Of a stretch of DNA of 41,643 bases, positions 1-41,643 are shown piece by piece. Source of the stretch: an uncultured Clostridia bacterium (GTDB lineage Bacteria; Bacillota; Clostridia; Oscillospirales; Acutalibacteraceae); contig CANPWP010000015.1 of assembly GCA_947584595.1 (NCBI GenBank), forward strand, positions 1-41,643, given 5' to 3'. Within the stretch, counting starts at the first letter, position 1; each line of letters opens with the position of its first letter. The notes beneath the pieces were generated by a model. It saw only the letters and a list, made by a program, of their open reading frames with translations, ran no database searches and was not told the DNA's origin. A program made the position numbers and the translations under genes.

Positions 1-2
1 AT

Positions 3-536
3 TCAAAACAGTTCACAGATACAATTGACGTTACTGTTTATGCTTTCAACTTAGCTGAGGGCGAAAAAGCAACATATACAATTGATTATGAAGATGAAAC
101 TAAAGAAGATGTAACTGCTGACTTTACAGAGCCTGTAACAACTACTCTTGAAGAAACTGCAACAGTTACAGTTAAAGCAGGCGATGCTACAGAAACTTGC
201 ACATTCACAAAGGTTGCAGGAGCTTATATTACTGTTAATGCTTTAGATGAATCAACAGGCGAAGCTTACATAGGTAATATTTATGCATACACCTTTGGCG
301 GAGACAGAGTTGGTGACGCATTTAATTTAATGACACCTGTAGAAGGTTCAAAAGGAGAGTATACTTATTATATCAACGGTTCTGCACAAGTTATCTTCAC
401 GACTGCTGATAACTGGGAAGATGCCGCTAAGTTCGTAATTGTTGATAAAGATTTAGAACCTGTTTCAAATCAGGAGCCTCTTGTTTCTGCTGGTCAAAGA
501 GTAACTTTTGATTTGTTATTACCGGTTGTAAAATAA
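3..536 (+). CDS. C-terminal part of a secreted protein, 5' end outside window
   Basis: The frame is open from base 3 to a TAA at 534-536, so this is the last 177 codons of a longer gene cut by the window edge. The composition (many Thr, Ala, Val, Glu, Asp, no membrane segment) is that of an extracellular beta-sandwich protein. The last 70 residues contain a GSAQVIFTTADNW-like stretch, which resembles carbohydrate-binding modules of gut Firmicutes, but I cannot name a family. The next gene encodes another large extracellular protein, so a role at the cell surface or in polysaccharide binding is a reasonable inference. The internal ATG at 330 is not a convincing start, because coding character continues upstream without a break. 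Confidence 0.7.
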   Translation, partial: SKQFTDTIDVTVYAFNLAEGEKATYTIDYEDETKEDVTADFTEPVTTTLEETATVTVKAGDATETCTFTKVAGAYITVNALDESTGEAYIGNIYAYTFGGDRVGDAFNLMTPVEGSKGEYTYYINGSAQVIFTTADNWEDAAKFVIVDKDLEPVSNQEPLVSAGQRVTFDLLLPVVK

Positions 537-658
537 TATTATTTTGCATACGGATAAAATTATAATGGCAGTTATTAATATTTATAATTATTGGAGGTTT
601 ATATAATTGTATGATTATCCCATTGAAAAAATTATAATAATTAAATGCCATTAAAAAT

Positions 659-685
659 GAGTGGCGGTTGCTATGACCGCCACTC
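659..685. terminator. perfect 10-bp hairpin after the first gene
   Basis: GAGTGGCGGT at 659-668 pairs perfectly with ACCGCCACTC at 676-685 around a 7-nt loop. On the plus strand no U-run follows. On the minus strand a short U-run does (the A-run at 653-657). It may still end transcription of the upstream secreted-protein gene, but the U-tract is weak. Confidence 0.45.
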
Positions 686-830
686 CGAGTTGTAAAAAAT
701 ATATCAATATAAGAAAGATAGAACCATTCGGCGAAGTTTATTGAGGGCGAAATTTAACAAAATTTTGTTTTTATAACAAGGTTATTATATTTAAATGCTT
801 TCTATCCCTCCGTCTGTGGTTTTGCCGCAT

Positions 831-856
831 CCACCTCCCTCGTCAGAGGGAGGTGG
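831..856. repeat. probable dispersed palindromic repeat (11-bp stem, 4-nt loop)
   Basis: CCACCTCCCTC at 831-841 and GAGGGAGGTGG at 846-856 form a perfect 11-bp stem with loop GTCA. It is GC-rich in an AT-rich intergenic region. It resembles short palindromic repeats that I recall as scattered in gut Clostridia, but only one copy is in this window, so dispersion is inference. The rest of 537-952 holds no open frame with a ribosome site and no strong promoter that I can see. Confidence 0.5.
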
Positions 857-952
857 GCTCGTCTTTTGCCTTATTTTGTATCATAGGTTTTTCAACAAAT
901 CAAAGTGGTTGATATTTTTACCGCCACCTTAAATAAAAAGTTCTAATATGGG

Positions 953-3715
953 GTGATTACAATTAACTCTTTTAAACAACAAAAGGTCAAATTTTTGAGC
1001 TTCTTTTTAGTTGTTGCAATGTTATTTGGAATATTAACTATTCTTCCAATATCTGCCTCAGCTGAAGCAGGGGATACCTTTACGGATAGTCAAGGCCTTA
1101 CATATACAGTAAATAGTGATAACACTACTGTTTCTGTAACAGGTTTTGATAAAAGCACTACCGAAGTAACAATACCGGGACAAATTGAAAATGGAGATAC
1201 TACATACACAGTAACAACAATAGGTTCAGATGCATTTAAAACTTGTTCTGATTTACAATCTGTCGAATTAAATGAGGGAATTGAAACAATAAGTTCGAGT
1301 GCATTTAAAGATTGTACAAATTTAACAGAAATAGTTTTTCCTAAATCTATGTTAACTATAAAAACAAGCGCATTTAGCGATTGTACAGCTTTAAGAAGTG
1401 TAGAATTTAATTCTGATTTGGAATTAGGCACGTGGTCATTCAGAAACTGTACAAATTTAGAAAAAGTAACTTGTAATAGTTTTAATACACAATTAAAGGC
1501 AGCTGCTTTCACGGGTGCTTCCAAATTCACAATATATGGATATGAAGGAAGCAGCGCCGAAACATTTGCGAATGAAAAAAGCTATGAATTCGAAAAAATA
1601 ACTGTAGACCCTACAGTTTTAAATAATCCTTTGGAAGATGCAAAAGCCAAAAGTGAAATTATGTATACAGCTGATTCTTATAAAACGCTTGCGGACGCTA
1701 TAAAAAAAGCTGAAGACATATTAAAACAAGAAAAACCAAGTGATGCTGATATTTTAAATTGCATAAAAGAATTAAATGATGCTATTAACAGTTTGGTATT
1801 AGATAATACTACTAATGACGGTTTTACTTGGCAAACAATTGATGAGGGAAAAGCAATTGAAATCATAGGAGTTGAAAAGCAGGTAGGCAGTGAACTTACA
1901 ATTCCATCAGAAATAAAAGACTTGCCAGTTACTTCTATAGGCACAAGTGCTTTTTTCAATGTAAATTATGCAAATATTATAATCCCTGACTCTGTAACGA
2001 TTATTAAAAAACAAGCATTTAATGTAGGAGTTCTTATAAAAAAAATAACTTTTGGCGAAAATTCTCGGCTTGAAACAATTGAAGATGAGGCTTTTGTTGT
2101 CGATAAGAGTGTAGAAACAGACAAAATGGAGGAAATTTCCCTGCCCGCCTCCTTAAAAACAATTGGAAGCAATGCCTTTGGTCAAAGAAAGAATTTGACT
2201 AAAGTTATAGTTAATTCAAAAGATGTAGAATTTGGCAATAATGTTTTTGAAGGTAACCAAAAACTTACAATTGTAGGTTATGAAAACAGTACGGCTCAGG
2301 CATATGCGGATGCAAACGGTCATAGATTCAGTTACCTTGGAATGGATTTAACAGAACTTAAGGCACTTATTTCTCAGGCAGAGGCAATGAGTCCTCAGAC
2401 TGACGCCCTTAAGACAGCAATCAGAGAAGCAAATAAGTTTGTTGCTCAATATGAGGTTAACGGAATGGGTTCTCCAAGCGACCTTGCAAACTGCATAAAA
2501 GCATTAAAAGAAGCTATGGGAATACAAGACGAGTCAACAACTCAAACTGAGCCTACAACTGTTGAAACAGAACCAACAACTAATGCAACAGAGCCTACGA
2601 CTGATGTAACAGAACCTACAAGTTCTCCTGAACCCGTTTATGAAACTGTACTTCTCGGTGATGCAGACGGCAACGGAATTGTTAATATTAAGGACGTAAC
2701 ATACATTCAGCTTTATCTTGCAAGATTACTGAATCAAAGCGTTAATCCGATTTATTTGAATTGCTGTGATGTAGACGGCGACGGTGAACCTAACATTAAA
2801 GACGCAACACAGCTCCAGTTGTGGTGTGCTAAATTTAATGTAGATTATGAAATCGGTAAGCTTGTACAGCGTGAGGTTACTCCGGGAAGTACTCCCACAA
2901 CACCTACTGACCCGACAACTGCTACACAACCCGATTCGACAACTGCAACTGAAAATCCAACAACTGCTACTGAGAATCCAACAACCGCTACCGACCCACC
3001 AACAATTGATCCAAATTCAGTAAGATTCTATGTTCCTAATGCTGTTGGCTGGTTAACTGATTTAGGCGGAAGTATGTGGCTTTACAATGATGACACTAAG
3101 GAATTCAAGAGAATGATGTATGATGATGAAAATGCAACTTTCTATTTTGATATTCCTAAAGAATGGTCTAATTTGTCAATTTACAGAAGCAGATATGAAA
3201 CAGATGAAACGACGTTTGATATCAACAACAAATGGAATGAAGAAACACAAACAGGTGAAATTCTGAATGAATGGACGGGACTTGGCTCAAGAGGCAGCCA
3301 CGACTGTTACTATATCACTGCTGACGGCAAGGGATATTATACATCATATGAGTCTACCAAAGAAGATGATTATATGAAGACAGTTTACTTTGACAACAGT
3401 GTAACAAAGTGGAGTACAGTATACATCTACGGCTGGGGAAACAGCGGACTTGCCGAGGTAGGCAAAGCAATGACTCATATTGAAGGTACAGATATTTGGT
3501 CTTATACATTTGTTGATCCGTATATTCCTGCATACGGAGTTGAGCAGTTCCTGTTTGTAAACAAACAAACCTCTAAGGCAGATAGTGCAAGCTGGAGCGG
3601 TGCAAGTCAAACCGTTGACCAGGCTATCGAACAAGGGAAAAATCTCTTTGTTCCCTCTTCTGCTACAGGTACATCTATCACCGGTACTTGGGATGTTTAC
3701 ACTCCCGCAGAATAA
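953..3715 (+). CDS. Secreted dockerin protein with BspA-type LRRs and probable starch-binding C-terminus
   Basis: The N-terminus is a signal peptide: basic KQQK, a hydrophobic core at residues 14-32 and an SASA cleavage region near 37. Then come BspA/LRR_5-type leucine-rich repeats (about 60-200), a helical FIVAR-like segment (225-285), a second LRR block (300-460), another helical segment (465-520), a Thr/Pro/Glu linker, and a type I dockerin (about 567-630). The dockerin has two calcium loops, DADGNGIVNIKD and DVDGDGEPNIKD. A second Thr-rich linker leads to two aromatic-rich C-terminal domains; the last (VYFDNSVTKWSTVYIYGW) resembles CBM25/26-type starch-binding modules. The dockerin implies docking to a cohesin in an extracellular complex such as a cellulosome or amylosome. 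No catalytic domain is seen, so a binding or adhesion role is likely. The start is odd: the only in-frame GTG (953) overlaps the SD GGGGTGATT (950-958), and ATT at 962 has ideal spacing. Confidence 0.88.
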   Translation: MITINSFKQQKVKFLSFFLVVAMLFGILTILPISASAEAGDTFTDSQGLTYTVNSDNTTVSVTGFDKSTTEVTIPGQIENGDTTYTVTTIGSDAFKTCSDLQSVELNEGIETISSSAFKDCTNLTEIVFPKSMLTIKTSAFSDCTALRSVEFNSDLELGTWSFRNCTNLEKVTCNSFNTQLKAAAFTGASKFTIYGYEGSSAETFANEKSYEFEKITVDPTVLNNPLEDAKAKSEIMYTADSYKTLADAIKKAEDILKQEKPSDADILNCIKELNDAINSLVLDNTTNDGFTWQTIDEGKAIEIIGVEKQVGSELTIPSEIKDLPVTSIGTSAFFNVNYANIIIPDSVTIIKKQAFNVGVLIKKITFGENSRLETIEDEAFVVDKSVETDKMEEISLPASLKTIGSNAFGQRKNLTKVIVNSKDVEFGNNVFEGNQKLTIVGYENSTAQAYADANGHRFSYLGMDLTELKALISQAEAMSPQTDALKTAIREANKFVAQYEVNGMGSPSDLANCIKALKEAMGIQDESTTQTEPTTVETEPTTNATEPTTDVTEPTSSPEPVYETVLLGDADGNGIVNIKDVTYIQLYLARLLNQSVNPIYLNCCDVDGDGEPNIKDATQLQLWCAKFNVDYEIGKLVQREVTPGSTPTTPTDPTTATQPDSTTATENPTTATENPTTATDPPTIDPNSVRFYVPNAVGWLTDLGGSMWLYNDDTKEFKRMMYDDENATFYFDIPKEWSNLSIYRSRYETDETTFDINNKWNEETQTGEILNEWTGLGSRGSHDCYYITADGKGYYTSYESTKEDDYMKTVYFDNSVTKWSTVYIYGWGNSGLAEVGKAMTHIEGTDIWSYTFVDPYIPAYGVEQFLFVNKQTSKADSASWSGASQTVDQAIEQGKNLFVPSSATGTSITGTWDVYTPAE

Positions 3716-3849
3716 ATGTTTGTATAAAACAAGTTTTCAAATTTTAAAATTCTATACTTCTAATAAATATAAAATTCCTATCTATTCCACTAAATTTTAA
3801 AATTTATAAGTTTTTATTATTATTTTATTTCTAAAAACCAATTAACAGA

Positions 3850-3890
3850 ATGCCCTGACAGAGAAATCTGTCAGGGCATTTTTGCGTTTT
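3850..3890 (+). terminator. Rho-independent terminator of the dockerin gene
   Basis: ATGCCCTGACAGA at 3850-3862 pairs perfectly with TCTGTCAGGGCAT at 3867-3879 around a GAAA loop. A U-rich tail follows (TTTTTGCGTTTT). It lies about 135 bp after the stop codon. Confidence 0.92.
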
Positions 3891-3969
3891 ATTTTAATAT
3901 AATATACCCATTCGCTCTCTCCTCCAACCCTTTCAATATATAAAAATTTTACCTTATTTTAAAATAATA

Positions 3970-3998
3970 TTGGCTATTTTGAAATTTTGTAGTATAAT
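3970..3998 (+). promoter_or_regulatory. Sigma-A promoter of the apbE operon
   Basis: TTGGCT at 3970-3975 and a perfect TATAAT at 3993-3998 are separated by 17 bp. The transcript would start near 4005, ahead of the apbE SD at 4017-4021. This also rules out the TTG at 3970 as the apbE start, since it lies in the -35 box. Confidence 0.8.
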
Positions 3999-4029
3999 GT
4001 TTTATATAATGTCTATAAGGATTGATTTT

Positions 4030-5040
4030 TTGAATTTCATGCGTAAATTCTCAATTTTATTTATGACTGTCGCTGTTTTATTTTGCTCAGCCTGTGATTT
4101 TGACTCAAAGGCTGACAGCGAATTTTTTGCCATGGACACGATTATGTCAATTACTGCTTACGGCAGCAACAGTCAAAGTGCTGTCAGTGCGGCTGAAAAT
4201 GAAATCAACAGGCTTGATAAATTGCTCTCTGTTCAAAATGAAAACAGCGAGATTTTTAAATTGAACCGTGATAAATCAATTAACGCTTCCGCAGATACTG
4301 TTACTCTTTTAAAACGTGCGATGAATTTTTATACTCTGACCGACGGCGCTTTTGACATTACAACTGAACCGCTCACCCGTGCATGGGGATTTTATTCGGG
4401 ACTTGAAAAGCGAGTCCCCTCACAAAATGAAATTGATAATGCCCTTAAAACCGTTGGTGCGGAGCATATTAATATTGACAATAAAAATATAACCCTTGAC
4501 GAAAATACTTCTTTAGATTTGGGCGGAATTGCTAAAGGCTATGCCTCTGCAAAAACGGCACAAATTTTTAAAGAAAACGGTGTTTCTTCGGCGTTGATTT
4601 CTCTGGGCGGCAACGTAAGAGTTGTAGGCTCAAAGCCTGACGGTTCTGACTGGAGCGTTGCAATTACCGACCCTGATGATAATTCTAAGCAAGTCGGTAC
4701 GCTTGCGGTCAGGGATACTGCTGTTGTTACCTCGGGAAGTTATCAGCGTTATTTTGAGGAAAACGGACATATTTATCATCATATAATAGATACAGAAACA
4801 GGATATCCGGCACAAAGCGGTTTGAAATCGGTTACGGTCGTGTCGGAAGACGATACCCTTGCAGACGCTCTTTCAACCGGTCTTTTTGTTATGGGACTTG
4901 AAAAATCAAGTAAACTTTACAGCAAAAACAGTGCCCTTTTCGGGGCAGTATTTGTTACCGATAAAAACGAGATTTATATTACAGACAACCTTGAAAACAG
5001 ATTTTCATCACAACATAAATTTGAGGTGATCGAAAGATGA
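4030..5040 (+). CDS. apbE: ApbE-type FAD:protein FMN transferase, lipoprotein
   Basis: ApbE enzymes use FAD to attach FMN covalently to a Thr hydroxyl of target proteins such as RnfD, RnfG and NqrB/C, outside the membrane. The protein has a lipoprotein signal ending in the lipobox LFCSAC. It then carries the ApbE fold: EFFAMDTIMSI, the LDLGGIAKGYA motif, LISLGGNVR, the VAITDP region and HHIIDTETGYP with the metal-binding Asp. The start is the TTG at 4030, 8 nt after AAGGA; the ATG at 4039 is the alternative. The frame is open further upstream, but that part lies in the promoter. It overlaps the next gene by ATGA. The acceptor proteins are encoded just downstream in the rnf operon, which fits its role as the Rnf flavinylator. 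Confidence 0.93.
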   Translation: MNFMRKFSILFMTVAVLFCSACDFDSKADSEFFAMDTIMSITAYGSNSQSAVSAAENEINRLDKLLSVQNENSEIFKLNRDKSINASADTVTLLKRAMNFYTLTDGAFDITTEPLTRAWGFYSGLEKRVPSQNEIDNALKTVGAEHINIDNKNITLDENTSLDLGGIAKGYASAKTAQIFKENGVSSALISLGGNVRVVGSKPDGSDWSVAITDPDDNSKQVGTLAVRDTAVVTSGSYQRYFEENGHIYHHIIDTETGYPAQSGLKSVTVVSEDDTLADALSTGLFVMGLEKSSKLYSKNSALFGAVFVTDKNEIYITDNLENRFSSQHKFEVIER

Positions 5041-5417
5041 AAACCCGCACTTGGATAATAATTTTATCATCAGCTGTGATTGTATGCGCTGTTTTGTGGA
5101 TGTTCATTTTAAATTCATCATCTCCGTCAAAAATTGTTGGAATTTATCAGGACGGCAGCCTTGTTGAAAAAATCGACCTTAACAGTGTTACCGATGAGCG
5201 TGAAATAACTCTTAACGGTAAATTTGGTAAAAACATAATTTTTATATCCCACGGACATATTGAAATGAAGTCAGCCGAATGTCCCGACAAAATTTGCGTC
5301 AAACACGGTGCTCTCGAAATCGGCGGCACGCCTATTGTCTGTTTGCCTAATAAGGTTGTTATTCAATTTGAGGAAACTCCTTACGGTGCAGACGCAAAAA
5401 CAGGAGCGGCAGAATGA
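5037..5417 (+). CDS. NusG domain II-containing membrane-anchored protein
   Basis: One N-terminal membrane segment (WIIILSSAVIVCAVLWMFIL) is followed by a small extracytoplasmic domain. That domain carries the features of the NusG_II family (DUF1312-like): the hydrophobic IVGIYQDGSLVEKIDL strand pair and the motif CPDKICVKHG, followed by VCLPNKVVI. The two Cys of CPDKIC are conserved in the family, whose function is unknown. Genes of this type often sit between apbE and a Gx-transporter gene near rnf. Translational coupling is clear: it overlaps apbE by 4 nt at its start and the next gene by 4 nt at its end. Confidence 0.88.
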   Translation: MKTRTWIIILSSAVIVCAVLWMFILNSSSPSKIVGIYQDGSLVEKIDLNSVTDEREITLNGKFGKNIIFISHGHIEMKSAECPDKICVKHGALEIGGTPIVCLPNKVVIQFEETPYGADAKTGAAE

Positions 5418-5923
5418 AAATAAAAAATCTGATTTTAACTGCAATTCTTACAGCTATGGCCCTTGTCGCCTTTACAATTGAGGCGGCAATTCCTCCTCTG
5501 ACCCCTATATACGGCATAAAGCTTGGGATTGCAAATGTATTTACGCTTTTCGCCCTTTACGCTTTGGGAACTCGTTATGCGGCGGCTTTACTGTTTTTGA
5601 GAATCGTTTTGGGAAGCATATTTACAGGTCAGGCAGTATCATTTATCTACAGTCTGGCAGGCGGAGTGCTCTCCTTTATTCTTATGATACTGCTCAAAAG
5701 ATTTTTTCCGCTTAAACAAGTCTGGATTTTAAGCGTGCTGTGCGCCGTGATGCACAACATAGGTCAGCTTTTGGCGGCAATATTTATGACAGCAACGGTG
5801 CAAATTATCTATTATCTTCCCGTGCTTGTGATATCGGGCATAATCGCAGGAGCGTTTACGGGCTTATGCGCTCAGCTTGTACTTATGCGTCTTAAAAAGT
5901 GGTCTGATAGCCGTTACAGTTAA
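5414..5923 (+). CDS. Gx transporter family membrane protein (Hpre_diP_synt_I family)
   Basis: The 169 residues form five or six membrane helices with Gly-rich loops (AIPPLTPIYGIKLGIANV, FLRIVLGSIFTG, SLAGGVLSF, AVMHNIGQL). This is the pattern of the family annotated as heptaprenyl diphosphate synthase component I or Gx transporter. The family resembles small ECF-type substrate-binding subunits; substrate transport is inferred, and a flavin-related substrate would fit the apbE context but is unproven. It is the last gene of the apbE operon and overlaps the NusG_II gene by ATGA. Confidence 0.85.
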   Translation: MKIKNLILTAILTAMALVAFTIEAAIPPLTPIYGIKLGIANVFTLFALYALGTRYAAALLFLRIVLGSIFTGQAVSFIYSLAGGVLSFILMILLKRFFPLKQVWILSVLCAVMHNIGQLLAAIFMTATVQIIYYLPVLVISGIIAGAFTGLCAQLVLMRLKKWSDSRYS

Positions 5924-5947
5924 ATTTACTTAATTTGTGTGTATAAT
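5920..5947 (+). promoter_or_regulatory. Promoter of the rnf operon
   Basis: A perfect -10 TATAAT is at 5942-5947, with a weaker -35 TTAAAT at 5920-5925 and 16 bp between them. The start of rnfC with SD TTGGAGG follows at 5993. Read-through from the apbE operon is also possible, since I see no terminator in between. Confidence 0.65.
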
Positions 5948-5992
5948 GTAATAAATAGTTTATTTTAATATAAAATTTGGAGGATAGAAAAT

Positions 5993-7315
5993 ATGAAATT
6001 AAGCGGTATCAGAGTTCCGCACAGAAAAAATACTGCGGACATCATACCCCAAAGGCTTCCTCTGCCTGAAACAGTGGTAATTCCTATGTCAATGCATATC
6101 GGAAAGCCTGCCGTACCTACGGTTAAAATTGGTGAGAGGGTGACCGTTGGACAGCTTATAGGTTCTGCCGACGGATTTATCAGTGCTCCTGTACATTCAA
6201 GTGTATCGGGCAAAGTCAAAAAGCTTGATGAAATTACTATGTCAGGCGGAATGAAAACAACTGCCGTTGTGATTGAAACTGACGGTATGCAGAAGATTTG
6301 CGAAAGCGTAAAGCCTCCCGTTGTGACGGATTTTGAAAGTTTTATAAGCGCAGTAAAGGAAAGCGGAATCGTCGGCTTAGGCGGCGCAGGTTTTCCCACG
6401 TTTGTAAAATTAGGCGTAAAGGATTTATCAGCTGTTGAGGCGGTTGTAATCAATGCGGCCGAATGTGAGCCTTACATAACCTCAGACACAAGAACAATGC
6501 TTGACAAAGCGGAATATATTTCAAAAGGAATTGACCTGCTTCAAAAGTATTTGGGTGCAAAACGCATTATAATCGGGATTGAAAACAATAAAAAGCCCTG
6601 TATTGACAAGATGACAGAACTTGCAAACAGCAAAAGCGGCGTTGAGGTAAAAGTGCTGCCTTCTGTTTATCCTCAGGGCGGTGAAAAGGTGCTTGTATAC
6701 AACACCACAGGCAGGCTCATTCCAAAGGGCGGTCTGCCCCTTGATGTAGGTGCAATTGTAATCAACTGTACTACGCTAACAGCTATAGCTGAATACATTG
6801 AAACAGGTATGCCTCTTGTTGAAAAATGCATTACTGTAGACGGCTCTGCCGTTAAAGAATCTAAAAATGTAATAGCCCCGATAGGAACTCCTATTGAAAA
6901 ACTGTTTGACTTTTGCGGAGGATTTAAATCAGAACCCAAAAAGGTGCTTTACGGCGGTCCGATGATGGGTATAGCTGTGCCGTCGCTGGATGCTCCTGTG
7001 CTTAAAATGACTAATGCCGTAATTGCGTTTGACGAAAAAGAGGCAAGACCTCCCAAAACTACTTCATGTATAAACTGCGGTCAATGTATAAACCATTGCC
7101 CTCTCAGGCTTGATCCGCCTGCAATTGCAAAGGCTTATAAGCTTGATTTGTGTGAAGAACTTAAAAAACTATGTGCCGATTTATGTATGGAATGCGGTTG
7201 CTGCGGATATGTCTGTCCTGCAAAAAGACCGATTGTACAGACTAACAAGCTTGCAAAAGCAAAGCTTAACAAATATTTAAAAGAACAAAAGGCTGAAAAG
7301 GAGGAGAAAAAATGA
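5993..7315 (+). CDS. rnfC: Rnf complex subunit RnfC
   Basis: RnfC is the peripheral subunit of the ferredoxin:NAD+ oxidoreductase that pumps Na+ or H+. It binds NADH/FMN and carries two 4Fe-4S clusters. The sequence shows the RnfC N-terminus, a biotinyl-lipoyl-like barrel (SAPVHSSVSGKVKKL), the Gly-rich GLGGAGFPT flavin/NADH motif with AAECEPY, a SLBB-like region, and two C-terminal cluster motifs, CINCGQCINHCP (about 359-370) and CMECGCCGYVCP (about 397-408). The length (440) is normal for clostridial RnfC. The SD is GGAGG with good spacing. The gene order C-D-G-E-A-B is the clostridial one. Confidence 0.97.
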   Translation: MKLSGIRVPHRKNTADIIPQRLPLPETVVIPMSMHIGKPAVPTVKIGERVTVGQLIGSADGFISAPVHSSVSGKVKKLDEITMSGGMKTTAVVIETDGMQKICESVKPPVVTDFESFISAVKESGIVGLGGAGFPTFVKLGVKDLSAVEAVVINAAECEPYITSDTRTMLDKAEYISKGIDLLQKYLGAKRIIIGIENNKKPCIDKMTELANSKSGVEVKVLPSVYPQGGEKVLVYNTTGRLIPKGGLPLDVGAIVINCTTLTAIAEYIETGMPLVEKCITVDGSAVKESKNVIAPIGTPIEKLFDFCGGFKSEPKKVLYGGPMMGIAVPSLDAPVLKMTNAVIAFDEKEARPPKTTSCINCGQCINHCPLRLDPPAIAKAYKLDLCEELKKLCADLCMECGCCGYVCPAKRPIVQTNKLAKAKLNKYLKEQKAEKEEKK

Positions 7316-8232
7316 ATAAATTGATATCTTCTGTTTCTCCTCATATTTCATCACCGAGAACAACGCAGAAAATTATGCTTGATGTGCTTATTGCCCTGCT
7401 TCCAGCCGGAATTGCTTCGGTTATAATTTTCGGAATAAGGTCGATGTTGGTCATAGGCATATGCGTTGCAGTATGTATTGCGTCTGAGTGGGTGTTTGAA
7501 AAAATCTGCAAAAAGGAAAACACCATATACGATCTTTCGGCTGTTGTGACAGGTGTTCTGCTTGCATACAATTTACCTGTTTCTATCCCTTTGTGGCAGG
7601 CGGCTTTCGGAAGTCTGTTTGCGATTGTTGTTGTAAAACAGCTTTTCGGCGGTATAGGTCAGAACTTTGCAAACCCTGCAATCACTGCTCGAATTGTTAT
7701 GATGACAGCTTTTTCGGGCACTATGACAACGTGGACGTTCCCCGACGCTTCTTCAAGTGCAACGCCTCTTGTTCTTTTGTTCAAAGGAGAACTTGCTTCA
7801 CTTCCCTCATATACAGATATGCTGCTGGGAATTAGGGGAGGCTGTTTAGGCGAAACCTGCACAATTGCTCTGCTTGCAGGTGGAATTTACCTAATTGCAA
7901 GACGTGTAATAACTTGGCATACACCTGTTGCATTTATCGGTACTGTACTTGTAATGTCGTTAATATTTGATAAAGCGCCAATTTATCAGCTTATGTCGGG
8001 CGGACTTATTATAGGTGCATTCTTTATGGCTACCGATTACGCAACAACTCCATCTACTAAATGGGGAAAGGTGATTTTTGGCATAGGCTGTGGACTTATT
8101 ACAATATTAATCAGATTCTGGGGTACTTCTCCCGAGGGTGTGTCGTTCTCAATTTTACTGATGAACATTTTTACACCATACATTTCAAGGCTTACCCGTT
8201 CAAAGCCTCTCGTCGGAGGTGACAAGCGGTGA
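7312..8232 (+). CDS. rnfD: Rnf complex subunit RnfD
   Basis: This is the integral membrane subunit with covalently bound FMN. Eight or more hydrophobic segments are visible. The flavinylation site is SSATPL with acceptor Thr151, in place of the commoner SGATPL. The tail loop ATDYATTPSTKWGK is also typical of the NqrB/RnfD family. The gene overlaps rnfC by ATGA and rnfG by 4 nt (GGTGA), so it is translationally coupled on both sides. ApbE upstream is the probable flavin transferase. Confidence 0.97.
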   Translation: MNKLISSVSPHISSPRTTQKIMLDVLIALLPAGIASVIIFGIRSMLVIGICVAVCIASEWVFEKICKKENTIYDLSAVVTGVLLAYNLPVSIPLWQAAFGSLFAIVVVKQLFGGIGQNFANPAITARIVMMTAFSGTMTTWTFPDASSSATPLVLLFKGELASLPSYTDMLLGIRGGCLGETCTIALLAGGIYLIARRVITWHTPVAFIGTVLVMSLIFDKAPIYQLMSGGLIIGAFFMATDYATTPSTKWGKVIFGIGCGLITILIRFWGTSPEGVSFSILLMNIFTPYISRLTRSKPLVGGDKR

Positions 8233-8762
8233 AAGACACATTCAAAAATATGATAAAACCGGTGCTTGTACTTACTTGCATATGTCTTGTGGTAACGGCA
8301 CTGCTTGCATATATCAATACGGTAACCTCTCCTATTATTGCCGAAGCCGAGCAAAAAGCGGCGCAGGAAGCAATGGCGGAAGTTTTATCGGAAGCAGACT
8401 CCTTTGAACAAGTCACCATTGATACTTTACCAGAGAGAGTAACTGAAATATACCGTTCCGAAAACGGAACGGGCTATGTGTTTATGCTTACTACAAAGGG
8501 TTACGGCGGCGATATGAAGCTGATTTGCGGAATTAAAGCTGACGGAACGATCGAAGCCTGTAAAACACTTTCACATTCGGAAACAAGCGGACTTGGCTCA
8601 AAGACTGCCGAGGACCCATACAGAAATCAATACATTGGAAAAACATCAGATACACTGAATGAGGTAGACGCAATTTCGGGAGCAACTATTTCTTCCGTAG
8701 CATATAAAAGTGCAATTGAGGAAGCCTTTGAGGCGTTTAATAAAGTAAAGGAGGCGGAGTAA
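8229..8762 (+). CDS. rnfG: Rnf complex subunit RnfG
   Basis: RnfG is an extracytoplasmic FMN-binding subunit held by one N-terminal helix (VLVLTCICLVVTALLAYI). The FMN-binding domain shows KGYGGDMKLICGI, ETSGLGSK and the attachment motif DAISGATISS with Thr153 as the expected FMN ester site. The start is GTG, supported by SD GGAGGTGA nine bases upstream. It overlaps rnfD, and its last base is shared with the first of rnfE (TAATG), so expression is coupled. Confidence 0.97.
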   Translation: MKDTFKNMIKPVLVLTCICLVVTALLAYINTVTSPIIAEAEQKAAQEAMAEVLSEADSFEQVTIDTLPERVTEIYRSENGTGYVFMLTTKGYGGDMKLICGIKADGTIEACKTLSHSETSGLGSKTAEDPYRNQYIGKTSDTLNEVDAISGATISSVAYKSAIEEAFEAFNKVKEAE

Positions 8763-9439
8763 TGAACAAAAGACAGAACTTTTTAAAGGGTATCATTAAG
8801 GAAAATCCTGTTCTCGTCCTTATATTGGGAACCTGTCCTACCCTTGCTGTTTCAACAAACGTATCAAGTGCGTTGGGAATGGGTGCGGCGGCTACAATAG
8901 TATTGCTCTGCTCAAATATTGTAATTTCTGCACTGCGTAAGGTAATTCCCGATACGGTGCGAATTCCCTGCTACATAGTACTGATTGCAGGCTTTGTAAC
9001 AATGGTGCAAATGCTTGTTAAGGCGTTCGCTCCTGCACTTGATGAATCGTTAGGAATTTACCTTCCGCTAATAGTAGTAAACTGCATTATCTTAGGACGT
9101 GCAGAAATGTACGCAAACAAAAATAAAGTTATTGACTCTGCAATTGACGCATTGGGAATGGGAGCAGGCTTTACCCTTGCTTTGCTTCTTATGGCAACAA
9201 TTCGTGAGGTGCTTGGCAGCGGAACATGGATGGGAATACCGATCCCTGTGCTTGCTGACAACAACATTTCAATTATGACAATGGCGCCGGGCGGTTTCCT
9301 TGTGTTTGGTATTCTTATTGCCATTGTAGGTAAAATTTCCGGCGGCAAAAATACTAAAAAAAGCTTCGGATGTGCGGGATGTCCGTCGGCTGAATTTTGC
9401 GGAAAAACCTCCTGCGGAGAAAAGGAGGAAGCTAAATGA
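8762..9439 (+). CDS. rnfE: Rnf complex subunit RnfE with Cys-rich C-terminal tail
   Basis: This is an integral membrane subunit of the NqrD/RnfE family with six predicted helices, starting with the typical GIIKENPVLVLILGTCPTLAV. RnfA and RnfE together hold an intramembrane iron-sulfur centre with Cys ligands from both (CPTLAV here). After the last helix there is a hydrophilic tail with four Cys (GCAGCPSAEFCGKTSCG) that the core family does not need. It may bind metal; this is inference. It overlaps rnfA by ATGA and rnfG by one base. Confidence 0.95.
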   Translation: MNKRQNFLKGIIKENPVLVLILGTCPTLAVSTNVSSALGMGAAATIVLLCSNIVISALRKVIPDTVRIPCYIVLIAGFVTMVQMLVKAFAPALDESLGIYLPLIVVNCIILGRAEMYANKNKVIDSAIDALGMGAGFTLALLLMATIREVLGSGTWMGIPIPVLADNNISIMTMAPGGFLVFGILIAIVGKISGGKNTKKSFGCAGCPSAEFCGKTSCGEKEEAK

Positions 9440-10026
9440 CAAACTTTATTATAATTATGCTTTCCGCCGTATTTATCAATAACTATGTACTGTCACGCTT
9501 TTTAGGAATTTGTCCCTTTTTAGGTGTTTCCAAAAAGCTCAATCAGGCGGCGGGAATGAGCATTGCGGTAATTTTTGTAATGCTTATGGCAACGGCTGTA
9601 ACATGGCCTATTCAGACATTTTTGCTTGACCCTAACAATTTAGGTTATTTACAAACCATTGTATTTATCCTCGTTATTGCGGCGCTTGTACAGCTTGTTG
9701 AAATTATATTAAAAAGATATATTCCCTCACTTCATAAGTCGCTGGGCGTATATCTTCCTCTGATTACAACAAACTGTGCCGTATTGGGTGTTACCATTCT
9801 AAATATTGACGAAGGCTATACCTTTGCAGAGTCAATGGTAAATTCTCTCGGCAGCGGTTTAGGATTTTTCCTTGCTATGGTAATGTTTGCAGGAGTTCGC
9901 TCAAGGCTTGAAGGTGCTGACATACCAAAAGCTTTTCAGGGTCTTCCCGTTACCCTTGTAGCGGCGTCAATAACCTCGCTGTCCTTTTTGGGATTTTCGG
10001 GCGTTATTGAAAATCTTTTTGCATAA
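9436..10026 (+). CDS. rnfA: Rnf complex subunit RnfA
   Basis: This is an integral membrane subunit of the NqrE/RnfA family, 196 residues with six helices. Conserved segments are AVFINNYVLSRFLGICPFLGVS near the N-terminus (with the Cys of the membrane Fe-S centre) and LGVYLPLITTNCAVLGV (second Cys). The start ATG overlaps the end of rnfE, and only 14 nt separate its stop from the rnfB start. Confidence 0.96.
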   Translation: MTNFIIIMLSAVFINNYVLSRFLGICPFLGVSKKLNQAAGMSIAVIFVMLMATAVTWPIQTFLLDPNNLGYLQTIVFILVIAALVQLVEIILKRYIPSLHKSLGVYLPLITTNCAVLGVTILNIDEGYTFAESMVNSLGSGLGFFLAMVMFAGVRSRLEGADIPKAFQGLPVTLVAASITSLSFLGFSGVIENLFA

Positions 10027-10040
10027 CGGAGGTGCAGATA

Positions 10041-10871
10041 ATGAATGAAATTTTAATTGCGGTTATCCCCGTTGTGATTATAGGCATAATCTGCGCCGTG
10101 GTACTTGTAGTGGCATCAAAGTTTATGGCTGTAAAGGAAAACGAAAAAATACCTCAAATTCGTGAGTGTCTGCCCGGTGCAAACTGCGGTGCCTGCGGCT
10201 TTGCGGGCTGTGACGGTTACGCAAAGGCGCTTGCTGAAGAAGAGGGTACTCCGACAAACCTTTGTATTCCCGGAGCCGACGCTGTTTCACGAAAATTAAG
10301 TGAAATTCTCGGCGTTGAGTTTGAGGACGTTGTGGAAAAGGTTGCTGTTGTGCATTGTGCAGGAGACTGTAACTTTACACAGGATAAGGTTGAGTACAGC
10401 GGAATTAAAAGCTGTGCGGCGGCAAAACTTATTTTCGGTTCAAAGGGTGAATGTCCATACGGTTGTATGGGATTGGGCGACTGTATGAATGTCTGTCCCA
10501 GCAACGCAATTTGCATTGAAAACGGTATTGCACATATAAATACAAGGCTGTGTACAGGATGCGGACTTTGCACAAAAACCTGCCCGAATAACCTTATTTC
10601 ACTAATGGACGACGTTGAAAGAGTTATCGTGACTTGCAGTAATAAGGATAAGGGCGCTCTGACACGCAAGGTTTGTAAAAACGGCTGTATCGGCTGTAGA
10701 AAATGCGAAAAAGTCTGCACAAAAGGTGCGATTAAGGTTGTTGATAACCTTGCCGTAATCGACTATTCAAAATGTCCGGACTGTGAGGATTTAGGCGTAT
10801 GTGCAAGAGAATGTACCACAGGGTGTATAGCTGTTTCGGATTTCAGCGGTATTCATCGTGTTAAGAATTAA
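10041..10871 (+). CDS. rnfB: Rnf complex subunit RnfB (ferredoxin-accepting Fe-S protein)
   Basis: RnfB takes electrons from reduced ferredoxin. It has an N-terminal membrane helix, then the RnfB-type 4Fe-4S motif CLPGANCGACGFAGCDGYA, then a chain of further clusters: CPYGCMGLGDCMNVCP, CTGCGLCTKTCP, CIGCRKCEKVC and a last Cys set CPDCEDLGVCARECTTGC. The multi-cluster form is typical of clostridia. The start is ATG 10041: the frame also has a GTG at 10032, but that GTG is part of the SD GGAGGTG. It is the last gene of the rnf operon. Confidence 0.96.
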   Translation: MNEILIAVIPVVIIGIICAVVLVVASKFMAVKENEKIPQIRECLPGANCGACGFAGCDGYAKALAEEEGTPTNLCIPGADAVSRKLSEILGVEFEDVVEKVAVVHCAGDCNFTQDKVEYSGIKSCAAAKLIFGSKGECPYGCMGLGDCMNVCPSNAICIENGIAHINTRLCTGCGLCTKTCPNNLISLMDDVERVIVTCSNKDKGALTRKVCKNGCIGCRKCEKVCTKGAIKVVDNLAVIDYSKCPDCEDLGVCARECTTGCIAVSDFSGIHRVKN

Positions 10872-10966
10872 ATAAAAATTATAATTATTTTACCTGAATT
10901 TGAAGAGCAAATGACTGTCAATTATGACGTCACTGATTTTAATTCGGCAGAAGGAAAATTAAAAAA

Positions 10967-10992
10967 AGGTTCGCAGCGATATCTGCGAACCT
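10967..10992. terminator. Hairpin downstream of rnfB
   Basis: AGGTTCGCAG (10967-10976) pairs perfectly with CTGCGAACCT (10983-10992) around a CGATAT loop. The plus-strand tail ATTTAATT is only moderately U-rich. The minus-strand tail is a run of seven U. It is the likely terminator of the rnf operon, or a bidirectional one. Confidence 0.6.
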
Positions 10993-11147
10993 ATTTAATT
11001 GGGACAAGTTTCTGTTACCGAGAAAAGAAATGTATATGTAATTTGTGATTTAATGATATGTTAAAATTATTCTGCACATACTCAATTAAACGGATAATTG
11101 CTAAATTTTTTAAATATATTTGACGATTGTTACAGGGAGTTGACAAA

Positions 11148-11984
11148 GTGAGCAGAGAACTCGAAAAATATGAGCTTGTTGAGCGAAGTATTATAAAAAA
11201 ATACAGAAAAGAAATATGGAATCCGTTTATAATTGCAATTAAGAATTATGAGCTTATTAATGCAGGTGATAGAATTGCCGTATGTATCTCAGGCGGTAAG
11301 GATTCAATGCTTATGGCAAAGCTGTTGCAGGAGCTTCATAAATACAGCGAAGTTCCTTTTGAACTTGTTTACCTTGTTATGGACCCCGGATACAGCGAAA
11401 TCAACAGGAAAAAAATTGAAAGTAACGCAAAACTTCTGCATATACCCATAACCGTTTTTGAAACAAATATTTTTGATGTAGCAAACAAAACAGAAAAATC
11501 ACCCTGTTATCTTTGCGCCAGAATGAGAAGAGGACATTTGTATAAAAAAGCTCAGGATTTAGGTTGTAATAAAATTGCTTTGGGACATCATTTCAGCGAT
11601 GTTATAGAAACAACTCTTATTGGAATGTTTTACGGTTCACAGCTTCAGTCCATGCTGCCAAAGCTTCACAGCACAAATTTTAAAGGAATGGAGCTTATCC
11701 GTCCCATGTATTGTATTCATGAGGATTCAATTCTTGCGTGGAAACGATATAATGACCTGGAGTTTATTCAATGTGCCTGCCGTTTTACAGAAAACTGTAC
11801 AATGTGCGGTAACGGAGTCGGAGACTCAAAACGACAGGAAATCAAAATGCTGATAAAAAGATTAAAGCGTGACAATCCAAATATCGAAAAAAGCATTTTT
11901 AACAGCATACATTCCGTTTGTCTTGACACAATGGCAGGATATAAAACAGACGGAGTTAAACATTCATTTTTAGAAAAATATTAG
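11148..11984 (+). CDS. TtcA-like PP-loop tRNA-thiolation/ATPase family protein
   Basis: The PP-loop ATP-binding motif SGGKDS (about residue 44) is followed by a CYLCARMRRGHLY segment and a later CACRFTENCTMCG cluster. This is the layout of the TtcA/TtuA family, in which Cys residues hold a 4Fe-4S cluster and the enzyme thiolates a tRNA base after adenylation. HHFSDVIETTLIGMFYG is also family-typical. The start is GTG 11148, eight nt after GGAG; the upstream TTG at 11127 has no SD. The length of about 278 is normal. I cannot tell whether the substrate is cytidine-32 of tRNA or something else. It appears to be monocistronic. Confidence 0.82.
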   Translation: MSRELEKYELVERSIIKKYRKEIWNPFIIAIKNYELINAGDRIAVCISGGKDSMLMAKLLQELHKYSEVPFELVYLVMDPGYSEINRKKIESNAKLLHIPITVFETNIFDVANKTEKSPCYLCARMRRGHLYKKAQDLGCNKIALGHHFSDVIETTLIGMFYGSQLQSMLPKLHSTNFKGMELIRPMYCIHEDSILAWKRYNDLEFIQCACRFTENCTMCGNGVGDSKRQEIKMLIKRLKRDNPNIEKSIFNSIHSVCLDTMAGYKTDGVKHSFLEKY

Positions 11985-12007
11985 TTTTTGCACTTAACAG
12001 CAACTTG

Positions 12008-12220
12008 TTAATTGCTGTGATTATTAAAGTAATAATTGCTGTTTTTGATGTTTCGGTGATGTTTTTCTATTAAATCCACACGGCTATGAAGTTCTTGCGC
12101 TGAATGAATATAATCATTGTGATTGTGTAATTCAAGTTGCATCGGAACTGATAAGGATAAAAAATATTGTCTTGAACTGCTGCTGTTGCGGATTAAATCC
12201 TGTAGGTTATAATACTGCAA
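12008..12220 (-). CDS. Small hypothetical protein, TTG start
   Basis: This is a 70-residue frame that opens with TTG five nt after a very strong SD (GGAGGGG on the minus strand). It has a possible promoter upstream (TTGACA at 12306-12301). The product is polar and helical with many Asn, His and Ser (LHNHNDYIHSAQELHSR) and ends in an Asn/His-rich tail. The composition and SD argue for a real gene. I recall similar short proteins of unknown function in Clostridia but cannot name a family. It is divergent from the next gene. Confidence 0.6.
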   Translation of the reverse strand: MQYYNLQDLIRNSSSSRQYFLSLSVPMQLELHNHNDYIHSAQELHSRVDLIEKHHRNIKNSNYYFNNHSN

Positions 12221-12265
12221 AAAATCCCCTCCAAATTTATTTTTTGCAGTACATAAAGAAAATAT

Positions 12266-12294
12266 TTGAAATTTTTTGAATTTTATGTTAAAAT
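12266..12294 (+). promoter_or_regulatory. Promoter for the DUF2798-like gene
   Basis: TTGAAA at 12266-12271 and TAAAAT at 12289-12294 are separated by exactly 17 bp on the plus strand. Transcription would begin near 12301 and give a 5' leader of about 140 nt. Confidence 0.55.
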
Positions 12295-12306
12295 ATTAAA
12301 TGTCAA
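12280..12306 (-). promoter_or_regulatory. Possible divergent promoter for the small minus-strand gene
   Basis: On the minus strand there is a consensus TTGACA (12306-12301) and a TAAAAT (12285-12280). The spacer is only 15 bp, shorter than ideal. It overlaps the plus-strand promoter, so the two could compete. Confidence 0.4.
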
Positions 12307-12335
12307 AAAAATAAATATTTAATAACACATAAACG

Positions 12336-12420
12336 ACACAAGTATTGCTTTAGCATGTAAATCTGATTACGGTACATATGTATGATAACAGGTTTACTCT
12401 GTGATTAGCTCTGCTTGTGT
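12336..12420 (+). other. Possible structured 5' leader RNA
   Basis: ACACAAG (12336-12342) can pair with CTTGTGT (12414-12420). Inside it, TAAATCTG (12358-12365) can pair with CAGGTTTA (12389-12396) around a loop containing the palindrome TACATATGTA. A U-run follows the outer stem, and then the SD AAAGGAGAG. The arrangement suggests a structured leader, possibly regulatory. I do not recognise a known riboswitch class. Confidence 0.35.
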
Positions 12421-12443
12421 TTTTGTGTTAAAGGAGAGTTTTT

Positions 12444-13085
12444 ATGCCGAGAAATCAATTTCAGAGAATGGTCTTTGCGTTTATGACAGTTGTTGTTACT
12501 GTTCACGCTTATGTGTTTTACAGCTTATATGTTGTAAACGGAAGTACCTTGATGTCAGTAAATGAAACAAACAGTGTTTTGAGTGCAATTAATAAGCAGG
12601 GCGGCGTTTATATGTTCGGGGGAATGTTCCCCATTTGGACCGTTGTACTTGTTGAGTTCTGTTTAGCTTATTGTCTTGAACTTGTGATGGGCAGTCCATG
12701 CTCATTTAAGCTTGCCGCAAAGGTATTTAATCCAAGAGAAACACATCCCGTTTTGTTTGAAACAGCAATTATATGCGCAACAGTAGGATTAATGTGTCCA
12801 GCAATGAGCTTAATAGCTTCATTTTTGTATTATCCTTATTATGAAGGATTTAATATATTGACATTACTTGCAAACTGGATAAAGCTTGTTTGTTTCAATT
12901 TTCCGTTTGCATTCTTTACACAGTTATTCTTCATTCAGCCTCTAATCAGAAAAGTATTTAAGCTGATTTTCAGAAAAGATATTGCTAACAGAGAAAAATT
13001 TCAGGCAGATGCTAAACCTCAGGAAGAAACTATTGAGAAAATTCCTACAGAAGGAATTGATGAAGAAACCGTCGCTACAGCATAA
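12444..13085 (+). CDS. DUF2798-like integral membrane protein
   Basis: Four hydrophobic segments are visible in 213 residues, with the N-terminal pattern MPRNQFQRMVFAFMTVVVTVHAYVFY and a second half-repeat FNPRETHPVLFETAIICATVGLMCP. This is the two-repeat layout of DUF2798-type proteins of Clostridia, whose function is unknown. The C-terminal 40 residues are charged and cytoplasmic by prediction. The SD AAAGGAGAG is well placed. Its long leader may carry regulation. Confidence 0.7.
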   Translation: MPRNQFQRMVFAFMTVVVTVHAYVFYSLYVVNGSTLMSVNETNSVLSAINKQGGVYMFGGMFPIWTVVLVEFCLAYCLELVMGSPCSFKLAAKVFNPRETHPVLFETAIICATVGLMCPAMSLIASFLYYPYYEGFNILTLLANWIKLVCFNFPFAFFTQLFFIQPLIRKVFKLIFRKDIANREKFQADAKPQEETIEKIPTEGIDEETVATA

Positions 13086-13158
13086 TTATTACTAATTATA
13101 TTTTAATCAAATAAAATGTACTTTGTTAAAATAGCGTAAATCACTGTAAACAAAAAAT

Positions 13159-13189
13159 CTAAGTGGGCAATAATCACTTAGCTTTTTTT
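13159..13189 (+). terminator. Rho-independent terminator of the DUF2798-like gene
   Basis: CTAAGTG (13159-13165) pairs with CACTTAG (13175-13181), followed by C and a run of seven T. It is 75 bp after the stop codon. Confidence 0.8.
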
Positions 13190-13191
13190 AA

Positions 13192-13385
13192 TTTATAGGA
13201 AACTGCTCGGAAATAGTCGGGCATAAAAGATTGTTTTTATATGGTGCCGTCTGCTCGGATATGTGCAGCCCACCGGCTACCTTTTTACTTTATAGGAAAC
13301 TGCTCGGAAATAGTCGGGCACAAAAGATTGTTTTTATATGGTGCTGTCTGCTCGGATATGTGCAGCCCACCGGCTGCTTTTTTAT
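13192..13385 (+). repeat. 97-bp direct tandem repeat, two near-identical copies; probable small RNA pair
   Basis: Copy 1 is 13192-13288 and copy 2 is 13289-13385, with only about four differences. Each copy can fold into two hairpins. The first is TGCTCGG-AAATAG-TCGGGCA. The second is GGTG..CTGC-TCGGATATGT-GCAG..CACC, followed by a T-run (CTTTTT or CTTTTTTA) like an intrinsic terminator. The differences fall in loops and tails and leave the stems intact. CTGCTCGGA(A/T)AT occurs twice per copy. A frame of 78 codons crosses the repeat but has no SD and no family likeness, so I read the region as non-coding. See findings. Confidence 0.8.
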
Positions 13386-13469
13386 ATTAATTTTTCCATA
13401 TTTTTTTAGTTTTATTTTTTTCTGTTTTTCAAATAATAATATTGCAAAAACAATTAAAGGAAGTTAATT

Positions 13470-13634
13470 ATGGATAATAAAGATAAAAAGCAAAATAAAG
13501 CAGGAGAAATTAACACAACTTATCCTATGGAGTTTCCTGCAAAAAAAACAAACGACGAAAATCATATTGCGGAAACTGTTATAAATGTAATTAATCCGCC
13601 GAAGGCTACAAATGAGGTACAGCTTTCCAAATGA
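13470..13634 (+). CDS. Small hypothetical protein, 54 residues
   Basis: ATG 13470 follows the SD AAAGGAAG (seven-nt spacing), the frame runs to TGA 13632-13634, and a perfect terminator begins five bases later. That combination makes a real gene likely. The product MDNKDKKQNKAGEINTTYPM... is very hydrophilic, rich in Lys, Asn and Thr, with no membrane segment and no Cys. I recognise no family. A minus-strand frame over the same bases has no SD and was left out. Confidence 0.65.
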   Translation: MDNKDKKQNKAGEINTTYPMEFPAKKTNDENHIAETVINVINPPKATNEVQLSK

Positions 13635-13638
13635 CTTT

Positions 13639-13672
13639 AACAGGCAGTGTAATTTCACTGCCTGTTTATTAT
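13639..13672 (+). terminator. Rho-independent terminator of the 54-residue gene
   Basis: AACAGGCAGTG (13639-13649) pairs perfectly with CACTGCCTGTT (13656-13666) around TAATTT; TATTATT follows. Confidence 0.85.
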
Positions 13673-13807
13673 TCTAAATGATTATAAATATATTAATATA
13701 TCTTGAATATTGTCAACAGTAAATGTTGGTATTTCTGTTTCCTTTTCGGGAGTTGCATATTTACTGAAACCTTTTATTTTTAAATAATTTTTGCGGTCAC
13801 ATACAGC

Positions 13808-13854
13808 GACAAGGGGCTTTGCCCCTTGTCCCCACGAGCTTTTGAAAAAGCTCG
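13808..13854. repeat. Two-hairpin element, probably a dispersed repeat
   Basis: GACAAGGGG/CCCCTTGTC (13808-13816 / 13822-13830) and CGAGCTTTT/AAAAGCTCG (13835-13843 / 13846-13854) are two adjacent hairpins in a gene-free stretch. Sequences of this GGGGCTTTGCCCC plus CGAGCTTTTGAAAAAGCTCG type are, as I recall, scattered in genomes of gut Firmicutes. Only one copy is in this window. Confidence 0.5.
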
Positions 13855-13884
13855 ACCAAAACTTTTACTAAAACTTTATTTTTT

Positions 13885-13930
13885 AAAACAACGACCCTAT
13901 GCATTCCAATCAGCACAGGGTCGTTGTTTT
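13885..13930 (-). terminator. Rho-independent terminator of nrdDG (bidirectional stem)
   Basis: AAAACAACGACCCT (13885-13898) and AGGGTCGTTGTTTT (13917-13930) form a 14-bp perfect stem whose A/T ends supply a U-tract in either direction. It lies 11 bp beyond the nrdG stop. Confidence 0.88.
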
Positions 13931-13940
13931 ATGTCTTAGA

Positions 13941-14453
13941 TTAGATATTTTCAGTCTCAACTGCTTTTCCTTGCTTTAAAGACTCTCTAACATCTAAAAT
14001 TCTTTGATTTGAGCTTCCTCTGAAATGGAGCATAAGACTTTTTTTCTCAAGAACAAACGGACCGTCAATCAGATAGTCTGTCTGTTCCAAAAGTCTTTTC
14101 CATTCTGGGTGTTCCTCAAAGCCTTCAAGGAGCTTTTCAAATGTATAGCCTGTAAAAGTAACGACATTAAGGTTATTTTCATGGCACATTTTTCCTAAAT
14201 CGGCTAAGGCGTCAGCCTGACAAAAGGGCTCACCGCCTGAAAATGTTAAACCTTGAAGCAAAGGGTCTCTTTTTGCGGCTTTTATGATAACGTCTATGTC
14301 GCCGTCCTCTCCGTCTTCAAAGCTCCAGCTTTGAGGATTATGACAGCCTTTGCAATGATGAGGACATCCCTGAACGAAAACAGTCATTCTTATTCCGGGA
14401 CCGTCAACTATAGACTCTTTAATAATTCCTGCAAGTCTTAAGATTTTTCCCAT
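13941..14453 (-). CDS. nrdG: Anaerobic ribonucleotide reductase activating protein
   Basis: This radical SAM enzyme introduces the glycyl radical into NrdD. The cluster motif is CPHHCKGC (CxxxCxxC), near residue 30, after the family N-terminus LRLAGIIKESIVDGPGIRM. LTFSGGEPF is the radical SAM GGE motif. The length of 170 is normal. It starts ten bases after the nrdD stop, with SD AAGGGTG overlapping the stop of nrdD, so the two are one transcript. Confidence 0.95.
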   Translation of the reverse strand: MGKILRLAGIIKESIVDGPGIRMTVFVQGCPHHCKGCHNPQSWSFEDGEDGDIDVIIKAAKRDPLLQGLTFSGGEPFCQADALADLGKMCHENNLNVVTFTGYTFEKLLEGFEEHPEWKRLLEQTDYLIDGPFVLEKKSLMLHFRGSSNQRILDVRESLKQGKAVETENI

Positions 14454-14463
14454 TATTGCACCC

Positions 14464-16716
14464 TTAACAGCAGGTAATGCGTTTGATTTTTTGTTTACCT
14501 ACGCTGCTATCGGTTATCTTTCTTCCGCATTTTGGACAGTAATCACCGATAATTCCAGTGTATCCGCAAACAGGGTCACGGTCAACAGGGTGGTTAATAG
14601 AACCGTAGCCTATACCGCAGTCTTTCATATAACGGATAACCTGTTCAAATGCGTCAAGATTTTCCGTTGGGTCGCCGTCAAGCTCAATATAAGAGATGTG
14701 ACCGCCGTTTGTGAGGTTATGATAAGGTGCTTCTATTTTGATTTTCTCAAATGCGGGGATTTCATAATATACGGGTACATGGAAAGAGTTAGTATAATAT
14801 TCTCTGTCCGTAACTCCTTCTATAATGCCGAAACGTTGTTTATCAATTTTAACAAATCTGCCTGAAAGTCCTTCCGCAGGAGTTGCAATGAGAGAGAAGT
14901 TAAGGTTATATTTCTGTGAGGCTTCGTTCATTTTCTTTCTCATATAACCTATGATTTCAAGTCCTAAACGCTGTGCCTCTTCGCTTTCGCCGTGATGCTT
15001 GCCTATAAGCGCCTTTAAACATTCTGCAAGGCCTATAAAGCCGCAGGTGAGAGTACCGTGTTTTAAAACTTCTCTTACAGAATCGTTTGGATTCAGCTTG
15101 TCGCTGTCGATCCAGATACCTTGTCCCATAAGGAAGGGATAGTTTCTAACCAGCTTGCTGCACTGAATTTCAAAACGCTCTAAAAGCTGATCGATTACAA
15201 GGTCAATTATTCTGTCAAGCTGTTCAAAGAAAAAGTCTATATTTTTATTTGAAAGAATAGCAAGTCTTGGGAGGTTTACGGATGTAAAGCTTAAATTGCC
15301 TCTGCCGAATGTAATTTCTTTTGTTGGGTCATAATTGTTAGCCATAACACGTGTACGGCAGCCCATATATGCGATTTCTGTTTCAGGATGACCTTCCTTA
15401 TAGTATTGGAGATTAAACGGTGCGTCAAGGAATGAATAGTTGGGGAAAAGCCGTTTTGCGGAAACTCTCATTGAAAGCTTGAAAAGGTCATAGTTTGGAT
15501 CTTCGGGATTATAGCTTACACCCTCTTTAACCTTGAAAATCTGAATTGGGAAAATAGGTGTTTCTCCGTTGCCGAGACCTGCCTCTGTAGCAAGAAGAAT
15601 ATTCTTCATAACAAGACGTCCCTCGGGAGAGGTATCAGTACCGTAGTTAAGAGAGCTGAAAGGAATCTGTGCACCTGCTCTTGAGTGCATAGTATTAAGG
15701 TTATGTATAAGAGCCTCCATAGCCTGATAGGTTGCACGGTCAGTTTCCTTTTCTGCCTGTTTAAATGCAAAACGCTGGAGCTTGCCCGCAATTTTCTCGC
15801 CGTATTTTTCAGTTAAAATATCAATTTCAGCCTTTTTGTATTCAGGACTGTTGTCTTCAAGCGCAGGCCACTGTTTTGAGATTTCTTCTGCCTCGTCACA
15901 AATAGCTTTTGCTGTTTCTTTGGCATTTTCATCATCGCACAAAAGGTCAATCGCTCTTTCAAGATTTTGTCTGTAACGTTTTCTGTATGTCTTTTTAACG
16001 CCGGGTGCCATACCGTAATCAAAGTTGGGGACACTTTGTCCGCCGTGCTGGTCATTCTGATTAGACTGAATTGCTATACAGGCAAGTGCGGAATAAGAGG
16101 CAATATCGTTAGGCTCTCTTAAATATCCGTGACCGGTTGAAAAACCGTTCTTAAACAGCTTTACAAGGTCAATCTGACAGCAGGTTGTTGTAAGGGTCAA
16201 AAAGTCTAAATCGTGAATATGAATATCGCCTTCTCTGTGAGCTTTAGCGTGCTTAGGGTTGAGAATATACATATCGTAAAATTGCTTTGCACCCTCTGAA
16301 CCGTATTTAAGCATTGTGCCCATTGCGGTATCACCGTCGATATTTGCATTTTCACGCTTAACATCGTTATCTTTTGCTGATTTGAAGGTCAAGTCTTCAT
16401 AAATTTTCATAAGCTTTGTGTTCATTTCTCTTGCTCTTGTACGCTCAGCCCTGTAAAGTATGAATTCTTTAGCCGTTCTTGCATGACCGCTGTTAATAAG
16501 CACCTTTTCAACCGTATCCTGAACATGCTCAACAGTAGGAGTTTTACCTTCTGCCTGCTCCACTTCAAGATATTCACATACTTTTTTTGCAAGTTCCTGT
16601 GCAGCTTCATAGTCTGTACCGCCGATTGCCTGAGCGGCCTTGAAAATTGCCTGAGTTATTTTTTCTAAATCAAAATTAACGGAACGTCCGTCACGCTTAA
16701 TGATTGTGGTAATCAT
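14464..16716 (-). CDS. nrdD: Anaerobic (class III) ribonucleoside-triphosphate reductase, C-terminus ends before radical Gly
   Basis: The protein begins with an ATP-cone (MITTIIKRDGRSVNFDLEKIT) and has the NrdD core: LTTTCCQIDLVKLF, QNDQHGGQSVPNFDYGMAPGV, NLNTMHSRAGAQIPFSSLNYGTD, and GRGNLSFTSVNLPRLA. Class III enzymes make dNTPs under anoxia using a glycyl radical near the C-terminus. The start is ATG 16716, with SD GGGAGG; the longer frame upstream covers the promoter. The tail has CGYTG and CPKCG as in the Zn site of E. coli NrdD, but where E. coli reads RRVCGYLG this one reads KRITCC and stops. So the radical Gly-Tyr seems to be absent (see findings). The upstream region carries NrdR boxes. 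Confidence 0.92.
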   Translation of the reverse strand: MITTIIKRDGRSVNFDLEKITQAIFKAAQAIGGTDYEAAQELAKKVCEYLEVEQAEGKTPTVEHVQDTVEKVLINSGHARTAKEFILYRAERTRAREMNTKLMKIYEDLTFKSAKDNDVKRENANIDGDTAMGTMLKYGSEGAKQFYDMYILNPKHAKAHREGDIHIHDLDFLTLTTTCCQIDLVKLFKNGFSTGHGYLREPNDIASYSALACIAIQSNQNDQHGGQSVPNFDYGMAPGVKKTYRKRYRQNLERAIDLLCDDENAKETAKAICDEAEEISKQWPALEDNSPEYKKAEIDILTEKYGEKIAGKLQRFAFKQAEKETDRATYQAMEALIHNLNTMHSRAGAQIPFSSLNYGTDTSPEGRLVMKNILLATEAGLGNGETPIFPIQIFKVKEGVSYNPEDPNYDLFKLSMRVSAKRLFPNYSFLDAPFNLQYYKEGHPETEIAYMGCRTRVMANNYDPTKEITFGRGNLSFTSVNLPRLAILSNKNIDFFFEQLDRIIDLVIDQLLERFEIQCSKLVRNYPFLMGQGIWIDSDKLNPNDSVREVLKHGTLTCGFIGLAECLKALIGKHHGESEEAQRLGLEIIGYMRKKMNEASQKYNLNFSLIATPAEGLSGRFVKIDKQRFGIIEGVTDREYYTNSFHVPVYYEIPAFEKIKIEAPYHNLTNGGHISYIELDGDPTENLDAFEQVIRYMKDCGIGYGSINHPVDRDPVCGYTGIIGDYCPKCGRKITDSSVGKQKIKRITCC

Positions 16717-16762
16717 TTTTTGTCCTCCCAGATTGATTACAAAATTGTAAAAAGATAAGCAA

Positions 16763-16784
16763 AAAACACAATATATTGTGTTTT
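16763..16784. promoter_or_regulatory. NrdR box, perfect palindrome
   Basis: The 22-bp palindrome has core ACACAATATATTGTGT, which matches the known NrdR operator. It covers about +11 to +32 of the nrdD transcript, a position suited to repression. NrdR is the dATP-sensing repressor of nrd genes; its gene is not in the window. Confidence 0.85.
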
Positions 16785-16797
16785 CATTTGTTTGCGT

Positions 16798-16813
16798 ACT
16801 AATTATATAGAAT
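16798..16813. promoter_or_regulatory. Degenerate second NrdR box over the -10 element
   Basis: ACTAATTATATAGAAT matches the NrdR core at about 10 of 16 positions. Its centre is 32 bp from the perfect box, about three helical turns, as expected for paired NrdR boxes. The match is weak, so the call rests on spacing. Confidence 0.45.
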
Positions 16814-16830
16814 ATAATCTTTTTAGTCAA
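16802..16830 (-). promoter_or_regulatory. Promoter of nrdDG
   Basis: On the minus strand TTGACT (16830-16825) and TATAAT (16807-16802) are separated by 17 bp. Transcription would start near 16795, about 80 nt upstream of the nrdD start codon. Confidence 0.82.
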
Positions 16831-16950
16831 TTGGCACATTGACAAATTTAAAAATTTATTTCTGTGTAATATGAGTAGAAATTTCAAATTTATTTTTTTA
16901 AAGGAATTAAACCATAAAAATCAATACTTTGTTGTGTTTACATTTAATAT

Positions 16951-16966
16951 ATACAATATATTGTGT
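16951..16966. promoter_or_regulatory. Third, distal NrdR-like box
   Basis: ATACAATATATTGTGT has one mismatch to the perfect box at 16763. It lies 185 bp (centre to centre) upstream of it, close to the left end of the insertion sequence. It may serve a second nrdD promoter or once have controlled a gene now separated by the insertion. Confidence 0.5.
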
Positions 16967-17092
16967 GTGTTAAATTTTGTAACTTGTTGGTAACGATTAT
17001 GTAAAATTTTAATAATAAAATATAGGCTGTCTCAAAAGTGACCCGACACCCAAAAGTTAGACCAAAAACTAACAATTGGAGGTCGGTTTTTT

Positions 17093-17629
17093 ATGGCAAA
17101 ATACAGTTATGAATTTAAGAAAAAGTTAGTAACAGAATATTTAAACGGAGAGGCAGGATATGATTATCTAACGAAAAAATACCAACTACCAAGCACATCA
17201 ATACTACGGCGGTGGATAAACGCATACAAAGGATTTGGAGACAAAGGATTGCAACGAAGTCGAGAAAAGAAAAATTACTCTTTTGAATTTAAGTTATATG
17301 TGGTAGAATTGTATCTAACAACGGAAGTATCGTATCAAGAATTGGCATTATGTGTTGGTATGAATAACCCAAACGCTATCGCAAAATGGGTAAGTGACTA
17401 TCGGATGGCCGGACCTGATGCGTTACGTCCAAAGAGAAAAGGACGGAAACCAAAAGTGACTAAACCGAAAAAACAAACTCAACCACAAACAGAAAAAGAG
17501 AAAGCTGACTCAGAATATCTGAGACAGCTTGAAGAAGAAAATCTAAAATTAAGGATAGAGAACGCCTATTTAAAAGAACTAAGGAGACTGCGTTTAGAGG
17601 ACGAGGCAAAGAACGGCAGGCACGTATAA
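17093..17629 (+). CDS. IS3-family transposase OrfA (two HTH domains)
   Basis: There are two helix-turn-helix units (residues 1-55 and 60-110; WINAYKGFGDKGL and WVSDYRMAGPDAL are the recognition parts), as in IS150-type OrfA, then a basic stretch and a leucine-zipper-like coiled coil (YLRQLEEENLKLRIENAYLKEL). It binds the IS ends. The SD is TTGGAGG. The heptamer T TTA AAA at 17569-17575 lies in the zero frame near the 3' end and is a canonical -1 slippery site that would yield the OrfAB transposase. Confidence 0.93.
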   Translation: MAKYSYEFKKKLVTEYLNGEAGYDYLTKKYQLPSTSILRRWINAYKGFGDKGLQRSREKKNYSFEFKLYVVELYLTTEVSYQELALCVGMNNPNAIAKWVSDYRMAGPDALRPKRKGRKPKVTKPKKQTQPQTEKEKADSEYLRQLEEENLKLRIENAYLKELRRLRLEDEAKNGRHV

Positions 17630-18501
17630 TACACAGTCTCCGAGGAACATTCAAATTAAAAGATATACTTGCCGTTACAGGATTTCCAAAGTCAACATAC
17701 ATGTATTGGAAAAACAGATTTGACAGAGAAAATCCTGATGAGGATATTGAGAGAGAAATACTTGAAATTCGTAAAGAGCATAAGGACTTCGGTTACCGCA
17801 GAATACATGGAGAATTACAAAACAGAGATATTCATATTAACAAGAAAAAAGTTCAGAGAATAGTTCAAAAGCTGGGCTTGCAGGTAACCTCATTCACGCA
17901 TAAAAGCAGGAAATACAGTTCCTACAAGGGTAAAGTCGGCAAGATTGCACCGAACAGAATCAATAGACGATTCAATACACATATTACTCACCAAAAGATA
18001 ACAACCGATACAACGGAATTCAAGTATTACGAAGTAGACGAAAAAGGAAGAATGATTATTAAGAAGCTTTATCTTGATCCGTTTATGGATATGTGTAACA
18101 GCGAGATTATCAGCTATTCTATCTCTCAACGCCCTTCTGCTGAAAACATTATGAAAGCTTTAAATGAAGCGATATCCGTAACCAATGATTGTAAATATCG
18201 TAGAACTTTTCATTCAGACCAAGGCTGGGCATATCAGATGAAGGCATATGTCAGCAAGTTGAAAGAAAACAAAATCTTTCAGAGTATGTCTCGCAAAGGA
18301 AACTGCCACGACAACTCTGTGATGGAAAATTTCTTTGGTATTCTAAAACAAGAGATGTATTATGGTAAAGTCTACTACAGCTTTGATGAATTAAAATATG
18401 CTATTGAAAACTATATTAAATATTACAATGAGAAACGTATCAAGCAGAAGCTTGGTTGGTTAAGTCCGGTAGATTACAGACTTAATCTTTTAGTCGCATA
18501 A
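17575..18501 (+). CDS. IS3-family transposase OrfB (DDE integrase), made by -1 frameshift
   Basis: This frame (-1 relative to orfA) is open from before the slippery site and has no SD of its own, so the start given is the first codon after the slip; an internal ATG at 17701 is the only conventional start. The HTH_21 part (KDFGYRRIHGEL) is followed by the rve integrase core. The DDE residues are Asp in TDTTEF (codon 18007), Asp in HSDQGW (18217) and Glu in NSVMENFFG (18325). The C-terminal YNEKRIKQKLGWLSPVDYR is family-typical. All catalytic residues are present. Confidence 0.92.
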   Translation, partial: RTKETAFRGRGKERQARIIHSLRGTFKLKDILAVTGFPKSTYMYWKNRFDRENPDEDIEREILEIRKEHKDFGYRRIHGELQNRDIHINKKKVQRIVQKLGLQVTSFTHKSRKYSSYKGKVGKIAPNRINRRFNTHITHQKITTDTTEFKYYEVDEKGRMIIKKLYLDPFMDMCNSEIISYSISQRPSAENIMKALNEAISVTNDCKYRRTFHSDQGWAYQMKAYVSKLKENKIFQSMSRKGNCHDNSVMENFFGILKQEMYYGKVYYSFDELKYAIENYIKYYNEKRIKQKLGWLSPVDYRLNLLVA

Positions 18502-18642
18502 CAAAAGCGCAGCAGTCATTAAACTACTACGCTTTCTAATTTAAGTCCAACTTTTTGGGGTCACGTCAAACTTAATTCGTTTTGAGACAGCCATTTTGTG
18601 CATATGTTGAGAAAAATATAAATTTAATAATTTTTAATCAGC

Positions 18643-18927
18643 TTATGCCATTTCTGCTTCTTTTCTCTTTGCAAAGCATTCGCTGCAATAGTATTCTTTA
18701 CCTTCAGTCGGTTTGAAAGGAATTTTAGCTTCTCCGCCGCAATCTGCACAGGTTGTAGTAAACATTTCACGTTTAGCCTTAGCAGCGTTCTTTCTTGCAA
18801 CTCTGCATTCTTTGCAGCGCTGCGGCTCATTTACAAAGCCTTTTTCAGCATAAAACTCTTGTTCTCCTGCGGTGAATACAAATTCTTTTCCGCAATCTTT
18901 GCAAATGAGAGTCTTGTCTTCGTACAT
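18643..18927 (-). CDS. Zinc-ribbon domain protein
   Basis: 94 residues. The first half is a zf-trcl type ribbon (LICKDCGKEFVFTAGEQEFY..KGF..PQRCKECR, two CxxC pairs). The second half holds another pair set, CADCGGEAKIPF and CSECF. Basic Ala/Lys-rich segments join them. Proteins of this type are common in Clostridia, and their function is unknown, possibly nucleic-acid binding. The start has an SD (GCGAGG) nine nt upstream. It is the first gene right of the insertion sequence. Confidence 0.85.
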   Translation of the reverse strand: MYEDKTLICKDCGKEFVFTAGEQEFYAEKGFVNEPQRCKECRVARKNAAKAKREMFTTTCADCGGEAKIPFKPTEGKEYYCSECFAKRKEAEMA

Positions 18928-18965
18928 TGGTTGTTACCTCGCTTTTGGTATTTATTATAAAATTA

Positions 18966-19002
18966 TCCCGTGACGGAGTTGCACCGCCGAAACTTTTCGG
19001 GA
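18966..19002 (-). other. Possible structured leader of the zinc-ribbon gene
   Basis: On the minus strand CCCG..CGGG encloses two smaller stems, CCGAAA/TTTCGG and CGG/CCG, that compete with the outer one. A short U-rich tail (ATAATTTTAT) follows. It could be the terminator of the sigma-factor gene or a leader structure. It matches no RNA class that I can name. Confidence 0.4.
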
Positions 19003-19024
19003 CATATAAAATTATAAATTATAT

Positions 19025-19624
19025 TTATTCCTGAAGTTTTTTCTTTATCCGCTGTAAAGCATTATCTATCGATTTTTTTGAAATGCCCGTTTTTTCGGAT
19101 ATTTCTTCATACGTTAGACCCTTTAAGTAAAAATAAGCAACGGTTATTTCTCTTTGGGAAAGGCTTTGCTTCATTTGTATTAAAAATTCCTCAAGCCTTT
19201 CTTTAGATACAACAAGTTCCTCCGGATTTGATTTATTATTATCGGATAGGTTAAAACTATCTTTATTGCAAAAATTCCTGTCGTCAATTGAAACTATGTT
19301 TTCCTTTGGGATAACTCCCTTTGACTTACTTTTACGGATAATGGAAACAAATCTGTTTTTAATACATACTGCGGCATAGTTTTTAAAGGCAGTGCCGTCT
19401 TTTGAATCAAAGGTTTTACAGGCTGACAGCAGTCCCAAAAGACCTTCCTGAGTAAAATCGCAAACGTCATATTCAGGAATACAGTACTTATGAGCTAAGT
19501 AAGTATTAAGTCCTTTATATCTGTTTATGATTTCCTCAAATGCATTATTATCGCCTTTTTTAACTAAGTCTGCAAGCTGTCGGTCAGATAATTCTGAATA
19601 AAATTTATTATTTTCAGTTTCCAA
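19025..19624 (-). CDS. SigH-like RNA polymerase sigma factor (sigma-70 family)
   Basis: Region 2 is at residues 12-85 (ELSDRQLADLVKKGDNNAFEEIINRYKGL, DFTQEGLLGLLSACKTFD) and region 4 at 140-198 (LSQREITVAYFYLKGLTYEEISEKTGISKKSIDNALQRIKKKL). This is the two-region layout and length (199) of SigH/Sig30 sporulation-type factors. The start is TTG, with SD GGTGGGAG; the nearby ATG is out of frame. Members control early sporulation or competence, but the regulon here is unknown. The neighbouring comM, a competence-type gene, is read in the opposite direction. Confidence 0.88.
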   Translation of the reverse strand: METENNKFYSELSDRQLADLVKKGDNNAFEEIINRYKGLNTYLAHKYCIPEYDVCDFTQEGLLGLLSACKTFDSKDGTAFKNYAAVCIKNRFVSIIRKSKSKGVIPKENIVSIDDRNFCNKDSFNLSDNNKSNPEELVVSKERLEEFLIQMKQSLSQREITVAYFYLKGLTYEEISEKTGISKKSIDNALQRIKKKLQE

Positions 19625-19787
19625 ACATTACTCCCACCTTGCAGATATATTTACTGCACTATTATAATAACATTTTAAGCTATATTGTGTCAATAATTTT
19701 TTATAAAATTGGTAAAAAATCTAATTGCATTATGTGATTTATGTATAAAATGTACAATAAAGCGACAAATTTTTACAATATTCGGTA

Positions 19788-19816
19788 TTGTAGTACGGTA
19801 TAGTTTGTGATATAAT
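19788..19816 (+). promoter_or_regulatory. Promoter of comM/yifB
   Basis: TTGTAG (19788-19793), a 17-bp spacer and a perfect TATAAT (19811-19816). It lies about 45 bp upstream of the start codon. Confidence 0.7.
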
Positions 19817-19861
19817 TACATTAATTTAACAAATTTTGCAGTTTATAAATGAGGGATTTAT

Positions 19862-21400
19862 ATGGTTGTTAAATGTAACAGTTTCGGATTATACGGAATT
19901 GACAGTTATGAGCTTGAGGTTGAAGCCTCTATCTCAAACGGAATGCCTGCCTTTGATATTGTAGGGTTGCCCGACGCTGCGGTCAAGGAGAGCCGTGACA
20001 GGGTAAGAAGTGCAATGAAAAACTGCGGATTTAATTTTCCGGCTGCAAGAATTACGATCAACCTTGCTCCTGCTGATATACGCAAGGAAGGTCCTATTTA
20101 TGATTTGCCGATTTTAATTGCAATATTAAAAGCAACAGGTCAGCTTGTTGAAAATGTTTCAGACTGTGCTTTTATCGGCGAACTTTCCCTTTCTGGAGAA
20201 TTAAGAGCAGTAAACGGTGTTTTACCGATGGCGATTAAAGCAAGAGAAACAGATATTAAAAGTTTGTTTGTTCCGTTTGATAATGCAAAAGAAGCCGCAG
20301 TAGTTGAGGGACTTTCCGTATATCCCGTAAAAAGTGTTTTTGATCTTATGCGTCACTTTATAGATAAAGATTTCACACTGCCTTTGGCAAAACCCGAAAT
20401 GGAAGAAGATTTTAAAAACAGCCATTTTCCTGATTTTTCACAGGTAAGGGGTCAGTATGAAGCAAAAAGAGCAATGGAAATTGCTGCGGCAGGTTCGCAT
20501 AATGTGCTTTTAATCGGGCCTCCCGGCTCCGGTAAAAGTATGCTCGCAAAAAGAATGCCCTCAATTTTGCCCGATATGACATTTGAAGAAAAAATTGAAA
20601 CAACAAAAATTCATTCAATTGCAGGAGTTTTGCCGAAAGATTCTCCTCTTATTTCAAAAAGACCATTTCGTTCTCCTCATCATAATATAAGTTCCGTAGG
20701 TATGACAGGAGGCGGCTCTTTTCCTAAACCGGGAGAAATTTCGCTTGCCCATAACGGTGTTTTGTTTCTTGACGAGCTTCCTGAGTTTCAGAGAAATACA
20801 ATGGAGGCTCTCCGCCAGCCTATAGAAGACGGTATTGTTACTATTTCACGAGTAAAAAGCTCACTTCAGTATCCCTGCTCTTTTATGCTTATTGCCGCAA
20901 TGAATCCATGTCCCTGCGGATTTTATAATCACCCAACAAGAAATTGCAGCTGCACCCAAAATATGATTTCCAAATATTTAAACAGAGTATCAGGACCTAT
21001 TCTTGACAGGTTTGATATTCACATAGAAGTTCCGCCTGTTGAGTATGAGGATTTGTCATCAGCACAGCCCGAGGAAAGCTCTGCAGAAATTAAAAAGCGT
21101 GTAGATAAAGCAAGAGAAATTCAGCGTGAACGCTTTAAAAATACAAATATAAAATGCAACGCAAGAATAGATGCGGAAATGTTCCATAAGGTCTGCGAAA
21201 TATCAGAGGGAGCAAATAAACTCTTAAAGAATGCTTTTGAAAATATGGGACTTTCTGCAAGAGCTTACGACAGAATTTTAAAGGTAGCAAGAACAATTGC
21301 AGATTTGGATGACAGTAAGCTAATTAAAGAGGATCACGTTGCCGAGGCTGTTCAGTACAGAAGTCTTGACAGAAAATATTGGGGAGACAATAAGGAGTAA
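19862..21400 (+). CDS. comM: YifB/ComM-family Mg-chelatase-like AAA+ ATPase
   Basis: The N-terminus is a Lon-protease-like ChlI domain (EVEASISNGMPAFDIVGLPDAAVKESRDRVRSA). The AAA+ module has Walker A GPPGSGKS near residue 219 and Walker B VLFLDELPEF near 300. A Zn-finger-like CPCGFYNHPTRNCSCT lies next, and a C-terminal helical domain follows (SARAYDRILKVARTIADL). In Gram-negative competent bacteria ComM is a branch-migration helicase in natural transformation; in Firmicutes the role is less clear. The length of 512 is normal. It is followed by a flavin-binding protein 3 nt later, so the two form an operon. Confidence 0.93.
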   Translation: MVVKCNSFGLYGIDSYELEVEASISNGMPAFDIVGLPDAAVKESRDRVRSAMKNCGFNFPAARITINLAPADIRKEGPIYDLPILIAILKATGQLVENVSDCAFIGELSLSGELRAVNGVLPMAIKARETDIKSLFVPFDNAKEAAVVEGLSVYPVKSVFDLMRHFIDKDFTLPLAKPEMEEDFKNSHFPDFSQVRGQYEAKRAMEIAAAGSHNVLLIGPPGSGKSMLAKRMPSILPDMTFEEKIETTKIHSIAGVLPKDSPLISKRPFRSPHHNISSVGMTGGGSFPKPGEISLAHNGVLFLDELPEFQRNTMEALRQPIEDGIVTISRVKSSLQYPCSFMLIAAMNPCPCGFYNHPTRNCSCTQNMISKYLNRVSGPILDRFDIHIEVPPVEYEDLSSAQPEESSAEIKKRVDKAREIQRERFKNTNIKCNARIDAEMFHKVCEISEGANKLLKNAFENMGLSARAYDRILKVARTIADLDDSKLIKEDHVAEAVQYRSLDRKYWGDNKE

Positions 21401-21403
21401 GTT

Positions 21404-21868
21404 ATGAGAAGAAAAGACAGAGAAATTCAAGATATTGATAAAATAACAGAAATTATAAATCAATGCAGGGTTTTGCGTTTGGGTGTTATGTCGGAAGATG
21501 GAGTTTATATCGTTCCTGTTAATTTTGGTTATGAACTAACAGATAATAAATTCTGTTTTTATATTCACGGTGCAAAAGAAGGAAAGAAGATAAGCTGTAT
21601 TATTCAAAACCCAAATGTTTGTGTTGAAATGGATTGTAACCATAAGCTTTCAGAGGGTGAAAGAGCCTGCAACTACAGCTATCTTTACAGCAGTATTATT
21701 GCATACGGCAAGGCGGTAATATCGGAAAATGATGAAGAAAAATTAAAAGGGTTAAAGCTTATTATGAAACACCAGACGGGCAAGGATTTTGAGATAGATG
21801 CAAATGCCGTAAAATCTGTGTCAATTATCAAGATAAAAGTCGAAAGCCTTTCTGCAAAAGCACACTGA
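21404..21868 (+). CDS. Pyridoxamine 5'-phosphate oxidase-like flavin-binding protein
   Basis: The 154-residue split beta-barrel protein belongs to the PNPOx/NimA-like group: VLRLGVMSEDGVYIVPVNFGYE, FYIHGAKEGKKISCI, NVCVEMDC, YSSIIAYGKAVI. Such proteins bind FMN or FAD and include nitroimidazole-resistance reductases, but most have no known substrate. It starts 3 nt after comM with an SD (AAGGAG) covering its stop codon. Confidence 0.86.
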   Translation: MRRKDREIQDIDKITEIINQCRVLRLGVMSEDGVYIVPVNFGYELTDNKFCFYIHGAKEGKKISCIIQNPNVCVEMDCNHKLSEGERACNYSYLYSSIIAYGKAVISENDEEKLKGLKLIMKHQTGKDFEIDANAVKSVSIIKIKVESLSAKAH

Positions 21869-21900
21869 AAACATAACAGATATCTATAATACGAATAACA

Positions 21901-21940
21901 AAAGCAGGATTGAAAGTCAATGAAAACTCAACCCTGCTTT
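21901..21940. terminator. Bidirectional terminator between convergent genes
   Basis: AAAGCAGGATTGA (21901-21913) pairs with TCAACCCTGCTTT (21928-21940) with one mismatch; A/T tails lie on both sides. It separates the comM operon from the convergent ABC transporter operon. Confidence 0.82.
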
Positions 21941-21979
21941 TATATTTATTGCCTGTTATAAACAGCGTAAAAAGAAATT

Positions 21980-22627
21980 TTAAATATCATAAACTTCAAA
22001 ATTCCTCCGTGATTTTTTATAAATAATTGCCGTCATTACGGCATAAATTATAATTCCTTCAATAAGCACAACTAGCTTTTCCGTAACATACATATTATCG
22101 CTTGTATCGAGGCAGTCCCTTACAAATGGAACAATGTGTGCACAGATTTCTGCAATACAAATATAAACAAATATTACGACAGAAGAAACGGCAAACGGCT
22201 TGCCAACCTTTTTTACATCTTTATAGTAAATTCCAAAGAAAACAACATTAAAAATTCCAAGCAAAATAAATGAAAATCCGAAAAAGGCTATATTAGCGTC
22301 CATTCCCACAGCATTTCCCGGCAAACCTATATTCTGGCGGATAAATGCAAAGGGGACAGCTATTAACATTTGTAACAATTCAAGAATTATAATTAGTATA
22401 AACCTTGCTTTTACAATATCTTTTTTGGCAACGGGCAGGGTCATTGTATAAAATACATCGTTATTTTCTCTTCCGTTTAAACAGGTAAAGAAAACAGCAA
22501 GACCCGTGTAAAAGAAGGTTACATAGTATGGGTAATTGGGAACGATGAGAAGTGCAGATAAGAACAGAAACAAAATTGCCGTCGGGTGCATTGTAAGCAA
22601 AATTTCCTTTTTTAATAAGTTCTTCAT
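21980..22627 (-). CDS. ABC-2 type transporter permease
   Basis: 215 residues with about six membrane helices, of the ABC2_membrane_5 kind (MKNLLKKEILLTMHPTAILFLFLSALL, YTMTLPVAKKDIVKARF). It has no ATP-binding motif, and the ATPase gene lies immediately upstream, sharing one base (TAATG). The substrate is unknown. Confidence 0.86.
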   Translation of the reverse strand: MKNLLKKEILLTMHPTAILFLFLSALLIVPNYPYYVTFFYTGLAVFFTCLNGRENNDVFYTMTLPVAKKDIVKARFILIIILELLQMLIAVPFAFIRQNIGLPGNAVGMDANIAFFGFSFILLGIFNVVFFGIYYKDVKKVGKPFAVSSVVIFVYICIAEICAHIVPFVRDCLDTSDNMYVTEKLVVLIEGIIIYAVMTAIIYKKSRRNFEVYDI

Positions 22628-23469
22628 TACAATTCATCCTTTTCAATATGTACCATAATATCTTCTAATGTTGCATCGGTACAGGCACAGTTAAACAACG
22701 GTTTATTTTCTCCTTTAATTAAACCTGTATAACCTTTTTTAGCTCTTTTTAAACCTATTATTTTATTTTTTAAATCTTCGCTTATACTGTTTTCTTCAAA
22801 TTCAATTACCTTGTAGCTGTCTGTAAAGCTGTCAATGTTATCTTTTGCAATAATTTCACCGTTTTTAATATAAATAATGTTATCTGCACATTTTTCAAGG
22901 TCTGAAGTAATATGAGTTGAGAATAAAACAGTTATTCCTTTATCGGCTAAATTCATCAGGATTTCAAGTATTTCATCTCTTGAAACAGGGTCGAGTCCGC
23001 TTGTAGGTTCATCAAGAATTAAAAGCTCTGCATTATGAGAAAGGGCAAGAGTTAAAGAATACTTAACCTTCATTCCTTCGGATAATTGAAAGGGAGTTTT
23101 GTTTTCATCAAGATTAAACTGTCTCATATATTGCTCGTATGTTTTATTATCCCAATTCTGATAAAAGGATTTTGTAACATTAGTTATGATTTTGAGTTTT
23201 TTGTTTAAATAGTAATTTACTCCTCCTAACAGAAAAGCAATTCTCTGTTTTATGTCAAACTCATTGTCTGCAAAACTTTTATCAAAAAATTTAACTTCAC
23301 CGTCTGTGGGGTGAACAAAATTTAAAAGTGATTTAAGTGTGGTTGTTTTACCGGCACCGTTTCTGCCGATAAATCCTGTAATTTCTCCCGGTTTAAGCGA
23401 GAAACTTACATTTTTCAGGCTGAAATCTCTGTAATTTTTACAAAGATTTTTAACCTCAAGTACATTCAT
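22627..23469 (-). CDS. ABC transporter ATP-binding protein
   Basis: Walker A GRNGAGKTT (about residue 36), signature LSEGMKVKYSLTLALS (a variant of LSGGQ with E in place of G), Walker B LLILDEPTSGLDP, and the H-loop STH. It is the motor of the permease encoded next to it. The C-terminal 60 residues are a GldA/BcrA-like accessory part. The operon order is AbrB-like regulator, ATPase, permease, as in many Gram-positive ABC-2 systems that respond to envelope stress or peptides. Confidence 0.92.
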   Translation of the reverse strand: MNVLEVKNLCKNYRDFSLKNVSFSLKPGEITGFIGRNGAGKTTTLKSLLNFVHPTDGEVKFFDKSFADNEFDIKQRIAFLLGGVNYYLNKKLKIITNVTKSFYQNWDNKTYEQYMRQFNLDENKTPFQLSEGMKVKYSLTLALSHNAELLILDEPTSGLDPVSRDEILEILMNLADKGITVLFSTHITSDLEKCADNIIYIKNGEIIAKDNIDSFTDSYKVIEFEENSISEDLKNKIIGLKRAKKGYTGLIKGENKPLFNCACTDATLEDIMVHIEKDEL

Positions 23470-23471
23470 TG

Positions 23472-23696
23472 TTATTCTTCCTCCTCAGGAAAGCTGTTTT
23501 TAAAAATTGTGTCTAATAGTTTATTGATTTGTTTTTTAGGCGGAACAGCAAGTCCTCTTTTTTTATCTACAAGAACAAGAATTGTATCACCGGGATTTAT
23601 ATCCAGCATATCTCTTGCTTCTTTCGGAATTACAAACTGTCCTTTTTCTCCGACTTTAACGGTAAAGGCATTTTTTCCTTTTGGCGGATTTTTCAT
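23472..23696 (-). CDS. AbrB/MazE-type transcriptional regulator
   Basis: The swapped-hairpin AbrB domain is clear: AFTVKVGEKGQFVIPKEARDMLDINPGDTILVLVDKKRGLAV. The chosen start is the ATG at 23696, 7 nt after GGAGAAG; a longer frame upstream (to 23744) runs through the operator. It is the first gene of the operon. A 9-bp inverted repeat next to the promoter is a probable operator, and autoregulation is inferred. Two nt separate it from the ATPase gene. Confidence 0.88.
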   Translation of the reverse strand: MKNPPKGKNAFTVKVGEKGQFVIPKEARDMLDINPGDTILVLVDKKRGLAVPPKKQINKLLDTIFKNSFPEEEE

Positions 23697-23719
23697 TTTA
23701 TCTTCTCCAATATTATAAT

Positions 23720-23748
23720 AAGTATGAAAAGTATAACTGTTCATACTT
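23720..23748 (-). promoter_or_regulatory. Inverted-repeat operator just after the -10 element
   Basis: AAGTATGAA (23720-23728) and TTCATACTT (23740-23748) are perfect inverted repeats with 11 bp between them. They cover the transcription start region. The adjacent AbrB-like protein is the natural candidate ligand. Confidence 0.65.
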
Positions 23749-23776
23749 ATTATACTTGTTCTAAAATAATTGTCAA
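23749..23776 (-). promoter_or_regulatory. Promoter of the AbrB-ABC operon
   Basis: On the minus strand TTGACA (23776-23771), a 16-bp spacer and TATAAT (23754-23749); both boxes match consensus. Confidence 0.87.
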
Positions 23777-23882
23777 TATATAATATGAATAATTTTTAGA
23801 ATTTTTTATAAGTTTGTGATACCACATAATTTGTAAAGTTTTGATTGCGTAAATCAATATTGTTTGCTTTACGAATATTTTA

Positions 23883-23920
23883 AGCAAAAAAATCCCGCAA
23901 CATCTTGATGTGTTGCGGGA
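23883..23920 (-). terminator. Rho-independent terminator of the ferritin gene
   Basis: On the minus strand TCCCGCAACA pairs with TGTTGCGGGA (23911-23920 / 23893-23902) around an 8-nt loop, and seven U follow. Confidence 0.9.
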
Positions 23921-23960
23921 ACATTGTAGTCATCTGCTACTTGTTTTTCAATTAATTGCA

Positions 23961-24470
23961 TTATAAAGTTAATGACGGTGCAGAATGAACTCTTGCAGCA
24001 AGCTCACTGTTAAGCATATAAAGACCTTTTGCATCAGAGCCGAATAACTCCATTTTTGTAATTAAGTCGCCTGCGTTCTTTTCTTCTTCGCCCTGCTCTT
24101 TAACGAACCAGTCTAAAAGCTGCATTGTTCTGAAATCTTTATCCTCAAATGCTGCTGCATAAATGTTGTTGATTAAAGATGTTACATACTGCTCATGCTT
24201 TAAACCGGCTTTAAGAGGCGCCATATTGTCTGTTAAATCACAGTCAGGCTTATCAATAGCTTCTAATGTTACTTTTTTTCCGTTGTTATGTAAATACTGG
24301 AAGAAAAGCATTGCGTGGTCACGCTCTTCCATAGCCTGAATTTTGTACCAGTTTTCAAATCCGTCAAGACCAACGGAAGCATAATAATTTGCAAACTCTA
24401 AATAAAGATATGCAGAGTAAAACTCTTTGTTGATTTGTTCGTTAATTAATTTTGCTACTTTTTCATTCAT
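23961..24470 (-). CDS. ftnA: Non-heme bacterial ferritin (FtnA type)
   Basis: 169 residues with the ferroxidase residues in the expected places: Glu in NEQINKEFYSAYLYLEFANYY, EERDHAMLF with Glu and His, and the later EEEKNAG and LDWFVKEQGEE. It stores iron by oxidising Fe(II) and also protects against oxygen or peroxide. The SD AAGGAGG is strong. It has its own promoter and terminator. Confidence 0.95.
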   Translation of the reverse strand: MNEKVAKLINEQINKEFYSAYLYLEFANYYASVGLDGFENWYKIQAMEERDHAMLFFQYLHNNGKKVTLEAIDKPDCDLTDNMAPLKAGLKHEQYVTSLINNIYAAAFEDKDFRTMQLLDWFVKEQGEEEKNAGDLITKMELFGSDAKGLYMLNSELAARVHSAPSLTL

Positions 24471-24518
24471 AATAAAAAGCCTCCTTAATATTTATTATTG
24501 GAATATCTTTACAAATCA

Positions 24519-24546
24519 ATTATAACATAATTCGTAAATAATTCAA
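24519..24546 (-). promoter_or_regulatory. Promoter of the ferritin gene
   Basis: On the minus strand TTGAAT (24546-24541), a 16-bp spacer and TATAAT (24524-24519). The dyad AATTAT..ATAATT overlaps the -10 and could be a metal- or peroxide-regulator site, but it does not match a PerR box well. Confidence 0.65.
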
Positions 24547-24650
24547 TATAAAAAAATTTATAAAGTTTTAAAAAGGTATTGACTTAATGGGTATATTTAC
24601 CTGATAATTAATTAAAAGGAAAAATTATATTATAAAGTAAAGGAGAGTTT

Positions 24651-25415
24651 ATGAAAATGTCGGATTTTGCTGAAAAATATATAAGGAAAATGCTCGGAGA
24701 CGAAGAAAGACCTTTTGCAAAGACTGACCCTGAATTTACAGAGTTTTTTTCAAACTTTGCATTTGATTATGTGGTAAATCAGGATGATTTAGATGATAAA
24801 ACACGCTTTATGGCTATTTTGGCAACACTTTTAGGCTGCGGAGGAAAAGATGAGTTCAAAATAATGTTTAAAGGTGCGTTAAATTTCGGATTGTCAGCTG
24901 AAGAAGTCAAGGAAATAATTTATCAGTCGGTAGCTTATTTGGGAATAGGCAGAGTTTATCCGTTTTTTGAAATTGTACATACGGTTTTAACAGAGATGGG
25001 TATTGCGTTTCCTCTTAAAGGTCAATCTACTGCAACTTCCGAAACACGTCTGCAAAAAGGAGTTCAGGCACAGGTTGATATTTTCGGAGAGGGAATGAGA
25101 AATTTTTATAAATCAGGACCTGAAGAAAGCAAACATATTAATCGATGGCTTGCGGAAAATTGTTTTGGTGATTATTACACAAGAACAGGACTCGATTATA
25201 AGCAAAGAGAAATGATTACATTTTGTTTTCTATCCGCACAGGGAGGCTGTGAGCCTCAGCTTATAAGTCATGCAGCAGCAAATATGAGAATAGGCAACGA
25301 CAAGAAATTTTTAATTAAGGTTGTTTCCCAATGTGTTCCTTATATTGGCTACCCCAGAAGTTTAAACGCACTGAGATGTATAAACGAAGCAGAGAAGCAA
25401 TTGGGAAAAAAATAA
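24651..25415 (+). CDS. Carboxymuconolactone decarboxylase (CMD) family protein, two-domain
   Basis: 254 residues with two CMD/AhpD-like helical repeats (DDKTRFMAILATLLGCGGKDEF..GLSAEEVKEIIYQSVAYLGIGRVYPFF and DYKQREMITFCFLSAQGGCEPQLISHAAANMRIG). The CxxC of peroxidase-type AhpD is not present, so peroxide reduction is unlikely by that mechanism. The SD is AAAGGAGAG. A cupin gene follows 37 nt downstream. CMD plus cupin pairs are common in gut anaerobes, where their substrate is unknown. Confidence 0.88.
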   Translation: MKMSDFAEKYIRKMLGDEERPFAKTDPEFTEFFSNFAFDYVVNQDDLDDKTRFMAILATLLGCGGKDEFKIMFKGALNFGLSAEEVKEIIYQSVAYLGIGRVYPFFEIVHTVLTEMGIAFPLKGQSTATSETRLQKGVQAQVDIFGEGMRNFYKSGPEESKHINRWLAENCFGDYYTRTGLDYKQREMITFCFLSAQGGCEPQLISHAAANMRIGNDKKFLIKVVSQCVPYIGYPRSLNALRCINEAEKQLGKK

Positions 25416-25452
25416 AATTCATAAATTATATTTAAAGAGAGGTAGAATACTT

Positions 25453-25860
25453 ATGACAAAGAATGAATTTGACAAGAAATTGATTTTTAAATGCGGAGAG
25501 CCTAACACAGCATTTGCAAAGTTTTTTAAGGGACAATCGTACCTTAATATGCTTACGACAGAGGGAGTTCCAATCGGCAATGTAGTGTTTGAACCCGGAT
25601 GCAGAAACAACTGGCATATTCATCACAAAGGCGGACAAATTTTGCTTGTAACAGCAGGAAAGGGGTGGTATCAGGAGTTTGGCAAGGAAGCACAAATGCT
25701 AAAACCCGGCGATGTAGTAAATATACCTCCTGAGGTAAAGCATTGGCATGGAGCCGCTAAAGACAGTTGGTTTGCACATCTTGCAGTAGAAGTTCCGTCG
25801 GAGGGTTCATCAAACGAATGGCTTGAACCTGTTACTGATGAAGAATACAATAAGTTATGA
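25453..25860 (+). CDS. Cupin-domain protein
   Basis: 135 residues with both cupin motifs: GNVVFEPGCRNNWHIHHKGGQILLVTAGKG (metal ligands His, His, and probably Gln) and KPGDVVNIPPEVKHWHGAA (His). This matches the CMD-linked cupins of the YhfX/carboxymuconolactone group. Probably metal-binding and enzymatic; the substrate is unknown. It has an SD (AGAGAGG) and a terminator right after the stop, so it closes the operon. Confidence 0.9.
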   Translation: MTKNEFDKKLIFKCGEPNTAFAKFFKGQSYLNMLTTEGVPIGNVVFEPGCRNNWHIHHKGGQILLVTAGKGWYQEFGKEAQMLKPGDVVNIPPEVKHWHGAAKDSWFAHLAVEVPSEGSSNEWLEPVTDEEYNKL

Positions 25861-25888
25861 TAGAAATAAACGCAAAACACATAAAATG

Positions 25889-25930
25889 AAAAGGGTTGTC
25901 TCAAAAATATTCTTTGAGGCAACCCTTTTT
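25889..25930 (+). terminator. Rho-independent terminator after the cupin gene
   Basis: AAAAGGGTTGTCTCAAA (25889-25905) pairs with TTTGAGGCAACCCTTTT (25913-25929), with one G-U. Its A/T-rich ends suit both directions, and the tRNA gene on the other strand ends here. Confidence 0.88.
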
Positions 25931-26006
25931 GGTCCGCCTGAAGGGATTTGAACCCCCATTCTCCAGAATCGGAATCTGTTGCGTTATCCGGTTGCGCCAC
26001 AGGCGG
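25930..26006 (-). tRNA. tRNA-Arg (anticodon CCG)
   Basis: The acceptor stem CCGCCTG/CAGGCGG, a D-arm with GCGCAACCGGATAACGC, the anticodon loop TTCCGAT giving CCG (codon CGG), a T-arm GGGGGTTCAAATCCCTT, and an encoded CCA end. 77 nt. Confidence 0.93.
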
Positions 26007-26034
26007 ATATACATAAAGCATAATGCTTTATATT

Positions 26035-27954
26035 TTAAGATAATTTGCCCCATAAATCGTAGGCATTTTCAAGCTGTGCATTTAAGTTCTCAAGCTTTGC
26101 GGTAAGTTCCAACAGCTTTTCATAATCGGAAATTACTTCCTTATCTTGCAGCAGTTTGTTGTTTTCTTCTATTTGCTGTTCCAAATCTTCAATCAGTTTT
26201 TCTGTTTTTGCAAGCTGAGTTTTTCTTTTTCTTTCTTCCGACTGCTTTTGCTTTTTAAGCTGATAATCATTTTTAGGTTTTAATTCCTTTTTAGGCTTTT
26301 CAGAAACTGTTACCGATATATTATCCTTAGTTTTTTCAAGGTAGTTATCATAATTGCCCAAATATTCCTTTAAACCGTCTTTTTCCATAACAAGCACTCT
26401 GTCTGCAAGTTTATTTATAAAATAACGGTCGTGGCTTATTACAAGCATTGTTCCCTCATATTTTTTTAAGGTGTTTTCAAGCTGTTCACGAGAGGCTGAA
26501 TCAAGATGGTTAGTAGGTTCGTCAAGAAGTAAAAAGTTACTGCCGTCAAGCATCAACTTTAAAAGCGATACTCTTGCTCTTTCTCCGCCGCTCATTTTAT
26601 TAAGTGGCTTAAAAACTTCGTCACCTTTAAATAAAAAAGAGCCTAATGCAGTCCTTACCTGTGTTTGAGTTAAATTAGGGAAAGTGTCCCATACTTCGTC
26701 GATTGCTGTTTTATCAAGATTTAAATTATTTTGCATCTGGTCAAAATATCCTATATCTACATTTGCACCATATCTGATTTCTCCTGTATCAGATGTAATT
26801 TTACAGGTTAAAATATTAAACAAGGTCGTTTTTCCGCAGCCGTTTGAACCGATTATAAATACTTTTTCGCCCTTTCTTATATGAATATTTACATTTTCAA
26901 ACAAATGCTTTTCTCCAAATGATTTTGATAAATCTTCGCAAATTAAAACATCATTGCCTGTTTCTCTTTTAATATTAAAATTCATATGTATTGTTTCAAG
27001 CTCGCTGTCAGGAGTAATAAGCTGAGCCTTTATTCTGTCGGCTTCTTTTTGTTTGCTTTCGGCAGTAATAAAGTTTCTTTCTCTGCCCCAACGCTTTTGC
27101 TGTTCAACAATACCTTCAATACGCTTTATTTCCTTTAAATCGTTTTCATATTTGTTTTTAAGAGCTTCCTTTTCGGCTTCTTTTTTCTTGACAAATTCAG
27201 AATAATTACCCTTGTATGCTCTTAGCTTATTGTGTTCAAGCTCTATTGTTTTATTTGTTACATTATCAAGAAAATAACGGTCGTGGCTTATAATAATCAT
27301 AGAACCTTTAAAATCCTTGATAAAGCTTTCAAGCCAGTTTACAGAAGAAATATCAAGGTGGTTTGTTGGTTCATCGAGGAGCAAAAGATTTGCCTTTGAA
27401 AGCAGAAGCTTTGCAAGACTTAGCTTTGAACGCTGACCCCCGCTTAATTTGCCTGTCGGCATTGTAAATTCGGATTCTTTAAATCCGAGACCTAATAGGG
27501 AAGAGCGGGTTCGTATTTTGTAGGTAAGTCCGCCTAAATCCTGATATTTTTCAATAAGGGAGGTCTGGCGTTCAATAAGAGATGAAAGCTTAGTATCTTT
27601 ATTTTTATCAATTCGATGATTAAACTGTTCAATTTTTATTTCAAGATTTTTAAGCTCATTTTCATATTCTATTAAATAATCAAAAACAGATAAAAGTTCG
27701 TCAAAAACACATCTGTCTGGATGAGTGCAGGCGTGCTGTTCCATATATCCTAAAACAGTGTCCTTTGAAATAAAAATATTACCCTGTGTTTGACTTATTT
27801 CGCCGTTAATTATTTTGAAAAGAGTAGTTTTGCCAACGCCGTTAGCTCCGATAAAACCAACCTTGTCGCCTTTTTCAACATCAAATGTTAAATTTGAAAA
27901 AAGATTTCTTTCAACAAAATCCATTCGAAGATTGTGTAACGACAAGATTGACAA
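26035..27954 (-). CDS. ABC-F family ATPase (Uup/YdiF/EttA type)
   Basis: Two ABC domains without membrane segments: Walker A GANGVGKTT and GSNGCGKTT, signatures LSGGQRSKLSLAKLLL and MSGGERARVSLLKLML, Walker B LLLLDEPTNHLD and FLLLDEPTNHLD. Between them is the charged P-site tRNA interaction linker, and a C-terminal coiled coil (about 560-639) follows. ABC-F proteins act on the ribosome as translation factors or, in some branches, as antibiotic-resistance proteins; this one looks like the housekeeping YdiF group rather than Vga/Msr, but this is a judgement by eye. The start is TTG 27954, with SD AAAGGAAG six nt upstream; the longer frame to 28059 has no start signal. Confidence 0.92.
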   Translation of the reverse strand: MSILSLHNLRMDFVERNLFSNLTFDVEKGDKVGFIGANGVGKTTLFKIINGEISQTQGNIFISKDTVLGYMEQHACTHPDRCVFDELLSVFDYLIEYENELKNLEIKIEQFNHRIDKNKDTKLSSLIERQTSLIEKYQDLGGLTYKIRTRSSLLGLGFKESEFTMPTGKLSGGQRSKLSLAKLLLSKANLLLLDEPTNHLDISSVNWLESFIKDFKGSMIIISHDRYFLDNVTNKTIELEHNKLRAYKGNYSEFVKKKEAEKEALKNKYENDLKEIKRIEGIVEQQKRWGRERNFITAESKQKEADRIKAQLITPDSELETIHMNFNIKRETGNDVLICEDLSKSFGEKHLFENVNIHIRKGEKVFIIGSNGCGKTTLFNILTCKITSDTGEIRYGANVDIGYFDQMQNNLNLDKTAIDEVWDTFPNLTQTQVRTALGSFLFKGDEVFKPLNKMSGGERARVSLLKLMLDGSNFLLLDEPTNHLDSASREQLENTLKKYEGTMLVISHDRYFINKLADRVLVMEKDGLKEYLGNYDNYLEKTKDNISVTVSEKPKKELKPKNDYQLKKQKQSEERKRKTQLAKTEKLIEDLEQQIEENNKLLQDKEVISDYEKLLELTAKLENLNAQLENAYDLWGKLS

Positions 27955-28101
27955 TTCTATCTTCCTTTCTAAATAATAATTAACGCTTAATATATAAGAA
28001 ATATAGTTTTGAGTATAATATATAATACTATAAGAAAACTTGAAAATCAATAAAAACAAATAGAGATGTAATAAAAATTTGCGAAAAATTAAAAAAAGGT
28101 G

Positions 28102-28130
28102 TTGACAAAAGAGAACATATATGGTATATT
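28102..28130 (+). promoter_or_regulatory. Promoter of the tRNA-Thr/tRNA-Tyr unit
   Basis: A consensus TTGACA (28102-28107), a 17-bp spacer and TATATT (28125-28130), 18 bp before the tRNA-Thr. Confidence 0.88.
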
Positions 28131-28147
28131 AATCAAGCGTCAGAAAC

Positions 28148-28223
28148 GCTGGTGTAGCTCAGTTGGTAGAGCAGCTGATTTGTAATCAGCAGGTCGGGGG
28201 TTCAAGTCCGTCCACCAGCTCCA
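28148..28223 (+). tRNA. tRNA-Thr (anticodon TGT)
   Basis: 76 nt. The acceptor stem is GCTGGTG/CACCAGC, the anticodon stem GCTGA/TCAGC with loop TTTGTAA, the T-arm GGGGGTTCAAGTCCGTC, and the encoded end TCCA. A hairpin GCCTACTG/CAGTAGGC lies between this and the next tRNA and may mark processing. Confidence 0.96.
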
Positions 28224-28260
28224 GAAACGGCCTACTGTTTAGGCAGTAGGCTTTATATAT

Positions 28261-28345
28261 GGGAGATTTCCCGAGTGGCCAAAGGGGACAGACTGTAAAT
28301 CTGCTGGCTATGCCTTCGGTGGTTCGAATCCACCATCTCCCACCA
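28261..28345 (+). tRNA. tRNA-Tyr (anticodon GTA)
   Basis: 85 nt with a long variable arm (class II): acceptor GGGAGAT/ATCTCCC, anticodon loop CTGTAAA, variable arm GCTGGCTATGCCTTCGG, T-arm GTGGTTCGAATCCAC, encoded CCA. Confidence 0.96.
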
Positions 28346-28374
28346 TAATGGTTGTGCAAAAAAGATGTAACCGC

Positions 28375-28403
28375 AAAAAAGTCCGATTTTATCGGGCTTT
28401 TTT
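28375..28403 (+). terminator. Terminator of the tRNA unit
   Basis: AAAAAAGTCCGA (28375-28386) and TCGGGCTTTTTT (28392-28403) form a stem with one G-U and a full U-run. Confidence 0.85.
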
Positions 28404-28465
28404 GTTGTATTGCCCGTGATTTTCAGTTGCAAAACCGTAGATGTATTTTGCCTGTTTCGTCAGTT

Positions 28466-28490
28466 TTGGAGATTCGAACCCCCGAAAATC
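28466..28490 (-). other. tRNA T-arm-like fragment, possible attachment-site remnant
   Basis: On the minus strand the stretch TTCGGGGGTTCGAATCTCC closely resembles the end of the tRNA-Tyr just upstream (TTCGGTGGTTCGAATCCACC), in inverted orientation. The rest of the tRNA is missing. It lies at the border between chromosomal and mobile DNA. The remainder of 28346-28652 holds terminator-like hairpins and no gene with an SD that I would support. Confidence 0.45.
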
Positions 28491-28535
28491 AACTTTATAC
28501 CTTTCCCCTATTTTAAAACTTAATATTGTTTTAGC

Positions 28536-28620
28536 AGAGTCAATTTTATAGAAATATAGAATTGGCTCTTTTTTTATTGGCAATCGTTTTAATTTTTTGA
28601 TTAGAACGGTTGCCTTTTTT
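28536..28620 (+). promoter_or_regulatory. Two tandem terminator-like hairpins (possible attenuator) before the first ICE gene
   Basis: Hairpin 1 has a 15-bp stem, 28536-28550 with 28555-28569, a GAAA loop and a U-run. Hairpin 2 has a 13-bp stem, 28579-28591 with 28602-28614, and a U-run. In both, all non-Watson-Crick positions are G-U in the plus-strand RNA, so they work in plus-strand transcripts only. The SD of the first ICE gene follows within 30 nt. Confidence 0.7.
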
Positions 28621-28652
28621 ATTTTGCAAAAAATTTGAAAGGAATGATTGAT

Positions 28653-28814
28653 ATGTATTTTACCGACACACCCGAACTCAGGAAGTTTGAAAGAGAGATG
28701 CGTAAGAAACCTAATTTTGACAGGCGTAATGATGACTGCGATGAAAATGAGATCGCACATTTCTCTGACAACAAAAAACTTAACACAAACAGAAATAAGA
28801 AAGACTGGGGTTGA
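28653..28814 (+). CDS. Small hypothetical ICE protein, 53 residues
   Basis: ATG 28653 follows the SD GAAAGGAATG. The product is highly charged (YFTDTPELRKFEREMRKK...NKKDWG), with no Cys pairs and no membrane segment. An SD of the same sequence type recurs before other genes of the mobile module. The minus-strand frame that covers it has no SD. I recognise no family. Confidence 0.65.
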   Translation: MYFTDTPELRKFEREMRKKPNFDRRNDDCDENEIAHFSDNKKLNTNRNKKDWG

Positions 28815-28818
28815 TTTT

Positions 28819-28872
28819 ATGACAATAAAAATAAGAAGTCCTACTAATGGATATTGCTTGAATCAAAACTAA
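28819..28872 (+). CDS. Possible 17-residue peptide
   Basis: ATG 28819 opens 17 codons (MTIKIRSPTNGYCLNQN) in the gap between the 53-residue gene and the DUF4314 gene. The SD is poor. It could be a leader peptide, or simply non-coding. Low confidence. Confidence 0.25.
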   Translation: MTIKIRSPTNGYCLNQN

Positions 28873-28892
28873 AAAAATAGGAGATGTATAAC

Positions 28893-29210
28893 TTGAACGA
28901 ATATGAAAGACAGCGCAGAATAGCTGAAAGCACAAAGAAATTGTATTCGCCGGGTACAAGAATTGAACTTATTAGTATGAAGGACCCTTACGCACCTGTT
29001 CCGGCGGGCACAAGAGGAACAGTAAAATTTGTTGATTCAATGGGAACGATATTACCTGAATGGGATAACAATCGAACACTTGGAGTAGTTCCCGGCGAGG
29101 ACTCATTCAGAAAGCTCACACAGGAAGAAATCGAAGCAGAAAACCAATTCGAATCAGAAGTTGAAGATGAAACTACTGATGAGGATAACGGAATGACTAT
29201 GGAAATGTGA
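28893..29210 (+). CDS. DUF4314-like protein
   Basis: The central part GTRIELISMKDPYAPVPAGTRGTVKFVDSMGTILPEWDNNRTLGVVPGEDSFRKL matches the DUF4314 domain seen in ICEs of Firmicutes; it folds as a small beta barrel and its function is unknown. The start is TTG 28893, about 8 nt after AGGAG; an ATG at 28884 sits on the SD. The C-terminal tail is very acidic. Confidence 0.75.
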   Translation: MNEYERQRRIAESTKKLYSPGTRIELISMKDPYAPVPAGTRGTVKFVDSMGTILPEWDNNRTLGVVPGEDSFRKLTQEEIEAENQFESEVEDETTDEDNGMTMEM

Positions 29211-29225
29211 GGTGAGGTTTAGTCT

Positions 29226-29254
29226 ATAAATCTTCGTTTGGAATGAAGATTTAT
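29226..29254 (+). promoter_or_regulatory. Hairpin that overlaps the methyltransferase start codon
   Basis: ATAAATCTTC (29226-29235) pairs perfectly with GAAGATTTAT (29245-29254). The ATG at 29253-29255 overlaps the last two bases of the stem. The structure may limit initiation. Confidence 0.5.
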
Positions 29255-30471
29255 GTCCATCAAATTTTTTGATATGTTTGCAGGCATCGGCGGTTTCCGT
29301 TCAGGACTTGAAGCCATAGGCGGTTTTGAGTGCGTCGGATACTGCGAAATCGACAAGTATGCAAAGCAGGCATATGAAGCAATGTATGACACGGGAGGTG
29401 AACTTTACTTTGATGATGCAAGAAAAATTGTACCCGAACAGTTACCCGATTTCGACCTTCTTGTTGGAGGGTTTCCCTGTCAGTCCTTCTCAATCGCAGG
29501 AGCGAGAAAAGGATTTGACGATACAAGAGGAACGCTTTTTTTCGAGATTGCTCGAATTGCTGCCGTTAAAAAACCTAAGTATCTCTTCCTCGAAAATGTT
29601 CCCGGTCTGCTTAACCATGACTCAGGCAGGACATTTAAAACAATCCTCCGTACATTGGATGAGTTGGGGTATGATGTATGCTGGCAGGTACTTAACAGCA
29701 AAAATTTCGGAGTTCCCCAGTCACGAAATCGAGTGTTCATTATCGGATATCTTAGAGGACAATGTGCCGGAGAAGTATTATCTTTCACGCAAACAAGCGG
29801 AAAAGCTCTTATACAAAGAAAAGCCAACGCAAGGTGAACGAATCTACTCATCGAAAGGACTTAGCTGTACTCTTACAAGCGGTTCGGGTGGATTTGGCGG
29901 TCATTCGGGACTTTATCTCATTGAAGATACTGTAAACTTTGGTTTGCCGATAAAGTCTAAGACTAAAGACGGTTATCAGATCGCATATCCCGGCGACAGC
30001 ATTGATACTGCTTTTTCTGGACAGAACTCAAGACGTGGTCGAGTCGGCAATCAGGTAGCACATACTCTGACAACTTCCGCAACGCAGGCATATTATTTCA
30101 TAGACCTGAACCCCGATCCGAAACTGACAGAAATTGCAAGGTGCATAACTGCAAGGCAGGATTCGGGAATCAGTAACCGCAAAGCTGAGCATTCGGGAGT
30201 TTTTGTAGAAAATTCAGATGTTCTTGATGACAATGAAAAGTTTGCAGTAGTTTTTGTTGAGCCAAACGGCGAAGTCCATATCGGCAGAATCAGAAAGCTC
30301 ACTCCGAGAGAGTGCTGGAGATTGCAGGGCTTCACGGATGAGCAGTTCAACAAGGCAAAATCGACTGGACTATCCGACAGCAGACTCTACAAGATGGCAG
30401 GAAACGCTGTGACAGTAAATGTAATTTCTGAAATTGGTCAGACTATTAAAAAAGTAAACGATAAAAATTAA
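29253..30471 (+). pseudogene. DNA (cytosine-5) methyltransferase, frameshifted
   Basis: The first part (frame of 29253) shows m5C-MTase motif I FAGIGGF, motif IV GGFPCQSFSIAG with the catalytic Cys, the ENV motif LFLENVPG, and motif VIII QSRNRVFIIG. After about 29745 the family likeness moves to the +1 frame (from SDILEDNVPEKYYLS), which holds the target-recognition part, motif IX RKLTPRECWRLQGF and motif X KMAGNAVTVNVI, and ends at 30471. The first frame runs on without likeness to 29837. The same bases around 29743-29760 fit the family in both frames, which looks like a small deletion that removed the linker. Without frameshifting, no complete enzyme is made. It is an orphan MTase typical of ICEs. 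Confidence 0.85.
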
Positions 30472-30479
30472 ATAACAAC

Positions 30480-30566
30480 AACTGATATCAATCGTTCCAA
30501 ACGACTGATATTGGTTTTCATATATAAGCCGTTGGTTGAGTTAAAAACTTAATCAACGGCTTTTTG
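30480..30566 (+). terminator. Two hairpins, the second with a U-run, between the methyltransferase genes
   Basis: Hairpin A is 30480-30496 with 30500-30516 (imperfect). Hairpin B is 30526-30542 with 30546-30562, 17 bp with two G-U pairs, and five U follow. Hairpin B reads as an intrinsic terminator for the plus strand. Confidence 0.7.
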
Positions 30567-30572
30567 TAGTTT

Positions 30573-30621
30573 CAGGGGCGGTTGATATTCTGAAAAGGAA
30601 GTGAGAATATCAAAACCCCTG
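30573..30621 (+). promoter_or_regulatory. Hairpin that holds the dam SD in its loop
   Basis: The arms 30573-30591 and 30604-30621 pair over about 16 bp with a small internal mismatch. The loop contains AAGGAAGTG, the only SD for the next gene. The 3' arm contains the ATC proposed as the start codon. Confidence 0.5.
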
Positions 30622-31583
30622 TTAGTTGGATGGGAAATAAAACTTCCATCCTTCATATTTTGTACGCTCTGTTTCCTCTGAATTACGAAAGATACATTGA
30701 ACCCTTCGGAGGTTCGGGAGCCGTACTTTTAGGCAAGAAAAAGCCTGATAAGTTCGAGGTGTACAACGATTACAATCATAATCTTGTAAACCTTTTTCGC
30801 TGTATGCGTGACAGACCTATGGCGTTCATAAAAGAACTCGGATTTTATCCGCTTAATTCAAGGGATTATTTCAATGCAATCAGGGATTTCTTCACGCAGG
30901 AGAAGTTTGAGGATAAGTACCTTGATGAGGAATTGGAACTGACGAAGATTATTCTTCCCGACTTGAAAGCAGAAGAAATCATTGAATTGTATATAAAAAT
31001 GAAACAGGACTACGACTTGCGCAGAGCAGTAATGTTTCTGAAACTCTTACGATACAGCTACTCAAGCGGAGGAAAATCCTTTGCCTGTCAGCCCTTTTCA
31101 GTAGTGGGCCTTTTTCAACTGATAGAGCAAGTCGGAAAACGGCTTGAAAATGCGGTGATTGAAAATCAGGATTTTGAGGTTTTAATCAAGCATTATGACC
31201 GAGATAATGCCTTTTTCTACTGCGATCCGCCGTACTATTCAAGCGAGTATGTTTATCAGTGCGGTTTCACTTGGGATGACCATCTGAGGCTGAAAAACAC
31301 GCTTGCAAATTCAAAGGGTAAATGGCTTGTTTCATACAACGATTGTGAAGAAATCCGCAATTTGTATGACGGATATTCATTCTTTGATTTCACAAGGTTA
31401 CACAATATGAAACAGCGAATCAACGCAGGCGAACAATTCCCCGAACTGTTAATCGGCAACTACGATATGTATGAAAGGCAGAGAAATAAACCGTTGCAGT
31501 TAAGCCTGCTTGACTTGACAACCGAGCAACAAATTGATTTAGAACAAATTTTGAAGGAGTGTATTATTAACCATGGAAAATAA
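30609..31583 (+). CDS. Dam-like DNA adenine methyltransferase (D12 class)
   Basis: The N-terminus KTPVSWMGNKTSILHIL and YIEPFGGSGAVLLGK match motifs of D12-class N6-adenine MTases. The catalytic motif is DPPYY (FFYCDPPYYSS, about residue 204); QRINAGEQFPELLIGNY is near the end. The in-frame ATG at 30630 would remove KTPVSW, which is conserved, and lacks an SD. The SD AAGGAAGTGA at 30595-30604 lies 4 nt before ATC 30609, the proposed start. The target is probably an adenine in a short motif, and the enzyme may protect ICE DNA during transfer. It overlaps the next gene by 11 nt. Confidence 0.88.
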   Translation: MKTPVSWMGNKTSILHILYALFPLNYERYIEPFGGSGAVLLGKKKPDKFEVYNDYNHNLVNLFRCMRDRPMAFIKELGFYPLNSRDYFNAIRDFFTQEKFEDKYLDEELELTKIILPDLKAEEIIELYIKMKQDYDLRRAVMFLKLLRYSYSSGGKSFACQPFSVVGLFQLIEQVGKRLENAVIENQDFEVLIKHYDRDNAFFYCDPPYYSSEYVYQCGFTWDDHLRLKNTLANSKGKWLVSYNDCEEIRNLYDGYSFFDFTRLHNMKQRINAGEQFPELLIGNYDMYERQRNKPLQLSLLDLTTEQQIDLEQILKECIINHGK

Positions 31584-31785
31584 AATATTTGTAAGCATAC
31601 CGCTTGACGCACTTATTGTATCAGGAATTACATCCGACTGTGCTGTGCAGATTTCAGCTATGTACGGAGCAATTCTGATTGAGAGGTGCGATGATGATTG
31701 CGAAAATTTTGATGACGAGTGTAATTGTTGCGACTGTATCTGCGATGAGTGCAGAGCAGAGCTTGCAGAAAGAGAGGACGAGTAA
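31573..31785 (+). CDS. Small Cys-rich acidic ICE protein
   Basis: 70 residues. The N-terminal half is a hydrophobic strand-rich region (IFVSIPLDALIVSGITSDCAVQISAMYGAILIE). The C-terminal half has eight Cys in CDDDCENF..CNCCDCICDEC with many Asp and Glu, which suggests metal binding. The SD is AAGGAG but 13 nt away. It overlaps dam and shares one base with the next gene (TAATG). No family is known to me; similar small proteins occur in ICEs. Confidence 0.7.
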   Translation: MENKIFVSIPLDALIVSGITSDCAVQISAMYGAILIERCDDDCENFDDECNCCDCICDECRAELAEREDE

Positions 31786-32072
31786 TGCTAAAAATATACA
31801 GAGTCCTCGGTAAAAAAGGAAGAATTACAATCCCCTTTGAAATCCGTCAGCGAATCGGATTCAGATACAACGATGTTTTATCTTTCAACCAGCAGGATGA
31901 CGGCTCGGTACTTGTCAGGCGAGAAAAACTCTGCGACAACTGCCAATACCTTGAAGAATATTTCGAAGAAAATTACAACCTTGAAGATTTCCTCGACAGC
32001 CTGTCCGAGGAAGAGCAGAGAGATGCACTTATACATCTTTCTCTGCTGTGGGCAGAAAAACAGAAACACTAA
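31785..32072 (+). CDS. AbrB/SpoVT-like DNA-binding protein
   Basis: The N-terminus MLKIYRVLGKKGRITIPFEIRQRIGFRYNDVLSF is an AbrB-type swapped-hairpin domain. The remaining part has a CDNC pair and an acidic helix. The start at 31785 shares its A with the previous stop codon (TAATG). It is probably a regulator of the mobile element. 95 residues. Confidence 0.83.
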   Translation: MLKIYRVLGKKGRITIPFEIRQRIGFRYNDVLSFNQQDDGSVLVRREKLCDNCQYLEEYFEENYNLEDFLDSLSEEEQRDALIHLSLLWAEKQKH

Positions 32073-32090
32073 ATCGGAGGTAAATTTATA

Positions 32091-32489
32091 ATGGCACAGA
32101 ATACAAATTTCAAAGGAAACAAATACAAAAATCAGAAAAGGAAACTGCCGTATATCAAGGTAAGGATTGATAAGCTCGTTGATGTAAAAGATTGCAACAC
32201 AAAGGCATTTGCAAGCGTTACTGTCGGCGGTGCTGTTGCAATTCACGGAATCAGAGTGATGAACTCAAGAAAAGGACTGTTTGTTGCAATGCCTGCAAGT
32301 AACTATATTGACGAAAACGGCGAAACGAAGTTCAGCGAGATTGCTCACCCGATTTCAAAGGAGTCAAGAGATATGCTCAATAGCAAGGTTATGGAAGCGT
32401 ATCATCAGGCACTTGATGAACAGCAGAGCGAAGATGAATCCGAGAATATGTCGGAAGATGAATTGGAAAGCTTTACGCAGAGTATGTAG
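32091..32489 (+). CDS. SpoVG-family protein
   Basis: The core KVRIDKLVDVKDCNTKAFASVTVGGAVAIHGIRVMNSRKGLFVAMPASNY matches SpoVG, a nucleic-acid-binding regulator of septation, here with an extra acidic C-terminal tail. ICE copies of SpoVG are known in gut Clostridia and their role is unclear. The SD is CGGAGG. Confidence 0.85.
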   Translation: MAQNTNFKGNKYKNQKRKLPYIKVRIDKLVDVKDCNTKAFASVTVGGAVAIHGIRVMNSRKGLFVAMPASNYIDENGETKFSEIAHPISKESRDMLNSKVMEAYHQALDEQQSEDESENMSEDELESFTQSM

Positions 32490-32560
32490 CAGCAAATAAA
32501 AAAATCTCTGGACATTTCAAAATCTTTGGATATACTTGTTGCTGAAAGGACGGCGATAGT

Positions 32561-33328
32561 ATGAAAAAGAAAATCGCAATAATGCTGACATTGATTTTAG
32601 CAGCAGGAACATTCACAGCTTGTACGGCAGAAGAAAAAATGTATAACAGGTCTTTATCACCCACGGTTTCAACTTCCGTGGGTGTTTCTGCATCTGGGGA
32701 AAGTTCTGAAATGGCAACAACCGAAACAATGCAATCCACCGAAAAAGCCACAGTTTCAAAAGAAACAGAGCCTTCGGGACAGAATGCCAAAACCGAAGAA
32801 AAAACCGACAGTGGACAAAATTCGGCGGTTGTTTCGGCAACAGATCCGATTCAGAAAACACAATCCGAGGTTCAGAACAACAGCAGGAATACAGCGAACA
32901 GTAATCAGCAAAAATCTGAATCGACTGCTAAAAAAGAAACTGAAACTCCTAATCAAAAGCCTGCTGAAAAGCCAACACAAAAGCCTGTGCAGAAACATAC
33001 AGAAAAGCCTACGCAGAAACCTACGCAAAAGCCGACGCAACCGCCTACAAAGGCAAAAACGGTTGATGTTCAGTATGCGGTGAGTGCATGCATAGCGTAT
33101 GGTCAGCAGCTCGGAATGAAATACGATTCCTCAATGAATACAGGCAACGCAAGCTGGTTCTCTCCAACAAACGCATCATATTATGATGATACGCAAAACC
33201 TGACGGAAGATTGCTATGGCGATGTTGAGTATGTAGCCTACTACTACCAAAGCAGTGGCATAGTTCCAAGCGACTTATCATTCAATGTAATTGCAGACAA
33301 TAATAAAATATATGTAGTTTACTGCTAA
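32561..33328 (+). CDS. Lipoprotein with Lys/Thr/Pro/Gln-rich wall-spanning linker
   Basis: A signal peptide ends in lipobox FTAC (Cys near residue 21). A long disordered region follows, ending in KPTQKP-type repeats (about 130-168), which resembles segments that cross peptidoglycan. The last 85 residues form a small folded domain with Tyr, Cys and Asn (SACIAYGQQLGMKYDSSMNTGNASWFSPTN) that I cannot name. It may present that domain outside the wall, near the adhesin and transfer genes. The SD is AAAGGACG. Confidence 0.78.
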   Translation: MKKKIAIMLTLILAAGTFTACTAEEKMYNRSLSPTVSTSVGVSASGESSEMATTETMQSTEKATVSKETEPSGQNAKTEEKTDSGQNSAVVSATDPIQKTQSEVQNNSRNTANSNQQKSESTAKKETETPNQKPAEKPTQKPVQKHTEKPTQKPTQKPTQPPTKAKTVDVQYAVSACIAYGQQLGMKYDSSMNTGNASWFSPTNASYYDDTQNLTEDCYGDVEYVAYYYQSSGIVPSDLSFNVIADNNKIYVVYC

Positions 33329-33339
33329 ATAAAGTATAG

Positions 33340-33371
33340 ACAGCACTCATAATCGGGTGCTGTTATTTTTT
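33340..33371 (+). terminator. Hairpin with U-run before the next ICE gene
   Basis: ACAGCACTC (33340-33348) pairs with GGGTGCTGT (33355-33363), one G-U, followed by TATTTTTTT. It is directly ahead of the SD GAAAGGAATG. Confidence 0.75.
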
Positions 33372-33388
33372 TGAAAGGAATGATCCCA

Positions 33389-33985
33389 ATGAAAATAAAC
33401 CAAATAACTCTAAAAGATCTCCGCCGTATGAACGGCAAGGAAGGGCTCATCTTGCAGGGCTGCGGAGGTGAGGTGCAGGAATGGGTGGACGGCATAAATA
33501 AAATGCTCACGGACAAGGGAATACTTCTTGACGACACAAAGTTTGAGAACGTCTCTGTATTTCAAAATGACGGCGTTACCTGTATTCTCTATCCCTTTGA
33601 AGATGTTCACCTTGATATCGGAAAACTGGCAATGTGGAGATTGCAGTCATACACAGCTTTTGCAGGAATGTGGCTGTCCGACTATGTGGACAACAGACTT
33701 GGCGGGTTTGAACCTGAGCAGAACAAAGAAGAAAAGATCAAACCTGACTGTGCATTAATAGGCTGTGACGGCAATGTGTTTGCTCTACTTGGTATGGCAA
33801 GCCGTACGCTCAAGCAAAACGGTATGGCTGACGAGGCAAAGGAAATGTGCAGTCGTGTTACGAGTTCGGGCAGTTATTGCGAAGCACTGAACATTATCGG
33901 CAAGTATTTAAATATCACAGACGGCAGTGAACAGTCTGATGATATAGATGAAGATTATGGTGAAAGCGAGGCGATGAAATTATGA
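33389..33985 (+). CDS. Conserved ICE hypothetical protein
   Basis: 198 residues. Start ATG 33389 with SD GAAAGGAATG; the TTG at 33371 overlaps the SD. The first part (LRRMNGKEGLILQGCGGEVQEWVDGINKMLTDKGIL) and the C-terminal domain (LIGCDGNVFALLGMASRTLKQNGMADEAKEM, SGSYCEALNIIGKYL) occur in hypothetical proteins of clostridial ICEs. I do not know a function. The tail is acidic. Confidence 0.75.
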   Translation: MKINQITLKDLRRMNGKEGLILQGCGGEVQEWVDGINKMLTDKGILLDDTKFENVSVFQNDGVTCILYPFEDVHLDIGKLAMWRLQSYTAFAGMWLSDYVDNRLGGFEPEQNKEEKIKPDCALIGCDGNVFALLGMASRTLKQNGMADEAKEMCSRVTSSGSYCEALNIIGKYLNITDGSEQSDDIDEDYGESEAMKL

Positions 33986-34015
33986 TTGTATTTAAAACAG
34001 AATAAGACATCAATC

Positions 34016-34047
34016 GGGGCAAGGGTGAAATCTTGCCCCATATTTTT
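34016..34047 (+). terminator. Hairpin with U-run before the adhesin gene
   Basis: GGGGCAAG (34016-34023) pairs perfectly with CTTGCCCC (34032-34039), then ATATTTTT. The adhesin SD (GAAAGG) follows immediately. Confidence 0.75.
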
Positions 34048-34064
34048 ATGAAAGGATTTTTAAA

Positions 34065-37000
34065 ATGACTAATTTAATCAGAAATAAGAAATTCACAAGA
34101 ATGACGGCACTCTTACTTGCGGTTGCAGTAATATTCGGAACAATGCTCACTCTCCCCGTAAGCGCGGCAAGTGGTGATAAGGTGACAATCACCTTCGATT
34201 ATTGTTATGACAGCGCAGGAAACATAATCAAATTTCAGCAGACAACGGTCAGCGACGGCTACACAGTCGGCACTCCCGGCGAAGAGCTGTGCAAGATTTT
34301 TGCAGACGGAAAAGAAGCCTACTGCATTGAACCCGGTCATACACTCTACTCAGGAAATACGCTGACCGAGGACGGTTCAACCGTCTGGAAGAATTTAGGC
34401 TCTGCAAAGCAGAAAGCAATCAATCTTGCTCTGCTCTACGGTAAACCCGGTTCGGGAAAAAACTTAAGCGGAACAGAGGATCAGAAGTGGGTAGCAACAC
34501 AGCTGATAGTCTGGGAATTTGTTTCAGGATGCCGTTCTACAAGCGAAGGCTATAAATGCACAAATACAAAGTTCATTGACGGCATTTGTGCAGGCGGTGC
34601 AAATCCCGGAGTCAAGTCGGTTTACAATGCAATCTCAAAAAGCCTTGCAAATTATTCAACCGTTCCGAGCTTTGCATCGGCAATCGCTTCAAAGGCTGAA
34701 ACCTATGAGATGAAATATTCAGACGGAAAGTACACATTAACTCTTACCGACAGCAACAGTATTCTTTCGGATTTCAGCTTCAAGACAACAGGCGGTGTGA
34801 GCGCATCTGTATCAGGCAACAAGCTCACACTCACCTCCTCAAATCCCGTCAAAGATACAGTAACATTCAACTCTGCAAAATCAATGCCAAGCGTTAGCGG
34901 TACTACTCTTGTTCCCTACGGTGACGCAAGTCTTCAGGATGTAATCACAGGCGTTGAAAATGACGCTGACCCGATAAGAGCATATTTCAAGGTCAAGACA
35001 AGCTCGGGCAACCTAAAGCTTGTCAAAACCTCCGAGGACGGCAATATTGCAAATATTGAGTTTACTGTCAACGGCGATGGTTACAGTAAGACAGTTAAGA
35101 CAAACTCAAAGGGTGAATTTGAATTAACCGACCTTGTTCCCGGCAATTACACAGTTACAGAAGTTACCGACAGTAAGTACGAAACGCAGAAATCGCAGAC
35201 CGTTAAGGTTGAAAGCGGCAAAACGGCAACGGTTACGTTTGAAAATGTCCTCAGGAAAGGCAGTCTTGAAGTAGTAAAAACCAGTGAGGATAATTTCAAC
35301 GAGGGAGTTAAATTCCACCTTTACGGAACTTCACTCAGCGGTGCAAGCGTTGATTTGTACGCAACAACAAATGCTGACGGTGCTGCCACTTTTACAAATG
35401 TTCTCGTTAGCGGCGACAAGCCATATACGCTTGAAGAAGTTGATACAGCCGACAGATATGTTGTTCCAAAAAAGCAGACTGCTACTGTTGAATGGAACAA
35501 GGTAACGCAGAGAAGTTTTGAAAATGTGCTTAAAAAGTGGAATCTTACTGTTACAAAAACAGATGCTGAAACGAAGTCTGCACAGGGTGATGCAACACTT
35601 GCAGGAGCAGTTTACGGTATCTACAATAACGGCAAGTTGGTTGACAAATACACCACAGACAAGAACGGCAGTTTCACCACATCTTACTATATTTGCGGTG
35701 ACAACTGGACTTTAAAAGAAATTGACCCGAGCGAGGGTTATCTGCTTGACGAAAACGAATATCATATCGGTGCAGAAGCAAAGAAATACACCATTGAAAA
35801 TAACAGCGTTTCAATGGGCGTTACCGAGGATATTTTAAATGGAAAAATTGCCATCATCAAGCACACAGATGACGGCAGTACAAAAATTGAAACTCCCGAA
35901 AAAGGTGCAGAATTTCAGGTGTATCTGAAATCATCGGGAAGCTATGCAAAAGCAACAGAATCCGAAAGAGATACGCTTATCTGCGATGAATACGGTTTTG
36001 CAGAAACTAAGGATTTGCCCTACGGAACATACACAGTTCATCAGACCAAAGGCTGGAACGGCATAAAGTTCATTGCCGACTTTGATGTGTTTGTAAACGA
36101 GGACGGCAAAACATATAAATATCTCATCAACAATGCAAGCCTTGAAAGCTATGTAAAGATTGTAAAGGTTGACAGCGAAACAGGCAAACAGATTCCGTAT
36201 GCAGGCGCAGGCTTTCAGATTTATGATCCTGACGGCAAACTCGTGACTATGACCTACACCTATCCCGTAGTAACGACTATTGACACCTTCTATACAAATT
36301 CTGACGGTTACCTTATCACACCCGAAACTCTGCCCTACGGCAAAGGTTATTCAGTCATTGAGGTGCAGGCTCCATACGGATATATTCTTGACAGCACACC
36401 TGTATATTTTGATATTACAGTAGAAAACACAAGGAATGAAAACGGCGTTACAATCGTGAAAGCCGAGAAGAAAAATACTCCGCAGAAAGGTACAATAACC
36501 GTAGAAAAAACAGGCGAGATTTTCTCTAATGTAACTTCATCAGGAGAAGAAGTTACAATTTATCAGCCTGAATATTTTGTAAGCTGTTTGGCTGGTGCGG
36601 TGTTTGAAATTTATGCAGATGAGGACATTACAACTCCTGACGGAACAATTCGATATACAAAAAATACTCTTGTTGACACCATTACCACAGGTAAAAAAGG
36701 CACAGCAACAAGTAAACGGCTTTACCTCGGTAAATATCGTGTTGTTGAAAAAACAGCTCCTAACGGATTTGTTCTGAACTGTACTGTAAATCATATCGAA
36801 CTCACTTATGCAGGACAGAATGAAAAGGTGACTAACACCTCAGCATCATTTACTAACGACAGGCAAAAGGTTGAAATCGTCCTTACAAAAATTCTTGAAC
36901 AGGACGAGAAATTCAATATCGGTGGTAACGATGAAACCCTCAATGTTTTATTCGGACTTTACGCTGATGAAGATTTGAAAGCCGCAAACGGAACGGTCAT

Positions 37001-38387
37001 TCCAAAAGACGGACTTCTTGAAATCATCACCTGTGATGAAAAAGGCAAGGCAACCTTCACAACTGACCTTCCAATCGGCAGTTACTATGTTAAGGAAATC
37101 AGCACTGACAGCCACTACATTCTTTCAGATAAAAAATACCCTGTTGTGTTTGAATACGCAGGACAGGATACAGCAACTGTTCATATTTCTGTAAATGACG
37201 GTGAACCAATCATCAACGACATTATCTACGGTACAATCAAAGGCTTAAAGATTGACCGTGAAACAGGCAAAAAAATATCAGGCGCATTGTTCGGATTGTT
37301 CAGTAATAATGAAACTAAATTCACAGAAGAAACTGCAATTCTCACCGCTGAATCAAACGAGGAAGGAATCTTCACTTTTGAAAATGTGCCTTACGGAGAA
37401 TACATTATCCGTGAGTTAAAGCCTGCCGAGGGTTATCTCCCGAATGAAGAAAACTATACTGTAAAAGTTTCAGAGAATGATGAAATTATCGAAATCACAG
37501 TTGAGAACGATAAAATACCCGAACTCGGAACAACTGCAACTATTGACGGCAAAAAGGAAGTCGGTGCAACAGAAGTGTTCACCCTTGAAGATGTTGTAGA
37601 GTACAAGCATCTTGTACCCGGCAAGGAGTACACGGTTAAGGGTGTTCTTATGGATAAGGCAACAGAAAAAGAGTTGTTGATTGACGGCAAGAAAATCACC
37701 TCGGAAGTTAAATTCACACCCGAAGAACCAACAGGCGAGGTTATTGTTTCCTTTGAATTCGATGCAAGATATATCAAGGAAGAAACAAATATTGTCGTTT
37801 TTGAAGGTCTTTACAGTGAGGATAAAGAGCTTGCAGTTCACGCAGATATTGAGGACGAAAGTCAGACCGTAACTGTTAAAATCCCGAAAATCGGAACAAA
37901 GGCAAGCATTGACGACAAAAAGGAATTCACAGCTAACGGAGATATTACCATTGATGATGTTGTATCCTACAAGAACCTCACAGCAGGAAAAGAATACACA
38001 ATCAGCGGTGTGCTTATGGACAAAGCAACAGGCAAGGCATTCCTTGTTGACGGTAAGGAAGTTAGTTCCGAAGTAACATTCACACCCGAAACAGCAGACG
38101 GCGAAGTAACAGCATCATTCACTTTTGATGGCTCTGTAATTACCAAAGATACAGAAATCGTTGTGTTTGAAACTCTCTACCATGAGGGAACAGAAATTGC
38201 AGTACACGCTGACATTGAAGATGAGAATCAGACTGTAACAATTCATCCGCAGCCTGAACCTGAAAAACCGCAGACAGGCGACGATTCAAATCTTGGCTTT
38301 TATATTGGCTTAGGTTCTGTTGCTGTCGGAGGTTTAATTGCATTTCTCATCATCAAATTCAAAAAGAAAGATGAGGACGATGAATAA
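34065..38387 (+). CDS. Giant LPXTG-like surface adhesin: thioester domain, Cna-B repeats, VaFE repeats
   Basis: 1440 residues. There is a signal peptide (cleavage near SAAS, residue 37). Residues 45-200 form a thioester domain with the reactive Cys in EAYCIEPG and the Gln in ATQLIVWEF, which would form a Cys-Gln thioester able to bond a host or partner amine. About seven SpaA/Cna-B-type beta-sandwich repeats follow, each with a TVxE-type strand that can form isopeptide bonds. Two VaFE/T-Q ester repeats follow (GTTATIDGKKEV and GTKASIDDKKEF). The C-terminus is a sorting signal PQTGD, a membrane helix, and a KKKDEDDE tail. It is cell-wall anchored by a sortase, probably the one nearby. Adhesion to donor or recipient cells or to mucosa is inferred. 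Confidence 0.92.
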   Translation: MTNLIRNKKFTRMTALLLAVAVIFGTMLTLPVSAASGDKVTITFDYCYDSAGNIIKFQQTTVSDGYTVGTPGEELCKIFADGKEAYCIEPGHTLYSGNTLTEDGSTVWKNLGSAKQKAINLALLYGKPGSGKNLSGTEDQKWVATQLIVWEFVSGCRSTSEGYKCTNTKFIDGICAGGANPGVKSVYNAISKSLANYSTVPSFASAIASKAETYEMKYSDGKYTLTLTDSNSILSDFSFKTTGGVSASVSGNKLTLTSSNPVKDTVTFNSAKSMPSVSGTTLVPYGDASLQDVITGVENDADPIRAYFKVKTSSGNLKLVKTSEDGNIANIEFTVNGDGYSKTVKTNSKGEFELTDLVPGNYTVTEVTDSKYETQKSQTVKVESGKTATVTFENVLRKGSLEVVKTSEDNFNEGVKFHLYGTSLSGASVDLYATTNADGAATFTNVLVSGDKPYTLEEVDTADRYVVPKKQTATVEWNKVTQRSFENVLKKWNLTVTKTDAETKSAQGDATLAGAVYGIYNNGKLVDKYTTDKNGSFTTSYYICGDNWTLKEIDPSEGYLLDENEYHIGAEAKKYTIENNSVSMGVTEDILNGKIAIIKHTDDGSTKIETPEKGAEFQVYLKSSGSYAKATESERDTLICDEYGFAETKDLPYGTYTVHQTKGWNGIKFIADFDVFVNEDGKTYKYLINNASLESYVKIVKVDSETGKQIPYAGAGFQIYDPDGKLVTMTYTYPVVTTIDTFYTNSDGYLITPETLPYGKGYSVIEVQAPYGYILDSTPVYFDITVENTRNENGVTIVKAEKKNTPQKGTITVEKTGEIFSNVTSSGEEVTIYQPEYFVSCLAGAVFEIYADEDITTPDGTIRYTKNTLVDTITTGKKGTATSKRLYLGKYRVVEKTAPNGFVLNCTVNHIELTYAGQNEKVTNTSASFTNDRQKVEIVLTKILEQDEKFNIGGNDETLNVLFGLYADEDLKAANGTVIPKDGLLEIITCDEKGKATFTTDLPIGSYYVKEISTDSHYILSDKKYPVVFEYAGQDTATVHISVNDGEPIINDIIYGTIKGLKIDRETGKKISGALFGLFSNNETKFTEETAILTAESNEEGIFTFENVPYGEYIIRELKPAEGYLPNEENYTVKVSENDEIIEITVENDKIPELGTTATIDGKKEVGATEVFTLEDVVEYKHLVPGKEYTVKGVLMDKATEKELLIDGKKITSEVKFTPEEPTGEVIVSFEFDARYIKEETNIVVFEGLYSEDKELAVHADIEDESQTVTVKIPKIGTKASIDDKKEFTANGDITIDDVVSYKNLTAGKEYTISGVLMDKATGKAFLVDGKEVSSEVTFTPETADGEVTASFTFDGSVITKDTEIVVFETLYHEGTEIAVHADIEDENQTVTIHPQPEPEKPQTGDDSNLGFYIGLGSVAVGGLIAFLIIKFKKKDEDDE

Positions 38388-38737
38388 TGCACAGGGTGTA
38401 TATCTGTTCGCCTTTGGGCGGAAATGTATCTGCAAATATTGAAAACGCAAAACGATATGCCCGATATGCGTTAGAGTGCGGTATGGCTCCGTTCATACCG
38501 CATTTTTATGCGCTGATTTTAGATGACAGCAACAAAGAAGAAAGAAACCTCGGAATGCTTGCCGGACTTTCTATGCTTTGGGTTTGTGATGCGGTCTGGG
38601 TTTTCGGAGATAAAATAACCGAGGTCATGAAAACAGAGATTCGCTTCGCTGAAAAGCTGAACATCAAAGTCAGGTATATATCGGAAAATGATCTAAGAAA
38701 ATCGGAGGTACAAAATGATAAAATCAAGAAAAATTAA
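38387..38737 (+). CDS. DUF4406-like nucleoside 2-deoxyribosyltransferase-fold protein
   Basis: 116 residues, VYICSPLGGNVSANIENAKRYARYALECGMAPFIPHFYALILDDS..ERNLGM and LWVCDAVWVFGD. This is the DUF4406/NDT-like Rossmann fold common in ICEs and phages. No biochemical role is known. The start overlaps the stop of the adhesin by one base (TAATG), and the end overlaps the next gene. Confidence 0.82.
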   Translation: MHRVYICSPLGGNVSANIENAKRYARYALECGMAPFIPHFYALILDDSNKEERNLGMLAGLSMLWVCDAVWVFGDKITEVMKTEIRFAEKLNIKVRYISENDLRKSEVQNDKIKKN

Positions 38738-39059
38738 GTTGTTGAAGTGGATAGCAGGAATATCAGTAATACTGTTAATGGTCGGAATATCGGCAGTAAC
38801 AGTCTTTGCCGCAGGCGATGTATCATCAGCAATAGAAAGCACATGGACCTCGGCTCAAACACAGATTAAAAATGTTGTAAACAATGTTGTCTTTCCTGCT
38901 GTAGATATGATTCTTGCTATACTTTTCTTTGTTAAACTCGCAACGGCGTATATGGACTATCGAAAGCACGGACAGTTTGAGTTCACCGCACCGGCAATTC
39001 TTTTCGGATGTCTTGTGTTCTCTCTTACAGCACCGCTATACATTTGGACGGTACTCTAA
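38715..39059 (+). CDS. VirB2/TrbC-like conjugation protein (DUF3852 type)
   Basis: 114 residues. A signal-like first helix (IAGISVILLMVGISAVTVFAA) ends at AAG. Two more helices follow, with a small loop, as in VirB2 pilin-like proteins of Gram-positive ICEs (FPAVDMILAILFFVKLATAYMDYRKHGQFEFTAPAILFGCLVFSLTAPLYIW). The SD is CGGAGG. It probably forms part of the transfer channel. Confidence 0.78.
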   Translation: MIKSRKIKLLKWIAGISVILLMVGISAVTVFAAGDVSSAIESTWTSAQTQIKNVVNNVVFPAVDMILAILFFVKLATAYMDYRKHGQFEFTAPAILFGCLVFSLTAPLYIWTVL

Positions 39060-39072
39060 TAACAATAAAAAC

Positions 39073-39105
39073 AAGGCTGTTGTGTTGAATCATAACAGTC
39101 TTTTG
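39073..39105 (+). terminator. Hairpin with short U-run before the VirB6-like gene
   Basis: AAGGCTGTTGTG (39073-39084) pairs with CATAACAGTCTT (39091-39102), two G-U, then TT. The SD GAGGTGA of the next gene begins 5 nt later. Confidence 0.65.
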
Positions 39106-39109
39106 CGAG

Positions 39110-40051
39110 GTGATTTATATTTTTGATTGGTTAGGAGATTTCATCGGTGGAATTGGCAGTGCCATAGGCAGTGTGTTTGATTACCTCGGTGAACAAATCT
39201 CAAACGCTATATGGAACACAATGCTTCAGTGGTTTTATGAAACAATTTACAACGCTGTTGCAGACTTCTTCACGATGATGGGAAATATGGGCGCAGATGT
39301 TTTTGACCTTGAATGGGTGCAGACGACAATAAATCTGTTTACGCTTTTCGGCTGGGCATTGTTCGTCGCAGGAACGGTCGTCGCCGTATTTGATGTGGCT
39401 GTTGAATATCAGAACGGCAGAGCAAACATAAAGACAACTGCAATTAATGTCTTAAAAGGTTTCTTTGCCTGTTCGCTGTTCGGCGTTGTACCTGTGGAAC
39501 TTTACAAATTCTGCATCAGCCTGCAAAACACATTTTCAAAGGATTTGTCATCCATAATGGCAGGACAGCAAAGTCTTGATTTAGCCGGACAAAGCACAAG
39601 TGTTTTAGAGGGAAGTTTTGCAGTCGCAAACCAGACAACATTCGGGTTGCTGAATCTGTTATGCTTGATAGCCTTTGCTTACTGCATTATTAAAATATTC
39701 TTTGCAAACATCAAGCGTGGCGGAATTCTGCTGATTCAGATGGCGGTAGGTGCGTTGTATATGTTCAGCGTTCCAAGAGGTTATCAGGACGGCTTCAATC
39801 AGTGGATGAAACAGATAGCGGCGCTTTGTCTGACAGCATTTATGCAGACAACTCTGCTGTTCCTCGGGTTGCTGACCTTCCCCGGCAATATGCTTTTAGG
39901 ACTTGGAATAATGCTTGCATCAAACGAAGTCCCGAGAATTGCACAGCAGTTCGGACTGGATTCAAGCGTAAAGGTGAATGTGACGAGCATTGTTCACGCA
40001 ACTACAACTGCTGTTAATCTGACGAGAAGTGTTGCGAGGGCAGCTAAATAA
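39110..40051 (+). CDS. VirB6/TrbL-like integral membrane conjugation protein
   Basis: About 310 residues with an amphipathic N-terminus (FDWLGDFIGGIGSAIGSVFDYLGEQISNAIWN) and six or so helices. This matches the CD0411-type VirB6-like proteins of clostridial ICEs, the inner-membrane part of the transfer channel. The start is uncertain. GTG 39110 overlaps the SD GAGGTGA (39107-39113), whereas ATT 39119 has ideal spacing and would place a start directly before FDWLGDF, where relatives begin. The feature uses the GTG, the only conventional codon. Confidence 0.82.
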   Translation: MIYIFDWLGDFIGGIGSAIGSVFDYLGEQISNAIWNTMLQWFYETIYNAVADFFTMMGNMGADVFDLEWVQTTINLFTLFGWALFVAGTVVAVFDVAVEYQNGRANIKTTAINVLKGFFACSLFGVVPVELYKFCISLQNTFSKDLSSIMAGQQSLDLAGQSTSVLEGSFAVANQTTFGLLNLLCLIAFAYCIIKIFFANIKRGGILLIQMAVGALYMFSVPRGYQDGFNQWMKQIAALCLTAFMQTTLLFLGLLTFPGNMLLGLGIMLASNEVPRIAQQFGLDSSVKVNVTSIVHATTTAVNLTRSVARAAK

Positions 40052-40071
40052 ATGAAGGGAATTTAAAGATT

Positions 40072-40344
40072 ATGACAACTTATCTATATCCGCAGAATCT
40101 CAAAGCAACGGCAAATTTGTGGCTGTGGAGCTTACGGGATTTTGCAATTATGAGCATAGCGCTTTTATTATCAATCCTGATACTCGCACAGACGAGGATA
40201 ATAGTACCGCTTGCAGTGACACTCTGTTTCGGATTTTTGTCAATACGACTTGAAGATACAACTATTCTGGACTTTATCCGCTATGCCGTTAAGTATTTTA
40301 TATCAACACAACAGACTTATTTCTGGGCAGAAAGGGGCAAATAA
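40072..40344 (+). CDS. PrgI-like conjugation membrane protein
   Basis: 90 residues with two membrane helices. MTTYLYPQNLKATANLWLWSLRDFAIMSIALLLSILI is the PrgI-family N-terminus. It is commonly found right before the VirB4 gene in Gram-positive transfer operons. The SD is GAAGGG. Confidence 0.83.
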   Translation: MTTYLYPQNLKATANLWLWSLRDFAIMSIALLLSILILAQTRIIVPLAVTLCFGFLSIRLEDTTILDFIRYAVKYFISTQQTYFWAERGK

Positions 40345-40944
40345 ATGAGAAACAAGCAGAAGAAAACAAAACAAAAAGGCAAATCGGTTCAGGACTTGCT
40401 GGGCATAAAAACCTTTACGAAAAACGGCTTGAAAGTCGGCAAGGAAGAACTCATCTTCTATATGGTTCAGCCGACAAATATTTCTGTGCTTTCTCACACG
40501 AATATTGAAATCAAGGTGCGTCACCTGATGATGGTACTTTCTGCTGTGCCGGATATTGAGATTACCTGTACCGATTCCTGCGAGTGTTTCGATACGAACA
40601 AAAGCTATATTAAAAGCAGAATTGAAGCTGAACAGAATGAAAAGGTCAGAAAAATTCTGAATAAGGATTTGGATTTTCTCGACAGTATTCAGACCGAAAC
40701 CTCAACCGCAAGGCAGTTCCTGTTCATAGCAAGGTGCAAATCTTCAAAATCAGAAAATATTTTGCAGAAAGCAAACAGAGTCGAAAAAATCATATCAGAT
40801 CAGGGTTTTGAAGTAACCCGAATGAAAAAAGCAGATATCAAGCGGTTTCTCGCAATCTACTTTGAAGCAAGTATGAACGGCGATTTAATGCCTGACTATG
40901 ACGGCGAGCAGTATATTTCGGAGGTAGAAAATGAAGAAACATAA
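40345..40944 (+). CDS. VirB4-associated conjugation protein (PrgI/TcpF-type module)
   Basis: 199 residues, no membrane segment. The N-terminus KGKSVQDLLGIKTFTKNGLKVGKEELIFYMVQPTNISVLS resembles the N-terminal part of VirB4-like proteins of ICEs, here as a free protein without the ATPase domain. It starts directly after the PrgI stop. It overlaps the sortase gene by 14 nt. A separate VirB4 ATPase gene is expected downstream, outside the window. Confidence 0.7.
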   Translation: MRNKQKKTKQKGKSVQDLLGIKTFTKNGLKVGKEELIFYMVQPTNISVLSHTNIEIKVRHLMMVLSAVPDIEITCTDSCECFDTNKSYIKSRIEAEQNEKVRKILNKDLDFLDSIQTETSTARQFLFIARCKSSKSENILQKANRVEKIISDQGFEVTRMKKADIKRFLAIYFEASMNGDLMPDYDGEQYISEVENEET

Positions 40945-41575
40945 AGGAAAAATCCAAATGGGAATTGTGATAGGCGTATTTTCTGTAATTATAATTGCTT
41001 GTCTGATTTCGATATTTTCAAGGATGTACACCGAAAACAAGGAAAAGGAAGAATTCAGACAGCTTGCGGAAATCGTTACTGAAGAAACAACGAATACAGA
41101 TAATGAAACAGAAACGATGAAAAAACCAAATCTGTTAAAAGTCAGTGATTCGGATGATGTATTTCAAACTGAACAGCCTGTGTATTACACAACCTATTAT
41201 GAACCTCATTCAATATCAGAACTTATTTCAATGAATTCCGAATGTTTCGGCTGGATAAGCATAGCAGGCACAAATATTAATTACCCTGTTATGCATACAC
41301 CGAGTAATCCGCAGAAGTATCTGAACAAAAACTTTTACGGAGAATACAGTTTCAGCGGTACACCATTTCTTGATGCAAGGTGTTCATCCGACAGTACCAA
41401 TCTCATAATCTACGGACACCATATGAACAATGGCACAATGTTTGCAGACCTTTGCAACTATACCGATTATTCATACTTTACAGAACATCCTATAGTTGTA
41501 CTTGAAACGAAAGACGGGGCATTTGCTTACTCCGTCTTTTCTGTTATGAAAGTAAAATCCGATGATTGGTGCTAA
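40931..41575 (+). CDS. srtB: Class B sortase, truncated before the catalytic Cys
   Basis: An N-terminal membrane anchor (IVIGVFSVIIIACLISIFS) precedes the sortase domain with GWISIAGTNINYPVMH, NPQKYLNKNFYGEYSFSGTPFLDARC and the catalytic His in IIYGHHMNNGTMF. The frame ends with MKVKSDDWC and a TAA, about 50 residues past the His. Class B sortases need a TLSTC-type Cys and a later Arg, and neither is in the window. A truncated and probably inactive enzyme, or one interrupted by a later insertion. Its natural substrate would be the adhesin at 34065. Confidence 0.85.
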   Translation: MKKHKGKIQMGIVIGVFSVIIIACLISIFSRMYTENKEKEEFRQLAEIVTEETTNTDNETETMKKPNLLKVSDSDDVFQTEQPVYYTTYYEPHSISELISMNSECFGWISIAGTNINYPVMHTPSNPQKYLNKNFYGEYSFSGTPFLDARCSSDSTNLIIYGHHMNNGTMFADLCNYTDYSYFTEHPIVVLETKDGAFAYSVFSVMKVKSDDWC

Positions 41576-41637
41576 GATATAACTATGGACACGAAATGTT
41601 GAACAGATTATACTTATCAAAAAGGAGTTCAACACAA

Positions 41638-41643
41638 TGGCAA
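41638..41643 (+). CDS. Start of a gene cut by the window edge
   Basis: ATG at 41638 follows the SD AAAAAGGAG, which lies 9 nt upstream. Only two codons (ATG GCA) are visible, so no product can be named. It lies inside the zone where the sortase gene stops short and may be the first gene of an inserted element. Confidence 0.55.

Follow-up and report, generated by a model that had tools for sequence, protein, structure and literature searches.

Probable AUU and AUC start codons behind SD sequences in three likely mobile-element genes of an uncultured Clostridia bacterium

Do some genes of an uncultured Clostridia bacterium, likely related to Ruminococcus, begin at ATT or ATC where a usual start codon would be expected? 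In the window, the whole stretch of 41,643 nucleotides analysed in this study, an LRR_5/dockerin gene, dam and trbL each carry an SD sequence ahead of ATT or ATC. These three sites, pointed out in a preliminary description, are indeed present in the sequence (Table 1). The aligned spacing given in the table is the number of nucleotides separating the last G of AGGAGG from the codon.

Table 1. Positions of the three genes, their SD sequences and predicted leader structures in the window
Feature	Position	Strand	Details
Extended SD of LRR_5/dockerin gene	950..958	+	GGGGTGATT; -14.7 kcal/mol, spacing 8; ATT at 962
LRR_5 + Dockerin_1 protein gene, predicted ATT start 962	962..3715	+	Paralogues on C3 and C29 have ATT; the paralogue on C13 and relative L156 have ATG at this codon
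dcm-dam leader with hairpin 30480-30516 and, after it, a terminator-like hairpin (30526-30562) that ends in a T-run	30472..30570	+	Predicted fold
Predicted hairpin with the ATC start of dam in its 3' arm and the SD mostly in its loop	30573..30621	+	Pairing kept in relatives
SD of dam	30595..30604	+	AAGGAAGTGA; -9.6 kcal/mol, spacing 7; ATC at 30609
dam (MethyltransfD12 adenine methylase), predicted ATC start	30609..31583	+	Relatives' codons; upstream in-frame stop
Terminator-like hairpin directly before trbL SD	39073..39102	+	Predicted; single-sequence z only -1.6
Extended SD of trbL	39107..39113	+	GAGGTGA; -16.3 kcal/mol, spacing 8; ATT at 39119
trbL (TrbL_5 conjugal transfer membrane protein), predicted ATT start	39119..40051	+	Relatives' codons

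The strength of the three SDs was compared with that of ATG genes, whose spacing peaks at 7-8 in a 409-kb sample. An SD equally strong as that at 962 was found in 10% of 231 ATG genes, and one equally strong as that at 39119 in 2%. For the dam SD this share was 73% (median of the ATG genes, -10.7 kcal/mol). A perfect SD had been proposed for all three genes; that of dam is ordinary. The competing usual starts are almost without an SD (GTG 953, -3.9; GTG 39110, -2.4; ATG 30630, -2.2). It had also been considered unusual to find three such sites in 42 kb, which holds only in part. In a blind scan of the window, ATH (ATT/ATC/ATA) stood behind 4 of 32 strong SDs against 2.6 expected (P 0.26), so the density of strong SDs followed by ATH is at chance level. 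The four matches included two of the three sites and also 11274, which lies inside a gene; the dam site was absent because its SD is too weak. The surprise lies in conservation, and it is on conservation, not on density, that the case for AUU/AUC starts rests.

Alignment of relatives had been suggested as a check, and usual start codons were found at the ATT/ATC position of each gene. Among 14 copies of trbL, the aligned codon was ATT in six, ATA in one, ATG in six, and TTG in one. In each of the seven ATG/TTG copies a stop codon lies in frame 3-9 nt upstream, so that their start position is fixed at exactly the ATT codon. ATT/ATA trbL occurs in isolates, among other copies. Since the window copy and four further ATT/ATA copies have at least 96% identity to the window's protein, the seven ATT/ATA copies represent about three lineages, not seven events. 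The terminator-like hairpin before the trbL SD is present in all seven ATT/ATA copies and in none of the seven ATG/TTG copies. The counts leave out L066 (partial) as well as L075-L081, L084-L087, L089, L186 and L187 (at most 54% identity, different N-terminus); where the start is visible in these distant rows it is ATG, or TTG in L081. TrbL was not found in the plasmids searched, and the viral contigs yielded one partial TrbL and one distant Dam. In the LRR/dockerin gene, the aligned codon is ATT in three of the four paralogues of the genome, ATG in the fourth, and ATG in one relative, L156. Among the genomes searched, ATT at this position was confined to that of the window.

The codon aligned with the predicted start of dam was ATC in 18, ATT in 5, TTG in 17, ATG in 3, GTG in 2, and GTA in 1 of 46 dereplicated rows. 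A usual start codon is thus present in 22 rows and ATH in 23, two of them doubtful: L148 and L149 have no SD at the aligned codon, and their dam is likely to start upstream of it. Leu in this column is always encoded by TTG and Val always by GTG save in the single GTA row, which fits a start codon rather than an inner residue. ATC/ATT is the sole possible start after an in-frame stop in L033, L043, L141, L063, L054, L060, L031 and the window. On the dam tree, the ATH label required 4 changes vs 15.6 when shuffled, and ATH rows formed one clade of 12 (support 100/100) and one of 8 (92/80). A second dam of the genome, 56% identical, also has ATC. Besides the window, 16 ATH rows have an SD of -11.4 to -24.1 kcal/mol, and L032, L037, L039, L148 and L149 have weaker ones (L057 was left out); in L037 and L039 the SD is weaker even than that of the window dam, which is of average strength. 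An ATG lies in frame 6 nt upstream of ATC/ATT in six relatives (L032, L036, L037, L039, L050, L053), and L032, a 98% relative, differs from the window by a single base there. Left out of the dam table were 8 duplicates, rows below 39% identity including L009 (ATG), L011 (short piece, ATG), L030 (same frame as L007), and L021, L038 and L064 (N-terminus absent). Plasmid and phage Dam relatives, all less than 60% identical, were kept out of the codon counts.

The dam leader (30470-30640) has a predicted fold of -62 kcal/mol (z -7.9). Rfam at gathering scores returned three tRNAs and no named element in the leaders. In the hairpin at the dam start, aligned without L039 (a near copy of L037), 83.3% of alignment cells were paired vs 31-52% when the hairpin was slid, and the three pairs at the start codon were preserved in 11 of 11 sequences. 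Covariation was moderate, with 4 pairs changed on both sides and 50 of 500 shuffles equally high. In the Ruminococcus-type lineage, an invariant G is the predicted partner of the third base of the putative AUY start, and AUG would disrupt this pair. By eye, the first leader arm and the arm opposite the dam start codon form a candidate pairing switch.

The LRR gene and trbL might instead truly start at the GTG within the SD, AUU being the fourth codon. GTG 953 and GTG 39110 are, as previously described, the sole usual upstream codons in frame, each inside the SD. GTG is in frame 9 nt upstream in all ten ATT/ATA copies of the two genes (three LRR, seven trbL), and a mechanical ORF list limited to ATG/GTG/TTG opens there. 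However, GGTG at spacing 8 yields an in-frame GTG automatically, and dam spacings of 7 and 9 occur without one. One codon cannot occupy the P site while pairing with the anti-SD, the SDs of these GTG codons are very weak, and the ATG of relatives aligns with ATT rather than GTG. A GTG start is therefore unlikely. For Dam, a start at ATG 30630, without IKTPVSW, must be weighed. The preliminary description was right that no usual start precedes it: TGA is in frame at 30591-30593, and ATG 30630 is the first ATG/GTG/TTG thereafter and the only one near the 5' end. Nevertheless, such a start is very improbable, since besides its weak SD it would lose Trp residue 7, which is present in 45 of 46 dam rows by eye (not L005) and at which the MethyltransfD12 match begins, and since the TTG/ATG relatives begin at the ATC position.

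It is hardly credible that ATG was misread as ATT/ATC through base-calling or assembly error, or that the genes have decayed. The window comes from a draft of 33 contigs, one base beside the dam start differs from L032, and the adjacent dcm is split across two frames. However, the same dam and trbL codons are present in the R. bromii isolates YE282 and 5AMG and in the complete genome FMBCY1, which makes a base-calling error unlikely for these genes; moreover, the open frames are long, and ATC/ATT spans two dam clades. The blind scan, including its match within a gene, would suit chance SD-like strings before ordinary Ile codons, but homologous starts coincide exactly in all three families, and we regard chance as very unlikely.

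Start selection was also investigated in the genome as a whole. Its infC has an ATT start at spacing 8, its IF3 gives a full-length IF3_C match, and the initiator tRNA stem GGGCTCATAACCC is intact. By inspection, 2 of 258 gene models on C2 and C3, about 1% in a sample of about one quarter of the genome, fitted an AUH start. Because IF3 and the initiator stem look normal and about 1% of the sampled genes fit, genome-wide relaxed start selection was rejected. A loose-rule scan placed ATH at 19 of 198 positions vs 8.1% by codon usage and was too noisy. Under a stricter rule, 15 gene models lacked a usual codon at their strongest SD. Of these, infC and two LRR genes, that on C3 and that of the window, are convincing; a miaA-like model has an apparent upstream ATG by eye.

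Taken together, the comparisons make it probable that the three genes have real AUU/AUC starts 7-8 nt behind the SD. AUU/AUC sits where some homologous genes have their start codon, and ribosomes would likely initiate there with fMet at a lowered rate. The weak codon would then act as a fixed translational throttle that keeps protein output low, and low output may be what selection favours in these likely mobile-element genes. The predicted leader hairpins of dam and trbL may be additional brakes. A more tentative and rather doubtful possibility is that mobile-element Dam has been under long-standing selection against AUG, with terminator, hairpin and weak codon forming a stacked lock; the start is AUC, AUU, UUG or GUG in 42 of 46 Dam relatives. 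Such a lock would open only under permissive initiation, e.g., in a new host cell. A methylase family retains a weak start in divergent bacteria, mostly Firmicutes according to record titles, and in the conjugation gene trbL, AUG vs AUU/AUA varies jointly with a leader hairpin. The two genes offer a natural series for comparing the combined effect of start codon, SD and leader structure on the dose of mobile-element proteins. Gene callers in common use recognise no starts other than ATG/GTG/TTG, so AUU/AUC families can have wrong N-termini in databases.

The proposed AUU/AUC throttle is of a kind already known from infC and from ccpN and cvfC1 of Staphylococcus aureus. infC starts at AUU and is autoregulated by IF3. 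It resembles the LRR gene and trbL in its AUU, extended SD and spacing of 8, a layout shared by the infC of this genome. In contrast, infC encodes IF3, whereas none of the three genes encodes an initiation factor, leaving them without a direct feedback loop. The Escherichia coli pcnB gene reportedly has an inefficient AUU start that limits translation, judging from the title of Binns and Masters 2002; it is similar in this start, but the gene is unrelated. According to PMC13009471, other genes with AUU/AUA starts reach some 10-30% of the output obtained with AUG, and such starts are modulated by IF3. In S. aureus, cvfC1 starts at AUU and ccpN, citZ and infC at AUA, and an extended SD is predicted for infC, cvfC1 and ccpN. 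In poor medium, the cvfC1, ccpN and citZ reporters described there reached about 10% of AUG, and that of ccpN rose to as much as 30% in rich medium (PMC13009471). These S. aureus genes share non-canonical AUU/AUA starts with the three genes of the window, but they are other genes in another species, whereas the present set also includes AUC and is likely of mobile-element origin.

Each codon was given an SD score, for which the upstream stretch was paired with the 16S 3' end, together with an aligned spacing (nucleotides between the last G of AGGAGG and the start codon). The 16S 3' end sequence and pairing energies behind these scores are those we take to apply. In a reference sample of the same genome (409 kb, the window plus 367 kb more; 295 gene models), the spacing of SD-bearing ATG genes peaked at 7-8. 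As shown in the table, the usual codons near the three sites pair far more weakly, and each SD is thus matched to its AUU or AUC codon. The preliminary description had placed a perfect SD ahead of all three; its positions were exact on sequence inspection, but the dam SD is only average in strength.

Sites and features in the window and ATT paralogues of the LRR gene (SD energies in kcal/mol)
Feature	Position	Details
LRR/dockerin predicted start	962	ATT; SD -14.7, spacing 8
Usual codon nearby	953	GTG; SD -3.9
dam methylase predicted start	30609	ATC; SD -9.6, spacing 7
Usual codon nearby	30630	ATG; SD -2.2
trbL predicted start	39119	ATT; SD -16.3, spacing 8
Usual codon nearby	39110	GTG; SD -2.4
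ATT paralogues, LRR family	C15:962 (window gene); C3:149138; C29:1859 (minus strand)	GGGGTG- or GAGGTG-type SD
Perfect inverted repeat upstream of LRR gene	831-856	one arm SD-like (GGGAGGTGG), other anti-SD-like (CCACCTCCC)
dcm (C5 cytosine methylase), upstream of dam	29253-30471	two overlapping frames
dcm N-terminal half	29253-29837
dcm C-terminal half	up to 30471	+1 frame
dcm overlap	29830-29844	TGA of N-terminal half overlaps SD-like AAGGTGA; then, spacing 7, ATC in frame with C-terminal half
dam leader	30470-30640	fold -62 kcal/mol, z -7.9
First dam leader hairpin; later arm covering the start codon	30480-30516; 30573-30591	first arm of the first hairpin is AUAUCAAUCG
Last dam leader hairpin (predicted fold)	30573-30621	UUGAUAUUC pairs with GAAUAUCAA (arm containing AUC start)

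The preliminary description had proposed aligning relatives to see which codon they carry at these positions. Dam relatives were 33 loci from GTDB contigs plus the results of two whole-genome searches with differing E-value limits (genomes with a match, 27 of 150 and 14 of 391). Removal of duplicates, distant and partial rows left 46; the ATG-bearing rows L009 and L011 were excluded on identity and length. The aligned codon was ATC in 18 rows, ATT in 5, TTG in 17, ATG in 3, GTG in 2 and GTA in 1, that is, ATC/ATT in 23/46 and TTG/ATG/GTG in 22/46. Leucine was always TTG, and valine always GTG save in row L150, an unclear case with GTA. In eight sequences, including the window's, an in-frame stop is followed by the ATC/ATT with no ATG, GTG or TTG in between. 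As counterpoints, rows L148 and L149 likely start further upstream, and six relatives carry an in-frame ATG 6 nt before the ATC/ATT, within the SD at spacing 2; spacing of 3 or less occurred in 8 of 240 ATG genes in the 409-kb sample. On a protein tree computed with the start residue left out, the ATH (ATT/ATC/ATA) state took 4 changes versus 15.6 for shuffled labels and formed clades of 12 rows including the window (support 100/100) and 8 rows (92/80), in a tree flagged by the program for long branches meeting. A second dam in the same genome, 56% identical to the window's, also has ATC.

For trbL, the sources were 19 genomes identified via dam loci, of which 15 gave a match, and 391 genomes belonging to the class, of which 4 gave a close match; because it was partly gathered through dam loci, this sample leans to dam-carrying elements. 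Among 14 copies sharing the N-terminus, the codon was ATT in six (two in YE282, and one each in FMBCY1, 5AMG, the SUG987 metagenome genome and the window), ATA in one, ATG in six and TTG in one, so that ATG/TTG stands at the ATT's own codon in 7/14. In every ATG/TTG copy a stop closes the reading frame 3-9 nt upstream of this codon, which makes the start position certain. ATT and ATG copies co-occur in YE282 and in SUG987. A second trbL of the window's genome (L188, contig C33) has TTG immediately 3' of an in-frame TGA. The N-terminus of the LRR/dockerin protein matches four genes of its own genome; the fourth paralogue (contig C13) and the relative L156 have ATG at the ATT's codon, and the remaining relatives, where visible, have ATG at a nearby codon. 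Among the genomes compared, the ATT start of this family was restricted to this one. Comparison with relatives thus supports the proposed reading, and at the sequence level it is well supported that the three genes start at AUU/AUC.

The preliminary description had also called three such starts in 42 kb unusual, which held against one reference and not the other. Against the genome's own AUH rate (2/258 gene models on contigs C2 and C3, counted by eye), three among an estimated 37 or so window genes would be rare (P 0.003), a value tempered by two of the three likely lying in a conjugative element with a separate history. A blind scan of every frame of at least 80 codons (SD -11 or better, spacing 7-8, no ATG/GTG/TTG within reach) gave 32 places, with ATH at 4 (962, 39119, 29842 and 11274, the last inside a PP-loop protein gene) where codon usage predicts 2.6 (P 0.26); density alone is therefore no proof. 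In this genome, infC begins with GGAGGTGCTCAAC-ATT. The genome's IF3 has an IF3_C match over the full length and its initiator-tRNA stem is standard; thus the genome appears normal, and discrimination against AUH starts would be expected here as elsewhere. The closest dam and trbL relatives point to Ruminococcus, and those genes are likely mobile.

We aligned the last dam leader hairpin across 11 leaders of the 12-row clade. Its CAGGGG also pairs with CCCCUG of the first codons, and its loop holds most of the SD. Paired cells made up 83.3%, versus 31-52% on sliding; the three start-codon pairs were kept in 11/11, with the third start base C or U opposite an invariant G. Covariation was moderate (4 pairs with both sides changed; 50 of 500 shuffles equally high). 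Part of one arm is coding sequence, so its conservation could have either of two causes. No such hairpin was seen by eye in the second AUY (AUC/AUU) clade, where L043 and L141 pair the start within other folds, and the hairpin is therefore not the sole reason for AUY. The first arm could, by eye, pair with its own hairpin partner or the later start-codon arm, a candidate switch. The dcm split is identical in L032, L034 and L035, with a single continuous frame in L036; the overlap is a candidate fourth AUC start or +1 frameshift site. When 70 nt upstream of trbL were folded, a GGCUG..CAGYC-type hairpin followed by U residues was found in 7/7 ATT/ATA copies, close kin included, and 0/7 others, some of which take different folds; the window leader by itself is unremarkable (z -1.6). 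The junction between trbL and the DUF3852 gene upstream of it may thus combine a partial terminator with a weak start.

The proposed role of the AUU/AUC starts is to limit the dose of three products: the methylase, the conjugation membrane protein and the LRR/dockerin protein, which is likely secreted. Among the papers listed in searches of an open-licence library, none dealt with such starts in these dam, trbL or LRR genes. In a ribosome profiling report on S. aureus, non-canonical starts are given for infC (AUA), cvfC1 (AUU), ccpN (AUA) and citZ (AUA), with an extended SD predicted for the first three; in poor medium, reporters for cvfC1, ccpN and citZ yielded about 10% of the output seen with AUG, and ccpN reached up to 30% in rich medium (PMC13009471). 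The three window genes resemble new members of this AUU/AUA-start kind.
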